A stretch of 64,000 nucleotides of DNA from Sinohyriopsis cumingii (lineage: Eukaryota > Mollusca > Bivalvia > Unionida > Unionidae), in contig CM068825.1 of the NCBI GenBank assembly GCA_028554795.2, positions 96,093,451-96,157,450 on the forward strand. Reading direction: 5' to 3'. Every line of letters starts with the position of its first letter. Within the stretch, counting starts at the first letter, position 1. The notes under the pieces were generated by a model, which did no database searches, had not been told where the DNA came from, and worked only from the letters and a program-made list of their open reading frames with translations. Shown here in pieces: positions 1-64,000 of this stretch. A program made the translations under genes and the position numbers.

Positions 1-153
1 GCGGCTGCTGTAGCTGACGTAAGCAGTGTACTATATAAAGCCCAATCAGATAGGTTCAGCATTTAAAATATTTTAGACGTTGTCCGAGACAGTTCAAGCT
101 ACTGTTACATAAAACTTATTATTTTATCCATTTACGTACAATAAAGAACAGTA
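1..153 (+). promoter_or_regulatory. Upstream region of the 562-residue ORF with TATA-like box
   Basis: A TATATAAAG-like box lies near 31-39 and a CCAAT-type CCCAATCAG follows near 40-48. About 115 bases separate the box from the ATG at 154. This would suit a compact RNA polymerase II promoter, but the window begins here, so upstream exons or a transposon end cannot be excluded. Confidence 0.35.
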
Positions 154-1842
154 ATGCCTCGAAAGTGTGTTAATACCGCGGACAATTTTTGCTATATTTG
201 TGGGGAAGTGACATTTGCCAACCAGAAGAAAAGTATCAATTCTCAAGTGAAGAAGGCATATCATCTTTACTTCGGATGCAAGGTTGGTGACCAAGACAAG
301 CCTTGGGCTCCGCATATATGCTGTGCTACATGTACAACACAGCTTTCACAGTGGTTGAATTGCAAAAGGTCATCAATGCCGTTTGCAGTCCCAATGGTGT
401 GGAGAGAGCCAAGCAACCACCTAAATGACTGTTACTTCTGCTTGGTGCCTCCTCTTTCCGGCGGAATAACGAAGCGAAAGAAGTCGAGAATAGTCTACCC
501 AAACATTCCGTCTGCATTGAGACCAGTTCCACATGGTGAGGGACTTCCTATTCCAGAACCTCCAGCAGAATATTCTCTTGATTCATCTGACGAAGACAAA
601 GGTGAGTCGACCTGTTCTTCTCCTGGTCCATCAGCATGCAGTGATCCAGATTTTCACTGTGGTGCATCATCAACCCCACACAGAATAACACAGGAAGAAC
701 TAAATGACCTGATTCGTGATTTGGACTTATCAAAGAACAAGGCAGAATTGCTAGGATCAAGACTCCAACAATGGAATCTTCTAGAAGAAGATGTCACAAT
801 TACTGCATATCGAAAGCGCCACCAGCAATTGGAGCCTTTCTTCAGAAAGGAAAGTAATCTGATATTCTGTTCCGATATTGAGGGCCTCATGAATGCTTTA
901 AAAATCACTCATGACCCACAAGAATGGAGACTATTTGTGGACTATTCGAAACTGAGTCTCAAGGCTGTGCTTTTGCACAATGGAAACATTCTTCCATCTA
1001 TTCCAGTAGCGTATGCTGTCCACATGAAAGAGACATACGATAACTTAAGGCAGCTACTGAATTCCATTGAGTATAACAAGTACAGCTGGCACCTCTGTGG
1101 TGATTTGAAGGTAGTTGCCCTTTTAATGGGACTGCAGCAAGGATATACAAAATACATGTGTTTCTTATGCGAGTGGGATAGCCGAGCAAGGGAAATGCAC
1201 TACATGAGGAAGGAATGGACTCACAGGCAGAATGTAGCCATTGGAGAGAAGAATATCCAACACCCAGCTCTGGTTGAGGCTCAGAAAATCTTGCTACCAC
1301 CCCTTCACATCAAACTAGGTTTGATGAAGAACTTCGTGAAAGCCATTGACCGGACTTTGCCAGCATTCCGATACCTGCATGAAAAATTCCCTCGACTCAG
1401 CGAAGCAAAGATTAAAGAGGGAGTTTTTGTGGGTCCTCAGATTCGAGAGCTTTTCAAAGATGACCGGTTCAACAACTTGCTGGAAGGTGACGCGAAACAA
1501 GCATGGAATGCTTTTCGCCTAGTTTCTACAAACTTCCTCGGAAATGTTAGGGCAGAAAACTATAAGGAACTAGTAGAAGACATGTTGATGAAGTATAAGA
1601 AACTTGGCTGCAATATGTCTCTAAAGATTCACTTCCTTCATTCCCATTTGGATTTCTTTCCTAGCAACTGTGGTATTGTTAGTGATGAACACGGCGAACG
1701 TTTTCATCAAGATATCGCAACAATGGAACAAAGATACCAGGGAAAATGGTCCACTACAATGCTGGCTGACTACTGCTGGACACTCCTCAGAGATGCTCCC
1801 GAACAGCTGTACAAGAGACAGGCGAAGAAATCTAAGATGTAG
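154..1842 (+). CDS. Zinc-finger protein of a transposase-like family, 562 aa
   Basis: One uninterrupted exon begins at the first ATG (154) and ends with TAG at 1842. The N-terminal ~110 residues hold several Cys pairs (CYIC, CCATC, CYFC) that look like a zinc-binding module. A Ser/Asp-rich linker follows (about 135-180). The C-terminal two thirds is a conserved domain with acidic motifs VDYSK (D near 262), CGDLK (D near 316) and DEHGERF (near 510-514), spaced as in an RNase H-fold DDE/D transposase. From memory the protein belongs to a large, uncharacterised family with many near-identical copies in insects, hydra and molluscs, which suggests a DNA transposon or a domesticated copy. I see no terminal inverted repeats, but the 5' side is cut by the window edge. 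The intact frame suggests a recent copy or selection. The DDE assignment is inference; a host DNA-binding function is the alternative. Confidence 0.7.
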   Translation: MPRKCVNTADNFCYICGEVTFANQKKSINSQVKKAYHLYFGCKVGDQDKPWAPHICCATCTTQLSQWLNCKRSSMPFAVPMVWREPSNHLNDCYFCLVPPLSGGITKRKKSRIVYPNIPSALRPVPHGEGLPIPEPPAEYSLDSSDEDKGESTCSSPGPSACSDPDFHCGASSTPHRITQEELNDLIRDLDLSKNKAELLGSRLQQWNLLEEDVTITAYRKRHQQLEPFFRKESNLIFCSDIEGLMNALKITHDPQEWRLFVDYSKLSLKAVLLHNGNILPSIPVAYAVHMKETYDNLRQLLNSIEYNKYSWHLCGDLKVVALLMGLQQGYTKYMCFLCEWDSRAREMHYMRKEWTHRQNVAIGEKNIQHPALVEAQKILLPPLHIKLGLMKNFVKAIDRTLPAFRYLHEKFPRLSEAKIKEGVFVGPQIRELFKDDRFNNLLEGDAKQAWNAFRLVSTNFLGNVRAENYKELVEDMLMKYKKLGCNMSLKIHFLHSHLDFFPSNCGIVSDEHGERFHQDIATMEQRYQGKWSTTMLADYCWTLLRDAPEQLYKRQAKKSKM

Positions 1843-3523
1843 TCAATGACTTGATTTTTTATAGGTAGGCTATTACAGTTGACCTTTTACTATTGGAATG
1901 CATTTCGTTATGTAAACATTAATTTCTTGCAGATTACAAAAAAACTAGAGCCAATTTTGCAATTTGACTGTCATATTCGTGTTCAGCACATAAAAATTGA
2001 TAAGAATTGACTAATTTTATTTCAGTAACATGACTTTTGTAAAAATTTGTTGTCCAGTGTTTGATAACGATTTTACAGGTCAAGGGAACACTGTTGAAAT
2101 CTGATCTAAAATCGGTCAGACGCAAGATGTATACATTTTGTTAGTAAATAATGCTTCTCGGAAGAAGGATATTGATATTTATCGAATGCTAATATATTAT
2201 AGTACTAATTATTGAATGTGGTTGGATTAAAAACACGAACTCGTGTGGCTATAATACTAATACTAATACTAATAATAAGTATAATAACAACTACAACAAC
2301 AATACTACTGCTACCACCACCACTCCTGTTACCATTACTACTACTACCCCTGCTACTACTACTAATGATAATCGCGACGACAACTACATCAGTGATAGAT
2401 TACATTCTATAAACATTATTCAGTGTGCTAGTTATCTTTTATCTCTTTAATTTTATCTCTCACGACTTATTCTATATTTAGGCACACCAGTGGTAATTGG
2501 GTCTATTTCGTGGTGAGAGGTAAAAAATAGTTACAATCATATGATTTTGTGTAGTTCCTAATTAGTCTAGCACCACGGAAATATTTGCCTGATTTATTGA
2601 CTAGTCTATTAATCTTCCTCGATGAAGCTATGAGCGAGTGAAAACTGCTATACAGTCAATTTTCTAGACACGTCATTACTTTATCCGTGTCTCTTTCACA
2701 AAAACATGGTCACTCGGGTAGTATTCGATACGTGTCAATAATTCCAGTGCGGTTATTGTTCTACGTCATGCCAACAAAGATTATGGGTCACCATTCGAGA
2801 CCGCGTAATTATCCCCAAATGTGCTATGGACATATTAATATCAACTCTGGCGATATCTATCGGTTTGATACCAATGTGCCAATTACGTGAATATGGCTAC
2901 AGACGTGTTGATGTAGTTATTCTGCTGTACTGAGCACGTTTATACATCTGCCCTGTCCATGGTGACGGCAAACCGGCCAGTCACTTGGTAATTGTGTTAG
3001 ACACGTGGACAGCGTTACACTGCTGAGTTGATTTTCTGAACACATTTATGTAGCTGCTGTGTCAATGTTGAAGACTAGTCTGTTAGAGTCCGTGGGCCCA
3101 TGTTCAAGACACGGTGTAGTGCTAAACTGCTGATTTTCAGGGCACTTCAAAATTGAACACAATGCCGGGTGGGGGATTTACCTTTTACTGCTATGCATAC
3201 AGCTCGATAGCTGTCGAAATAGGCAGAATATAAAACTTGCACTAAACTACCATGCAATTATCATATATAATGTTCAGAGATATTTAATCTCGATGTTTCG
3301 AGTAAAATTCTTTGCTTTAGACTTGACTGTTTTATGCGTTATAAACATCGTCACACATGAAAACAGAATACGCATGAGTGAAAAAACTGAATATAATTTC
3401 AATACGCTTATCGACTGTTACAATTTCTAATTAGTCCTATGATTAATTGTATGTCATAGTTGCATCTTCTCTTAATATTTTCTCAAAATAGAAATAAAAA
3501 TGTCAATTTCTATCGAGGATTTT
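1843..3523. other. Intergenic AT-rich sequence, no gene seen
   Basis: No ORF with recognisable similarity or codon-like structure is present. The only structure I can name is the trinucleotide tract near 2250-2380. Short ORFs here are low complexity or unsupported. Confidence 0.6.
2250..2380. repeat. Degenerate trinucleotide microsatellite
   Basis: Runs of ACT/AAT and then ACC/ACA/ACT triplets form an imperfect tract about 130 bases long. A 66-residue Ile/Thr/Leu-rich ORF across it is a by-product of the repeat. Confidence 0.85.
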
Positions 3524-3712
3524 ACAGCTTTTAAAGGGGGGCCCCGACTGGCTGAGTGGTCTAAAGCGTTCTCCATTACGGATCACTGCCATCTCACTTC
3601 TGTATACGTGGGTTCGAGTCTAGGATTCGGCCAATGTAGGTATGTGAGAAAGCTTGCCAGTAGCTTCTCGTGGATCGGTGGTTCTTTCCGGGTTTTTCCC
3701 GGGTTCTTCCTC
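3524..3712 (+). mobile_element. tRNA-derived SINE, 5' part (interrupted by Polinton A)
   Basis: The head near 3541-3617 resembles a tRNA-Leu/Ser gene, with an A-box-like TGGCTGAGTGG and a B-box-like GGGTTCGAGTC. A body with GGTTTTTCCCGGGTTCTTCC follows. It stops at 3712, where Polinton A begins, and resumes at 23534. A plausible degenerate target duplication of the SINE itself is ACAGCTTTTAAAG (3524-3536) against ACAGCATTTGAAG after its tail (23618-23630). The body resembles, from memory, the tRNA SINEs of molluscs. Confidence 0.75.
3707..3712. repeat. Target-site duplication of Polinton A, left (TTCCTC)
   Basis: TTCCTC directly precedes the element tip AGTAGTG. The same six bases follow the right tip at 23534-23539. 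Six-base duplications are the known Polinton pattern. Confidence 0.9.
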
Positions 3713-4040
3713 AGTAGTGAAAGGGGCCACTTTAGCGACAATGGGAATTAGCATTAAACATACCCCCTGGGCCACTTTGGCGACAATGGGAAATTTAACA
3801 TTATGAAAACCCCTAGGCCACTTTAGCGACAATGTGAATTAACATGGGAATAGATTTTGGGCTTGTCTAGGGACAAGGGAAATTGAACATGGGAGAAAAA
3901 AGCAATTTTAGGGACAAGGGGAATTTAACATGGGATTTCTTTTTTGTTTTTTTAAAAATAAAAAAATATAAAAAAGGGGTAGGCAATTGAAAGTCTATCT
4001 CTTTTCGAGAGACGTGGGTGGCCCTGAAAAGGGCCTTTGG
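3713..4040 (+). repeat. Left terminal inverted repeat of Polinton A
   Basis: It starts AGTAGTGAAAGGGG and matches the reverse complement of 23216-23533. The outer part contains tandem subrepeats with the core CACTTTAGCGACAATGGG separated by TTAACAT-type spacers. The inner 70 bases are an outward-facing histone-like stem-loop and purine element. The outer arrays differ from those of copies B and C, while the inner part is shared. Confidence 0.93.
3989..4040 (-). terminator. Histone-type 3' stem-loop with U7-like element (A, left end)
   Basis: Read on the minus strand, CCAAA precedes GGCCCTTTTCAGGGCC (4035-4020), then ACCCA, then TCTCGAAAAGAGATAG. It lies about 30 bases after the stop of the minus-strand gene at 4065-4298. 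Stem, loop and flanks match the replication-dependent histone mRNA consensus. Confidence 0.75.
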
Positions 4041-4064
4041 GGTTTATGTTAATATTAAGATACA

Positions 4065-4298
4065 TTAACATAAATGGCACCGCATTGGTCTTCTTCTTGT
4101 CCTTAGGCTGCGCCTGACTGCAGGACCGTAAATCAGGACTCTTTTGAGGCATCCTTGACGTTCTACATAGACTCTTCGCATCCACAGGCTGGTGTCTGTC
4201 CTGTGGATAACTGTCCAGTTGGATCGGACATACATTGGTATGTCCGTCTTGAACATCATCGAAGACACAAGAGTGGAAGATTGTACGTCGGTCCACAT
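4065..4298 (-). CDS. Small basic protein of Polinton A (end gene 1)
   Basis: A frame of 77 residues is open here and conserved at the same place in copies B (38355-38585) and C (62184-62414). The protein starts MWTDV, is rich in Arg, Val, Ser and Thr, and ends with a Cys near the C-terminus. I recognise no domain. It is transcribed outward toward the inverted repeat from a TATA-type promoter shared with the divergent gene on the plus strand, and the histone-type stem-loop follows its stop. Conservation in three copies supports a real gene of unknown function. Confidence 0.65.
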   Translation of the reverse strand: MWTDVQSSTLVSSMMFKTDIPMYVRSNWTVIHRTDTSLWMRRVYVERQGCLKRVLIYGPAVRRSLRTRRRPMRCHLC

Positions 4299-4389
4299 CT
4301 TGAGGCGCCGAGTAACAGGTGAATCAAGGCAGTGAACTGCGCTTATTTATAGGTAGAGGAAGGATTGAAACAGATTGAGTTTGCTGACC

Positions 4390-4471
4390 AATCCAAACAC
4401 GCGTTACAAAATTCTGTAAGCCCACGTCCAATCAGAAGAGAGCAGTCTGTGACGTCACGTGGTCTATATAG
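4390..4471 (+). promoter_or_regulatory. Divergent promoter of left-end genes in A: CCAAT, CRE and TATA
   Basis: CCAAT-type motifs occur near 4390 and 4430, a perfect CRE palindrome TGACGTCA at 4450-4457, overlapped by an E-box CACGTG, and TATATA at 4465-4470. The same arrangement recurs in copy C, and with a small change in copy B. ATF/CREB sites are known in adenovirus early promoters; the analogy is inference. Confidence 0.65.
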
Positions 4472-4518
4472 ATTCGCTAGCACCTGTGCGCAGTCAATTC
4501 ATGCGACAGTTATTCAAC

Positions 4519-5094
4519 ATGACGGAAAATCAGAAAACGATAAATTGGAGTGCACCAGCAGTGGAGACCACCCAAGGGAACCCGGACTTACTTTCAGAAG
4601 AGGTGAACTGGGATTTTGTGGATTTTCTTACCTCGCAAGAATTTGTTCCGGAACCTTCGTCACCTTCTTCATTACCGCACGTGGAGAATTTTAGACAGAG
4701 ACAGAAAGAAGAATTGGAGAAATTTATACAACAGCAAAAGGAAGCGGAACAAGCTTTTCTTCTACAGCAACAACAGCAAGAAGAAGACGTAAGAAAAAAA
4801 CAACAACAAGAAGAAGCAGCAGCAAAGAAACAAAGGTGTGAAAATCAAACGGTCACGGTACTGTTAGACATTTTAGCGGAGTTAAGAAGTCTGAAACAAA
4901 TGTGTCAGACTTCTTTATTACGACCGAAGAGAATACGACCTTCCCGAGCTTAACACTCCAACCCTGTGACTAAGCCTACCGTGCCACCCTTAGTGATTTC
5001 AACCAAATCATCATCATCATCATCAACAGTACGCAGTCCAGAAGTAGGCCTTGGCCGTGGCAAAGGCTTAAGACAGTTAAAGTTGATTGCTTAA
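4519..5094 (+). pseudogene. Gln-rich coiled-coil protein of Polinton A (end gene 2), broken
   Basis: This is the homologue of 38804-39388 in copy B. It has an acidic N-terminal part, a long Gln/Glu/Lys coiled coil and a basic Pro/Ser-rich tail. The A copy is broken. A histone-type stem-loop follows about 25 bases beyond the homologous stop. Confidence 0.7.
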
Positions 5095-5114
5095 ACTCAC
5101 CCCTACACCAAAAA

Positions 5115-5173
5115 CCAAAGGCCCTTTTCAGGGCCACCCACGTCTCTCGAAAAGAGATAGACTTTCAATTGCC
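5115..5173 (+). terminator. Histone-type 3' stem-loop with U7-like element (A, gene 2)
   Basis: CCAAA, then GGCCCTTTTCAGGGCC (5120-5135), then ACCCA, then CTCTCGAAAAGAGATAG. This matches the histone mRNA 3' consensus on both flanks and has a purine-rich downstream element at the usual distance. Confidence 0.8.
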
Positions 5174-5377
5174 AATAACTCAACAAAAAAAAAAAACAAC
5201 AACGTTTTACCCCTATAGTACGTGTGTATGAATGTGTGAGTGTACGTTCTTATTTTAAAATCAAAACCCAAAGACACTTACCTTTTTTATACCTAATTTT
5301 ATAAATATTTACAATCCAATTCACAATTTACAATAGAGCTTTTAAAAAAAGTTCATAGACTTCTTCTGTCTCATTGT

Positions 5378-5821
5378 TTAGTCTCTCTGTTTTTTAAATT
5401 TCTTCACCGTCACAGTCTTTTCCTCCTCTTCGTCCTCACTTTCTTCCCTTCTTCTTTTCTTCTCCTGTTTCTTTTTCTTCACCTGTCTGCTTTCTTCCTC
5501 CTCTTCTTCTTCTTCCTCTGAAGAATCCCTCTCTTCTTCTGACTCCCCTTGTTTCTTTTTTGGGCAATCTGGAGACCAATGTCCTTTTTCTTGACAATAA
5601 TAACAGGTATCTTGACTTTTGTCTTTTCTAACCCCTTTTTTTCTTTTTTGACGGTCTGGACACTCTGAAGACCAATGCCCTTTCTTTTGACAGATATAGC
5701 AAGTATCTTGACTTTTATCTTGAAAGGAAGGAGAGTAGACCGTCGGATGGTCTGAAGAGAATTTTCTAATGACCCCTCGCAAAGCTCTGATGAAACGTGC
5801 GATTTGTGTAGTCTCTTCCAC
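5378..5821 (-). pseudogene. CCHC zinc-knuckle protein of Polinton A
   Basis: Homologue of 39678-40115 in copy B. Two CX2CX4HX4C knuckles (CYICQKKGHWSSEC-type and CYYCQEKGHWSPDC-type) are followed by a long Glu/Ser/Lys tail. It is divergent from the polymerase gene, with paired TATA boxes between them. Such knuckles bind single-stranded nucleic acid in Gag and cellular proteins. Status in this copy is uncertain, so it is treated as part of the broken element. Confidence 0.65.
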
Positions 5822-5955
5822 CGTTGTGCTCGGTTTGAGAGTGAAATGAATAGTGAAAGGACAAGACACACACCTTTTTATATGTGCTGGTTTGCCATGA
5901 CTATAAATTAGTCCATGGTGTTTAAACTTTAGTCATTTGACGTTTTGCTATCAAG

Positions 5956-8900
5956 ATGAAACGATCCAATTCATTTGAGAAGAAAGAAGAAGAAAGTAAG
6001 AGGCAGAAACGTGATCTATCGCCTCGTACCAGGGCTGAAGTCTTGGCACAAATTCATGCCAGTGATTTTGAAGAGGACATGAGTGAACCAGAATCCAAAC
6101 CCTCTAAACAAAGTTCACCACCCTTAGTTAACCCTGAAAAGTAATATGACATTCGAGAGACAGAAAAGCGCTCCTCTAGAAAATTTAGAACCACGGCTTA
6201 CAAATACACGGTGAAGTTTAAAGATTTCAAGTCCGAAGTACCGTTAGAGAAAGCAGAGAGTTCATCACCGAGATGTGGGATTCTTTACTCACCACACTCA
6301 AGAGACAATGTCAACCCAAAGAAGACGATCGCTTGAGACTTTCCGTACATCATGACAGCTTGAAATCCCCTGTTTGGATCGAGTTTAGCAGCCCTGCAGA
6401 ATTGACCGCTTCCAAAGTCATGGGCAAGATTCAACACGTGCAACAATCCAATGACCAGTTTGACATCACCGATGGAAAAGCCACACTGGACATGACCCAC
6501 GTCTCTCCTCCTCAAGGGACTGGCCGCAGAAAGATCTTATTGGCGAACGACCTTCGCAGCACCAAAAAGAGTCTCGTCCGAATTAACAACCCCCAAGACC
6601 AGATGTGTTTAGCCAGGGCTATCGTGGTGGGACGAACCTATGCTAACAAGAATGACACGGCAGAATGGAAAAGAGCCTGGAAAACTATTCAAAAATCGGA
6701 CCCAGCCAAACAACGAAGTGAAGCAGAACTCCTGTAACAACAAACCGGCCTGTCCAAAGACACACCCTGTGGCATTCTTGAAATGCAAACATTGCAAGAT
6801 GTCCTAGCTCCACGCTACACATTGAAAGTGCACCCTCAAGAAATGCGTGGGCCTCTGTTGTTTCGAGGGAAAGACTTTAAGGATGGAAAATACATTCATG
6901 TCTATTATCACGATGAACATTTCGATACCATTACCAGTATCACCGGATTCCTGGGATACAGATATTACTGTGAGAAACGTGACTATGGCTATAACAATCG
7001 AGAACAACACAAGTATTGTGGATCGAAATGCTCAGGATGTTTGGCCTCTCCACCCTGTCTGAACGAAGGGCAAGAACCAGTGCATTGTTCTGCTTCTCTG
7101 CGCACGTTTGTCAGCCCTGCCTGTTACCAACAACATTTGAAGGCGCAAGGTTCACAGCAGAAATGTGCTTGTCAACTGCTGAGATTGTGCCCTACGTGTG
7201 GCCAAGGCATACGTACCAATAATACCAAGGCACACGTATGTTCAGGAAAGAAAAAATGTCACATTTGTCACCACATCGTGGACTTGGAACACCAATGCTA
7301 CGTGCAAAAATACCAACCCCAACCAGAGAAAGAGGATGGACACAAGAAGAAAGGCAATTTCATCTTTTTCGATTTCGAATGCATGCAAGAGACCGGTATT
7401 CACATGCCTAATTTCTGCGTGGCTCATCGAGCGTGCGAGAAGTGCATTCAAGAACCTATCTTCAGTCATTGTCCTCACTGCAGTAAGATTCCCGGAGGGC
7501 GTGAAAAAATCTTTCGGGGACCGAACAGGCTAGCCGATTTTGCCCGATGGGTCTAAGACGCCATCGACAAGACGTGGAGTCAAGAAGACATCGAATGTTA
7601 CGGAGATTGTCATCGTCATGCCACGGTGATGGCTCACAATTTCTCCGGATACGAGGGACAGTTTCTTCTCAGATACTATACGGAACAAGGCACCGAGCGT
7701 CCTAAAGTCACATTGAACGGAGTCAAAATCATTTTCATGCAAGTGGGACAAGTACAGTTTAAAGATTCGATGAGTTACTTGGCCATGCCTTTGAGTCGAA
7801 TGCCTAAAACGTTTGGAATGACAGAAATGGCTAAAGGGTACTTTCCACACTTTTTCAATACCGAAGCCAATCAACACGTCGTTCTACCCCAATTACCTGA
7901 GGCTCACTATTACGACCCTGACAACATGCGTACCGAACAACGAGAAGCTTTCTACGCTTGGTACCAGGCTTACGCCTCCGACCCTTTTGACTTTCAGGAA
8001 GAAATGTTAAAGTATTGTCGTTCCGACGTGGACATTTTACGACGATGCTGTGGAAAATTTCGAGAACTGTTCATGGAACACGGAGGGGTCGATCATTTGA
8101 AAGAAGCTTGCACCATTGCCAAAGCGTGTTCCTTAGTGTACCGGCAACGATTCATGCCTGAAAACACCGTGGCTGTCATCAGTCCTCAAACGACCAACTA
8201 TGTCAAACGTCAATACTCGGTCAAAGCTCTACGCTGGTTACATTACTTGTGCGACAAGGAAGACAAATGGATTCAGCATGCCCGCAACGGAGGGGGCGAA
8301 AAGATCATCGGAACGTATTCGGTCGATGGCAGGGACTTAGAAAACCCCAAGATCGTGTACGAGTTTAACTGTTGCTTATTTCACGGATGCCCCATCTGTT
8401 ACCCTGATCGTGGCACTAAAAATCAGTTTTTACAACGAACCATGGAAGACTTGTACCAGGCCACTTGTCAGCGACGCCTAAAGTTAGAACAGGAAGGATA
8501 CCAAGTGGTGGAAATGTGGGAACACGAGTACGATCACCGTTTGAAAACCGATCCCGAGTTTAAACGCCTCGTGGAAAGTTACCAGTTCATGGACCCCCTG
8601 AACCCGAAGGATAGTTTGTACGGAGGAAGGACCAATGCCACCTGTTTGCTGTACCAAGCCGACGAAGAGAAAGGAGAAGAAATCAAATACTTGGACGTGT
8701 GTTCGCTGTATCCCTACGTGTGCAAATATTGTCGCTTTCCTGCAGGGCACCCACAATTGTTCACCGAACACATCGACCTGAAAAACATTCGACACTACGA
8801 AGGTCTGATCAAGTGTAAAGTTTTGCCTCCCACGGACTTATACCATCCCGTGTTACCTCACCATTGTCAAGGCAAACTGATGTTTCCTTTGTGCCGTACT

Positions 8901-10022
8901 TGTGCCGAAACGTGCAACCAAGACCAACCTTGTCAGCACACCCAGGAAGAACGGGCCTTGACGGGGGCGTGGGTCAGCGTAGAATTCTTCAAAGCTCTGG
9001 ACATGGGATACCAACTGTTAGAAGTGTACGAAATTTGTCACTTTCCCAAGACAGAACAATACCACAAGGGTGACCCCACTCAGAAAGGCATTTTCGCAGA
9101 CTACGTGGATGCCTTTTTGAAACTGAAGCAAGAAGCCAGCGGCTATCCTTCCTGGTGTCACACTCCCGAAGACCAAATACAATTCAAAGAGAAATACCGG
9201 GCACAAGAAGGCATCACTTTAGACCACATCGAGAAAAACGAAGGGAGGCGATCGTTTGCCAAAGTGATGTTAAATTGCTTGTGGGCAAAAATGGCACAAC
9301 GACCGTGTTTACCCAAGACGGAATATTTGACAGAACCTTCCCGCTACTTCCAGATGATTCACGACAAAAACAAATACATGAAACACGTGGACGTCGTTCG
9401 TGAGGTTTTCATCTTGGTCAATTACGAAGAAGATCTGGACTTTGTAGAAGACGACCCCTTTGGAAATGTCATCATTGCGGCTTACGTGACAGCTCATGCT
9501 CGCTTAAAATTGTACGAAGCTTTAGAACTGTTAGGGGAACGTGTCCTATACGTTGACACGGACAGTTGCATTTACATCCATCACCCGAGTCAACATCACC
9601 CTGACATCGAAGGAGACCGTTTAGGAGCCTGGACAGACGAGCACCCCGACGATAAGATTCTAAGTTTCGTCAGTGGTGGTCCAAAAAATTACGGCTACGA
9701 ATACCGGGACAAACAAGGAGAAGTGCACACAACGTGTAAAGTGAAAGGATTGAGTCTGAATTATCGTACCAGTCGTTTGGTGAACTTTGGGGTATTAAAA
9801 GAAGCCTTGCAGTCTAGAGAAGATGAACACTTTAAAGTGATCACCTATCAGCCCAACAAGATTGTACGTTTACCCACTCACCACATCGTCAGTTGACCCT
9901 TGGAAAAAGTCTATCAAATCGTGTACCAGAAGCGAGTGCGACTTCCCAATCATTTCACCTTACCGTATGGACACGTCGGTATTGGTCTGTATATAAAAAG
10001 GAACCCTAGGCAAGATCGATAG
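5956..10022 (+). pseudogene. Protein-primed DNA polymerase B of Polinton A, broken
   Basis: The region is collinear with the intact polymerase of copy B and still shows the exonuclease and polymerase motifs (DFECM, YCRSDVD, SLYPYV, DTDS). It is interrupted at about five places. A TATA box for the next gene lies within its 3' end. Confidence 0.9.
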
Positions 10023-10054
10023 TTCATTGTGACTACCAAGACCAAGCGAACAAG

Positions 10055-10691
10055 ATGAATACTTTCAGAGAAACACAAAACAAGTTCAGACAGGAACAAT
10101 TCAAGTTTGGGGCCTCTGAAGTGGAATGCGATTGCGGGCCTTGCGATGGGAACGATGCTGTACGTTGTGACCTTAGCGATTCCGTAAAGCATCATGGGAA
10201 CTTTGTTCTCACTACCCCTATCATGGAAAGTGATGATGTGCGTGTCAAACCTGAGGGATGCGAAAGCTATGCCGCTCGTCCTCTTGGACACTTTACTGGG
10301 TTTCGTTTTAAAGGTGGATTTTCACCTTCACGTTTACCCACCTACAGATGTCATCCAGCCCTGAGCAAACTCCTGTCCATGTTACCCCAACCCTCATCGA
10401 AACGAACCTGTGAAAGACGAATATTCGTTCCCTGTACGTTTGACGGAATACTGCGACTTTGAAAATCGTCTTCAATCGTTCAAAGGAAAATGGCCTAAGT
10501 ATTTGGTAGGTCCGACCCCTGAAGAATTAGCCAGAGCCGGATTTTTCTACTTGGGCGAAGGGGATAAAGTCAAGTGCTTCAGTTGCGGTGTGTCACTTCA
10601 CCACTAGGAACCGCAAGATTCGGCCTACGTAGAACATGCTCGTTGGTCACCGAATTGTCATTACTTACCCTTAGTGGGACCGAGACATTGA
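10055..10691 (+). pseudogene. BIR-domain (IAP-like) protein of Polinton A, broken
   Basis: Homologue of 44344-45087 in copy B. A Cys-rich N-terminal part and a C-terminal BIR domain are recognisable. Broken in this copy. Confidence 0.75.
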
Positions 10692-10732
10692 AGTAACTTA
10701 CCATGTCTTTGAAGAAGAAACCAGATTGGTTA

Positions 10733-11110
10733 TGAATCAAATGTTGGACATCACCGAGACCAGTATTTAAACTTCATTTCAAAAACGATATTGAATCATT
10801 ACCTAAAGCACTGCAAGAGAAGATTTACAAGGAAGTGTGGCAGGGGTTTGCCAGAGTGAAATCTCAATGGGTGACTGTAGAACTTTTGTGCCGAGAAATT
10901 CACAAGAGGAAAGTGAAAAAAGTCAATCAGTGTGTTAGATTTCTCTGGGTCAAGTGTGCATTCGTCCTATTATATCACTCTAGACCGTTTACATCAAAAG
11001 AGTTCAGTGAGATTCTTGAACGTTACCCTGAATGGCAGTGGTCAGAAATTACTCACTATGTGGATTACTTTTGCTCTAGGAGAAGATTGTGAATTGTACG
11101 GACTGACCTA
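10733..11110 (+). pseudogene. F-box-like family member 1 of Polinton A, broken
   Basis: A diverged relative of the two genes that follow, recognised by LP..L.EKIY near the N-terminus of the remnant. I see no counterpart in copy B, so A carries three members of the family and B two. Confidence 0.5.
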
Positions 11111-11113
11111 TTC

Positions 11114-11568
11114 ATGGATACTTTACAAGAGAACATTCGTGCTTTGCCTGTGGAGTTTAGAGAACGCATTTACCGAGAGCTGGTCAAAATACAAGTCAAA
11201 CGTTAAGAACAATTGCATCCGTTACGTCACCGGTGTTTGAACCACTGGTACCTGAATGCTATACAACGACTGATTCAGTTGAAAGCGTTTCATTGGACAG
11301 ACATTGATCAACGACCCCTAGTTTTAAAAAGGATTGGTTTGCTATTGATGATTCTATCTACTACATTGTAAACTTACTGCATCGAATTCCAGAGGAAGAG
11401 TTAGCGAATTACCAACATCTTTTACACAATGTCAACTTAGTGAAAGAGGAAACTTCTGAACGAATTGTAATATGTAAATTAGTGACTAAACGATTTAAAT
11501 GCGACACTGAAGTAAAACCATGTCTGTGCAAACGGTACATTTCTTGTGTCAGACAAAAGAGGATTTAG
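11114..11568 (+). pseudogene. F-box-like family member 2 of Polinton A, broken
   Basis: Homologue of 45116-45571 in copy B, with the signature MDTLQENIRALPVE. Confidence 0.65.
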
Positions 11569-11580
11569 TACGACCTATTC

Positions 11581-12072
11581 ATGGATACTTTACAAGAGAA
11601 CATTCGTGCTTTGCCTGTGGAGTTGAGAGAACGCATTTACCGAGAGCTGGTCAAAATACAAGTCAAACGTAAAGAACAATTGCATCAGTTACGTCACCAG
11701 ATCTTTAACCACTGGTACCTGAATGGTATAAGAGGACTGATTCGTCAGAAATTGTTTCAGTGGTCAGACCTTGTTCAACACTTTCAGTTAGTGAATGAAC
11801 TAAATGTTCATCATTTTGGTTACTTCGAGATTCACCTAGAGCAACGCATTGAAGAAGACGAGTTAAAGGATTACCAACATATTTTACGTGGAATCTGCTT
11901 AGCGGAAGACGAAACATCTAAACAAACTCTGAAGTGTAGGTTACAGTATGCAAGATTTAGATTCCCTACTGGAGAACGAAGATGTCTAGTTAGAAAGTAC
12001 CTTTATTGCTTCCGAAATAAAGAGACTATAAAATCAGGAATCCATGCCACGGCTTATGTCACAAGTGATTGA
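11581..12072 (+). pseudogene. F-box-like family member 3 of Polinton A
   Basis: Homologue of 45584-46102 in copy B. Its first ~45 residues are almost the same as those of the gene before it, a tandem duplication shared with B. The frame is open over most of its length. Confidence 0.6.
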
Positions 12073-12755
12073 ACAGATTCCGTGGAGGGAACTCAATGAC
12101 CATATTCAAACCGTGGATCATTACCATCAATTATTACAAGAACTGTATCCAGTCAATTTGGGACGACGCATAGTGTGTGTCTTAGTGACTTGTTTTCTGG
12201 GATTTCTTTGCCAGCCGATTCCTTGTGGACTCTTTACGAACAGTACTTACCACCCAATGGCCTTAAATGGTCACGAAAGACTCCTTTTGCTCAAAGCCTT
12301 GCGTTTTCATCTGGATACTTCTCGACCTCAACAGGAAAAAAAGATTCGTCAACTTTTAGCTACCCAAGACGTGTATGACGATGTGTGTGTAGCTTGTGAC
12401 TTACACCCCCATTGGACAGATGTCCGTGCCTGGAAAAAATGGGGTTTTGAGGCTTGGATCCAAGAAGTGGCCCAGTATGCACGAGAGTTGTTCAAGGAAA
12501 AAAGTTACTTTTCAACCTGTGTTAGTGACAGTGCCAGAAGAAGAAGAATCCGTCACCCAGGACAGGACTGTCGTGGACATGCCTGAAAGACCCTTTCGGG
12601 AGGACACTTGTGTGACCTTACTGGTCAGAACATTACCCAAAACATGTTGTACAGAAACTTGTTTCTATTCCACGTTGATGATTTTGATGTGCCTTTTATC
12701 GTTGTACTTAAGCCTTTGGCTTTTATGTATCTTTGTCTCTCGTGTTCATGTTTAA
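12044..12755 (+). pseudogene. Overlapping small ORF cluster of Polinton A, including tail-anchored membrane protein
   Basis: Corresponds to 46047-46772 in copy B. Overlapping frames include a small protein starting MPRLM, a Trp/Lys-rich protein (RAWKKWGF) and a protein ending in one hydrophobic helix. AATAAA at 12763-12768 follows. The overlap of frames is seen in both copies. Confidence 0.5.
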
Positions 12756-12838
12756 AACATTCAATAAACGTGTCCTGAAAAAAGTATATAAACTCTTGTC
12801 TTGTTTGTTTTCGTGCCACAAGTGACATTCCTGACACT

Positions 12839-13566
12839 ATGGCTACCTGTGCTGTCTCTGCTCTCTCCTCCTCCACTGTCAAAGTCATCGACGAACACTT
12901 AGATCGTGCCAGTTGGGAGGCTTTGTATCTTCGCCATCCCTTTAACATGTTCATTGCTGGACCTAGCGGTTCAGGCAAAACCGAATTCGTCAAACGTTTG
13001 ATCGAACATAAACATCATTTGATCGATCGTCCACCTCAACGCATCGTGTGGTGTTACAAAGAGTGGCAATCGGCGTACAGCCTCTTGCGAGAAAGTCAAG
13101 GCGATTCCATCATGTTTGTGGAAGGCATTCCTAAAGAAGACGACGGCATCGTCTCTGACTCCCGTCAAACCCATTTGGTCATTTTCTACGACATGTTAGG
13201 AGAAGACGAAGAAGAAATTAAGCTGTGGTTCACGCGCAAAGGGCATCACCGTAATGCCAGTGTCGTTTACATCACCCAAAATTTGTTTCAACAAAGTAAA
13301 GCCCATCGCACCATCAGTCTCAATGCACATTACGTGGTCTTGTTAAAAGCCCTCGAGATAAATCGCAAGTGCAAGTCTTAGTCAAACAGTTAGGAACGCC
13401 TTGGCTGACTCAGGCGTACGACGATGCCACTCAAACTCCACACGCTTATTTACTCGTCGATTTGAAACCTACGACCCCCGATGATTTGCGATTTCGTACC
13501 CAATTGTTTCACCACTGGGGCCAAGACGGAGGGCCTGTCCTGTACACGTCTCCGTCCTCGACTTAA
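12839..13566 (+). pseudogene. Packaging ATPase of Polinton A, broken
   Basis: Homologue of 46861-47616 in copy B. The Walker A motif GPSGSGKT is present. Broken in this copy. Confidence 0.85.
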
Positions 13567-13633
13567 TTTCACTCAACAAAAAAATCTATAAAAACCTCAA
13601 ACACTTTTCGTCTGTCTCACACAGTTTTGAACA

Positions 13634-14133
13634 TGACGTCCCTTCAATCACATCTCCCCGTCAAATTGATTCGTGCCTTGTATGGCATCAGTCGAGAAAA
13701 AAATTCACAAATACGGGCTCGTAAGAGAGGCACTTCGGCCAGGACGCAACCTTACACTCGCAAACCACGACCTGCAACGGCGGTGACCGCGTCTCCGGTA
13801 GCCTCAGGTTCATTCACTTCTCCGTTGATGACACCAAGAACTGAAGAATACTTGGAGACGTTGATCACACCAAGAACTTCTCCGTTGATGACGACAAGAA
13901 GAACTTCCCCAGTGGCAGGGCCCTCCAATTTAGTGGCAGTGACTGCTGCTCACAAAGTACCTTCTCCCAAAATCAAAGTTCAAGAAAGATCGGGCATGTT
14001 ACAAAGTTTACTGGATTTGTCCAAGCAAGAACTGGCTCGATTTAGTCCGTTGCGTACCCGTACACGACGTGTCATGCCTGTCCTCAAGTTGATACGACGT
14101 AAAGACAATCAGTGGCGACGCGTTCCAGTATAA
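13634..14133 (+). pseudogene. Basic Lys/Pro/Ser-rich protein of Polinton A
   Basis: Homologue of 47658-48614 in copy B, recognised at the start (MTSLQSHLPVK) and at the C-terminal part. It is followed by a TATAAAAAG box for the next gene. Confidence 0.65.
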
Positions 14134-14190
14134 AAAGGCCTGTGACCAAGTAGGGGTATCAGTGTTTTTGGTGCTCCTGAAGATTCAAAG

Positions 14191-14582
14191 ATGTCATCCT
14201 CCAGAAAACAACCCCAAGGAAAGAAAAGGAAAGGACTACCTCCTCGTTTAGTCAAACATGGGGACATGTTATCTTCCTGTCCAAAGCTTCTCCACCCCTA
14301 CGAAAAAAAACTCATTCAAACAGCCTCCAAAGAGGTTATCGATACCGTGTGTGAATGTTGTTTGAACGTCTTGAAAGGTACGATCCCTTTGTCCAAACAC
14401 CAGAAACAATGCTTAGGCAAACATCGTCACGTTCTTCGCCAAATGGTGCAAAAGAAAATCCCCATTCGTCAAAAAAAAAGAAGATGTTGGTCCAACGTGG
14501 AGGCATTTTACCCCTCTTGTTAGGTCCATTGCTGAAAGGAGTCTTGGGAACCATGTTGGGAGGACTGGTGGGAGCAAGATAA
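14191..14582 (+). pseudogene. Small virion-type basic protein with Gly-rich C-terminus of Polinton A
   Basis: Homologue of 48933-49319 in copy B. It shows the family signature LKGTIPLSKHQK and ends in a Gly/Leu-rich segment. Part of the broken element. Confidence 0.65.
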
Positions 14583-14630
14583 AAAGGCCCTCTGAAGTCC
14601 CAAGATCTCAGAATCGACCCCTGACATCCC

Positions 14631-15335
14631 ATGGAAGGACAAAAACTAGCTTTAGTGCCTTACAAACGGTGGATGGAATACCATCGTTGGCAAGAACAAC
14701 ACACCCCGCATTTACCTCCCAATCCCAATTTGAGCGAAATGTCCCAGTTACAACACGAATTGCAGTCCTTGATGGATCGCCAAGATTTGTCCGAAACAGA
14801 AAAATCGCAAAAGTACGGTCAACTCTTGCAACGACTGCAACTCTTTCACCAGAAAGCTTTAGACGAATCAGCTCTACCCACACTGAAAGATTTTAAGACC
14901 TTGATGAAAAGTCCAGCACCATCATCACTACCACCACCACCACTACTGCCATCCCTAGGGGTCACCAGAGATGCTACCCCACGAAGACCTGAGGAAGAAG
15001 ATATTCGAGAACTGTTTCAAACACCGTCAGCAGCTCCCATGTCTGGTAAGATTGCAGCATCCTTGTTGACCCCGTCCCACACACCCGAACGAGAAGAAAT
15101 GAAAGCTTGGGTTAAAAAGGTGATGTCCACCATTCCTCCTTCGACAGAAGTGAAAAAGAAAGAAGAGAAACCAGAAGTGAAAAAAGAAAAGAAGACCAAA
15201 GTCATTCCATTGCCACCTCCACCACCACTACCTTCGACTTCTACTCCCGTAGCCCATCGGACACGTAAATCCGTTTCCAAGCCACCCTTTCGACCCACCC
15301 AAAGTAGCATCACCGAAGAGTGGGTGACTTATTAA
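14631..15335 (+). CDS. Pro-rich coiled-coil protein of Polinton A
   Basis: Homologue of 49368-50072 in copy B, 234 residues. The start has LVPYKRWMEYHRWQE, then a Gln/Leu-rich helical region, then a Pro/Lys-rich tail. The frame is open in this copy. Function unknown; its place among virion genes suggests a structural or scaffold role. Confidence 0.6.
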   Translation: MEGQKLALVPYKRWMEYHRWQEQHTPHLPPNPNLSEMSQLQHELQSLMDRQDLSETEKSQKYGQLLQRLQLFHQKALDESALPTLKDFKTLMKSPAPSSLPPPPLLPSLGVTRDATPRRPEEEDIRELFQTPSAAPMSGKIAASLLTPSHTPEREEMKAWVKKVMSTIPPSTEVKKKEEKPEVKKEKKTKVIPLPPPPPLPSTSTPVAHRTRKSVSKPPFRPTQSSITEEWVTY

Positions 15336-15346
15336 CACACAAAAAA

Positions 15347-16456
15347 ATGGAGAAGGTGTTAGCCAGCATTTAGTACGATCCCTCCCATCCTGCAGGTTAC
15401 GCAGAAGTTCAAAAATTGTATCGTGCTGCCAAAACTCGACTGAAAAGTCTCCGTTTACCTCAAGTGCAACGATGGTTACAAGAACAAGCTACTTACACTT
15501 TACACAAACCCATTCGACGCAAGTTTGCCAGAAGTCGCACCCGAGTGGAAGGCATCGATCATCAACGGCAAGCCGATTTAGCCGATGTCTCTCATTTGGC
15601 CAGGTACAATCGCGGCTACAAATATTTGTTTTGTGTCATCGACGTCTTTTCCAAATTTGCCTGGGTCCTACCCTTGACTTCCAAATCCAGCAGCGAGTTA
15701 GTGCGAGCCCTGCAACGAGTGTTGAAACAAAGTGGTCGCCACCCTCTTCGATGGCAAACGGACAAAGGCACCGAATTTCTGAACCAAGCTTTCCAAAAAG
15801 AATTAAAGAAACGTGACATTCATTTTTTTACCACCGAGAATCCTGAAACCAAAGCCAGCATCGTGGAACGTTTTCAACGCACTTTGAAAGAACGCATGTG
15901 GAAATATTTTACGCATCACCACACTCTGAAGTACATCGACATCTTACCGCACCTGGTGCAAGCGTACAACCAATCTTACCATCGAAGCATCGGACGTGCC
16001 CCGCAAGAAGTGACTCCCGAGAACGAAGTGTTGATATTTGAGCGCCTGTTTGGTACGTCCCCGACGAGGGCTGTCCCCAAGAAAAGTGGAGTGTTGACCG
16101 TAGGAGATTGGGTGCGCATTGGCAAAACTAAACGCACTTTCGACAAAGGTCACTTACCTAACTGGACGACCGAATTGTTTCGTGTCACTGGACGAGTGCA
16201 TGGCCGTCATCCTGCTGTCTATAAATTAGAAGACATGAACGGAGAAGTGCTCAAAGGAACGTTTTATTTGCCCAAGTTACAACGTGTCACCAAAAAAGAA
16301 GACGACGTGTACGACATCGAAAGCATTCTAGAACGCAGAACCCATAAAGTGGGCAAACGACGTGTCAAAGAAGTCAAAGTACGTTGAAAATGATATCCAC
16401 CCAGTTTTGATTCTTGGATCGACGCTTCGCAAGTCAGCGACTATAAAAAGAAGTGA
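15347..16456 (+). pseudogene. Chromodomain integrase of Polinton A, broken
   Basis: Homologue of 50085-51194 in copy B: retroviral-type integrase core followed by a chromodomain. Broken in this copy. Confidence 0.85.
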
Positions 16457-16461
16457 CCATC

Positions 16462-16872
16462 ATGCCCTTTCACACAGACGCAGCTACGTCGACCGCTCCT
16501 TCACCCAGTTCTTCTCTGCAAGATTTACAAAAACAACCCTTGTGTGTGTGGTGTGGAGAACGTGTGCCTAAAACGCAAATCGTCTATTTCTGCCAAATCT
16601 TCGTTTGGTATTGTGTCATCGGAGCAGCCATCGCCAATCTGAGTTTGCAACAAGGAGACAAACAATTGTGGACCATTTTATTAAGCAGTTGCATCGGTTA
16701 CCTGCTTCCCAATCCCTCCCTGAAATTCACCTCGAACGGGAACAACGGGAACCTTGTGTCCAGTGCCAGTGTAAGTCACCACTCCAACAACAACATCAAC
16801 CCCATTTTGAGCGGAGACACTCCTCTGACGTCCAGTAACCCCTCGGACAGCCACAGAACTCTGGAATTATGA
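16462..16872 (+). CDS. Two-helix membrane protein of Polinton A
   Basis: Homologue of 51200-51607 in copy B. WCGERVPKTQIV precedes a first hydrophobic helix, and a second (LWTILLSSCIGYLLP) follows. The frame is open. Its stop overlaps the start of the next gene by four bases. Confidence 0.6.
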   Translation: MPFHTDAATSTAPSPSSSLQDLQKQPLCVWCGERVPKTQIVYFCQIFVWYCVIGAAIANLSLQQGDKQLWTILLSSCIGYLLPNPSLKFTSNGNNGNLVSSASVSHHSNNNINPILSGDTPLTSSNPSDSHRTLEL

Positions 16873-17801
16873 GTCACACTAACCAATTTTACTTAACCTT
16901 ACCCAGTGAGAGTTCCATGGCGGTGTTTCCCAAGAACACGTTGCGCTGTTACACGGCCAAATTACCTTAGGTCATCCCATTAGATCACGAAGCCCATTGG
17001 GAAGTGGCTTTAGTAGAAATCATTCACCCGATCCAAGTCCTCAGTGTCCTTCCCAATCAAAATTCTTTTGATGTGGAAGTTCATGACGAGCAAATACAAC
17101 AGTACTTGGATACCCATGGCAAATATAACATAAAAACCCCTGGCACACAAAATCAAAAGTACACCACCTGTAAGTTGTTCATTCCCGCAGGCTATTATTT
17201 TAGTGGTCAACATTTGGTGAGCACCATAGCCTCCAGGTTTAATGTCGTGTTTCTTAAAGCTTTGGAAAGTGTCAAAAAAAGTGTCACCCTGGAGTACCAC
17301 AAAACAGCTCGTCGCTTCCTCATGAAATTTCCTGACAGTAAAATCATGGGTTTCATATTTTGTCCTGAATTGTTTGCCATGTTGGGTGGGGACATGGACA
17401 TGAGAATGGCCATGATCAAGAAAAACGATTTAGCAGTCATTTCCGACAACGATTCTTTTAGCAAGTTATTTCGTACCCCGATAGAACTGAATCAAGGACT
17501 GAATTTGATTTTTGTGTACTCCGATGTGGTGGAGTACAATGTGGTGGGACACACCTCTGTGCCGTTACTGCGTGTCATTCCTTTCAAAGTGGATTCTGCC
17601 ACGAACGCTGACGAGGAAGGTGGAAACACTTACCATGTTCACCGCGAATTTGTACATCCTCACTATTTGCCCGTCAGCAAGTCTTATTTGGACACGATCA
17701 ACATTGCTATAAAAGGAGATCTGGGACAAAATATTCCATTCACCAAAGGAAAAGTCACGGTGAAACTCCATTTTCGAAAACGGTTCTCTCACGACTCGTA
17801 A
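16869..17801 (+). pseudogene. Penton-like minor capsid protein of Polinton A, broken
   Basis: Homologue of 51604-52545 in copy B (FYLTLPS at the start, single jelly-roll type). Lightly broken in this copy. Confidence 0.75.
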
Positions 17802-17804
17802 GTC

Positions 17805-18212
17805 ATGTATCCAGTGTACCGAGGGATTGCTCGACAGCGAGGACACGGTTTAGGAGATATGTTGAAATTGGATTTTCGCTCGGTGGCCCCGTTGTTGAAA
17901 CCGATGGTGACACGAGGATTGCACGCCTTGAAAGATGCCGCACTGACACAAGGCAAAGAATTTCTCCAAAATGTCATCATCGACAAACAAAACCCCAAAG
18001 AAGCTTTCATGAAGGCAGGCAAAACTGTCTTGCTGCAAACAGGTAAAGACCTTTTGGGCCGACGAGAAACACCTATAAATGCCCTGCACGCTACCGAGTC
18101 AGGCATTCAGCAAGGACAAGGCAGAAAGAGACGACGAGGAAAACACCCTTTCACCAGACTTCACACGTCTAAAGCTAGAAAGACAAAGAAAAGAAGAACC
18201 GTTCGAGACTGA
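17805..18212 (+). CDS. pVI-like basic virion protein of Polinton A
   Basis: Homologue of 52553-52972 in copy B, about 135 residues. N-terminal RGHGLGDML amphipathic segment, central helix, Arg/Lys-rich tail. The frame is open. Confidence 0.55.
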   Translation: MYPVYRGIARQRGHGLGDMLKLDFRSVAPLLKPMVTRGLHALKDAALTQGKEFLQNVIIDKQNPKEAFMKAGKTVLLQTGKDLLGRRETPINALHATESGIQQGQGRKRRRGKHPFTRLHTSKARKTKKRRTVRD

Positions 18213-18243
18213 GACGTTTTCGATTATTGAGAAAGAGAAAAAA

Positions 18244-19569
18244 ATGATGCACCGAGAGTCTTGCGCTTGTTCCAAGTCGGAACTGGATCTGTTTGCCATG
18301 CCACCTACCATGATGACCATGCAAGAATCCCAGTGGGTAGAATTTCACCCTGTCTCCTCACTGACGGAAAAAGCTCCCATCGAGTTTGAAATCAAAGGAC
18401 AACCCGAAGATTACATCGATCTGAATAGCAGTTACCTGTATTTGAAAGTCAAAGTGATCAAAACGGCGGAAAACACCAATCCTGGAGCTAATGATAGAGT
18501 AGCTTCTGTCAACTATTTCATGCATTCCTTGTTCAGTGAAGTGGACTTGTACTTGAATAACAAATTGGTCAGCAGCAGCATGGATACTTACCCTTATCGT
18601 GCCTACCTGGAAAATCTCTTGACGTACGGAAAAGAAGCCAAGAATGTTCATCTGGATGCTTGCGTGGTATGGAAACCTGACACAGCGGGTGATGGTACGT
18701 TTATCGATACAGCCCTGACAGAAGATGGGAATGCTCACAATGTGGGGTTTAACACACGTAGAAATAAAATTCTGCAAGGGCGAAGTTTAGAACTGATGGA
18801 TCGTTTGCATTTGGACATGTGGCTGCAAGAAAAGTGTTTGCTAAACGGGGTGGATATCCGCCTGAGACTGAATCGTAGCAGTGCCGCTTTCCATTTGATG
18901 GCCCATAAGAACGAGTACAAAACTGTCATCCAAGAAGCCAGGCACTACGTACGACGCGTGGAAGTGTTACCCAAAGTGGGAAACGACGTCAGTCACACGT
19001 TGAGCAGAACCACCGCCAAGTATCCGATACGACGCGTAGAAGTGAAAACCTTCACCATTCCCAGGGGACAGCGATCCATGATCGAAGATCATCTATTCCA
19101 AGGACAGTTACCCAAACGTTTGATCGTAGGTATGGTCAGGAATTCAGCCTTCAACGGACCTCACAACGAAAACCCTTTTGAGTTTCAACACTTTGGCGTG
19201 TCCAAGATTGAAGTCAGTCGCGATGGTAAGACCTTGTGTACCCGACCCTTTGAACCTAACTTTGGTGCCGCGAAGAATTACTTGAGATCGTACGTGTCCT
19301 TGTACGAAGCTACCGGATAGTTAGGGACCAACTCCAGTCACGGTATTACGTTCGACGATTATGCAGGAGGCTATGCTTTGTGGGCTTTTGATTTCACTCC
19401 AGACCAAGGCAGCGACGAGGGACATTTCCACCCTATAAAATCAGGCCAGATTCGTGTGGAAATTCAGTTTGCAGGTTCTCTAGATCACACAGTGAACGTC
19501 ATCCTGTACGCAGAATTTGATAATACGATAGAAATCAACAGTTTAAGAGAAGTCATTCTAGATTATTAG
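18244..19569 (+). pseudogene. Major capsid protein of Polinton A, broken
   Basis: Homologue of 52992-54302 in copy B, the double jelly-roll capsid protein. Nearly complete, with about one break. Confidence 0.85.
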
Positions 19570-19574
19570 AAGAT

Positions 19575-20060
19575 ATGGAAGAATGTTATCCCTCTTTACA
19601 AAGTGGAGAAACTTTAGACATGGAATGTGAGGAGACTGTGGAAGAAGAAGAAGTTATCATGATGAAGTCGAGATGGCCAGAACAAGGAGCCCATTTAGTC
19701 TCCTGTTTTGCCAAACACTTGGTCGAAAGAATTACGGAATTGATCAAGAAAGAGTGCTATGGATGTCAAAACGATCATCCCAGTCAAATTCAACACGATA
19801 AATGCCTGATACTGAGTCAAGAATAAAAATTGGACGAGTATCTGGACGAAGCTTGGAGTCTCATCTCGGACGAAGTCGTGTTGCATCAGTGGTATAAAGA
19901 CTTGCGTGAACACTCTTGTCCAACATTAACCACTCAAGAGATCCATCGTATCGAAGCTGTCCTGAATCAGAGTGGGGAGACGAAACGAAGAAACGGTTAC
20001 TTGTCAGACATTTTCAAGCAAAAAGTCAGGATCGAATTGATCACTTATTATTACCTGTGA
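19575..20060 (+). pseudogene. Cys-rich conserved Polinton protein of Polinton A, broken
   Basis: Homologue of 54308-54793 in copy B, with the signature CYGCQNDHPSQ. Broken in this copy. Confidence 0.65.
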
Positions 20061-20092
20061 AGAAGAAAAAGAAAAAAAAAACACACAAATCA

Positions 20093-20653
20093 ATGGATAC
20101 CTGGGAACTTTATTACCTTTTGAACCACAGTTCGTACACGGCTTCTTGGAATCCTGTCGTCTGCGCTAAAGATGAACTCCCTCATCGCAAACCTCAAGAC
20201 CATCTAGCTTATGTGATCAACACGGACGACAGTCATCTCCCAGGAACCCACTGGGTAGCCGTCTACTTTCCTCAAGAAGGATGCGTGGAATATTTTGATT
20301 CCTATGGATTGCCTCCTTTGGAAGACGATATCATTGACTTTATGAGAAGTAATGCTCAGACCACCCGATTCAATAATGTGAAATTACAAGGCACAGATTC
20401 CTTGGTGTGTGGACAATATTGTGTCTATTTTCTGCATCATCGCAGCCTGGGCTATTCCTTAGAACATTTAGTGACTCATTTTGATCCTCGTTCTTCTTCT
20501 AGAAACGATGTGAAAGTAAATCAATGGTTTTGTGACCATTATGCTTATCTTTTGTCTCAAGCTAGGAAACGTAGTGTCCATCAATGGCCTAATGACTTCC
20601 AACAGTGGAAATCACAATTTCATTCACAACGTTGTCAGCCCTGTCCAAAATAA
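20093..20653 (+). CDS. Adenain-like cysteine protease of Polinton A
   Basis: Homologue of 54816-55376 in copy B, 186 residues. The motifs GTHWVAVYF, FDSYG and CGQYC are present and the frame is open. See copy B for function. Confidence 0.8.
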   Translation: MDTWELYYLLNHSSYTASWNPVVCAKDELPHRKPQDHLAYVINTDDSHLPGTHWVAVYFPQEGCVEYFDSYGLPPLEDDIIDFMRSNAQTTRFNNVKLQGTDSLVCGQYCVYFLHHRSLGYSLEHLVTHFDPRSSSRNDVKVNQWFCDHYAYLLSQARKRSVHQWPNDFQQWKSQFHSQRCQPCPK

Positions 20654-20897
20654 AGTGTTAGTTAAAAAATGTTTGTGAGTTGAAAAAAAAAATGTTTGAT
20701 GTTATATTGTTGGATTATTGTTAAAAAATGTTAGAGTTGTTTGTTAGTGTTAAGTGATTTTGAATAAAAAAATGTTGTGTTTTGAAGAAAAAAATGCCTT
20801 TGTCTTTTGTTTGGCTATAGGAATCTTGATTCATGCTCTTTGACTTCTTACTATCCCTCTCATGACACTCATTGAACGGTCCGACTCGAAAACCGTG
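20654..20897 (+). other. Noncoding 3' region after the protease gene of Polinton A
   Basis: AT-rich sequence with repeated AAAAAATGTT phrases and a poly(A) signal AATAAA at 20763-20768 followed by a GT-rich stretch. There is no histone-type stem-loop here, unlike after the end genes. Confidence 0.6.
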
Positions 20898-20936
20898 TGG
20901 GGATGTTTTCCTTCACGTCCGCGCTTTGACTTTAAG
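20898..20936 (+). promoter_or_regulatory. Repeated right-end promoter module (A, 1)
   Basis: GGGGATGTTTTCCTTCACGT is followed by CCGCGCTTTGAC and a TATA-like TTTAAG. The same module precedes each right-end gene in copies A and B. Confidence 0.65.
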
Positions 20937-20990
20937 AACCGGGGTAGTTTCCAGTCTAACCATCCATTGTCGACTCATCCTCCTACGAAG

Positions 20991-21353
20991 ATGTGCTCCA
21001 AACTAGCTAAGCTAAACGAAGCCTACGTGAATTTGCATAGGGTCAGATAAAGTCTGATACCGAAGCCTGAAGAGACAGAGAATGTGAGAATGTTAAAAGT
21101 CACTGAAGACCTGATAGAAGAACTCTTCAGAGAAGAAGTGAACAGGGTGAAAGAAGAATGGACAGAGAAGTACAGACTTCAGAAACAGCAGAGAGAGCAG
21201 CAACAGCAGCAACAACAGCAGCAACAGAAACCTGAACCTGACAGAGGCTTTGTCGACTGTCGTATCGACACCAAAGAGTTGTTCTCTTTCCGAAGAAGCA
21301 GACCTATCATCAGAAAGTCTATCGTCAGAGGACGTCGCATTCTTAGAAACTAA
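20991..21353 (+). pseudogene. Poly-Gln small protein of Polinton A (right-end gene 1)
   Basis: Homologue of 55713-56075 in copy B: MCSKLAKLNEAYV start, charged helix, Gln run, Arg-rich C-terminus. Broken in this copy. Confidence 0.6.
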
Positions 21354-21388
21354 AAGATCGCCCTAGCTTCAACTTCGCACACAAAAAC

Positions 21389-21430
21389 AGCCCTTTTCAG
21401 GGCTACCCAATACTCTAAAAAGGAAATAAC
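21389..21430 (+). terminator. Histone-type 3' stem-loop (A, right-end gene 1)
   Basis: AGCCCTTTTCAGGGCT (21389-21404) is followed by ACCCA and a purine-rich AAAAAGGAAATAAC. It lies about 35 bases after the stop. Confidence 0.7.
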
Positions 21431-21813
21431 AATAGATTTGCCAATGTATGTATGTAGAGTAGTGTGAATATAAACACTGACTCTTTTGTGGTGTGAGTGT
21501 ATGTGTTTGTGTGGATAGTAGATAATGATAATGTTTTTTGCTGCTTGACGTGCATGGAGAGTAGATTTGGGGTTTGATTTGATTGCTTTGCGTATGTGGA
21601 TAGTATATTGAAGTGATTAATGAAAATTTTTAAATTAGTAATGGGTAGTATAAAAAAGTGAGTGAGTGTTTCTTTTAGGTCCGCGCGTTGTTTGGTCATG
21701 ATCTAGGTAAGATAAATTTTGTTTTAGGGGATGTTTTCCTTCACGTCCGCGCTTTAACTATAAATTGAAAATCGCTTGGCAGCTAGCTACCCTGTTCATT
21801 CGTTAACAAGACA
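21431..21813 (+). promoter_or_regulatory. Noncoding spacer with repeated promoter modules (A, 2)
   Basis: The spacer holds GT-rich sequence, then a half-module TCCGCGCGTT followed by GGTCATGATCTAGGTAAGAT near 21680-21715, and the full module with ACTATAAATT at 21727-21764. The TATA lies about 50 bases before the next ATG at 21814. Confidence 0.6.
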
Positions 21814-22122
21814 ATGAATACCAGAATAAGCAAACTTCTTGAACTCCAGATACATCTGGAATATGTCAGGCACCTGTTAAATGAACTGGCAGCGGAGGCC
21901 TTAGTAGAAGAGGAAATAATAAAGAAGGAAGTGGAGGAGAGAAGACAGAGGGAAGAGGAGGAAAAGAAAATAGGAGAGAGGATGGCTTAGAAGATACCAG
22001 AGACAAAGGATTGGGGTGCTGGAGCCAATCATCCTCCTTCTGCGCTCTCAAGAAAAAAAGTAAAAGGAGACTGGGGAAGAAGATGTGTGTGTGGTGCCAG
22101 GCCTGGAAGGTGCCATCATTAA
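21814..22122 (+). pseudogene. Charged coiled-coil protein of Polinton A (right-end gene 2), broken
   Basis: Homologue of 56575-57045 in copy B; it shares LLELQ.HLEY at the start and CVCGARPGRCHH at the end. Broken in this copy. Confidence 0.6.
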
Positions 22123-22151
22123 CCAGGTGTCACTGGAGTTAAAAAACAAAC

Positions 22152-22190
22152 AGCCCTTTTCAGGGCTACCCAAACCTTTAGAAAAGAAAT
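22152..22190 (+). terminator. Histone-type 3' stem-loop (A, right-end gene 2)
   Basis: AGCCCTTTTCAGGGCT (22152-22167), ACCCA, then TTAGAAAAGAAATAG, about 30 bases after the stop. Confidence 0.7.
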
Positions 22191-22620
22191 AGTAATCCAT
22201 TTGCCAATGTGTGCATGTAGAGTAGTGTGAATATAAACACTAGCTCTTTTTTCCTAGTGTGAGTGTATGTGTTTGTGTTTGTAAGCGCTCACGTATGTTT
22301 GTGTGGATAGTAGATTATTGGGTTTTGTAAGAGCTTAAGTTGGTTTGTGTGGATAGTAGATTTGGGTTTCATTTTAATTCTTTGCGTGTAGGGATAGTAT
22401 ATTATGGGCTTGTTTATTGCTGCTTCCCGTATGTGAACAGTAGATAAGATGAGATGAGAAAAGTAGGGGATGTTTTCCTTCACGTCCGCGCGTTTTAAGT
22501 GATGATCTAGGTAATATAACTTTTGTTTTAGGGGGATGTTTTCCTTCACGTCCGCACTTTAACTATAAGAACCCTCAGTGTTCGTTATTCGCACCATTCC
22601 ACGGAATAAAGAAAACGAAG
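22191..22620 (+). promoter_or_regulatory. Noncoding spacer with two promoter modules (A, 3)
   Basis: A partial module at 22466-22492 with ATGATCTAGGTAATAT following, and a full module at 22533-22570 ending ACTATAAGAACC. The TATA is about 55 bases before the ATG at 22621. Confidence 0.6.
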
Positions 22621-23202
22621 ATGGAAGTGTCTCAATTGTTTAATAATTTAAGGAATGTTTACTTTTGGATGGTGGATGGGGAATATGGAGTTGAAAGGAT
22701 TGAAAGAGATTGGAGGTTAAGAACAAGTCTGCACTACGTGAATGAACTAAAATTAGGCTGGGAGATGATAGAGGGATCAATTGAAGAAGAAGTGAAGAGA
22801 TCGAGAGGGCTGATAAATCCTCCTTATGTCAGAGTGGGGACAATAAAAGAGGCCATGGAGAAGGTACAAGAAGTAAGAAGGTTTTTGGAAGAGATAGAAC
22901 AAAGGTCAGAGTGGCCCTTTGTCAAAAGGAGTGTTGAACAACTGAAAAAAGGGGAAGAAAAGATGAGAAAGGTGATAGATGAAGAAGTGCAGAAAATCAA
23001 GGACAGGTGGGCAAAAGATAGGAAAGAAGAAGAAAATAGAAAGAAAAAGGAAGAACTAGAGAAACTGAACGCTAACTGGATGAAAATCCAACAGAAGTTC
23101 CGAGCCATGGGTCAACCGGACTGGATACCGGAAAATGAAAAGAGAAAGAAGAAGGGAATTTTGGCAAAGATAAGGGGATGGATAAAGATGTTAAGGAGTT
23201 AG
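22621..23202 (+). CDS. Coiled-coil protein in the rightmost slot of Polinton A, 193 aa
   Basis: An open frame with an N-terminal helical part (MEVSQLFNNLRNVYFW), a central Glu/Lys coiled coil (about 75-150) and a basic C-terminus (ILAKIRGWIKMLRS) that could form an amphipathic helix. It occupies the place held in copy B by a protein I cannot align with it (57491-57877), although both have a coiled coil, a basic Trp-containing tail, the same upstream module and the same stem-loop downstream. Function unknown. Confidence 0.65.
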   Translation: MEVSQLFNNLRNVYFWMVDGEYGVERIERDWRLRTSLHYVNELKLGWEMIEGSIEEEVKRSRGLINPPYVRVGTIKEAMEKVQEVRRFLEEIEQRSEWPFVKRSVEQLKKGEEKMRKVIDEEVQKIKDRWAKDRKEEENRKKKEELEKLNANWMKIQQKFRAMGQPDWIPENEKRKKKGILAKIRGWIKMLRS

Positions 23203-23215
23203 AAGAAGAAGAAAA

Positions 23216-23262
23216 CCAAAGGCCCTTTTCAGGGCCACCCACGTCTCTCGAAAAGAGATAGA
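23216..23262 (+). terminator. Histone-type 3' stem-loop with U7-like element (A, right end)
   Basis: CCAAA, GGCCCTTTTCAGGGCC (23221-23236), ACCCA, then CTCTCGAAAAGAGATAG. About 15-20 bases after the stop of the rightmost gene. Confidence 0.8.
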
Positions 23263-23533
23263 CTTTCAATTGCCTACCCCATTTTTTTATATTTTTTTAT
23301 TTTAAAAAAATCCCATGTTAAATTCCCCTTGTCCCTAAAATTGCTTTTTTCTCCCATGTTCAATTTCCCTTGTCCCTAGACAAGTCCAAAATCTATTCCC
23401 ATGTTAATTCCCATTGTCGCTAAAGTGGCCCAGGGGTTTTCGTAATGTTAAATTTCCCATTGTCGCCAAAGTGGCCCAGGGGGTGTTTTTAATACTAATT
23501 CCCATTGTCGCTAAAGTGACCCCTTTCACTACT
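23216..23533 (-). repeat. Right terminal inverted repeat of Polinton A
   Basis: Reverse complement of 3713-4040 with several differences. Ends TTTCACTACT at 23533. The inner end carries a histone-type stem-loop that serves the gene ending at 23202. Confidence 0.93.
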
Positions 23534-23539
23534 TTCCTC
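23534..23539. repeat. Target-site duplication of Polinton A, right (TTCCTC)
   Basis: Identical to 3707-3712. Confidence 0.9.
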
Positions 23540-23630
23540 CACCATTAATACTGGCCGCCATGCATAGCCTATCGTGTGCTGAAAATGGCGTTAAACCCCA
23601 CAACAACAACAACAACAACAGCATTTGAAG
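23540..23630 (+). mobile_element. tRNA-derived SINE, 3' part
   Basis: Continues the SINE cut at 3712: CACCATTAATACTGGCCGCC and GGCGTTAAACCCC, then an (ACA)n tail at about 23600-23620. ACAGCATTTGAAG at 23618-23630 is the candidate second copy of the SINE target duplication. Confidence 0.75.
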
Positions 23631-25994
23631 AAGAAAAAAAGAAATTGCAGAAACTATGATTATGCACATCAATAACTTAAAAACATTGACTTTTTATTCC
23701 CACATAAAAGTGAACAGTATATCGAGTTATTGTCCTTCTGTCCTTGTGGGTCCAGTTTTAAGTCCGTGTGGGTCTATTTATTTGTACTCTCTGTGTATGT
23801 TGTAGCTCTTTATATTTCTTCACATCTATTGAGACCACAATTAAAGTGCGGTTACATATTGGAATGTAGATGCAATGTACATCTACACTAGATCACACAC
23901 ACACACACACACGGTCACAGCCACCCCTTTTCAACGGTTTTTCAACTTCGCATAAAATAGTTTCCATGTTTCTATTTCAAAACTTTTTCTTATTTCTAAT
24001 ACATTTAAAGAGTTGAATCACCTTTGAATAAATGTGTATCCCTCACTAAAATTGTCAACTTCCATTTACTTTACTGAATGTATTCAGCATTACTTCAAAA
24101 TTCTTGAATATGCCACTGAAGCAGGGATGTTTTTGAGTTCATTCTCACTAATTACTCTGCCACTAATCACGATTTAATAATGCACTGATATACACATATT
24201 TCTTGCAATTTTCTCCAGTTTAAATTTGTAGTGTTAGCTCCCAATTTTAAGATTGCTCCAGACGTACAATGTTATTGGAGATTACAAGACCTAAACCCAA
24301 ATTTTGTAGAAGAAAGGTAAAATTTACGTACCACTTCTACACCGTGCCAGAATTTCAATAGTACAGCTTTGATGAATATCCACTTAATATTCATACACGT
24401 ACTGATTATGTGAAGACGCTATTTAACTCTTATTTATCTAATAGAAGTTACATGTAACGTAGATTTGCTTCTATATCCGCGATAGAACAAGTAAAGAGAA
24501 ATTATCAGGCTATGTGTTGGGATTAATTTAGTCCGGTTATTTCCCTTTCACAATCGTACACTTTTGCACCAGTTGCGTGCGCATGTATGGAAAATTGTCT
24601 TGTAACATGGAATGATTGCAAGGACAAATGGGGAACGACATTTTGTTGATTTAATGTATTAAAACACTCCATCATACGTCATGTTTGCAAAGTTTCGGCC
24701 AAACATTTATCTTTTAAAAGGATTCCTTTCCTGATCTGACTTAAGCATTTTTTTAGATGGAAGATGAAAGGCTGTTTTTAACTTTCTCATTTGTTTTACC
24801 ATAACAGTCGTTAGGTAATAAATACGCATGGAACATTACTGATCGCCCACACACACAAATATCCTTTAATATGGTTTATAACTATGAGAAGAAAAAAAAT
24901 ACAAATAAAAGGTTAGTGGAATCATAACGTCAAAAATAGAGGTTAATTCATGAAAAATGTAAAATGGCATTAAGGTTGTCGTGATAACAGTCAAGATTTG
25001 CACACATAATTGTTTAACGACACGGAGCCATGTTAGAAGAAAATCATAACTAGGAAAATCAGAGGATCTGGTTCAGTGAAAGTTCAGTTAGATTAAACTA
25101 TCCAAATAGAAAACTGCTAACTTGGAAGTAGAAAGAATTCATTTCAGAGAATTTTACCAGAGCTAAAACAAAACCTGTGAACATAGTGTTTACAGTGAAA
25201 GTTGATGATATTCTTGAAATTTATACATATTTTAAAGACCAAATTTGGATGGAAGATAAGTTAAGGTGTACAACGGACATACAGAAAATTAAAACACTGC
25301 AGAAACTAAGGAAGATACACAAAGCTGTCCTATTTAAACAGCAACTTTGGCTGAAATCACGCATACAATTTAATACAAGTTTGAAACAAATGGCACCAAC
25401 TGAATTTGAGAAAAATGTCTTCAAATTGCTGGATTTTACAAACATTTAGAACCTTCCTGCAAAAGGGCAACAATTAAAACATGTATAGATTGAAAACAGA
25501 TTATAAAATGCTCCAAATGACCTATCATTCATCAGGAGAATACTTATTAATGATGACGTGATGCTTGTTGTGGTAATATACGGTACTAATATTCTGTTGC
25601 TGCAAATGGTCTGACAGTTACAGGTCACCTAAGGTCAGCTCCAGGCTCTCACTCAGTTGTAGCTCTATATGTCTTATGATAACAATAGCGTAAGAAACTA
25701 GCGTGGATGTGTTCTCACTGTTTCAGTCACTTGTAATCTAGCCATTAAAGTAGTTAGACCAAACCATGTTTTGTGTTATTTAACAAAACATAACATCTGT
25801 CCGAATGAAAAGCAAACAAGCAAACAAAAATGTCCAGTTAATCAAACTGATCTATGCTAATTTTACATTATTAAAATGGATATGTATGAATACTATTTCA
25901 ACAACCACAAAATATTTTGGCACAAAGAAAACTTTGCTTTGTACCGATGCATATCTGTGCAATAATGTTGAGACTGAAATGGTTTATAACGACA

Positions 25995-26070
25995 TGATAT
26001 CAAGCTCTACGACATGAAGTATGATTACAAGCTCTACGACATGAACGATGATATCAAGCTCTACGGCATT
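25995..26070. repeat. Short tandem repeat, about 33-bp unit
   Basis: The phrase CAAGCTCTACG(A/G)CAT recurs three times with GATATCAAG or GATTACAAG before it. Confidence 0.6.
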
Positions 26071-26929
26071 AGTGACTGTCTCAAGGACAACATTTATGAC
26101 ATCTCGAAAGCAAACAATATAAACTATTCGGCACATCCATTAACAACGGTTTATGGGTTACTGGCGATAATGTATTCATCTAGGAGTAACAACGACACAA
26201 AGCAGGTTTGCTAAGAAATACAAATGCGTGATTTAAGAGAATCTGAAATTCGAGATGGAAGAGATTTCTTATTCAATCACAAGAAAAATTACACAATTGA
26301 AAACATTACTTAGATTGAAGAAACACGAGATTTATAACATTGTCCACGGACACCTAAGGACCTTGTATTGAAAAGGAAATTTGAGTTTCATTTAGAAGTT
26401 TGTTTTTTTTAATTTATTTTCAGGTATTTACAATCTCTTTCGTGCTTCTTCTATGCTATGATTCTTTTCAGTGAAAACTGAGTTGTTTTGCTTCTTGTGG
26501 TATTTTCTCCTGCTTCTTAGGTGTTAGGTATTTAACGTTGCTTGAACTCCCGAAATTACATTACGTACAAAAACCCGTAAGTAATATACATTCTAATATC
26601 CATCACAAGTACAATGAAAAAAAACCATATTTTAATTCGTTATTAGAATGTTGATATCAATCATCCATTATTGTCTGCCTTGATTTTTTAAGTTTGACCA
26701 AATCATTTAAACCATGTCTACCATCATCACTGGGAGTTAACTCGTATAGCGAACAAACGTCGTCCCGGTTGTTTAAGAACTGTGTGCTGTCAATCTTTCA
26801 TTTCAGCTGGAAATTGTTTTTAATCTCTATTGAATTCTTAATTTGTATCTTGTACTGTTCAATTTGACTTGATATATCTAACTATTTCCTTACATATTTC
26901 ACCTGGAACAATTTGAACAGAAGCTACTG

Positions 26930-27110
26930 ATTGTAAGTGGCAAGCTGTTGGACAGCTTTTGGCCGTAAATGACATAGTGTTTCATAGCCACGGGCTGTAA
27001 ATGACAGGCTGTTATATAGGTGCTGGTTGTAGATGACAGGCTGTTAGCTGCTGGTTGTAAATGACAGACTGTTAAATAGCTGCGGGCTGTAAATGACACG
27101 CTGTTAGATA
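26930..27110. repeat. Minisatellite, about 30-35-bp degenerate unit
   Basis: GTAAATGACA(G)GCTGTTA, with TAGCTGC(T/G)GG between, recurs about five or six times with variation. Confidence 0.7.
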
Positions 27111-28789
27111 TTTCTCCTACAGTTATAACTGCTGCTACATCCGTTCCCGTACAAAAGCTTTGAAATTTATTGCGTTGAATTTAGTAAGAATTTTTAATAC
27201 TTTTCCTGGTCTTTAAGCCCGAAACTTTTGGAATGTTTTGTAGGCTTCCTTAATATTGTTCAAACTTAAAAACATTTTCTTATTCCAGTTAGCATTGTTG
27301 TTTTCGTACAAAGGAAAATCAGATAGTTTGATTCCGTTTTACTAAATAAACAGTAGGTTTTCTTGTTTATCTCTAATATTATATAATTTGTTTTACAAAC
27401 TTATGCTATTTTTAAGATACAAACTGAAAAAGTATATACTCCGTTTTTTGTGCGACATGACTGACATAATGTTACAAATATACTGTGTGCAATCTGTATT
27501 TAAAAAAGTGGATGGAGTATAATTAAATCCAACAACTGTTAAGCAGTGTCTCTATTGAAGACTCAGGTTTGAAAGTATTCAACAATTTATTATCTTCGCT
27601 GACATGATGAACACTTCCAGGTCCTAATATTATATCTTTAAAGGTTTGTAACTTCATTTTTTATATATAATTAATTCAGTACTATCAGGATAATCCTGAC
27701 TCTGCACAATACGTAAATTATAAGCAACATATCCCTTGGGATTATACTATTTTTCTGATTAAAGAGATTATTTATGTTGTTATTGCAAAAGCTACGTTGC
27801 TTTCCATGGATTATTGTAATTTTCTTTAATGAAGTATGTAGCGAGGTTAAGAAGTTTCGTAGCCAGATATTAAAAATTATAGGTACATAAGTTTATTATA
27901 AGTGTTCGTCTACCGCCCTCCCACAGCAGCTTGTACCCTCAACCACCCACGCACCAATTTTAGAAATGAAACGCCTCAGTGACACTGAAAAAAAAATGCG
28001 CAAAACGTAGTTCTATTTCTGTACCATTCTCGTATTGTTAATGTTTCATCGCATAATAAATACAACTAAATTGTCTATAGTCTATATCAGATAGAAAGAA
28101 CATGTGGATAAAGATTCTTGGATTAGAAAAGAAAATAAAAACCAATTTTCTAAACATTATTTTGTTAAATTTGCCCCGCTCACTCAAACGTCAGGACCAA
28201 AAAAAAAAGTCAATGAAATTTTGTGCTGTATATGATTTGGGCTTGTCCCTTCCTCTTAATTTACACACATCAAATATTAAATATGAACATATTTACATGA
28301 CTGATAACGTTGGGGAGCCAACTTCACAAGTTCCGTTGTTTTGTTTTTTTAACCGATCACTTCTGTTTATGCATTATGGGATTGCCACCTACAAGAAAGA
28401 TTTACTTACCTCCGAAATTGAAGAGCTTTAGAACGTGAGTAACTACGCTTTTCCGAAAATGAAGATTTTTACAACAGAAGTAGTGCAAGAAGCATTCACA
28501 ATTTTAGGGTTTGTAAAAACAAAAATTAACACACTTTTTTGGGGTGGGTGGGTGGGAAGAATTGTGCTTAGCTTAAAATTACTTCCAAGAGCTGTATTAG
28601 ATTAAGTTCACTAGGTCATTAAAATTAACAAAGAAATTGGGCCACGTGTTTCGAACTAATTTGTTTCTCTTCACATACAGACGTAACTTTAGACTTAGTC
28701 GGCGTAGGGATAATATCCAAAATTAGATAGTAAAGCAGAATCGCCTATTTAGCAACAATGGCGCAGAGTCAGGCTAGACTTATAATGAT

Positions 28790-30010
28790 CTAATGCAGTG
28801 TCAGCTTGCATTTATGCAAATTAAATTTCTGTGCGAACGAAAACATATAGGCAGCTTGTTCACAAAACCACATTCAATTTTGTCAGCGGTTCTTGAGAAA
28901 TAATTTTCAAAACAAGCTGCTAGGTGTTGTAAGGGAAGTCCAAGACGGCGTTGATGAAGAAAACACGCACAATATTGTCCCGACACTATCGAATCTGATC
29001 CTTGTAACCTCACATTATTGAATTAAGTGGGTACACCATTTCTTCCCATAAAGTCGATGATGTCTTCATCCAGAGGAGGCAATTCATAGAATCAAAAGAT
29101 TCCACACTGTACCTGATGGGAACGCAGACGGGTGCCCAATAGGTTCCTGGGCGATGACTGTCGTCTGTGTTGAAGCCATAGGCTTCAACGTCTTTAGGTT
29201 TTCGCTGAGGAAGGTCGTCTTTAGCGCATACCAATAGATTCCATGAAGCTGTCAGAAGGTTATGAAGTTCTCATGTATTCTATTAATTCCTTTTTCAGGT
29301 AACGATACGTCGCAATTGACACTTGAACTTTTCCTTGAAAATGCCTGTTAAGTACGTCGATGAACGAGGAGTCTCTATGTTCTTTTGCAAGAGAGCTTCG
29401 ATGCGTTTCGTTTCCAAAGAAGTTAATAATCGTAGGAAAATGGTCGCTCAACTCTTTATACCTCTCTTTCAAGGTCTTCTCTCTGAAACGAGAGCCTATG
29501 AGTTTTCGGGATACTCTTTCAGCTTGTCTTGTTGATTCATCATCAGACATCTGTAGTTTTGTTTGTCACTGAGATGATCAATTTGACAACAATGGCAATG
29601 TTCTCTTGTCAGGATTGTTTTTCTTTCAGCCAAAGTGATATGCAAAACAGGACACTTAGTACTGTTCTTATTCAAACCAACATGATACCGTGACTGCATT
29701 TTTATCCTTGTCTTCTTCAATTGTGTGCCGTGACTATTGTTGTTCAGAAAAAAAAACACCTTCTTCGCCTATCCTCATAGGTATGTGTTTTATATAAGTC
29801 GATTACCACTTCTCTCACAACCTTAATTTCCAAAGTATTGTAGAATTCTGCATACAAGATGACGTTCGCTGTGATGTTCCACACAAGCTGGCCTAATTTT
29901 ATCGGGTGGAAGTTCCCTTCGTCGCTGCCAGGTCATGATTGAAATTGAAGCCACGCAAAGAATATCCTCCTGCATAATCGTCGTGTGAAATGTCTTGGGT
30001 ACTGCCGGTC
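28790..30010 (-). mobile_element. Old Polinton fragment D (capsid end, Cys-rich gene, protease), heavily broken
   Basis: Read on the minus strand, the order is the tail of a major capsid gene (near 30010-29800), a relative of the Cys-rich gene (about 29760-29260) and an adenain-like protease relative (about 29240-28800). All three match copies A and B in order, but with much divergence and many breaks. No inverted repeats are visible. It is clearly older than A and lies in the opposite orientation. Confidence 0.8.
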
Positions 30011-31062
30011 ACTAATGTGGCGTGAAAAATAGACTAGTAACAATTTCGATCCGAATTATAACTTCTAACTAGCAAGCCAAAATTTAGTCTCGCCTAGGAG
30101 GATTGCTGAGTAATATAGTAGGGTAACTCTGAGGAAGCCAGTCGTAATTTGGTGGTAAAACATACAGAGGAGATTCTAAGGAAAGACAAAACTTCGTAAA
30201 GGTCAGTCAGTTATTTGCTCAATTTTTGCAGAATATTACGGCATTGTAATTGTAATTATGTGTAGTGTGTATACTTAATTACTATGATCGTTTAGTACGT
30301 ATAATTACCTTTTGTTGTATTTAATTTACATGCGTATTTGAGAAATGAGTTTGAATATTATGTAGAGAATTATGTAGATTGTTAGCTGTGGAGTAAACTA
30401 GTGCATTTATTCATGTACATGTTAGAATTTGCACATGCTTGAATTGTGAATTTTGAAAATGGTTGAAGTGTGTACGATTAGTTAATATGGATGTATGGAT
30501 ATATCAGATCATGGATATTTTAATGTTTGTGTACTTTGCATGAGTTGTAATGCAAAGAAATGCGTCGGATTGATGTGATATCGGTTAGTATAATGGGGTT
30601 AGGAATATGTACTGATGTGACGCAATTTATTGATATTTGTATGAGAAGTAATTGATACCTTGCTTTTATTACGACGTTTTTTTTTACCACACAAGAACAT
30701 GTGATTATTTCGATGCGAATGAATACGTGACCGAATAAATTTGATAGCCATTATCTGATGATAGGTTGGGGGAAGTGTGAAATGCGAGGGCTAAGGAAAA
30801 TATTGTGTGTTTTCACAGGAAGATTTTTGGGGGACAGAACTTCCGGTTCAGTTTAGTCCCGAGTCTCTAAGAGGGAAGACGGAAGTGAGGCTAGCAGAGC
30901 AGTCGGAGTCGACAAGTCTAGTCGTTGGAGGGAGTCGAGGAGGAGGAGGAAAAGGAGTCGAGAAGGAGAAAGTGGAGAAAGAGGTGGATTATAGAGAAGT
31001 CGATGAGGAGAAGGAATTGGGAGAATAGGAGAGAAGAATACGAAGATGAGTAGAATACAAAG

Positions 31063-31391
31063 GACAGGTGGAAAGCTATCTCACACTACTAATCAAATGA
31101 TGAAATAGGCTGTCACAGGGTCTAGCAGAAGGAGAGTACTTAGGACATTTGAAGCACTTGACTATTAAATTGTTATTCGTTGAATTTCACTTTTTTGTAT
31201 ATTCAATCATTTAACCGTCGGCATTGCTGACAGGGGGCTCGGAGATTTACATCTATCTTTCACTAATTTTACTTCCAACCAAAATCGATCCTGGGTGTGA
31301 CTTCTATAATAATTTAAATAGAATATTGGGAGCACCCCACCCCAGCCATAACACACCCAACACAGTGGCGGCAAAACAACCCGTCACGTCA
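31063..31391 (+). repeat. LTR sequence of the Gypsy element, first copy
   Basis: Matches 33429-33767 over its length (CAGGTGGAAAGCTATCTCAC at the start, ACGTCA at the end) with visible substitutions, so it is not recent. Confidence 0.75.
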
Positions 31392-32561
31392 CAGTGGCGG
31401 CTTCGCCCGGGATCTGAATTAGACATAAATATTATTTTTGCGACCTAAAGTTGTATTTGTTAGGAGGTATTTGTGAACAGTTGTGAGATATCTTCCATCC
31501 AGTGTATTTGAATTTTTATGATTTTTCGAGTTGTATATGTTATAATTTGATATTTGCATGCTTGGTAGATTTGTGAAGCAAATATCAGGCAGAATATCTT
31601 ATCTGAGCGAGTTTAGTTATTGTCAATAGGTAAGTAATGGGTTAGGAACCTGTAACATCTGTCACTTGTTTAGTAAGTCGTGACAGGGTATCGCTAACTG
31701 TTAGTATAATCAGAAAATGGCTACTGAAAGACAGATGCTTAAAGAGTATCGCGCCATGGACTTGAAAGATCTAGGGTATGAGGGAGATTGCCGAGCAGCG
31801 TTCATAGAAGAGAAAGTCAAAGAATGGAAGGCGAAATGAACAGCCGAAAAAGAGGCCAAGAGAGAGCTAGCCGGGATGGCTGAAAAATCAGACGAAAGAG
31901 AGACACAGAAAGAGCTGGAGCTGGCAAAGATAGCAGTGGACAGAGAGACACAGAAATAGTTGGTGGCAGCGAAGAGAAACAGAGGGAGATGGAGCTGGGC
32001 CAAATAACAGCGACAGCGAAAGAAAGAGAGCGCGCTTATGCTCTCGAAATGGAGAAATTAAGGGTAGAAGCTAGGATCACCGATATGGACGACTCCAGTA
32101 CGAGTTTTGGAGGGAGCGTATGACCGATTATTGACCACCGAATGATACAGATAAGTATACCGCGGTTTAATGACAAAGAAAATTCCACTGACGATTTCCT
32201 TGTGCAATTTGAGCACCTCGCGTGCGCTCATAAAATTTCCGAGCAACATTTGTGATTAACGTCTCAGCCTTTCTGCAAGGTGCAGATCGCGAAGTTTACC
32301 ATAACTTAGCCGAAGAAGAAGCTGGCGACTACAACGCGCTCAAGAAGGCGCTTTTTCGACATTATCGGCTGACCGACGAAACGTGCCATTAACGGTTTCA
32401 GGAGATGGCAACCCATTCTCAATTCCACGCCCGTGTTCAATGGTTATTTGAAAAGTGAATAAAGATGGCAGAAGTCGTCCAATCGTACTACGGGCTACGT
32501 GAGGCTATACTCAAGGAGCATGTCCTGAGTAATCTTCGTCACAAGTTGACAATATCCCTAG

Positions 32562-32562
<1 letters not shown>

Positions 32563-32594
<32 letters not shown>
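32563..32594. repeat. (GA)n microsatellite
   Basis: About 16 uninterrupted GA units within the Gag remnant. Confidence 0.9.
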
Positions 32595-32595
<1 letters not shown>

Positions 32596-33428
32596 ACCGG
32601 ACTCTCGAAGTGATCGGCATCATGGCGGAGAGATATGAGCAGGCACACTCAAAGAACCATTGAGTCGCGCCGTGTGGTTGAGGGAGAGCCGGCTGTCCGT
32701 AACCGTCAGGGCGACGGGAAGGTCGGAGGGGATCTTCATGTAAGGATGCCGACCTTAGATCAGGATAGGCGTCACCCACGAAAACGTGCCTTGCTGGATG
32801 GCGAGAGCCTCCGACGTGCTACAAAGCCCGGGGAATTATGCAAGGGACTGTCCCAAATTCAGGCAGACCCAGATGAATGCCGTCGCTAGAAAGGAGTGAG
32901 AGCAGGAGGCAAGCTGTAAACCAGCAAACATCGTGCCCACAATCGTCAACGGAGAAGATGGCAGCTATTGTACGACACTGGATGAAGAGTTCCCGCCCTT
33001 GTCGACAAGAATTATGTTAAGCCCGAGGACTACACAGGGGAGGTAATTGAGGCGCGCGTGACTCGTTGCCCTGGCTGTCATTGACCTCGATTCACCGTAC
33101 GTAAAGCTGCGTGCTTGGATGGACTATTGCACAACATCATACTGGGATGTCGTTATGTGTTTCCACAACCGAACAACGAACCTGCACACCGACGCCGGTG
33201 AGTGTTGTGGAAAGAAGGTACAAGAGTCGACAGACGAAATCAACGCCGGTGGAAGTTACGTCGACACAGACCAGTAACGTACTTCCGGCCGAATTGAGGA
33301 AGCTTCAGCAGGAAGGCTTTAACTCTAACGCAGTTCCATAAATACGCTGAAGATCGAACGGAAAAAGAAAATCCGAAGGGCGCGCTGAAGTTTGTATACA
33401 AGAAGGGGATCTTGTATCACCACACCAG

Positions 33429-33767
33429 AACAGGTGGAAAGCTATCTCACACTATAATCAAATGATGCAATAGGCTCTCATAAGGTCGAGCAGAAGGAGA
33501 GTACTTGGGACATTTGAAACACTTGATTATTGAATTGTTATAATATTGTTATTCGTTGAATTTCACATTTTTCTATATTCAATCATTTAACCATCGGTAT
33601 TGTTGACTGGGGGCTCGGCGCTTTACATCTATCTTTCACTAATTTAACTTTCTACTAAAATCGAATCTGGATAGGACCTTGATAATAATTTAAATATAAT
33701 ATTGGGAACACCCCACCTCAGTCATTACACACCTATCACAGTGGCGGCATAACAACCCGTTACGTCA
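33429..33767 (+). repeat. LTR sequence of the Gypsy element, second copy
   Basis: Second member of the direct repeat. It is directly followed by the end of a minus-strand SINE. Confidence 0.75.
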
Positions 33768-34024
33768 GTCTGCAGTGTGGCAGATTATAGTTATTTCTAG
33801 CAATGTGGCATCATGCCGCAGACATGAAGCACTATCGCCCATCCAGACACATTATCCTGACACCAGTCCGACCAGTCCTAACCCAAACCTCTTAATTTTG
33901 AGCGCAAGGCGAGGAAGTTGCTAGTACAGTTCTTATTAGTCTTTGGTATTACTCGGTCTGGGTTCGAACCCGTGACTACCGCATCTGAGGCGGATGCTCT
34001 AACCGCTTAGGCCACCGGAGCGGT
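33768..34024 (-). mobile_element. tRNA-derived SINE (minus strand)
   Basis: On the minus strand the head reads GCTCCGGTGGCCTAAGCGG with a B box GGGTTCGAACCC, a tRNA-like structure. The body includes GACTGGTGTCAGGATAATGT and GTCTGCGGCATGATGCC, which recall a central domain known from mollusc SINEs. It differs from the SINE hosting Polinton A. Confidence 0.7.
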
Positions 34025-34029
34025 GCACA

Positions 34030-34230
34030 CCCATTTCAAATATGAACAGTTTTCAGTTTCATAATTGTTGAAAAAATACATTTAATCACCAGAGCAATGA
34101 TAAGTGATGTTTTGCTTCTGACACCATGCTTGGGCTTTTAACAATAAATTACGCTGTCAAGGTTAATCTGATAGGTGCATGTAATCAGTCTACATAACAT
34201 TTCCTTCGTCTCCTAGAATACAAAAACAAA
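34030..34230 (+). repeat. Dispersed repeat, copy 1
   Basis: About 200 bases resemble 60395-60590 in the same orientation. Shared phrases include TTTCAGTTTCATA/TTTTAGTTTCATA, CAGAGCAATG and GCTTCTGACAC. Family unknown. Confidence 0.6.
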
Positions 34231-34329
34231 AGCACACACACGCGTTTGCTTTTGTATATTGTCGCGACATCAGAATCACAATAAAACAAACCTCATCACC
34301 AAAGCAGTTTTCTTCTTGTTTTTAACTGT

Positions 34330-36030
34330 TTATCATATTTGAATTTCTTCACTGTCATGGTTCTTCTGCGTTAGCTTCCTCTGCCTGTCTCGCTATTCTG
34401 AATTTCCCTACTGGTTTGGGTATTCTACTTCTGCTGTCTCCGTGATCTCTTTGTGTTGGAGAGGGGGCACTCTGACGAACAGTGCCCTTTTTCTTGACAT
34501 TATCAGGTATCTTTACTTTGTCTCACCATTCGCCTGTCTTAATTGTTGCTTTTCTTTGACGCTGCGGACATTCTGGAGCATATTGTCATTATCTTGACAG
34601 ATATAGCAGGTATATTGACTGTTATCTCTAGTGGAAGTCTTGTTCGAAGTATACTTTCGGATGATTCTCTGTAAATCGCTAAAGAAACGTGTAGACGGTT
34701 GTGGCTATACCACCTTCGCAGATTAAAAAGTAAATGATTGTATTCTTATAGAGGAAGGGTCTCTCAGTATATTGGGAGAAAGTGTATATTCCAGTCTAAT
34801 AAAAAGTGTAATCATCATGAAAAGACCACACTTTTCCAGTTAGAAATTAGAAGAAGTCAAATGACGACGTCGACTTTCTGCATCACCTCTTCCACAGAGA
34901 CCTGTTGGCAAAGTTTCTGGCTTGAGATTTTTTAAAAGACATGAGTAATCGGGGGTCATCATCATCTACCTCCACTACAAGACAGAGATAGTCGATATCA
35001 TCCAAGGAAGAAAGTCGTTGGGAGCTCATGAAGTTTATGTTGACACTCGACCTACACATTAAGGTACTTCCCAAAAATGTCGAACGATAGCTTACAAGTA
35101 CATCGTGGAATTAACGAATGCGGGTTTCAAGTGCCAGAAGAGAAATCAGCGGTTTTCATTACAGATTTATTTTAATCATTGCCAAATGAATTGAAACGAA
35201 AATACCAAGCTCAAGATCACGATCTTTATAGACTACCCATTACTTTGAAGACTCCAGTGAGGATCCAGTTAAGTACACCTGCAGAATTAACTTCTTCAAA
35301 ATCTTGGACAAAATTCAACACGTCCAGCAATCTAACGATAACATGACCGATGGAAAAGATATTCTGCACATGACGCACGTTTCACCTACAATAGGCAGCG
35401 AGCGACACAAAACAAAAAACGTTTAATCAATGGATTAGCCTCGTGGTGCAAAACAAAACCATCGTCCAGATTAACAATTGTCAAAAGACCGTGCCATCGT
35501 AGTTGGACTAACGTATGCTGAGAAAAACGATACAACAGAATAGAAAAGATCAAGGGGGAGCATTAGATGATCGCACAGAGATAAACAAGGAAGAGAAGCA
35601 AACTTCTTTTTGCAGCAAGCAGGCATTTTCCAAAAAGTCCGTGTGTGGACCTCGCTAAAAGTATGTTAAAAGTATACCTCCAAGTCGCTCGTGAAGCATA
35701 CATGTTTCAGGCGGAAAATACATTCACGTTTATCATCACCACGATCTTTTCGATGCAATTGCAAGTATCATAAGATTTCTCAGACACAGTCGCTATTTCT
35801 AAACAGTCATGAGTGCCATATTCATTGCGGAGAAAGATTTCATGGCTATCTAACCTCTATGTCTTGCATTTTTGATGGAAAAGAAAGAATTCATTGCTTC
35901 ACTTGCAAACGAACAGTCGGTAGTCCACTCTGTTACGAACAACATCGCATGAAACAATTCCATCAACAGAAAAGCACTTGCGAATTATTGTGCCCCACCT
36001 GTGAACATCTTATTTGAAAAAATAAACAAA
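34330..36030 (+). mobile_element. Old Polinton fragment E (zinc-knuckle gene and polymerase N-terminal part), heavily broken
   Basis: The left part (34330-34720) resembles the minus-strand zinc-knuckle gene. The right part (about 34820-36030) resembles the N-terminal portion of the polymerase gene up to the Cys-rich region. The order and orientation match copies A and B. Many breaks, no inverted repeat seen. Much older than A. Confidence 0.8.
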
Positions 36031-36599
36031 AGTAAAAGGTTTTTCCATGAAGGAAATAAAGTAATGTTTGTGACCACGTCAGTGAATTCGGTCATAGGTT
36101 AAAAGACACGACGATAGACTCGATAAGTGTTGAATGATCCGAACAAGGTTACTAGGATACGTATTGATTTTATGTTTGTTCTTTTACTTCGAATGTTCAC
36201 AAGAGATTGGATGGAATTAACATCTCTAAATTACTGAAGGAAAGTTTTGTTTACCGTATATACTCGTTTATCAGTCGAGTCAAACTGTAAATAACAAAGA
36301 TCCTGATCTGCCGTAGCATAATGCGCCTGCAGATCAGGGTCTATGTTGTTTGTTCTACTGATAACCCCTAATAAATTGAACAGGCGCAGATCTGTCGATA
36401 CATTATGCGACGTCAGATCTGCGTTTGTGCGTTTGAATTGGACTAGTCTTATAAGCAAATAAAAACGGTACTCTTTAAGGTGGGGTTTGAATGGAGTCGA
36501 ACAATGTAGTCACAACAAAGATAGCGCATTAAACTTTTGCATCATCCAGTGCATTGCATCTTGGTTGAGAAATCCGTCATCACCCCAATCCTCATAACA
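36031..36599. other. Spacer containing a possible MITE
   Basis: No gene seen. The candidate non-autonomous element is listed separately. Confidence 0.5.
36244..36478. mobile_element. Possible MITE or foldback element
   Basis: Imperfect inverted ends (TTACCGTATATACTCGTTTA on the left; the reverse complement of the right end begins AGTACCGTTTTTATTTGCTT). Internal inverted segments share CAGATC and GCATAATGCG/CATTATGCG. About 235 bases, non-coding. Target duplication not resolved. Confidence 0.4.
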
Positions 36600-37888
36600 T
36601 AATGATGTCAGAGAGAGACCATCACTTTTGTATTTTTGTATAAATGTTTCAAAAACTTTGCTGAAAATGAATTTATCACCGGACTATCACAAAATAGTAA
36701 CACAATAAATGTCCTTAACATAGACTACGAGTTGTTTATATGGAACCACTGTTTTTTTTTTACTATCCTAAATAAACACACCCCCATACGCATCAAAAGA
36801 ATTAAACGATCAAAACAACCAGAATGGTATACTAATGAAATCGCAGAGGCACAACGCAAACGAAGCTACTATCATCAATATAGACTTTACAAGCTATCGT
36901 TTGTGGCATAACAAAGTCAAATTAATCACTGTAAAACACAAACACTCCTTTTTCAAAGAAGCCATTACATGAAACTTTGATATCAGATCCATCTATAATC
37001 ACTTACGAAATCTAACTTCAACGAAACCTGCACCTCTAGCTCCATGTGAAATTTTAGTTGATGGTACTAGTTATACTGATGAGCGCGATAATGCAAACCA
37101 ACTGAACCATTATTTTACTAATATTTCACAAACGCTTGACAGGTCTAATCATACAGAGCCTGTTTAGACAAACTTACTAAATCTGTGAATGAAAGGGTAC
37201 CCGATCATGTTAGTTTCAGTATTCCTTTAATAACAATAAATGACACTTGATATTCTCAATAAATTTGACGCAAACAAATCGGCTGGTCTAGAGGGAATTC
37301 ACCCCAAAACCCTGAAAATGTCGACTTTATCAATCTCAGAGTCGTTGAAAGAAATAATTAACTTTAGTATCACTTCCTGTAAATTCCTGGAGTCATTGAA
37401 GTTTGAAAAAGTATTCGTAATTTATAAGGGAAATGAAAAGAATGACCCATCCAACTATCGAACCATATCTGTTCTATCCGTACTTTCAAAAATTATTGAA
37501 AAGCATGTCAGCAAGCATATTTTCAGATATCTTGACAAGTACCAACTCCTCCATAGATCACAATCAGGTTTTCGACAGAATCATTTATTTCAAACTGCAT
37601 TGACAAAACTTATTGACCAAAGGCTACTAGCAGTAGAATCAGGCGAACTTACTGGCGCAATCTACACTGATTTTTTTTTAAAAAAAAAACATTCGATTTA
37701 GTTGACCATTCAGTGCTCATTAAAAAACTTTCAGCCTACAAGTTTTCTCCAAACTCAGTTGCTTGGTTCACGTCGTATCTCACTAACAGACACCAGGTTG
37801 CTTGCACGGGTAAATATATACCCGCACCAAGTCATATCTTAAGTGGTGTTTCTCAAGGATCTATATTAGGGCCTCTTCTTTTTTTACT
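36600..37888 (+). mobile_element. LINE reverse transcriptase, 5' part (interrupted by Polinton B)
   Basis: A decayed non-LTR retrotransposon of CR1/L2/Jockey type. The first recognisable part is the linker before the polymerase (LNKHTPIRIKRIKRSKQPEWY). Then come reverse transcriptase blocks: NKSAGLEGIHPKTLK, YKGNEKNDPSNYRTISVLS, QSGFRQNH and GVSQGSILGPLLFLLF. The frame changes near 37680-37710 around an A-rich stretch. No endonuclease domain is seen, so it is 5'-truncated, as LINEs often are. Polinton B cuts it right after the FLLFI block; it resumes at 58350 with NDIAL. Confidence 0.85.
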
Positions 37889-37894
37889 ATTTAT
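37889..37894. repeat. Target-site duplication of Polinton B, left (ATTTAT)
   Basis: ATTTAT precedes the element tip AGTAGTTAATG and is repeated at 58344-58349. Confidence 0.93.
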
Positions 37895-38337
37895 AGTAGT
37901 TAATGGGGATCTTATAGGGTCTATGGGATTTATCATTACAGACCCCCTTGGGAACATATAGGGTCTATGTAAATTTAACATGGAGAAAAATCGTGGGAAC
38001 ATATAGGGTCTATGGGAATTAACATGGCCAAAAACCCTGGGACAATATAGGGTCTATGTAAATTTAACATGGAGAAAAATCGTGGGAACATATAGGGTCT
38101 ATGGGAATTAACATGGCCAAAAACCCTGGGACAATATAGGGTCTATGTAAATTTAACATGGAGAAAAATCGTGGGAACATATAGGGTCTATGTAAAATTG
38201 AAACAGGGAGGGTCTCTATTTTTTTTAAAAAAAAATAAAATAAAAAAATAAAATAAAAAATAAAATAAAAAAAGGGTAGGCAATTCAAAGACTATCTCTT
38301 TTCGAGAAATATGGCTGGCCCTGAAAAGGGCCTTTGG
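37895..38337 (+). repeat. Left terminal inverted repeat of Polinton B
   Basis: 443 bases, matching the reverse complement of 57901-58343 with no difference I can see. The outer part is a tandem array with the core CATATAGGGTCTATG between TTAACATGG-type spacers; a unit of about 88 bases is repeated. An A/T-rich stretch follows, then the shared inner block with the histone-type stem-loop. Confidence 0.95.
38290..38337 (-). terminator. Histone-type 3' stem-loop with U7-like element (B, left end)
   Basis: Minus strand: CCAAA, GGCCCTTTTCAGGGCC (38332-38317), AGCCA, then TTCTCGAAAAGAGATAG. About 22 bases after the stop of the gene at 38355-38585. Confidence 0.75.
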
Positions 38338-38354
38338 TTTATGTTAATATGCCC

Positions 38355-38585
38355 TTAACATAAAGGGCATTTGCGACATCTTCTTGTCCTCAAACTTCGT
38401 CTTACAGCAGGGCCATACATCAGAGTCCTCTTGAGGCAACCTTGTCTCTCTATATAGACTCTTCTTATCCACAGGCTGCTGCTGGTCCTGTGGACAACGG
38501 TCCACTTGGATCGGACATACATGAGCATGTCCGTCCTGAACATCATTGTTGACACAAGGGTTGAAGATTCAACGTCGGTCCACAT
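38355..38585 (-). CDS. Small basic protein (end gene 1), 76 aa
   Basis: It starts MWTDVESSTLVS at a true ATG and ends CRKCPLC. It is Arg-rich in the C-terminal half (LKRTLMYGPAVRRSLRTRRC). Homologues with clear amino-acid conservation occupy the same place in copies A and C, so it is likely coding despite its size. A TATAAAT box at 38637-38631 (minus strand) lies about 50 bases upstream of the ATG. The transcript would end at the stem-loop inside the inverted repeat. No known domain; the basic character would suit nucleic-acid or protein binding, but this is a guess. Confidence 0.7.
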   Translation of the reverse strand: MWTDVESSTLVSTMMFRTDMLMYVRSKWTVVHRTSSSLWIRRVYIERQGCLKRTLMYGPAVRRSLRTRRCRKCPLC

Positions 38586-38630
38586 GTTGAGGCTCCGAGA
38601 ATAGGTGAATCAATGCACTGAACTGCGCTT

Positions 38631-38756
38631 ATTTATAGGGACAGGTAGGATTGAAACGGATTGAGTTCATTCACCAATCCGAACACGCGTTACAAAATTC
38701 AGCCAGCTGCATCCAATCCGAAGAGAGCAGTCTGTGACGTCACGTAGTCAATATAG
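38631..38756. promoter_or_regulatory. Divergent promoter of left-end genes in B
   Basis: Minus-strand TATAAAT at 38637-38631, CCAAT motifs near 38674 and 38712, CRE TGACGTCA at 38735-38742 and an AATATAG TATA-like box at 38750-38756. The plus-strand box is 54 bases before the ATG at 38804. Confidence 0.65.
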
Positions 38757-38803
38757 ATCTGCTAGCGCTTGTGTGCAGTCAATCTATGCGACAGTGATTC
38801 AAC

Positions 38804-39388
38804 ATGACGGAAACTCAGAAAACGATCCAATGGGGTACACCAGCAGGGGAGACCGCCCAAGGGAACCCGGACTTACTTTCAGAAGAGGTGAATTGGGATT
38901 TTGTGGATTTTCTCTCCTCGCAAGAATTTGTTCCGGAACCTTCGTTACCTTCTTCATTACCGCAAGTGGAGAATTTTAGACAGAGACAGAAAGAAGAATT
39001 GGAGAAATTTATGCAACGACAAAAAGAAGCGGAACAGGCTTTTCTCCTGCAGCAACAGCAACAAGAAGAAGAGGTAAGAAAAAAACAACAGCAACAGCAA
39101 GAAGAAGAAGTAGCAGCAAAGAAACAAGAGGGTGAAAATCAAACGGTCACGGTACTGTTGGACATTTTAGCGGAGTTAAGAAGTCTGAAACAAATGTATC
39201 AGACTTCTTTATCACGACCGAAGAGAATACGACCTTCCCGAGCTAAACACGTCAACCCTGTGACTAAGCCTACCGTACCACCCTTAGTGATTTCAACCCA
39301 ATCATTATCATCATCATCAACATTACGCAGTCCAGAAGTAGGCCTTGGCCGTGGCAAAGGCATAAGGCAGTTAAAATTGATTGCTTAA
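38804..39388 (+). CDS. Gln/Glu-rich coiled-coil protein (end gene 2), 194 aa
   Basis: Residues 1-50 are acidic and hydrophobic (NWDFVDFLSSQEFVPEP), which resembles an activation-domain composition. Residues about 55-110 are a Gln/Glu/Lys coiled coil with Gln runs. Then comes a conserved NQTVTVLLDILAELRSLKQ helix, a basic RPKRIRPSRAK cluster that could be a nuclear signal, and a Ser/Pro tail. Homologues occur in copies A and C. A regulatory role in the nucleus is inference; no named domain is recognised. A CRE and TATA lie upstream and a histone-type stem-loop 22 bases after the stop. Confidence 0.75.
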   Translation: MTETQKTIQWGTPAGETAQGNPDLLSEEVNWDFVDFLSSQEFVPEPSLPSSLPQVENFRQRQKEELEKFMQRQKEAEQAFLLQQQQQEEEVRKKQQQQQEEEVAAKKQEGENQTVTVLLDILAELRSLKQMYQTSLSRPKRIRPSRAKHVNPVTKPTVPPLVISTQSLSSSSTLRSPEVGLGRGKGIRQLKLIA

Positions 39389-39410
39389 ACTCACCCCTAC
39401 ACCAATAAAA

Positions 39411-39455
39411 GGCCCTTTTCAGGGCCACCCACATATCTCGAAAAGAATTACAATT
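39411..39455 (+). terminator. Histone-type 3' stem-loop with U7-like element (B, gene 2)
   Basis: GGCCCTTTTCAGGGCC (39411-39426), ACCCA, then ATCTCGAAAAGAATTAC. 22 bases after the stop at 39388. Confidence 0.8.
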
Positions 39456-39677
39456 TCAATTTGCCAATAACTCAAAAATAAACCCCACCCATTTTACCCT
39501 TATAGTACGTGTCTGTGTATGAGTGCGTGAGTGTAGCTTCTTATTTTAAAATCAAAACTCAAAGACTCTTACCTTATATCATTCATTTATTCTTTTCTCC
39601 ATTTTTTACAATCCAATTCACAATTCACAACTCAACACTTTAATAAAAAGTTCATTGATTTCTTCTTTTCTCCTTGT
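39456..39677. other. Convergent spacer between gene 2 and the zinc-knuckle gene
   Basis: GT-rich and AT-rich sequence without an ORF. On the minus strand an AATAAA lies near 39591-39586, about 90 bases after the zinc-knuckle stop, suggesting ordinary polyadenylation for that gene. Confidence 0.5.
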
Positions 39678-40115
39678 TTAGTCTTTCTGTTTTTTGAATT
39701 TCTTCACCGTCACACTCTTTTCCTCTTCTTCCTCCTCGCTTTCTTCCCTTCTTTTTTTCTCCTGTTTCTTTTTCTTCACCTGTCTTCTTTCTTCCTCAGA
39801 AGAATCCCTCTCTTCTTCTGAAGAATCCTTCTTTTCTTCTGACTCCTCTTGTTTCTTTTTTGGGCAATCTGGAGACCAATGTCCTTTTTCTTTACAATAA
39901 TAACAGGTATCTTGACTTTTGTCTTTTTTAGCTCCTGTTTTTTGACGGTCTGGACACTCTGAAGACCAATGCCCTTTCTTCTGACAGATATAGCAAGTAT
40001 CTTGACTTTTATCTCGAAAGGAAGGAGAGTAGTCCGTAGGATGGTCTGAAGAGAATTTTCTAATGACCCCTCGCAAAGCTCTGACGAAACGTTCCATCTG
40101 GTTAGTCTCTTCCAT
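39678..40115 (-). CDS. CCHC zinc-knuckle protein, about 145 aa
   Basis: The first ATG after the TATA box is at 40115 (MEETNQMERFVRALRG). A longer frame upstream would need a GTG start that lies too close to the TATA. Two Gag-type knuckles follow, CX2CX4HX4C, at residues about 41-54 and 71-84 (CYICQKKGHWSSEC, CYYCKEKGHWSPDC). The C-terminal half is a repeated Ser/Glu stretch and a Lys-rich tail. It would bind single-stranded DNA or RNA. It is divergent from polymerase B, so a role in replication or early expression is plausible. Conserved in A and C, and in old fragment E. Confidence 0.8.
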   Translation of the reverse strand: MEETNQMERFVRALRGVIRKFSSDHPTDYSPSFRDKSQDTCYICQKKGHWSSECPDRQKTGAKKDKSQDTCYYCKEKGHWSPDCPKKKQEESEEKKDSSEEERDSSEEERRQVKKKKQEKKRREESEEEEEEKSVTVKKFKKQKD

Positions 40116-40169
40116 CGTTGTGCTCGGCTTGAGAGTGAAATGAATAGTGAAAGGACAAGACACACACCC

Positions 40170-40202
40170 TTTTATATACGCTGGTCTGCTATGACTATAA
40201 AG
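40170..40202. promoter_or_regulatory. Paired TATA boxes between zinc-knuckle and polymerase genes
   Basis: Minus-strand TATATAAAA at 40178-40170, about 55-60 bases before the zinc-knuckle ATG. Plus-strand TATAAAG at 40196-40202, 54 bases before the polymerase ATG. Confidence 0.65.
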
Positions 40203-40249
40203 TAGTTCATGGTGTTTGAACTTGAGTCATTTGACTTTTTGCTTTCAAG

Positions 40250-43200
40250 ATGAAACGATCCCATTCATTCGAGAAGAAAGAAGAAGAAAGTAAGAGGCAG
40301 AAACGTGATCTATCGCCTCGTACCAGGGCTGAAATATTGACACAAATTCATGTCAGTGATTTTGAAGAGGACATGAGTGAACCAGAATCCGAACCCTCTA
40401 AACCAAGTCCACCACCCTTAGTCAACCCTGAAAAGTACTATTCCATTCGAGAGACGGAAAAGCGTTCCTCTAGAAAATTTAGAACCACGGCTTACAAATA
40501 CACGGTGAAGTTTAAAGATTTCAAGTCCGAAGTACCGTTAGAGAAAGCAGAAGGGTTCATCACCGGAGTGTGGGATTCTCTGCTCACTGCACTCAAGCGA
40601 CAATGTCAACCCAAAGAAGACGATCGCTTGAGACTTTCCATACAACACGACGGTTTGAAATCCCCTGTTTGGATCGAGTTTAGCACCCCTGCAGAATTGA
40701 CCGCTTCCAAAGTCATGGACAAGATTCAACACGTGCAACAATCTAATGACCAGTTTGACATCACCGATGGAAAAGCCACATTGGACATGACCCATGTCTC
40801 TCCTCCTCAAGGGACCGGACGCAAAAAGATGTTATTGGTGAACGACCTTCGCAGCATTAAGCGTAGCCTTGTCCAAATTCACAATCCTCATGACCAGATG
40901 TGTTTAGCCCGTGCCATCGTGGTGGGACGAACCTATGCCAACAAGAACGACACGGTAGAATGGAAAAGAGACTGGGAGAACATTCGACAATCGGACCGAG
41001 CCAAACAACGAAGTGAAGCAGAACTCCTGTTACGACAAGCTGGCCTGTCCAAAGACACACCCTGTGGCATTCCTGAGATGCAAAAATTGCAAGATGCCCT
41101 AGCTCCACGATACACTTTGAAAGTGCACCCTCAAGAAGTGCGCGGGTCTCTGTTGTTTCGAGGGCAAGATTTTAAGGACGGAAAATACATTCATGTTTAT
41201 CATCACGATGACCATTTCGATACCATTACCAGTATCACCGGATTCCTGGGATACGGTTATTACTGTGAGAAATGTGACCATGGTTATAATAATCGAGAGC
41301 AACACAAGCATTGTGGATCGAAATGCTCAGGATGTTTGGCCTCTTCACCCTGTCTGAGCGAAGAACCAGTGCCTTGTTCCACTTGTCTGCGCACGTTTGT
41401 CAGCCCTACCTGTTACCAACAACATCTGAAAACGCAAGGTTCACAGCAGAAATGTGCTTGTCAACTCCTGAGATTGTGCCCTACGTGTGGACAAGGCATA
41501 CGTACCAATAGTACCAAGGCACACGTATGTTCAGGAAAAAAGAAATGTCACATTTGTCACCACATCGTGGACTTGGAACACCAATGTTACGTGCAAAAAT
41601 ACCAACCCCCACCAGAGAAAGAGGACGGTCACAAGAAGAAAGGCAATTTCATCTTTTTCGATTTCGAATGCATGCAAGAGACTGGCATTCACATTCCTAA
41701 TTTCTGCGTGGCTCATCGAGCGTGCGAGAAGTGCATTCAAGAACCTATCTTCAGTCATTGCCCTCACTGCAGCAAGATTCCTGGAGGGCGTGAAAAAATC
41801 TTTCGGTGGCCAAACACGTTAGCCGATTTTGCCCAATGGGTCTTAGACCCCATCGACAAGACGTGGAGCCAAGAGGACATCGGACTTTACGGAGATTGTC
41901 ATCGTCATGCCACGGTGATGGCTCACAATTTCTCCGGATACGATGGACAGTTTCTTCTCAGATACTATACGGAACATGGCACCGAACGTCCTAAAGTGAC
42001 TTTGAACGGAGCCAAAATCATTTTCATGCGAGTGGGACAAGTACAGTTTAAAGATTCGATGAGTTACTTGGCCATGCCTTTGAGTCGAATGCCTAAAACG
42101 TTTGGAATGACAGAAATGGCTAAAGGGTACTTTCCACACTTTTTCAATACGGAAGCCAATCAACACGCCGTTCTACCCCATTTACCTGAGGCTCACTATT
42201 ACGACCCCGACAACATGCGTACCGAACAACGAGAAGCTTTCTACGCTTGGTACCAGGCTCATGCCTCTGACCCCTTCGACTTTCAGGAAGAAATGCTAAA
42301 GTATTGTCGTTCCGACGTGGACATTTTACGGCGTTGCTGTGGAAAATTTCGAGAACTGTTCATGGAACACGGAGGGGTCGATCCTTTGAAAGAAGCTTGC
42401 ACCATTGCCAAAGCGTGTTCCTTAGTGTATCGACAACGATTCATGCCTGAAAACACCGTGGCTGTCATCAGCCCTCAAACGACCCACTATGTCAAGCGTC
42501 AATACTCGGTCAAAGCCCTACGTTGGTTACATTACTTGTGCGACAAGGAAGACAAGTGGATTCAGCATGCCCGCAACGGAGGGGGCGAAAAGACCATCGG
42601 AACGTATTCGGTCGATGGCTGGGACTTAGAAAACCCCAAGATCGTGTACGAGTTTAACGGTTGCTTATTTCACGGATGTCCCGTTTGTTATCCTGACCGT
42701 GGCACTAAAAATCAGTTTTTACAACGAACCATGGAAGACTTGTACCAGGACACTTGTCAGCGGCGCCTAAAGTTGGAACAGGAAGGATACCAAGTGGTGG
42801 AAATGTGGGAACACGAGTACGATCACCGTATGAAAACCGATCCCGAGTTTAAACGCCTCGTGGAAAGTTACCAGTTCATGGACCCGCTGAACCCGAGGGA
42901 TAGTTTGTACGGAGGAAGGACCAATGCCACCTGTTTGCTGTACCAAGCCGACGAAGAGAACGGAGAAGAAATCAAATACTTGGACGTGTGTTCGCTGTAT
43001 CCCTACGTGTGCAAATATTGTCGCTTTCCCGTAGGGCACCCGCAATTGTTCACGGAACACATCGACCTGGTCAACCTTCGACAATACGAAGGCTTGATCA
43101 AGTGTAAAGTTTTGCCTCCCACGAACCTATACCATCCCGTCTTACCTCACCATTGTCAAGGCAAACTGATGTTTCCTTTGTGCCGTACTTGTGCCGAAAC

Positions 43201-44311
43201 GTGCAACCAAGACCAGCCTTGTCATCACAGCCAGGAAGAACGGGCCTTGACGGGAACCTGGGTCAGCATAGAATTGTTCAAAGCTATGGACATGGGATAC
43301 CAACTGTTAGAAGTGTACGAAATTTGCCACTTTCCCAAGACACAACAATACCACAAGGGTGACCCTACTCAGAAAGGCATTTTCGCAGACTACGTGGATG
43401 CCTTTTTGAAACTGAAGCAAGAAGCCAGCGGCTATCCTTCCTGGTGTCACACTCCCGAAGACCAAATACAATTCAAAGAGAAATACTACGAACAAGAAGG
43501 CATCACTTTAGACCACATCGAGAAAAACGAAGGCAGGCGATCGTTTGCCAAAGTGATGTTAAATTGCTTGTGGGGTAAAATGGCACAACGCCCGTGTTTA
43601 CCCAAGACGGAATATTTGACAGAACCTTCCCGCTACTTCCAGATGATTCACGACAAAACCAAATTCATGAAACACGTGGACGTCGTTCGCGAGGATTTGA
43701 TCTTAGTCAATTACGAAGAAGATCTGGACTTTGTACAAGACGACCCCTTTGGAAATGTCATCATTGCGGCTTACGTGACAGCCCATGCTCGCTTAAAATT
43801 GTACGAAGCTTTAGAACTGTTAGAAGAACGCGTCCTGTACTTTGACACGGACAGTTGCATTTACATCCATCACCCGATTCAACATCACCCTGACATCGAA
43901 GGAGACCGTTTAGGAGCCTGGACAGACGAGCATCCCGACGACAAGATTCTAAGTTTCGTCAGTGGCGGTCCCAAAAATTACGGCTACGAATACCGGGACA
44001 AACAAGGAGAAGTGCACACGACGTGCAAAGTGAAAGGACTGACTCTGAATCATCGTACCAGTCGTGTGGTCAACTTTGGGGTATTGAAAGAAGCCTTGCA
44101 ATCGGAAGAGGATGGAAACTTTCAAGTGACCACTTACCAACCGAACAAGATTGTACGTTTACCCACTCACCACATCGTCAGTCGACCTTTGGAAAAAGTT
44201 TATCAAATCGTGTACCAGAAGCGAGTTCGACTTCCCAATCATTTCACCTTACCGTACGGTCACGTCGGTATTGGTCTGTATATAAAAAGGAACCCTAGGC
44301 AAGATCGATAG
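40250..44311 (+). CDS. POLB: Protein-primed family B DNA polymerase
   Basis: 1353 residues, typical for a Polinton polymerase. The N-terminal ~330 residues start with a basic and acidic linker and are family-specific. Residues about 330-460 are very Cys/His-rich (CEKC, CSGC, CPTCGQG, CHICHH). The proofreading exonuclease follows: Exo I DFECM (D471, E473), Exo II HNFSGYD (near 559-566) and Exo III YCRSDVD (near 685-691). Polymerase motifs: A DVCSLYP (D912), B KVMLNCLWGK (K1101) and C DTDS (1199-1202). It would replicate the linear element genome in the nucleus using a terminal protein as primer, as in adenoviruses. The extra Cys-rich block might bind DNA or zinc. It has its own TATA box and carries the TATA of the next gene at its 3' end. 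Confidence 0.97.
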   Translation: MKRSHSFEKKEEESKRQKRDLSPRTRAEILTQIHVSDFEEDMSEPESEPSKPSPPPLVNPEKYYSIRETEKRSSRKFRTTAYKYTVKFKDFKSEVPLEKAEGFITGVWDSLLTALKRQCQPKEDDRLRLSIQHDGLKSPVWIEFSTPAELTASKVMDKIQHVQQSNDQFDITDGKATLDMTHVSPPQGTGRKKMLLVNDLRSIKRSLVQIHNPHDQMCLARAIVVGRTYANKNDTVEWKRDWENIRQSDRAKQRSEAELLLRQAGLSKDTPCGIPEMQKLQDALAPRYTLKVHPQEVRGSLLFRGQDFKDGKYIHVYHHDDHFDTITSITGFLGYGYYCEKCDHGYNNREQHKHCGSKCSGCLASSPCLSEEPVPCSTCLRTFVSPTCYQQHLKTQGSQQKCACQLLRLCPTCGQGIRTNSTKAHVCSGKKKCHICHHIVDLEHQCYVQKYQPPPEKEDGHKKKGNFIFFDFECMQETGIHIPNFCVAHRACEKCIQEPIFSHCPHCSKIPGGREKIFRWPNTLADFAQWVLDPIDKTWSQEDIGLYGDCHRHATVMAHNFSGYDGQFLLRYYTEHGTERPKVTLNGAKIIFMRVGQVQFKDSMSYLAMPLSRMPKTFGMTEMAKGYFPHFFNTEANQHAVLPHLPEAHYYDPDNMRTEQREAFYAWYQAHASDPFDFQEEMLKYCRSDVDILRRCCGKFRELFMEHGGVDPLKEACTIAKACSLVYRQRFMPENTVAVISPQTTHYVKRQYSVKALRWLHYLCDKEDKWIQHARNGGGEKTIGTYSVDGWDLENPKIVYEFNGCLFHGCPVCYPDRGTKNQFLQRTMEDLYQDTCQRRLKLEQEGYQVVEMWEHEYDHRMKTDPEFKRLVESYQFMDPLNPRDSLYGGRTNATCLLYQADEENGEEIKYLDVCSLYPYVCKYCRFPVGHPQLFTEHIDLVNLRQYEGLIKCKVLPPTNLYHPVLPHHCQGKLMFPLCRTCAETCNQDQPCHHSQEERALTGTWVSIELFKAMDMGYQLLEVYEICHFPKTQQYHKGDPTQKGIFADYVDAFLKLKQEASGYPSWCHTPEDQIQFKEKYYEQEGITLDHIEKNEGRRSFAKVMLNCLWGKMAQRPCLPKTEYLTEPSRYFQMIHDKTKFMKHVDVVREDLILVNYEEDLDFVQDDPFGNVIIAAYVTAHARLKLYEALELLEERVLYFDTDSCIYIHHPIQHHPDIEGDRLGAWTDEHPDDKILSFVSGGPKNYGYEYRDKQGEVHTTCKVKGLTLNHRTSRVVNFGVLKEALQSEEDGNFQVTTYQPNKIVRLPTHHIVSRPLEKVYQIVYQKRVRLPNHFTLPYGHVGIGLYIKRNPRQDR
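44279..44288 (+). promoter_or_regulatory. TATA box for the BIR gene
   Basis: TATATAAAAA lies inside the end of the polymerase frame, 65 bases before the ATG at 44344. Confidence 0.6.
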
Positions 44312-44343
44312 TTCATTGTGACTACCAAGACCGAGCAAACAAG

Positions 44344-45087
44344 ATGAATACTTTGAAAGAGACATCGTTCCAGTTTGGGGATTGTAAAAAAGTTGTATCT
44401 TCCTCTAGTGTGACTAATATTGGATGGATAAGACCCAGGCATTGCGACGGAAAATGTCCGGAAGGAAACTGCGATTGTCCATGTGGTTACCATTGTAATT
44501 GCGTCACGGAGTTTGCAGACGAGTGCGATTGTGAGCCTTGCGATGGATACGATGCTGTACGTTGTGACCTGAGCGATGCCGTAAAGCATCATGGGAACTT
44601 TAGTGCCCCTACCCCTATCATGGAAAGTGATGCTGTGCGTGTCAAACCTGTCGGATGCGAAAGTGATGCCGCTCGTCCTCTTGGACATTTTACTGGGTTT
44701 CGTTTTAAAGGGGAATGTTCACCTTCACGTCTACCCCCCTACGGATGTCATCCAGCCTTGAGCAAACACCTACCCATGTCACTCAACCCTCATCGAAACG
44801 AACCTGTGAAAAACGAATATTCGTTTCCTGTGCGTTTGTCGGAATACTGCGACTTTGAAAATCGTCTTCAATCGTTCAAAGGAAAATGGCCAAAGTATCT
44901 GGGAGGACCGACCCCCGAAGAATTAGCCAGAGCCGGATTTTTCTACTTGGGCGAAGGAGATAAAGTCAGGTGCTTCAGTTGCGATGTGACACTTCACCAC
45001 TGGGAACCGCAAGATTCGGCCTACGTAGAACATGCTCGATGGTCACCGAATTGTCATTACTTACCCTTAGTGGGACCGAGACATTGA
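44344..45087 (+). CDS. BIR-domain, IAP-like protein, 247 aa
   Basis: The C-terminal ~80 residues form a BIR domain: FENRLQSFKGKW, LARAGFFYLGEGDKVRCFSC, W220, and zinc ligands C210, C213, H230 and C237 in the order CX2CX16HX6C. The N-terminal ~140 residues are Cys-rich (several CxC and CxxC pairs near 34-66) without a known domain. BIR proteins of baculoviruses and cells block caspases or bind apoptotic regulators. Here it would keep the host cell alive during replication, but no RING domain is seen, so direct ubiquitin ligase activity is not expected. Likely captured from a host. A homologue is present but broken in copy A. Confidence 0.85.
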   Translation: MNTLKETSFQFGDCKKVVSSSSVTNIGWIRPRHCDGKCPEGNCDCPCGYHCNCVTEFADECDCEPCDGYDAVRCDLSDAVKHHGNFSAPTPIMESDAVRVKPVGCESDAARPLGHFTGFRFKGECSPSRLPPYGCHPALSKHLPMSLNPHRNEPVKNEYSFPVRLSEYCDFENRLQSFKGKWPKYLGGPTPEELARAGFFYLGEGDKVRCFSCDVTLHHWEPQDSAYVEHARWSPNCHYLPLVGPRH

Positions 45088-45115
45088 AGTAACTTCTTAC
45101 CATAATAATCTGTTC

Positions 45116-45571
45116 ATGGATACTTTACAAGAGAACATTCGTGCTTTGCCTGTGGAGTTGAGAGAACGCATTTACCGAGAGCTGGTCAAAATACAAGTGA
45201 AACGTAAAGAACAATTGCATCCGTTACGTCACCGGTGTTTGAACCACTGGTACCTGAAGGCTATACAAGGATTGATTCAATTGAAAGTGTTCCATCGGAC
45301 AGACATTGATCAACGATCCTCTAGTTTTCAAAAGGATTGGTTTGGTATGGACGATTCTACCTACATCATTGTAAACGTACTGCATCGAATTCCAGAGGAA
45401 GAGTTAACGAATTACCAACATCTTGAACACAATGTCAACTTAGTGAAAGAGGAAACTTCTGAACGAATTGTCATGTGTAGATTAGTGACTCAACGATTTA
45501 AATTTGACACTGAAGTGAAACCATGTTTGTGCAAAGAGTACATTTCTTGTGTCAGACCAAAGAGGATTTAG
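45116..45571 (+). CDS. F-box-like protein 1, 151 aa
   Basis: The N-terminus (LPVELRERIYRELVKIQ) resembles the start of an F-box, LPxELxxxIxxxL, but the rest of an F-box is not clear. The middle has many aromatic and charged residues, and the C-terminus ends with a Cys-containing LCKEYISCVRPKR. Its first ~45 residues nearly repeat those of the next gene, a tandem duplication with the second halves diverged. F-box proteins recruit targets to SCF ubiquitin ligases; that role is inference. It starts 28 bases after the BIR gene. Confidence 0.6.
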   Translation: MDTLQENIRALPVELRERIYRELVKIQVKRKEQLHPLRHRCLNHWYLKAIQGLIQLKVFHRTDIDQRSSSFQKDWFGMDDSTYIIVNVLHRIPEEELTNYQHLEHNVNLVKEETSERIVMCRLVTQRFKFDTEVKPCLCKEYISCVRPKRI

Positions 45572-45583
45572 TATGACCTATTC

Positions 45584-46102
45584 ATGGATACTTTGCTAGA
45601 GAACATTCGTGCTTTGCCTGTGGAGTTGAGAGAACGCATTTACCGAGAGCTGGTGAAAATACAAGTCAAACGTAAAGAACAATTGCATCCGTTACGTCAC
45701 CAGATCTTTAACCACTGGTACCTGAATGGTATAAGAGAACTGATTCGTCAGAAATTGTTTCAGTGGTCAGACCTTGTTCAACACTTTGAGTTAGTGAATG
45801 ATCGAAATGTTCATTATTTTGGTTACTTCGAGATTCACCTACAGCAATACATTGAGGAAGACAAGGTAAAGGATTATCAACATATTTTACGTGGAATCTA
45901 CTTAGAGGAAGAGGAAACTTCTAAACGAACTCTGAAGTTTCGGTTACAGTATGCAAGATTTAGATTCCCTACTGGAGAACGAAGATCTCTGGCTAGAAAG
46001 TACGTGTATTGTTTCCGAAACAAAGAGACTATAAAAACAGGCTGCCATGCCACGACTTATGTCACATGTCATCCAACAGATTCCGTGGAAGGAACTCAAT
46101 GA
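45584..46102 (+). CDS. F-box-like protein 2, 172 aa
   Basis: Paralogue of the previous gene: MDTLLENIRALPVELRER at the start, then a longer C-terminal part (HYFGYFEIHLQQYIEE; KFRLQYARFRFPTGERR). Only 12 bases separate the two genes, so they may share a transcript. The end overlaps the next ORF by 56 bases. Confidence 0.6.
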   Translation: MDTLLENIRALPVELRERIYRELVKIQVKRKEQLHPLRHQIFNHWYLNGIRELIRQKLFQWSDLVQHFELVNDRNVHYFGYFEIHLQQYIEEDKVKDYQHILRGIYLEEEETSKRTLKFRLQYARFRFPTGERRSLARKYVYCFRNKETIKTGCHATTYVTCHPTDSVEGTQ

Positions 46103-46271
46103 CCATATTCAAACCGTGGATCATTACCATCGATTATTACAAGAACTGTATCCATTCAATTTGGGACGACAAGTGGTGTGTGTCTTAGTGACTTGTTTTT
46201 TGGGATTTCGTTTACCAGCCGATTCTTTGTGGACTCTTTACGATCAGTACTTACCACCTCCATGGCCTTAA
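46047..46271 (+). CDS. Small ORF starting MPRLM, 74 aa, unknown
   Basis: Open in both A and B, with a central hydrophobic segment (VVCVLVTCFLGF). It overlaps both the previous and following frames. No known domain. Could be coding or an overlap artefact. Confidence 0.4.
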   Translation: MPRLMSHVIQQIPWKELNDHIQTVDHYHRLLQELYPFNLGRQVVCVLVTCFLGFRLPADSLWTLYDQYLPPPWP

Positions 46272-46585
46272 ATGGTCACGAAAAACTCCTTTTGCTCAAA
46301 GCCTTGCGTTTTCATCTGGATACTTCTCGACCTCTACGGGAAAAAAAGATTCGTCAACTTTTAGCTACCCAAGACGTGTATGACGATGTGTGTGTAGCTT
46401 GTGACTTACATCCCCATTGGACAGATGTCCGTGCCTGGAAAGAATGGGATTTTGAGGCTTGGACCCAAGAAGTGGCACAGTATGCACGAGAGTTGTTCAA
46501 GGAAAAAAGTTACTTTTCAACCCGTGTTAGTGACGGTGCCAGAAGAACCCGTCACCCAGGACAGGACTGTCGTGGACAGACCTGA
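46262..46585 (+). CDS. Trp/Lys-rich small protein, 107 aa, unknown
   Basis: Starts MALNGHEKLLLLKALRFHL. It contains HPHWTDVRAWKEWDFEAW and a helical, charged C-terminus. The homologous frame in copy A is also open, which supports coding. It overlaps the tail-anchored gene in another frame by over 100 bases. Function unknown. Confidence 0.5.
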   Translation: MALNGHEKLLLLKALRFHLDTSRPLREKKIRQLLATQDVYDDVCVACDLHPHWTDVRAWKEWDFEAWTQEVAQYARELFKEKSYFSTRVSDGARRTRHPGQDCRGQT

Positions 46586-46772
46586 AAGACCCTTTCGGGA
46601 GGACACTTGTGTGACCTTACCCCCTGTTGAACTGGTTAGAACATTACCCAAAAGATGTGATTGTTGTACAGACACTTGTGTTTATTCCACGTTCATCGTT
46701 ATCATGTGCCTTTTATCCTTGTACTTAAGCCTTTGGCTTTTATGTATTTTTGTCTTTCGTATTCATGTTTGA
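46425..46772 (+). CDS. Tail-anchored small membrane protein
   Basis: The ATG at 46425 or 46482 could start it; an upstream GTG is unlikely. The N-terminal part is polar with a Cys cluster (CDCCTDTC), followed at the very C-terminus by one hydrophobic helix (IVIMCLLSLYLSLWLLCIFVF) and a short basic end, the arrangement of a tail-anchored protein. The gene overlaps the previous one in a different frame in both A and B. An AATAAA at 46786-46791 follows the stop. Possible sites are mitochondrial or ER membranes; unknown function. Confidence 0.55.
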   Translation: MSVPGKNGILRLGPKKWHSMHESCSRKKVTFQPVLVTVPEEPVTQDRTVVDRPERPFREDTCVTLPPVELVRTLPKRCDCCTDTCVYSTFIVIMCLLSLYLSLWLLCIFVFRIHV

Positions 46773-46785
46773 TAAAAAAACATTC

Positions 46786-46791
46786 AATAAA
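46786..46791 (+). terminator. Poly(A) signal AATAAA after the small ORF cluster
   Basis: AATAAA lies 14 bases after the stop at 46772. The same signal is conserved in A at 12763-12768. Confidence 0.6.
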
Positions 46792-46806
46792 CGTGTTCTG
46801 AAAAAG

Positions 46807-46814
46807 TATATAAA
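46807..46814 (+). promoter_or_regulatory. TATA box for the packaging ATPase
   Basis: TATATAAA, 54 bases before the ATG at 46861. Confidence 0.65.
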
Positions 46815-46860
46815 CTCTTGTCTTGTTCGTTTTCGTGTCACAAGTGACATTTCTCACACC

Positions 46861-47616
46861 ATGGCTACCTCTGCTGTCTCTGCTCCCTCTTCCTCTACTG
46901 TCAAAGTCATCGACGAACACTTAGATCGTGCCAGTTGGGAGGCTTTGTATCTTCGCCATCCCTTTAACATGCTCATTGCTGGACCTAGCGGTTCAGGCAA
47001 AACCGAATTCGTCAAACGTTTGATCGAACATAAACATCATTTGATCGATCGACCCCCTCAACGGGTCGTGTGGTGTTACAAAGAGTGGCAATCGGCGTAC
47101 AGCCTCTTGCGAGAAAGTCAAGGCGATTCCATCGTGTTTGTGGAAGGCATTCCTAAAGAAGACGACGGCATCGTCTCTGACTCCCGTCAAACCCATTTGG
47201 TCATTTTCGACGACATGTTAGGAGAAGACGAAGAAGAAATTAAATTGTGGTTCACGCGCAAAGGGCATCACCGTAATGCCAGTGTCATTTACATCACCCA
47301 AAATTTGTTTCAACAAAGTAAAGCCCATCGCACCATCAGTCTGAATGCGCATTACGTGGTCTTGTTTAAAAGCCCTCGAGATAAATCGCAAGTGCAAGTC
47401 TTAGCCAAACAGTTAGGAACGCCTTGGCTGACTCAGGCGTACGACGATGCCACTCAAACGCCACACGCCTATTTACTCGTCGATTTGAAACCTACCACCC
47501 CCGAGGATTTGCGATTTCGTACCCACTTGTTTCACCACTGGTGCCAAGACGGAGGGCCTGTCCTGTACACGTCTCCGTCCTCGACTTCATTTCACTCCCC
47601 ATCAAAAAATCTATAA
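46861..47616 (+). CDS. ATP: FtsK/HerA-type genome packaging ATPase
   Basis: 251 residues from the ATG at 46861, chosen because it lies 54 bases downstream of a TATA box; a longer frame upstream crosses the promoter. Walker A is GPSGSGKT (41-48) and Walker B is HLVIFDD (D117, D118). ITQNLF near residue 145 resembles the sensor region of A32-like ATPases. The family pumps the element genome into the capsid. It lies before the structural genes, as in other Polintons. Confidence 0.93.
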   Translation: MATSAVSAPSSSTVKVIDEHLDRASWEALYLRHPFNMLIAGPSGSGKTEFVKRLIEHKHHLIDRPPQRVVWCYKEWQSAYSLLRESQGDSIVFVEGIPKEDDGIVSDSRQTHLVIFDDMLGEDEEEIKLWFTRKGHHRNASVIYITQNLFQQSKAHRTISLNAHYVVLFKSPRDKSQVQVLAKQLGTPWLTQAYDDATQTPHAYLLVDLKPTTPEDLRFRTHLFHHWCQDGGPVLYTSPSSTSFHSPSKNL

Positions 47617-47619
47617 AAA
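47612..47619 (+). promoter_or_regulatory. TATA box for the basic protein gene
   Basis: TATAAAAA overlaps the ATPase stop region, 46 bases before the ATG at 47658. Confidence 0.6.
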
Positions 47620-47657
47620 CCTCAGACCCTTTTTCGTCTGTCTCACACAGTGTGAAC

Positions 47658-48614
47658 ATGACGTCCCTTCAGTCGCATCTTCCCGTCAAATTGATTCGTG
47701 CCTTGTATGGCATCAGTCGAGAAAAAGATCCACAAACACGAGCCCGTGTCTTAGAAGCTAGTCTCAAAGAAGTCTTACGATGGTTCACGGTGACGGCACG
47801 TCAATTACTCCAAGGAATCATTCAGATTCCTCATCAAACCCAACGCTTTTTCGATCGAAACAAAGTCGCTTTGGTCCAACTGGCCGATCCCCGCATCGAC
47901 ACTCAAACCAAAAAACAAATCATTTTGAAACCTGGAGGGAGCGGTACTCTAGGAGGGGTCATCATTCGCTCACTCTTAAGATGGGATCCTAATGCCCCCA
48001 AAGTTATCCCCAAGACAAAAGTCCAACGAAGCCCCAAGAAGAAAAAGAAAAAGACCAGGTCCCCAAGAAGAATAACTTCTCCAGTGGCAGGACCCTCCTC
48101 TTACCAGACACCACCACCCCGGAAAAAGAAAAGAAGCCCCCAGAAAAAGAAACAGAGAAAAAGTCCCCAGAAAAAGAAAAGTCCACAGAAGAAAACTAGT
48201 CGCAAGAGAGGCACTTCGGCCAGGACGCAACCTTACACTCGCAAACCACGACCTGCCACGGCAGTGACTGCGTCTCCGGCATCCTCACGTTCATCCACTT
48301 CTCCGTTGATGACACCCAGAACTGAAGAGTACTTGGAGACGTTGATCACACCAAGAACATCTCCGTTGATGACCCCCAAAAGAACTTCCCCAGTGGCAGG
48401 ACCCTCCAATTTAGTGGCAGTGGCTGCTGCTCACAAAGTACCTTCTCCCAAAATCAAAGTCCAAGAAAGATCGGGCATGTTACAAAGTTTACTGGATTTG
48501 TCCAAGCAAGAACTGGCTCGATTTAGTCCGTTGCGTACCCCTGCACGACGTGTCATGCCTGTCCTCAAACTGATAAAACGTAAAGACAATCAGTGGCGAC
48601 GCGTTCCAGTATAA
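47658..48614 (+). CDS. Lys/Pro/Ser-rich basic protein, 318 aa, possible core protein
   Basis: The N-terminal ~110 residues are helical (SLQSHLPVKLIRALYG) and include LADPRIDTQTKKQIILKPGG with a Gly-rich stretch, a signature that recurs in virion proteins of Polintons and related viruses. The middle is a Lys/Pro/Ser array (repeats of SPQKKK) like histone H1 tails or adenovirus core proteins. The C-terminus has several SPLMTPRT repeats and a conserved LLDLSKQELARFSPL. Likely binds and condenses the genome in the capsid. Inference from composition and position. Confidence 0.65.
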   Translation: MTSLQSHLPVKLIRALYGISREKDPQTRARVLEASLKEVLRWFTVTARQLLQGIIQIPHQTQRFFDRNKVALVQLADPRIDTQTKKQIILKPGGSGTLGGVIIRSLLRWDPNAPKVIPKTKVQRSPKKKKKKTRSPRRITSPVAGPSSYQTPPPRKKKRSPQKKKQRKSPQKKKSPQKKTSRKRGTSARTQPYTRKPRPATAVTASPASSRSSTSPLMTPRTEEYLETLITPRTSPLMTPKRTSPVAGPSNLVAVAAAHKVPSPKIKVQERSGMLQSLLDLSKQELARFSPLRTPARRVMPVLKLIKRKDNQWRRVPV

Positions 48615-48617
48615 AAA
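48610..48617 (+). promoter_or_regulatory. TATA box
   Basis: TATAAAAA at the stop of the basic gene, 50 bases before the ATG at 48660. Confidence 0.55.
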
Positions 48618-48659
48618 GAGCCTGTGACCAAGTCGGGGTATCAGTGAACTTGTAAAAAG

Positions 48660-48848
48660 ATGTCACCTCCAAGAAGCCACAAAAGAAAGAGACAAAGGCA
48701 GACGCGTCATCCGACAAAGCGCTTAGCCAAACATCGACATTACCCTAAGAAAAGACACAGTCGTTCCAAGAAAAAGAGGCGTCAACAAAGGGGAGGATTC
48801 CTTGGTGATTTTGGGAAAAACATTGTCACCTTTATGACAAAGCGATAG
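48660..48848 (+). CDS. Very basic small protein, 62 aa (mu/pX-like)
   Basis: Almost half Arg, Lys and His (SHKRKRQRQTRH, KKRHSRSKKKRRQQ), then GGFLGDFGKNI. Composition and the GGFL stretch recall small core or membrane-active peptides of adenovirus-like particles. A counterpart was not seen in copy A. Small, so moderate confidence. Confidence 0.5.
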   Translation: MSPPRSHKRKRQRQTRHPTKRLAKHRHYPKKRHSRSKKKRRQQRGGFLGDFGKNIVTFMTKR

Positions 48849-48932
48849 TCCCAAAAAAAAGATAAAAGGGTGTGCGTTAAGTCATCGACGTTAGTGTCTG
48901 TTCGGTGAATGTCCCGGAACCACAAGCAAAAA

Positions 48933-49319
48933 ATGTCACCCTCCAGAAAACCCCAAGGAAAGAAAAGGAAAGGACTGCCACCACGTTTAGCTAAACATGG
49001 GGACCTGTTATCTGTCCTGTCCAAAGCTTCTTCACCCCTACGAAAAAAACTCATTCAAACGGCCTCCAAAGAGGTCATCGATACCGTGTGCGAATGTTGT
49101 TTGAACGTTTTGAAAGGCACGATCCCTTTGTCCAAACACCAGAAACAATGCTTAGGCAAACATCGTCACGTTCTTCGCCAAATGGTTCAAAAGAAAATTC
49201 CCATTCGTCAAAAAAAGAAGATGTTGGTCCAACGTGGAGGCATTTTACCTCTCTTGTTAGGCCCCATACTGAAAGGAGTCTTGGGAACCATGTTGGGAGG
49301 ACTGGTGGGAGCAAGATAA
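48933..49319 (+). CDS. Conserved Polinton virion-type protein, 128 aa
   Basis: The ATG at 48933 matches the start of the copy A homologue; another in-frame ATG lies at 48909. The N-terminus is basic. The family signature follows: CLNVLKGTIPLSKHQKQCLG, then KKKMLVQRGGILPLLLGPIL and a Gly-rich hydrophobic end. From memory this arrangement (LKGNI.L, K..L..HK, QRGGFLP.LLGP) is common to many Polintons and some related viruses, with no proven function. The amphipathic C-terminus suggests a membrane-active virion peptide. Confidence 0.65.
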   Translation: MSPSRKPQGKKRKGLPPRLAKHGDLLSVLSKASSPLRKKLIQTASKEVIDTVCECCLNVLKGTIPLSKHQKQCLGKHRHVLRQMVQKKIPIRQKKKMLVQRGGILPLLLGPILKGVLGTMLGGLVGAR

Positions 49320-49367
49320 AAAGGCCTCGGAAGTTCCAAGATCTCAGAATCGACCCCTGACAACCCC

Positions 49368-50072
49368 ATGGAAGGACGAAAACTAGCTTTAGTGCCTTAC
49401 AAACGATGGATGGAATACCATCGGTGGCAAGAACAACGCACCCCGCATTTACCTCCCAATCCCAATTTGAGCGAGATGTCCCAGTTACAACACGAATTGC
49501 AATCCTTGATGGATCGCCAAGATTTGTCCGAAACAGAAAAATCGCAAAAGTACGGTCAACTCTTGCAAAGACTGCAACTCTTTCACCAGAAAGCTTTAGA
49601 CGAAACAGCTTTACCCACTCTAAAAGATTTTAAGACCTTGATGAAAAGTCCAGCACCATCATCATCATTACCACCACCACTACCATCCCCATGGGTCACC
49701 AGAGATGCTACCCCACAAAGACCTGAGGAAGAAGAGATGCGCGAAGTGTTTCAAACACCGTCAGCAGCTCCCATTTCGAGTAAGATTGCAGCATCCTTGT
49801 TGACCCCGTCCCCCACACCCCAACGAGAAGAAATGAAAGCTTGGGTTAAAAAGATGATGTCCACGCCTCCTTCGACAGAAGTGAAAAAGAAAGAAGGGAA
49901 ACCAGAAGCGAAAAAAGAAAAGAAAACCAAAGCCATTCCATTGCCACCTCCACCTCCATCACCACTACCTTCGACTTCTACCCCCGTAGCCCATCGGACA
50001 CGAAAATCCGTTTCCAAACCACCCTTTCGACCCACCCAAAGTAGCATCACCGAAGAGTGGGTGACTTATTAA
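49368..50072 (+). CDS. Pro-rich coiled-coil protein, 234 aa
   Basis: Starts MEGRKLALVPYKRWMEYH. Residues 30-90 are helical with SLMDRQDLSETEKSQKYGQL, a pattern of LVPY at the start and EK..KY..LLQR later that I know from other Polintons. The C-terminal half is Pro, Lys and Ser-rich. Unknown; perhaps a scaffold or core component. An AGATAAAAAG TATA-like box is 52 bases upstream. Confidence 0.6.
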   Translation: MEGRKLALVPYKRWMEYHRWQEQRTPHLPPNPNLSEMSQLQHELQSLMDRQDLSETEKSQKYGQLLQRLQLFHQKALDETALPTLKDFKTLMKSPAPSSSLPPPLPSPWVTRDATPQRPEEEEMREVFQTPSAAPISSKIAASLLTPSPTPQREEMKAWVKKMMSTPPSTEVKKKEGKPEAKKEKKTKAIPLPPPPPSPLPSTSTPVAHRTRKSVSKPPFRPTQSSITEEWVTY

Positions 50073-50084
50073 CACAGCAAAAAA

Positions 50085-51194
50085 ATGGAAAAAGTCTTAG
50101 CTAGCATTTACTACGATCCCTCGCATCCTGCAGGTTACGCAGGAGTTCAAAAATTGTATCGTGCTGCCAAAACGCGACTGAAAAGTCTCCGTTTACCTCA
50201 AGTGCAACGATGGTTACAAGAACAAGCTACCTACACTTTACACAAACCCATTCGACGCAAGTTTGCCAGATGTCGCACCCGAGTGGAAGGCATCGATCAT
50301 CAATGGCAAGCCGATTTAGCCGATGTCTCTCATTTGGCCAGCTACAATCGTGGCTACAAATATCTGTTTTGTGTCATCGACGTCTTTTCCAAATTTGCCT
50401 GGGTCGTACCCTTGACTTCCAAATCCAGCAGCGAGTTAGTGCGAGCCCTGCAACGAGTGTTGAAACAAAGTGGCCGTCACCCTCTTCGATGGCAAACGGA
50501 AAAAGGCACCGAATTTCTGAACCAAGCTTTCCAAAAAGAATTAAAGAAACGTGACATTCATTTTTTTACCACCGAGAATCCCGAAACCAAAGCCAGCATC
50601 GTGGAGCGTTTTCAACGCACTTTGAAAGAACGCATGTGGAAATATTTTACGCATCACCACACTCTGAAGTACATCGACATCTTACCGCACCTGGTGCAAG
50701 CGTACAACCAATCTTACCATCGAAGCATCGGACGTGCCCCGCAAGACGTGACTCCCGACAATGAAGTGTTGGTGTTCGAGCGCCTGTTCGGTACGTCCCC
50801 GACGAGGGCTGTCCCCAAGAAAAGTGGAGAGTTGGCCGTAGGAGATTGGGTGCGCATTGGCAAAACCAAACGCACTTTCGACAAAGGTTACTTACCTAAC
50901 TGGACGACCGAATTGTTTCGCGTCACTGGACGAGTGCATGGCCGTCATCCTGCCGTCTATAAATTGGAAGACATGAACGGAGAAGTGCTCAAAGGAACGT
51001 TTTATTTGCCCGAGTTACAACGTGTCACCAAAAAAGAAGACGACGTGTACGACATCGAAAGCATTCTCGAACGCAGAACCCGTAAAGTGGGCAAACGACG
51101 TGTCAAAGAAGTCAAAGTACGTTGGAAAGGATATCCACCCAGTTTCGATTCTTGGATCGACGCTTCGCAAGTCATCGACTATAAAAAGAAGTGA
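50085..51194 (+). CDS. INT: Retroviral-type integrase with chromodomain
   Basis: 369 residues. An N-terminal region (LYRAAKTRLKSLRL) is followed by the RNase H-fold core with WQADLADVSHL (D77), a second block around KGTEFLNQAF and ETKASIVERFQRTLKERM. An SH3-like part (VGDWVRIGKTKRTFDKG) follows, and the C-terminus (about 318-366) is a chromodomain, YDIESILERR...VRWKGYPPSFDSWI. The enzyme inserts the element with 6-bp duplications, as seen at both A and B. The chromodomain may bind histone marks and steer insertion to silent chromatin; A and B both sit in older transposons. Confidence 0.93.
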   Translation: MEKVLASIYYDPSHPAGYAGVQKLYRAAKTRLKSLRLPQVQRWLQEQATYTLHKPIRRKFARCRTRVEGIDHQWQADLADVSHLASYNRGYKYLFCVIDVFSKFAWVVPLTSKSSSELVRALQRVLKQSGRHPLRWQTEKGTEFLNQAFQKELKKRDIHFFTTENPETKASIVERFQRTLKERMWKYFTHHHTLKYIDILPHLVQAYNQSYHRSIGRAPQDVTPDNEVLVFERLFGTSPTRAVPKKSGELAVGDWVRIGKTKRTFDKGYLPNWTTELFRVTGRVHGRHPAVYKLEDMNGEVLKGTFYLPELQRVTKKEDDVYDIESILERRTRKVGKRRVKEVKVRWKGYPPSFDSWIDASQVIDYKKK

Positions 51195-51199
51195 CCATC

Positions 51200-51607
51200 A
51201 TGCCCTTTCACACATCAGACGCAGCTACGTCGACCAGTCCTTCTTCCCCTAGTTCTTCTGTGCAAGATTTACAAAAACAACCCTTGTGGGTGTGGTGTGG
51301 AGAACGTGTGCCTAAAACGCAAATCGTCTTTTTCTGCCAAATCTTCGTGGTGTATTGTGTCATCGGGGCAGCCATTGCCAATTTGAGTTTGCAACAAGGA
51401 GACAAACAATTGTGGACCATTTTATTGAGCAGTTGCATCGGTTACCTGCTTCCTAATCCCTCCCTGAAATTCTCTTCCAACGGGAACCTTGTGTCCAGTG
51501 CCAGTGTCAGTCACCAGTCCAACCACAATCAGAACCCCATTTTGGGCGGAGACACGCCTCTGACACCCACTAACCCCTCGGACAGCCACAGAACTCTAGA
51601 ATTATGA
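51200..51607 (+). CDS. Conserved Polinton membrane protein, 135 aa
   Basis: The ATG at 51200 is the first; an in-frame GTG lies upstream. WVWCGERVPKTQIV leads into a hydrophobic helix (FFCQIFVVYCVIGAAIANL), then LWTILLSSCIGYLLPNPSLK forms a second. The tail is Ser/Asn-rich. The helix pair and LLSSCIGYLLP motif recur in many Polintons, from memory. A virion membrane or entry role is possible. Its TGA overlaps the next start (ATGA). Confidence 0.65.
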   Translation: MPFHTSDAATSTSPSSPSSSVQDLQKQPLWVWCGERVPKTQIVFFCQIFVVYCVIGAAIANLSLQQGDKQLWTILLSSCIGYLLPNPSLKFSSNGNLVSSASVSHQSNHNQNPILGGDTPLTPTNPSDSHRTLEL

Positions 51608-52545
51608 GTCACCAAAACCAATTTTACTTAACCTTACCCAGTGACAGTTCCATGGAGGTGTTTCCCCACAACACGTTGTGCTGTTACACGGCCAAATTAC
51701 CTCAAGCCATCCCCTTAGATCACGAAGCCCATTGGGAAGTGGCTTTAGTGGAAATGATTCACCCGACCCAAGTCCACAATGTCCTTAACAATCAAAATAC
51801 TTTTAAGGTGGAAGTTCATGACGAGCAATTGCAAGAGTACTTGGATAAGAATGTCAAATATGACAATAAAACCTATGATGACAAAACTAAAACGACCACC
51901 TACAACTTGTTCATTCTCCCAGGCTATTATTTCAGTGGTCATCATTTGGTCAGCGCCATAGCCTCCAGGTTTAATGGCGTGTTTGGGAAAGCTTTTGAGA
52001 TTGTCAAGAACAAAAGTGTCACCATGGAGTACCACAAAGTAGCTCGTCGCTTCTTGATGAAATTTGAGCGAAGTAAAATCGTGTCCATTCAATTTTGTCA
52101 CGAATTGTTTGACATGTTGGGCGGTGACATGGAGCTGAGGAAGAACTTAGAACGAAAAATACCACCCGAATTACCAGTCATTTTCGACAACGTGACTTTT
52201 GGCCAGTATTTTCGTACCCCGGTAGAACTGAACCAAGGACTGAATTTGATGTTCGTGTACTCCGATGTGGTGGAATACAACGTGGTGGGACACACCTCCG
52301 TACCGTTACTGCGTGTCATTCCTTTCAAAGTGGATTCTGCCACAAACGCTGACGAGGAAGGTGGAAACACTTATCACGTCCACCGCGAATTTGTCCATCC
52401 TCACTATTTGCCGGTCACTAAGTCGTATTTGGACACGGTCAACATTACTATAAAAGGAGATTTGGGACAAAATATTCCATTCACCAACAAAGGAAAAGTC
52501 ACGGTGAAACTCCATTTTCGAAAACGGTTCTCTCACGACTCGTAA
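51604..52545 (+). CDS. Penton-like minor capsid protein, 313 aa
   Basis: Starts FYLTLPSDSSMEVFPHNTL, the typical opening of Polinton minor capsid proteins. Other recognisable blocks are WEVALVEM, GYYFSG and LNLMFVYSDVVEYNVVGHTSVPLLRVIPF, a single jelly-roll penton related to adenovirus penton base. It would form the fivefold vertices. It lies before the major capsid gene, as in related elements. Confidence 0.85.
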   Translation: MSHQNQFYLTLPSDSSMEVFPHNTLCCYTAKLPQAIPLDHEAHWEVALVEMIHPTQVHNVLNNQNTFKVEVHDEQLQEYLDKNVKYDNKTYDDKTKTTTYNLFILPGYYFSGHHLVSAIASRFNGVFGKAFEIVKNKSVTMEYHKVARRFLMKFERSKIVSIQFCHELFDMLGGDMELRKNLERKIPPELPVIFDNVTFGQYFRTPVELNQGLNLMFVYSDVVEYNVVGHTSVPLLRVIPFKVDSATNADEEGGNTYHVHREFVHPHYLPVTKSYLDTVNITIKGDLGQNIPFTNKGKVTVKLHFRKRFSHDS

Positions 52546-52552
52546 GTAAGTC

Positions 52553-52972
52553 ATGTATCCAGTGTACCGAGGGGTGGCTCGACAGCGAGGACACGGTTTA
52601 GGAGACATGTTAAAATCGGCCTTTCGTTCGGTGGTCCCGGTGTTGAAACCGATGGTGACACGCGGATTGCACGCCTTGAAAGATGCGGCACTGACGCAAG
52701 GCAAAGAATTTCTCCAAAATGTCATCATCGACAAACAGAACCCTAAAGAAGCCTTCATGAGGGCAGGCAAAAATGTCTTGCTGCAAACAGGCAAAGACAT
52801 TTTAGGCCGACGAGACACACCTATAAATGCCCTGCAGGCTACCGAGTCAAGCATTCAGCAAGGACAAGGCAGAAAGAGACGACGAAGAAGAAAACACCCT
52901 TTCACCAGACTTCAAGCGAGAAAGGCCAAGAAAAGAAGAACCGTTCGAGACTTAGACGTTTTCGATTATTGA
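52553..52972 (+). CDS. pVI-like basic virion protein, 139 aa
   Basis: RGHGLGDMLKSAFRSVVPVL near the start would form an amphipathic helix, followed by a longer helix (LHALKDAALTQGKEFLQNV) and an Arg/Lys-rich tail (RKRRRRRKHP). The GLG..L...FR pattern is shared by membrane-active virion proteins of Polintons and adenovirus pVI. The role in endosome escape is inference. A TATAAAAGG box lies 104 bases upstream. Confidence 0.65.
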   Translation: MYPVYRGVARQRGHGLGDMLKSAFRSVVPVLKPMVTRGLHALKDAALTQGKEFLQNVIIDKQNPKEAFMRAGKNVLLQTGKDILGRRDTPINALQATESSIQQGQGRKRRRRRKHPFTRLQARKAKKRRTVRDLDVFDY

Positions 52973-52991
52973 AACACAGCAACAACAAAAA

Positions 52992-54302
52992 ATGATGCAC
53001 CGAGAGTCTTGCGCTTGTTCCAAGACGGAACTGGATCTGTTTGCCATGCCCCCCACCATGATGACCATGCAAGAATCCCAATGGGTGGAATTTAATCCCA
53101 TCTCCTCATTGACCGATTCCGCTCCCATCGAGTTTGAAATCAAAGGACAGCCCGAAGATTACATCGATCTGAATAGCAGTTACTTGTACTTGAAAGTCCA
53201 AGTTCTAGATAAGGATGGTGGTGCAGTAGAAGACACTGAGAATATAGCTCCCGTCAACAATTTCATGCATTCCTTGTTCAGCTCAGTGGACTTGTACTTG
53301 AATAACAAACTAGTCAGCAGTAGCATGGATACTTACCCTTACCGTGCCTACCTGGAAAATCTCTTGACGTACGGAACAGATGCCAAGGATACTCATCTCA
53401 ATGCTTGTGTGCTGTGGGAACCTGACGAAGCGAACGAGTTCGACACATTAAAAAAAGACAATAACGGCTTTGAGGAAAGACAAAAGAAAATCCTAGGTGG
53501 AAAGAGTTTAGAACTGATGGATCGTTTGCATTTGGACATGTGGTTGCAAGAGAAATATTTGCTGAACGGTGTCAATGTGCGCCTGAGACTGAATCGCAGC
53601 AGTGCCGCTTTCCATTTGTTGGCTGATCTTGATAAGACTGGCATTCCTAAAAGCACAATCCTACAAGCCAGACTCTACGTACGACGCGTGGAAGTGTTAC
53701 CCAAAGTGGCAAACGACATCAGTCAAACGTTGAGCAGAACGACTGCCAAGTATCCCATCCGACGTGTGGAAGTGAAAACGTTCACCATTTCTGCTGGACT
53801 GCAATCCATAACCGAAGATCATCTGTTTCAAGGACAGTTACCCAAACGTTTGATCCTTGGTATGGTCTCGAATGCAGCCTTCAACGGAGCCTTCAATCGA
53901 AATCCTTTCAACTTTCATCACTTCGACGTAAAGAAAATCGAAGTCAGTCGTGATGGCAAGACCTTGTGTACCCGACCTTTCGAACCTGACTTTAGTGACA
54001 AGAACAAAAATTACTTGAGATCGTACTTGTCCCTGTACGAAGCCACCGGACAGTTAGGAACCAACACCACTCACGGCATTACGTACGACGAATATGACAA
54101 AGGCTATGCTTTGTGGGCTTTCGATTTCACTCCAGACCAAGGCAGCGACGAGGGACATTTCCACCCTATAAAATCTGGCCAGATTCGTGTGGAACTTCAG
54201 TTTGCAAAGTCACTGGACCAGACAGTGAACGTCATCCTGTATGCAGAATTCGATAATACCATAGAAATCAACAGTTTGAGAGAAGTCATTCTAGATTACT
54301 AG
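52992..54302 (+). CDS. Double jelly-roll major capsid protein, 436 aa
   Basis: Recognised by DYIDLNSSYLYLKV near the start of the first jelly roll, FMHSLFSSVDLYLNNKLVS, YPYRAYLENLLTYG, RLHLDMWLQEKYLLNGVNVRLRL and the C-terminal ALWAFDFTPDQGSDEGHF. This is the hexon-like capsid protein of the Polinton/adintovirus lineage and would build the icosahedral shell. Its length is in the usual range for the family. It sits between the pVI-like and Cys-rich genes and has no stem-loop after it. Confidence 0.95.
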   Translation: MMHRESCACSKTELDLFAMPPTMMTMQESQWVEFNPISSLTDSAPIEFEIKGQPEDYIDLNSSYLYLKVQVLDKDGGAVEDTENIAPVNNFMHSLFSSVDLYLNNKLVSSSMDTYPYRAYLENLLTYGTDAKDTHLNACVLWEPDEANEFDTLKKDNNGFEERQKKILGGKSLELMDRLHLDMWLQEKYLLNGVNVRLRLNRSSAAFHLLADLDKTGIPKSTILQARLYVRRVEVLPKVANDISQTLSRTTAKYPIRRVEVKTFTISAGLQSITEDHLFQGQLPKRLILGMVSNAAFNGAFNRNPFNFHHFDVKKIEVSRDGKTLCTRPFEPDFSDKNKNYLRSYLSLYEATGQLGTNTTHGITYDEYDKGYALWAFDFTPDQGSDEGHFHPIKSGQIRVELQFAKSLDQTVNVILYAEFDNTIEINSLREVILDY

Positions 54303-54307
54303 AAACC

Positions 54308-54793
54308 ATGGAAGATTGTTATCCCTCTTTACCTAGCGGAGAAACTTTGGAGATGAAATGTGAGGAGACTGTGGAAAAAGAAGAAGTGATCATGATGAAG
54401 TCGAGATGGCCAGAACAAGAAGCCCATTTAGTCTCCTGTTTTGCCAAACACTTGGTCGACAAAATGACGGAATTGATCAAGAAAAATTGCTATGGATGTC
54501 AAAACGATCATCCCAGTCAAATTCAACACGATAAATGCCTGATGTTAAGTCAAGAAGAAAAATTGGACGAGTATCTGGACGAAGCTTGGAGCCTCATCTC
54601 GAACAAAGACGTGTTGTACCAGTGGTATAAAGACTTGCGTGAACATTCTTGTCCACCATTAACCACTCAAGAGATCCATCGTATCGAAGCTCTCCTGAAT
54701 CAGAGTGAGGAAACAGAACGAATAACCGTTTATTCGTCAGACATTTTCAAGCAAAAAGTCAGGATCGAATTGACGACTTATTATTACCTGTGA
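54308..54793 (+). CDS. Conserved Cys-rich Polinton protein, 161 aa
   Basis: The acidic N-terminus (ECEETVE-like) leads to a helical part with LTELIKKNCYGCQNDHPSQ-type residues near the centre and a C-terminus ending IELTTYYYL. The NCYGC..DHPSQ..H..C pattern is known to me from many Polintons without a function. The Cys/His set may bind zinc. It follows the major capsid gene by 5 bases and precedes the protease, also in old fragment D. Confidence 0.65.
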   Translation: MEDCYPSLPSGETLEMKCEETVEKEEVIMMKSRWPEQEAHLVSCFAKHLVDKMTELIKKNCYGCQNDHPSQIQHDKCLMLSQEEKLDEYLDEAWSLISNKDVLYQWYKDLREHSCPPLTTQEIHRIEALLNQSEETERITVYSSDIFKQKVRIELTTYYYL

Positions 54794-54815
54794 AGAAGAA
54801 AACAAACACAAAACA

Positions 54816-55376
54816 ATGGATACCTGGGAACTTTATTACCTTTTGAACCACAGTTCGTATACGTCTTCTTGGAATCCTGTCGTCTGTGCTAAAGATGAAC
54901 TCCCTCATCGCAAACCTAAAGACCATCAAGCTTACGTGATCAACACGGACGATAGTCATCTCCCAGGAACCCACTGGGTAGCCGTTTACTTTCCTCAAGA
55001 AGGATGTGTGGAATATTTCGATTCGTACGGATTGCCCCCTTTGGAAGACGATATCATCGACTTTATGAGAAGAAATGCTCAAACCACCCGATTCAATAAC
55101 ATGAAATTACAAGGCACAGATTCTTTGGTGTGTGGACAGTACTGTGTGTATTTTCTGCATCATCGCAGCCTGGGCTATTCCTTAGAACATTTAGTGACTC
55201 ATTTTGATCCTCGTTCTTCTGCTAGAAACGATGTGAAAGTAGATCGATGGTTTTGTGACCATTATGCTTATCTTTTGTCTCAAGCTAGAAAACGTAGTGT
55301 CCATCAATGGCCTAATGATTTCCAACAGTGGAAATCACAATTTCATTCACAACGTTGTCAGCCTTGTTTAAAGTAG
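54816..55376 (+). CDS. PRO: Adenain-like cysteine protease
   Basis: 186 residues. The catalytic set fits adenovirus protease (C5/Ulp1 clan): GTHWVAVYF with H53, FDSYG with D69, oxyanion Q99 and CGQYC with C106. Such enzymes cleave capsid precursors during particle maturation. It ends the structural module and is followed by AATAAA at 55487-55492. Confidence 0.93.
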   Translation: MDTWELYYLLNHSSYTSSWNPVVCAKDELPHRKPKDHQAYVINTDDSHLPGTHWVAVYFPQEGCVEYFDSYGLPPLEDDIIDFMRRNAQTTRFNNMKLQGTDSLVCGQYCVYFLHHRSLGYSLEHLVTHFDPRSSARNDVKVDRWFCDHYAYLLSQARKRSVHQWPNDFQQWKSQFHSQRCQPCLK

Positions 55377-55619
55377 ATTGTAATTGAGAAAAAATGTTAG
55401 TGATTTGAAAAAAATAGTTTGATGTTATAGTGTTATATTATTGTTAAAAAATGTTAGAGTTGTTGTTTAGTGTTAACTGATTTTTGAATAAAAAATGTTG
55501 TGTTTTGAAAAAAATGCCTTTGTGGTTTGTTTAGCTATAAGAATGTTGGATTGATGCTTTTTGATTTCTTACTATCCCTCTCATGACACTCACTGAACGT
55601 TGCGGCTCGAAAACCGTGT
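55377..55619 (+). other. Noncoding 3' region after the protease gene
   Basis: AT-rich with AAAAAATGTT phrases. Poly(A) signal AATAAA at 55487-55492 followed by TGTTGTGTTTTG. No stem-loop here. Confidence 0.6.
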
Positions 55620-55660
55620 GGGGGATGTTTTCCTTCACGTCCGCGCTTTCACTATAAGAA
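55620..55660 (+). promoter_or_regulatory. Repeated right-end promoter module (B, 1)
   Basis: GGGGGATGTTTTCCTTCACG is followed by TCCGCGCTTTC and ACTATAAGAA, with TATAAG 60 bases before the ATG at 55713. Confidence 0.7.
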
Positions 55661-55712
55661 CCGGGGTTGTTTCCAGTCTAACCATCCATTGTCGACTCAT
55701 CCTCCTAAGAAG

Positions 55713-56075
55713 ATGTGTTCCAAACTAGCCAAGCTCAACGAAGCCTACGTGAATTTGCATAGGGTCAGACACAGTCTGATACCGAAGCCAGAAGAAATAG
55801 AGAATGTGAGAATGTTAAAAATCACTGAAGACCTGATAGAAGAGCTCTTCAGAGAAGAAGTGAACAGGGAAAAAGAAGAATGGACGGAGAAGTACAGACT
55901 TCAGAGACAGCAGCAACAGCAGCAACAACAGCAACAACAGCAGCAGCAACCTGAACCTGACAGAGGCTTTGTCGATTGTCGTATCGACACCAAAGAGTTC
56001 TTCTTCTCTTTCCGAAGAAGCAGACCTATCGCCAGAAAGTCTATCCTCAGAGGACATCGCATTCTTAGAAACTAA
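55713..56075 (+). CDS. Poly-Gln small protein (right-end gene 1), 120 aa
   Basis: MCSKLAKLNEAYVNLHRVRH at the start, then charged helix (LIEELFREEVNREKEEW), a run of Gln, and a basic C-terminus (FRRSRPIARKSILRGHRILRN) that may enter the nucleus. No known domain. Controlled by the repeated module and followed by a histone-type stem-loop 31 bases after the stop. Confidence 0.65.
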   Translation: MCSKLAKLNEAYVNLHRVRHSLIPKPEEIENVRMLKITEDLIEELFREEVNREKEEWTEKYRLQRQQQQQQQQQQQQQQPEPDRGFVDCRIDTKEFFFSFRRSRPIARKSILRGHRILRN

Positions 56076-56106
56076 AAAAGAATGCCATAGCAAAACAAAA
56101 AAAAAC

Positions 56107-56150
56107 AGCCCTTTTCAGGGCTACCCAATACTCTAGAAAAGAAGTAACGA
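56107..56150 (+). terminator. Histone-type 3' stem-loop (B, right-end gene 1)
   Basis: AGCCCTTTTCAGGGCT (56107-56122), ACCCA, then CTAGAAAAGAAGTAAC. Confidence 0.75.
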
Positions 56151-56574
56151 TCGATTTGCCAATGTGTGAGTAGGTAGAGTAGTGTGAAAATAAACACTAA
56201 CTCTTTTTTAAAAAAATGTGAGGGTATGTGTTTGTGTGTTAGTAATAGTTAAAGTAAGTTAAGGTGAATAGTAGATTAAAATGATATCTTTTCTTAGTGT
56301 TTGAGGTGTATATTTGGGGTTAGATTGGATTGCTTAGAGTATGTAAATAGTCTATTGAAGTGATTTATACAAAATTTTTAGAATAGGAATGAGTAGCATA
56401 AAAAGTGAGTGAGTGTTTCTTTTAGGTCCGCGCTGTTGTTGTTTTTTTGGTCATGATCTAGGTAAGATCAATTTTATGTTTTAGGGGGATGTTTTCCATC
56501 ACGTCCGCGCTTTCACTATAAATTGAAACTCACTGGACAGTCTAGCTACCCTTGTTAACTGATCAACATTAAAA
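56151..56574 (+). promoter_or_regulatory. Noncoding spacer with promoter modules (B, 2)
   Basis: GT-rich sequence, then a half-module GTCCGCGCTGTT and GGTCATGATCTAGGTAAGAT near 56424-56470, then a full module at 56484-56525 with ACTATAAATT. The TATA lies 58 bases before the ATG at 56575. Confidence 0.65.
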
Positions 56575-57045
56575 ATGAGTAGCAGACTTGAAAAACTTTT
56601 TGAACTCCAGATGCACCTGGAATATGCCAGATGCCTCCTGAACGAGCTGGCTGCGGAGGCTCTTGTGGAAGAAGCCAGGATAAAACAGGAGGAGGAAGAG
56701 AGAAAAATGAAAGAAGAGGAGGAAAGAAAGAGAGAGATCAGGGGCCACCCTATGATGATAAAGAAATGTGAGGTGAAGCCCTGGGTGATGGAACCTCCAC
56801 AGGCAATGACTGCACCACAACAGTTACAACCACAACAAGAGGTAATTGTTCATCCTCGAATGAGAAATAGAAGAGAAAGAAGACAAAGGGAAGAAGAAGA
56901 AGTGTTCACTATTCCGCAAACGGAGGAGTGGGATAGTGAAGCCACTCACCCCCCGTCAGCTCTTCCAACAACTTCAGTCAATTGGACCAATGACTGGAGT
57001 AGGCGTTGTGTCTGTGGTGCCAGACCCGGAAGGTGCCACCATTAG
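56575..57045 (+). CDS. Charged coiled-coil protein with Cys/His tail (right-end gene 2), 156 aa
   Basis: MSSRLEKLFELQMHLEYARC at the start, a strong Glu/Lys coiled coil (about 30-60), a Pro/Gln section, an Arg/Glu stretch and the C-terminal CVCGARPGRCHH that may bind metal. The tail is also conserved in copy A. No domain recognised. Same promoter module and stem-loop as its neighbours. Confidence 0.65.
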   Translation: MSSRLEKLFELQMHLEYARCLLNELAAEALVEEARIKQEEEERKMKEEEERKREIRGHPMMIKKCEVKPWVMEPPQAMTAPQQLQPQQEVIVHPRMRNRRERRQREEEEVFTIPQTEEWDSEATHPPSALPTTSVNWTNDWSRRCVCGARPGRCHH

Positions 57046-57071
57046 CCAGGTGCCTCTGAAGTTCCAAAAAC

Positions 57072-57115
57072 AGTCCTTTTCAGGGCTACCCCAATACTCT
57101 AGAAAAGAAATAACA
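57072..57115 (+). terminator. Histone-type 3' stem-loop (B, right-end gene 2)
   Basis: AGTCCTTTTCAGGGCT (57072-57087), with one G-U pair in the RNA stem, then ACCCC and CTAGAAAAGAAATAAC. 26 bases after the stop. Confidence 0.7.
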
Positions 57116-57490
57116 ATCAATTTGCCAATGTGTAGGTAGAGTAGTGTGATTATAAACACTAACTCTTTTTGAAAAAATATGACGGTATGTGTTTGTGTGA
57201 TTGTGTGTTTGTGTTTGTGTTTGTAAGAGCTCAGGTATGTTTGTGTGAATAGTAGATTATGGGTTTCTTTATTGTTTCTTAGCGTATGTGGAGAGTATAG
57301 TTGAGGTTTATATTATATGAAATGAGAAAAGTGGGGATGTTTTCCTTCACGTCCGCGCGTTGTTGGGTCATGATCTAGGTAAGATCAATTTTATGTTTTT
57401 TAGGGGGATGTTTTCCATCACGTCCGCGCTTTCACTATAATAACCCACAGTGTTCGTTGTTCAAACCATTCTGCAAAGAATAAAAAGAAG
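57116..57490 (+). promoter_or_regulatory. Noncoding spacer with two promoter modules (B, 3)
   Basis: A module without TATA at 57333-57360 followed by GGTCATGATCTAGGTAAGAT, and a full module at 57403-57442 with ACTATAATAA. The TATA lies 55 bases before the ATG at 57491. Confidence 0.65.
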
Positions 57491-57877
57491 ATGGCGTCAA
57501 ACCAAATCGACAAAATTCAAACCTTGCAAGACGTTTTAGACAACTTAGGAATAATGGAACAGATGCTATTAAGACTGGTTGAAGACCATTATTCCTATAG
57601 TCCCCATCGTGTGAAGATGGAAATTAATAACTTAAGGAAAGCAAAGGACAAGATTAGTGGTGTCATGAAAGAGATCAAGGAGGAGAAGGAGGATGAAGAG
57701 GAAAGAATAAGAATACGCAAATGGAACGAAAAGATTGAAAAAGAAGAAGAAAATGAAAAGAGGAAGAAAGAAGAGGAGGAAGAGAAGAAGAAAGAAGAGG
57801 AGGAGAAGAAAAAAAAGAAAGAGAAGAAGAGTGTAGGAGATAAAATAAGAACTTGGTGGAGGAAAAGAAGAAATTAG
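57491..57877 (+). CDS. Charged coiled-coil protein in the rightmost slot of Polinton B, 128 aa
   Basis: MASNQIDKIQTLQDVLDNLG begins a helical domain, followed by a Glu/Lys run of 60 residues and a basic Trp-containing end (KIRTWWRKRRN). It is not alignable by eye with the protein in the same slot of copy A (22621-23202) except for general character and basic Trp tail. Function unknown. The stem-loop in the inverted repeat lies 28 bases after the stop. Confidence 0.65.
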   Translation: MASNQIDKIQTLQDVLDNLGIMEQMLLRLVEDHYSYSPHRVKMEINNLRKAKDKISGVMKEIKEEKEDEEERIRIRKWNEKIEKEEENEKRKKEEEEEKKKEEEEKKKKKEKKSVGDKIRTWWRKRRN

Positions 57878-57900
57878 AAGAAGAAGAAGAAGAAGAAAAC

Positions 57901-57945
57901 CCAAAGGCCCTTTTCAGGGCCAGCCATATTTCTCGAAAAGAGATA
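57901..57945 (+). terminator. Histone-type 3' stem-loop with U7-like element (B, right end)
   Basis: CCAAA, GGCCCTTTTCAGGGCC (57906-57921), AGCCA, then TTCTCGAAAAGAGATAG. Confidence 0.8.
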
Positions 57946-58343
57946 GTCTTTGAATTGCCTACCCTTTTTTTATTTTATTTTTTATTTTATTTTTTTATTT
58001 TATTTTTTTTTAAAAAAAATAGAGACCCTCCCTGTTTCAATTTTACATAGACCCTATATGTTCCCACGATTTTTCTCCATGTTAAATTTACATAGACCCT
58101 ATATTGTCCCAGGGTTTTTGGCCATGTTAATTCCCATAGACCCTATATGTTCCCACGATTTTTCTCCATGTTAAATTTACATAGACCCTATATTGTCCCA
58201 GGGTTTTTGGCCATGTTAATTCCCATAGACCCTATATGTTCCCACGATTTTTCTCCATGTTAAATTTACATAGACCCTATATGTTCCCAAGGGGGTCTGT
58301 AATGATAAATCCCATAGACCCTATAAGATCCCCATTAACTACT
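57901..58343 (-). repeat. Right terminal inverted repeat of Polinton B
   Basis: Reverse complement of 37895-38337, no difference noticed over 443 bases. Ends CCATTAACTACT. Confidence 0.95.
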
Positions 58344-58349
58344 ATTTAT
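58344..58349. repeat. Target-site duplication of Polinton B, right (ATTTAT)
   Basis: Identical to 37889-37894. Confidence 0.93.
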
Positions 58350-59305
58350 CAATGACATAGCCTTGTGTCCAGTGCAATCTAACACAGATCTTTTCGCTGA
58401 CAATTCTATATTGCATTTATCTGGTAAATCTCTAGATTCCATTAAAAATAAAGTTCGAACCGACCTCACCAATATATCAGTTTGGTGTCATCAAAACAAA
58501 ATGCATATTAACATCTCTAAAACGAAATGTATGACAATCGGAACAAGGCAGCGTCTATCTACTAACATGGATTCACTTCTAACTCAAAATGTTTTAGACG
58601 TATCTATTGTAAAAAAAAAATCAAAAACTTCTTGGTATCTACATTGATCAGCACCTTAGCTGGAATGCACATATCGATCACCTATGTGAAATGGTAGTCA
58701 AAATAGTAACGCTATTAAAATTGCTTTCGAAATTTCTACGTCCCCAATCACTTGAACTTTATTTTTTGAGTTATATACTACCACTGATAGATTACGGCTG
58801 TACCATATGGGGAAACACTTCCAATTATAATCTGTCCAGAACTGATAAACTCCTGAAAAGGGCAACCCGAATAATACTGAAACTTTCTGTTATGATTCCC
58901 TCGAATGTTTTGTTTTCACGTCTAAAATGGCTACCATTACAAAAAACGCATTCTTTATTTCAAAGGAATCATGACATACAAGTCTTTAAACGGTCTTTCT
59001 CCAGATTATATCTCTTACATAATTGAACTAAGATCATCGGATACTGAGCGTAATCTCCGATCGACGACTAACAACGATCTCCAGATTCTGTTAGAAAATC
59101 AATCATTACAAAAGCTCATTTACTGTATCAGCACCTACTCTATGGAATTCCTTACCTATAACGATACGTAACTCAACTTCCCTTGCTTCTTTTAAAATAT
59201 CATTAAAGAAATTCTTTCTCGACCATCTGGAATGACATATTAAAAGCTCTGAACAGAAAGCCTTATCATCATATCCATAAATGATATGTCCAGATCTTAC
59301 TCGAT

Positions 59306-59387
59306 GTATGTATGTATGTATGTATGTATGTATGTATGTATGTATGTATGTATGCATGCATGCATGCATGCAGATAGATAGACAGAC

Positions 59388-59428
<41 letters not shown>
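59306..59428. repeat. Compound microsatellite (GTAT)n (GCAT)n (GATA)n
   Basis: Three tetranucleotide blocks in succession inside the LINE 3' region. Confidence 0.9.
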
Positions 59429-59429
<1 letters not shown>

Positions 59430-59691
59430 TACAACTTATGCTGAAATGTATGTACCTGTGTATTGAATATTGTTCATATTTGTATGTTTCCCAGCACAGT
59501 CACACAGGGTTATTCATGTTAAATATGTATGAATGAGTGTGCAACAATACCTGGTTATGTGCATAGTCTTGTATTTTTAGTTTGTGTATTTTTATACATA
59601 TATTTTTAACATAGCCGACTGCAAAAACTGAGGACCACATGGCAGATGGGTAAGCCTTGACATAATGTGTTATCCTCGTTAAAGATAGCTT

Positions 59692-59716
59692 ATTATTATT
59701 ATTATTATTATTATTA
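59692..59716. repeat. (ATT)n tail of the LINE
   Basis: Eight or nine uninterrupted ATT units. Confidence 0.85.
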
Positions 59717-59718
59717 AG

Positions 59719-61614
59719 CACACACGTAATTTGTAGATATTCACGGACTAACTTTGTGCAGAGTTTATTGGGTGTTTCATCCAAAAAATCATATAAATAT
59801 ATGAAAAAATTGATTTTTCTTTAACAACTCTGTTTACTTGTCTCCCTTTCCAAATATCGAAACTCGAGAGCTGAACTAAAAAATAATTTATTCAAAACAG
59901 TCTGCTGGCAAATTTTGAAATTAAAAAATTTGCTTTAGAATCTTTCATACCTCAAGGTCGATACCCGTTCAAAAACCGGTCAAAATATCTGACAAAAATG
60001 TATTGTTAGATACAATCTCCATGTATGATACGAAAAAACTTTCTAATTATAATTCTAATCACATTATCATCATAAAATCATTTAACATACAAACCTTGTC
60101 TCCTCTCCTTTTTTGTTGCCTTTCGATCTTTCTTGTACACTAGGAACAGGAAACGGCTACTATTCACATGTGTAATCCAATGACATGCTTGTTTACTTCC
60201 CTTGATATGAACAAAATTTATTTAATTTTTTGTCCTCATCACTGTATTGTATCTTCTCCAATACTGGATGTTTGGGGTCCTTTCCGTTTCGTCATTTTAC
60301 GCTGGCAGATGTTGAAGTAAGCAGGAATTTTGGTTCGTTCAGTAGTGTTTCTGCAATCTGTTTAAACTATGTATGCATACTTGACGATTTTACTCCCATT
60401 TCAATTGTGAATAGTTTTTAGTTTCATAGTACGTTGAAGAAAAAAAAATACATTTGTCCCCAGAGCAATGGTAAGTAATTTATTGCTTCTGACACTTTGC
60501 TTGAGCTTTTATTCATAAATCCTGTGGTCAAGGTCATTCTTATACATGCATGTAATGAATCTGCATACAATTTTCCTAGTCCCCAACACTATCCTATTCA
60601 TTTGATGAAATTTAATGCGATTGTTTTTCTTTTCACTACATTTTCAATGCATGCTATACATGCCGTATATACATACCGTACGGTTTTGGTTATTCACCCA
60701 GTTTAAGCGAGTGTATAGTTTAGCCAGATCTTTGTCACCATAGTTGTTTAGATTTTGTTTTAGATTTACGCAATTGCCAGATAGGTTAACTGATTATCAT
60801 AAATAACTCACCGCTCATATATTTTGCGAAAAGAAAAAAAATGAAAAATATTTGAAAACGAAGACCTTAATGATAACTAAAAACGATGCCGGTCTGGGTG
60901 TCAAATGGTTTGGGATTTGTTTTTTGAGCTATGAACAGAACATTGATTCACCGTAATTGTTCGAATTTTCATTTTATTTGTTTTTATTTTTTTATTTTTT
61001 TAACCGTCATGGAGGAAATCATTTGACGCGTTGCAAATAAGGGAAGTTAAGGGTTTGGTGTGTGTATATGTGTGTGCTGAGGAAGGGGGTATTCTTTCAA
61101 AATTACCTTCTTTCTTGAAGGCTTCTATTGTTTCCAAACTTACCACTGTTTTTATGTACTTTGTTCCCATCCATCGTCGTTCCCACCAAGAAATTGTTCC
61201 GATAAAGACTGGTACTTAGAATGGGAAATATGTATTACTATTACCAACTGCTGATTTTTCTACAATGTTTCTACTTTAAAATCTCTGATTTTTTAAGCTC
61301 AGTAATACAGTTTGGTTTTAAAGGTTTTAGAAATATCAACATATTTCATAATTAGTACAAGACCCCCGAGCCTCGTTGTGGAGGAATACAAGCATGTTTA
61401 TTTGAAGTCTGCTTTGTAAAGAGGAAGATCTACGGTCTATAACACCCAAGTTAAACAACCCCTTTCTCTTACATCACTGATGACAAACCTAGATGTATGC
61501 GGCTGTACTGCTTGTACACCGTGTACAATTTAAGGCCATTTCAGGGGCTAAATCTTAGCATGTTTTTTCCCAAGAAGACTTCGGCACGCTAGATTTTTTG
61601 TGCAGTTTTGGTGA
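59719..61614. other. Intergenic AT-rich sequence, no gene seen
   Basis: No supported ORF. One dispersed repeat copy lies at 60395-60590; a T-rich stretch lies near 60970-61000. Confidence 0.6.
60395..60590 (+). repeat. Dispersed repeat, copy 2
   Basis: Resembles 34030-34230 in the same orientation with many substitutions. Confidence 0.6.
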
Positions 61615-61620
61615 TGCGTG
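61615..61620. repeat. Presumed target-site duplication of Polinton C (TGCGTG)
   Basis: The six bases before the tip AGTAGTGAAT; its partner would lie beyond the window. Confidence 0.6.
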
Positions 61621-62165
61621 AGTAGTGAATAGGATCACCCTAGCCTCAATGGAAATTAGCATTACAGGACCCCTTGGGTCACTCTAGCCTCAATGGAAAT
61701 TTAACATGGGGAAAAATCATGGGTCACTCTAGCCTCAAGGGGAATTTAACATGGGAAAAAGTCTTGGGTCACTCTAGCCTCAAGGGAATTGAACATGGGA
61801 AAAAAGTCTTGGGTCACTCTAGCCTTAAGGGGAATTTAACATGGGAAAAAGTCTTGGGTCACTCTAGCCTCAAGGGAATTGAACATGGGAAAAAAGTCTT
61901 GGGTCACTCTAGCCTCAAGGGGAATGGAACATGGAAAAAAAAATTCTTAGGTCTGTTGAGCGACAAGGGAAAATGGAACAGGGTCGGGACCCTATTTTAA
62001 TAGTGTCCCGACCTGATGGGTCTATGGAAATGGAACATAGGAAAATTGAAACAGGGAGGGGTCTCTATTTTGTTTTAAACAAAAAAAAAATTTAAAAAAT
62101 GGGGTAGGCAATTGAAAGTCTATCTCTTTTCGAGAGATGTGGGTGGCCCTGAAAAGGGCCTTTGG
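61621..62165 (+). repeat. Left terminal inverted repeat of Polinton C
   Basis: The outer array has its own core, GGGTCACTCTAGCCTCAAGG, repeated about seven times with TTAACATGGGAAAAA-type spacers; the inner block is shared with A and B. Longer than the repeats of A and B. Confidence 0.85.
62116..62165 (-). terminator. Histone-type 3' stem-loop with U7-like element (C, left end)
   Basis: Minus strand: CCAAA, GGCCCTTTTCAGGGCC (62160-62145), ACCCA, then TCTCGAAAAGAGATAG. About 24 bases after the stop at 62184. Confidence 0.8.
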
Positions 62166-62183
62166 GTTTATGTTAATATGCCC

Positions 62184-62414
62184 TTAACATAAAGGGCATC
62201 TGCAACATCTTCCTCTTCTTAGGCTTCGTCGAATGGTAGGTCCATAAACTAAAACTCTTTTCAGGCATCCTTGCCTCTCCACGTAAATCCTACGTATCCA
62301 TAGGCTCATGTCGGTCCTATGGACAACTGTCCACTTGGATCGGACATACATCGGTATGTCCGTCCTGAACATCATCGTTGACACAAGCGTAGAAGAGTGC
62401 ACATCGGTCCACAT
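62184..62414 (-). CDS. Small basic protein (end gene 1) of Polinton C, 76 aa
   Basis: Homologue of 38355-38585 with the same length and start (MWTDVHSSTLVS) and CPLC end. Open. Confidence 0.65.
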   Translation of the reverse strand: MWTDVHSSTLVSTMMFRTDIPMYVRSKWTVVHRTDMSLWIRRIYVERQGCLKRVLVYGPTIRRSLRRGRCCRCPLC

Positions 62415-62564
62415 GTTTTGGCGCCGAGAACAGGTGAATCAATGCAGTAAACTGCGTTTATTTATAGGTAGAGGAAGGAGTGAAACGGATTGAGTTCGTT
62501 GACCAATCTAAACACGCGTTACAAAATTCAGTCAGCTCGCATCCAATCCGAAGAGAGCAGTCTG

Positions 62565-62586
62565 TGACGTCACGTGGTCTATATAG
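62565..62586 (+). promoter_or_regulatory. CRE and TATA of end gene 2, Polinton C
   Basis: TGACGTCA at 62565-62572, overlapping CACGTG, then TATATAG near 62580. Confidence 0.65.
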
Positions 62587-62615
62587 ATTCGCTAGCGCCC
62601 GTGCGCAGTCGATTC

Positions 62616-63203
62616 ATGCAACAGTTATTCAACATAGCGGAAACTCAGAAAACGATAAATTGGGGTGCACCAGCAGTGGAGACCACCCAAGGGAACCCGG
62701 ACTTACTTTCAGAAGAGGTAAATTGGGATTTTGTGGATTTTCTTACCTCGCAAGAATTTGTTCCGGAACCTTCGTCACCTTCTTCATTACAGCACGTGGA
62801 GAATTTTAGACAGAGACAGAAAGAAGAATTGGAGAAATTTATACAACAGCAAAAGGAAGCGGAACAAGCTTTTCTTCTACAGCAACAACAGCAAGAAGAA
62901 GAGGTAAGAAAAAAACAAGAAGAAGAAGAAGCAGCAGCAAAGAAACAAGGGTGTGAAAATCAAACGGTCACGGTACTGTTAGACATTTTAGCGGAGTTAA
63001 GAAGTCTGAAACAAATGTATCAGACTTCTTTATTACGACCGAAGAGAATACGACCTTCCCGAGCTAAACACTCCAACCCTGTGACTAAGTCTACCGTGCC
63101 ACCCGTAGTGATTTCAACCAAATCATCATCATCAACAGTACGCAGTCCAGAAGTAGGCCTCGGCCGTGGCAAAGGCTTAAGACAGTTAAAGTTGATTGCT
63201 TAA
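62616..63203 (+). CDS. Gln/Glu-rich coiled-coil protein (end gene 2) of Polinton C
   Basis: Homologue of 38804-39388, with NWDFVDFL near the start, the coiled coil, NQTVTVLLDILAEL and the basic cluster. A stem-loop follows 22 bases after the stop. Confidence 0.65.
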   Translation: MQQLFNIAETQKTINWGAPAVETTQGNPDLLSEEVNWDFVDFLTSQEFVPEPSSPSSLQHVENFRQRQKEELEKFIQQQKEAEQAFLLQQQQQEEEVRKKQEEEEAAAKKQGCENQTVTVLLDILAELRSLKQMYQTSLLRPKRIRPSRAKHSNPVTKSTVPPVVISTKSSSSTVRSPEVGLGRGKGLRQLKLIA

Positions 63204-63224
63204 ACTCACCCCTACACCAAAAAA

Positions 63225-63270
63225 GGCCCTTTTCAGGGCCACCCACGTCTCTTGAAAAGAGATAGACTTT
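63225..63270 (+). terminator. Histone-type 3' stem-loop with U7-like element (C, gene 2)
   Basis: GGCCCTTTTCAGGGCC (63225-63240), ACCCA, then TCTTGAAAAGAGATAG. Confidence 0.8.
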
Positions 63271-63481
63271 CAATTGCCAATAACTCAAAAAAAACCCCCA
63301 ATTTTACCCCTATAGTACGTGTCTGTGTATGAGTGTGTGAGTGTACGTTCTTATTTTAAAATCAAAACCCAAAGACACTTACCTTTATATCTAATTTATT
63401 CTTTTATAAATATTTACAATCCAATTCAAAATTCACAACAAATCACTTTAAAAAGTTCATAGACTTCTCCTGTCTCATTGT

Positions 63482-63919
63482 TCACCCTCTGTTTTTTTTT
63501 AATTTGATCACAGTCACAGTCTTTTCCTCTTCTTCCTCCTCACTTTCTTCCCTTCTTATTTTCTTCTCCTGTTTCTTTTTCTTCACCTGTCTACTTTCTT
63601 TCTCTTCTTCTTCCTCTGAAGAATCCCTCTCTTCTTCTGACTGTTCTTGTTTCTTTTTTGGGCAATCCGGAGACCAATGTCCTTTTTCTTGACAATGATA
63701 ACAGGTATCTTGACTTTTGTCTCTTTTAGCCCCTATTTTGCTTTTTTGACGGTCTGGACACTCTGAAGACCAATGCCCTTTCTTCTGACAGATATAGCAA
63801 GTATCTTGACTTTTATCTCGAAAGGAAGGAGAGTAGTCCGATGGCTGGTCTGAAGAAAATTTTCTAATGACCCCTCGCAGCGCTCTGATGAAACGTTCGA
63901 TCTGGGTAGTCTCTTCCAT
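63482..63919 (-). CDS. CCHC zinc-knuckle protein of Polinton C
   Basis: Homologue of 39678-40115 with two knuckles and a Ser/Glu/Lys tail. The ATG at 63919 matches the start chosen for B. Open. Confidence 0.7.
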   Translation of the reverse strand: MEETTQIERFIRALRGVIRKFSSDQPSDYSPSFRDKSQDTCYICQKKGHWSSECPDRQKSKIGAKRDKSQDTCYHCQEKGHWSPDCPKKKQEQSEEERDSSEEEEEKESRQVKKKKQEKKIRREESEEEEEEKTVTVIKLKKNRG

Positions 63920-64000
63920 CGTTGTGCTCGGTTTGAGAGTGAAATGAATAGTGAAAGGACAAGACACATACCCTTTATATACGCTGGTCTGCCATGACTA

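Follow-up and report, generated by a model that had tools for sequence, protein, structure and literature searches.

Predicted histone-type mRNA 3' ends at the end genes of Polintons in Sinohyriopsis cumingii

Known histone-type 3' ends and the Polinton copies

In Metazoa, mRNA 3'-end formation by SLBP and U7 is commonly regarded as a pathway for histone genes. We know of no Polinton with histone-type mRNA ends, and a literature search found none in those parts of the sources that it covered. In the histone stem-loop genes of C. elegans, the mRNA ends are reported to lie 3-6 nt past the hairpin despite a downstream poly(A) signal (PMC1924863). Adomaviruses carry histone-like genes ('Histoid'), and some of their members have adintovirus-like virion proteins (PMC11071296). 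The elements described here share with metazoan replication-dependent histone genes a six-pair stem, a four-base loop and GAAAAG at the spacing of this host, and they differ from them in that their proteins are not histones. They resemble adomaviruses, an animal DNA virus group, in borrowing from histones; a histone-like protein is encoded there, whereas here it is the regulatory signals that are histone-like.

We analysed a window of 64,000 nucleotides of the S. cumingii genome, in which Polinton copies A, B and C are found (Table 1). Copy B has the hallmarks of a Polinton/Maverick element, namely a type B DNA polymerase of the viral/organellar kind (Pfam PF03175, E = 7.4e-42), an rve integrase (PF00665, E = 2e-12) with a chromodomain (Chromo, E = 1.2e-7), an FtsK/A32-type packaging ATPase (PF04665, E = 7.7e-8, above the cut-off), TIRs and a 6-bp target duplication. 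The TIR arms of copy B span 453 nt (99%), and copy A has TIRs of 230 and 94 nt (96% and 94%). A match to the adenovirus-type cysteine protease is weak (PF00770, E = 0.0072; 16.5 bits against a cut-off of 21.3). The candidate for a double jelly-roll major capsid protein has no Pfam match, and a sequence search of PDB gave no relative at E = 1. In IMG/VR, no relatives were found for the polymerase or capsid-candidate queries; the polymerase has one match to a phage record, of 44.6% over 7% of the query.

Table 1. Polinton copies, genes, histone-type 3' ends and promoter modules in the window
Feature	Position	Strand	Remarks
Polinton copy A	3713..23533		TIRs, 6-bp duplication
Copy A target duplication TTCCTC	3707-3712 and 23534-23539
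A_L1 histone-type 3' end	3983..4040	-	left TIR; Rfam 37.9, 12-site model 83.7 bits
A_L2 histone-type 3' end	5115..5172	+	Rfam 37.9, model 83.7 bits
A_R3 histone-type 3' end	21384..21441	+	Rfam 32 (below gathering), model 72.3 bits
A_R2 histone-type 3' end	22147..22204	+	Rfam 31.6 (below gathering), model 76.6 bits
A_R1 histone-type 3' end	23216..23273	+	right TIR; Rfam 37.9, model 83.7 bits
Polinton copy B	37895..58343		TIRs, 6-bp duplication, PolB, integrase and ATPase domains
Copy B target duplication ATTTAT	37889-37894 and 58344-58349
B_L1 histone-type 3' end	38280..38337	-	left TIR, outward; Rfam 35.6, model 79.6 bits
B_L1 gene	38355..38585	-	76 aa; purifying selection
B_L2 gene	38804..39388	+	194 aa
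B_L2 histone-type 3' end	39406..39463	+	Rfam 40.9, model 73.5 bits
Major capsid protein candidate, double jelly-roll	52992-54302		low-confidence model only, pLDDT 37.8
B_R3 promoter module	55624..55646	+	one mismatch to host H2B promoter; then TTTCACTATAA
B_R3 gene	55713..56075	+	120 aa
B_R3 histone-type 3' end	56102..56159	+	A-U basal pair; Rfam 31.1 (below gathering), model 74.6 bits
B_R2 promoter module	56488..56510	+	common with host H2B promoter
B_R2 gene	56575..57045	+	156 aa
B_R2 histone-type 3' end	57067..57125	+	weakest; Rfam 21.9, one U-G pair; model 70.6 bits
Extra promoter module copy before R1	57336..57358	+	no TATA box behind
B_R1 promoter module	57407..57430	+	24 bases identical to host H2B promoter
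B_R1 gene	57491..57877	+	128 aa, charged
B_R1 histone-type 3' end	57901..57958	+	right TIR, outward; Rfam 35.6, model 79.6 bits
Polinton copy C			cut by window edge; C_L1 and C_L2 sites inside window
C_L1 histone-type 3' end	62108..62165	-	Rfam 40.3, model 84.3 bits
C_L2 histone-type 3' end	63220..63277	+	Rfam 38.4, model 83.5 bits

Histone-type 3' ends in the window and in the host genome

The check proposed in the sequence-only reading, a scan of the window with the Rfam model Histone3 (RF00032), returned 12 matches, all of them within the three Polinton copies (five in A, five in B, two in C), which are the twelve sites that this reading had counted. Eight exceed the gathering score of 34 bits, and the remaining four reach 32.0, 31.6, 31.1 and 21.9 bits (E = 2.7e-5, 3.8e-5, 6e-5 and 0.16, respectively). 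When a model was built from the 12 sites, it scored its own sites at 70.6 bits or more and the next match in the window at 19.2 bits, with no further match at E = 0.01 or better. Additionally, the pattern TTTCN6ACCCA occurs 9 times against 1.06 expected, a count that 0 of 100 shuffles reached. Chance, an Rfam artefact and host histone genes within the window were rejected as sources of the sites on the basis of the Rfam scan, the shuffles and the 12-site model.

Each of the 12 sites lies on the sense strand, 3' of an end gene, and has the six-pair stem and TTTC loop originally reported; across nine distinct rows, all 54 cells of the stem are paired, with a G-C basal pair in L1, L2 and R1 and an A-U pair in R2 and R3. 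With 63.9% of cells paired, the downstream element lacks support for a second hairpin. The distance from stop to stem at the five copy B genes, given earlier as 22-31 bases, was measured at 22, 22, 31, 26 and 28 nt; over the window it ranges from 18 to 35 nt, an ORF having been found for 10 of the 12 sites, and at A_L2 and A_R2 no ORF of more than 50 codons ends in the preceding 80 nt. That most sites carry an ACCCA flank is borne out over the window (9/12) and fails for copy B, in which the flank is exact at two of five sites (L2 and R3), with ACCCC at R2 and AGCCA at L1 and R1. The L1 and R1 sites lie within the TIRs and point outwards, and in copy B the two are identical.

Upon comparison with the host, the GGCCCT/AGGGCC stem of the element was found unchanged in all four host histone genes considered (H3, H4, H2A and H2B), which carry GAAAAG 13, 13, 13 and 14 nt after the stem. 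At intact element sites this spacing is 13 nt in 112 of 132 and 14 nt in 2 of 132, so that 114 of 132 combine the histone stem with GAAAAG at 13-14 nt. The element model retrieves the histone 3' ends of the host (E = 6e-14 for H2B, 1.7e-11 for H3, 1e-10 for H2A and about 1.3e-8 for H4), and with the stem omitted the downstream part still finds H2B (E = 9.1e-6), H3 (E = 9.8e-5) and H2A (E = 0.014), with the H4 end not found by this downstream-only model. Stop-to-stem distances in host histone genes are 27-35 nt, in keeping with those at the element sites, whereas the host loops are TTTT, TTTC and TTTA compared with the uniform TTTC of the window; among the 67 rows examined across the genome (see below), a TTTT loop appears at two altered L2 sites. 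Pairing energy of the downstream element with the 5' end of human U7 was no better than in shuffled sequence, 10-63% of which reached energies as low, and this held for each of the 12 sites.

In the 2.9-Gb host assembly there are at least 75 Histone3 matches, and all 70 that were inspected resemble the Polinton ends of the window, these 70 loci having been picked by stem-loop score. A less biased count takes the genes whose own stem-loop had not fetched the locus, the loci themselves still being stem-loop-selected: 51 of 67 rows are intact, 15 of 67 are altered and recognisable, and one is a false row. The counts over 67 rows and over 132 sites ignore shared descent among copies. Within 200 nt of the site, AATAAA or ATTAAA is found at 25 of 132 element sites (raw count); in the window it follows shortly after B_L2 and B_R3, and C_L1 has ATTAAA, so that poly(A) may also be used. 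The other 107 of 132 sites have neither hexamer within that distance, in which they differ from the C. elegans genes, which moreover encode histones (PMC1924863).

Searches of IMG/VR for the stem-loop pattern with ACCCA gave 0 contigs. A looser pattern with a downstream AAAGA gave 24, which we take as chance matches (0/24 with an ACC flank, 6/24 with all six pairs), and Rfam at the gathering score found no match on 10 of these 24. The element model has a single weak match in IMG/VR (E = 0.11), outside the pattern matches.

End proteins and the H2B promoter module

Judged by sequence, the end proteins are not histones: Pfam gives no histone match, and a blastp comparison of the five copy B proteins with host H3, H4, H2A and H2B returned a single match, R2 with H2A, at E = 0.71. 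Resemblances of R1 to TAF4 (E = 8.3e-4) and of L2 to DUF5089 (E = 0.003), both below the Pfam cut-off, and of R3 to a head-tail adaptor PHROG (E = 1.2e-4) were set aside as coiled-coil or low-complexity likeness, and the predicted structure of L1 is of low confidence (pLDDT 48.7). L1 is under purifying selection, with dN/dS of 0.10-0.15 over three pairs of copies, and its stem-loops are alike at 25-26 of 26 positions between copies despite a dS of 0.9-1.3. A_R1 and B_R1 are 55% alike upstream and agree at 25 of 26 positions at the stem-loop. Internal stops interrupt the L2, R2 and R3 frames of copy A.

Furthermore, the promoters of the right-end genes have up to 24 identical bases in common with the host H2B promoter, a match that is new relative to the sequence-only reading. 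Compared with the H2B upstream region, B_R1, B_R2, B_R3, A_R2 and A_R3 score 22-24 (0/200 shuffles each) and the stretch before A_R1 scores 15 (1/200 shuffles); the promoters of B_L1 and B_L2 have no match to it. The modules of R1-R3 carry TATA.

How the end genes may be expressed

The proposal that the element taps the histone 3'-end pathway has gained from these comparisons: since the host's own histone genes match in stem, downstream core and spacing, and an H2B promoter element is added at the right end, the support goes beyond what agreement with a textbook consensus would give. It is probable that the end genes use histone-type 3' processing and yield mRNAs lacking poly(A) through SLBP and U7. 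The outer genes L1, L2, R1, R2 and R3 would be expressed as replication-dependent histone mRNAs, with SLBP on the stem-loop, the host U7 snRNP on the downstream element with its GAAAAG and cleavage of the pre-mRNA a few bases past the stem; the core genes would have ordinary poly(A) signals. The SLBP/U7 machinery is active in S phase, so the making of these products would coincide with host DNA replication, and the H2B promoter element may also place transcription of R1-R3 in S phase. The stem-loop, flanks, downstream element, spacing, host histone match, H2B promoter match and recurrence in many copies are seen in the letters, and from them we infer cleavage, U7 pairing and S-phase timing. 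Taken alone, the timing of end-gene expression to S phase is a reading that we favour with some reserve. By a slight lean, we also see in the right end an almost full imitation of a histone gene (an H2B-type promoter element followed by a short gene, a stem-loop and a U7 element) of which the left-end genes have only the 3' half; transcription and processing would then take place in the histone locus body, with production in S phase and no histone encoded.

The processing step is shared by an account in which the histone-type end is real and used for something other than S-phase timing, as a compact 3' end with which the mRNAs of short genes can be exported and translated in the absence of poly(A), and as a terminator that fits the TIR; the weights of the two overlap accordingly. 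The outward-pointing L1 and R1 sites inside the TIRs would suit such a terminator, as would the absence in copies A and B of AATAAA or ATTAAA from L1 or R1 to the element end and the lack of an H2B element at L1 and L2. The H2B promoter element of R1-R3 is left unexplained, and we regard this account as possible, if rather unlikely. Old capture of a histone gene fragment, its likeness maintained by copying among the ends (TIR homogenisation) and not by function, would fit the identical L1 and R1 sites in the TIRs of copy B and the module that the right-end genes have in common with H2B. However, the L2, R2 and R3 sites lie outside the TIRs, the basal pair has changed on both sides, and the 200 nt past the sites have diverged to 53-60% between copies at L1, R1 and R3 (70-80% at L2), whereas stem-loop and core are kept, which makes capture improbable. 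Could histone-ended transcripts instead be decoys that titrate SLBP or the U7 snRNP and reduce the host histone supply? The many genomic sites would serve this end, but they follow ORFs, purifying selection acts on L1, the promoter modules of R1-R3 carry TATA, and conserved proteins are needless for a sponge; we hold it to be very improbable. A role for the hairpins at the DNA level, such as in replicating the ends or in packaging, is hardly credible, as the two sites per copy in the TIRs stand against three of five outside them, all are on the sense strand 3' of genes, both the flanks and the downstream element agree with histone RNA signals, and the second hairpin is unsupported.

Overall, the sequence suggests that the element has its end genes read like histone genes during host DNA copying. 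If so, it would be without known precedent among mobile elements and viruses in using SLBP/U7 for its own mRNAs. The stem-loop with its downstream element provides a sequence handle for the same search in other animal genomes. The SLBP/U7 pathway would be open to takeover by a mobile element for non-histone genes, the copies would constitute a natural experiment on the sequences sufficient for SLBP/U7 processing, and a DNA element would have a way to couple part of its gene expression to host DNA replication.

The Polinton copies and their end genes

The three copies in the window (A, B and C) are Polintons: copy B combines terminal inverted repeats (TIRs) and a target duplication with a type B DNA polymerase, an rve integrase with chromodomain and an A32-like ATPase, while its protease match lies below the cut-off. 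Target duplications in copies A and B were read by eye from the element ends, and copy C is truncated by the window edge.

Features of the Polinton copies, in window positions
Feature	Position	Strand	Description
Copy A	3713-23533		TIRs; 6-bp target duplication TTCCTC
Copy B	37895-58343		TIRs; 6-bp target duplication ATTTAT
BIR-domain (inhibitor of apoptosis) protein, copy B	44344-45087		E 1.9e-23
L3 gene	39678-40115	minus	two CCHC zinc knuckles (PF00098)

The sequence-only reading had described histone-type stem-loops and U7-like elements behind the left (L1, L2) and right (R1, R2, R3) end genes, twelve sites across the copies, and this observation is confirmed. The Rfam Histone3 stem-loop model RF00032 matches the window exactly twelve times (E up to 10), eight matches exceeding the gathering score, and TTTCN6ACCCA occurs nine times against 1.06 expected, a count reached in 0 of 100 shuffles. 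In copy B the stem begins 22-31 nt past the stop, as had been claimed, and all 54 cells of the six-base stem pair over the nine distinct rows. The basal pair is G-C in L1, L2 and R1 and A-U in R2 and R3, both sides having changed. Between copies A and B the R1 sites keep 25 of 26 bases of stem-loop and flanks with the upstream 200 bp 55% alike, and the R2 sites 23 of 26 with 58%. The element model, a covariance model trained on these twelve sites, recovers them by construction at 70.6-84.3 bits; the informative part is the gap beneath them, the thirteenth match scoring 19.2 bits (E 0.032).

The L1 (minus strand) and R1 3' ends lie inside the TIRs, each TIR thus supplying one outward-facing 3' end; those of L2, R2 and R3 lie outside. 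Past the R3 and R2 sites (56170-56210 and 57135-57170) lies another conserved stretch, GTAGAGTAGTGTGA(A/T)NATAAACACTNNCTCTTTT, which reads as a hairpin-like AGTGT...ACACT with T-rich sequence behind it; corresponding stretches occur behind A_R3 and A_R2.

A Pfam search of the five end genes gave no match over the curated cut-off, the best weak family matches being R1 to TAF4 (E 8.3e-4) and, in the PHROG families, R3 to a head-tail adaptor (E 1.2e-4). L1 is kept across the three copies with dN/dS of 0.10-0.15 at dS 0.9-1.3 (38355-38585 against 62184-62414 and 4065-4298), unlike the adjoining L2, for which dS between copies B and C is 0.14; the Polinton ends may be mosaics.

Likeness to host histone genes

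The host's histone genes are arranged as a tandem repeat of 8.3 kb (PF00125 search; 150 of 662 candidates scored), which is seen on many short contigs of the assembly and also on C14 near 13.1 Mb. Among the 30 loci retrieved, H3 carries the stem-loop in all and H4 in 29; H2B and H2A lie together on one further stretch. The textbook histone stem is GGCTCT/AGAGCC; in this host all four genes carry GGCCCT/AGGGCC, identical to the stem of the element. Stop-to-stem distances in the host are 27-35 nt, and GAAAAG follows the stem by 13 nt in H3, H4 and H2B and by 14 nt in H2A. Across 132 element sites (window plus 70 genomic loci, passing the script's pairing and TTTC-loop test), GAAAAG stands at 13 nt in 112 and at 14 nt in two, AAAAAG at 13 nt in 11 and at 12 nt in one, and six have neither motif; the stem-to-core spacer varies in sequence with a near-constant GAAAAGA core.

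The element model finds host H2B (E 6e-14), H3 (1.7e-11), H2A (1e-10) and H4 (about 1e-8), and a sequence-only model of the part behind the stem still finds H2B (9.1e-6), H3 (9.8e-5) and H2A (0.014), H4 not being found by it. With Rfam the host genes score 35.9-39.4 bits, inside the element-site range, and H2B is the host gene whose 3' end best fits the element models. The loop is TTTC in the window sites and H2B, TTTT in H3 and H4, and TTTA in H2A. The element version is thus close to the host's but no plain copy of it.

We also observe a promoter likeness, new beyond the earlier reading. The right-end genes have in common a module with a TATA-like box at its end; its copy B form at 57407, GATGTTTTCCATCACGTCCGCGCT, occurs without mismatch in the host H2B promoter, upstream of the TATA box and 83 nt ahead of the start codon, and the B_R3 module differs from that promoter by one mismatch. 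Against the H2B upstream region B_R1, B_R2, B_R3, A_R2 and A_R3 score 22-24, which none of 200 shuffles reaches; the stretch before A_R1 scores 15 (1 of 200), the module copy at 22469 lying outside it. Matches of the right-end modules to the H4 upstream region are weak (11-14, reached by 0 to 18 of 200 shuffles), and the module is absent from all 30 H3/H4 loci examined. For copy B, the L2, PolB and L3 upstream stretches gave nothing at 10/200 shuffles or fewer, and L1 reached only 13, against H4 (7 of 200). In the element loci 33 module copies occur in 21 of 70. Upstream of host H2A lies an inverted near-copy of the H2B promoter element (19 of 20 bases; locus L125, 969-989).

Sites across the host genome

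In the 2.9-Gb assembly containing the window, RF00032 gave at least 75 scored matches; they are spread across many contigs and represent the best among 589,472 first-look candidates. All 70 loci examined, from the 75 matches listed, are covered by window sequence over 58-100% (blastn) and look like ends of these Polintons. To lessen selection by the stem-loop, intactness was counted without the gene through whose site a locus had been retrieved, the loci still having been picked for a neighbour's good site: 51 of 67 sites are intact and 15 more altered yet recognisable, with 19/20 intact for L1, 18/26 for L2, 13/18 for R2 and 1/3 for R1, one of the R1 cases falsely matching coding sequence.

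Predicted expression route

In a search of mainly open-access papers, which falls short of proving absence from print, no report was found of histone-type ends on Polintons, Mavericks or adintoviruses, of viruses with SLBP, U7 or a histone downstream element, of transposable elements with histone pre-mRNA, or of U7/Polinton in molluscs. Passages of PMC11071296 (Histoid proteins) and PMC7551171 (unrelated) deal with matters other than histone stem-loops, and the words histone and stem-loop are absent from the main text of PMC4028283.

Some human genes use a poly(A) signal that overlaps the histone element or lies behind it (PMC9756948), and this may happen in Polinton end genes too. Poly(A) hexamers do lie past the B_L2 and B_R3 sites, with one ATTAAA for C_L1; for L1 and R1 of copies A and B, neither AATAAA nor ATTAAA occurs from gene to element end. 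The copy B protease gene has AATAAA at 55487, and the stretch searched behind copy A L3 has neither hexamer. Stem-loop genes and poly(A) genes separate well, though not strictly. L3 is convergent with L2, and ordinary poly(A) hexamers stand behind it in copy B.

Processing of the end-gene mRNAs by SLBP and the U7 snRNP, like histone mRNAs, is most likely. The match to host histone genes and the H2B promoter element support this interpretation of the earlier reading and carry it further. Pairing of element sites with human, not host, U7 gave no signal over shuffles; for the predicted U7 step, likeness to host histone genes is the better, if indirect, evidence. In C. elegans, histone mRNAs end 3-6 nt past the hairpin (PMC1924863). 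PMC9756948 places U7 processing in S phase, within histone locus bodies, so the Polinton end genes would be produced in S phase.
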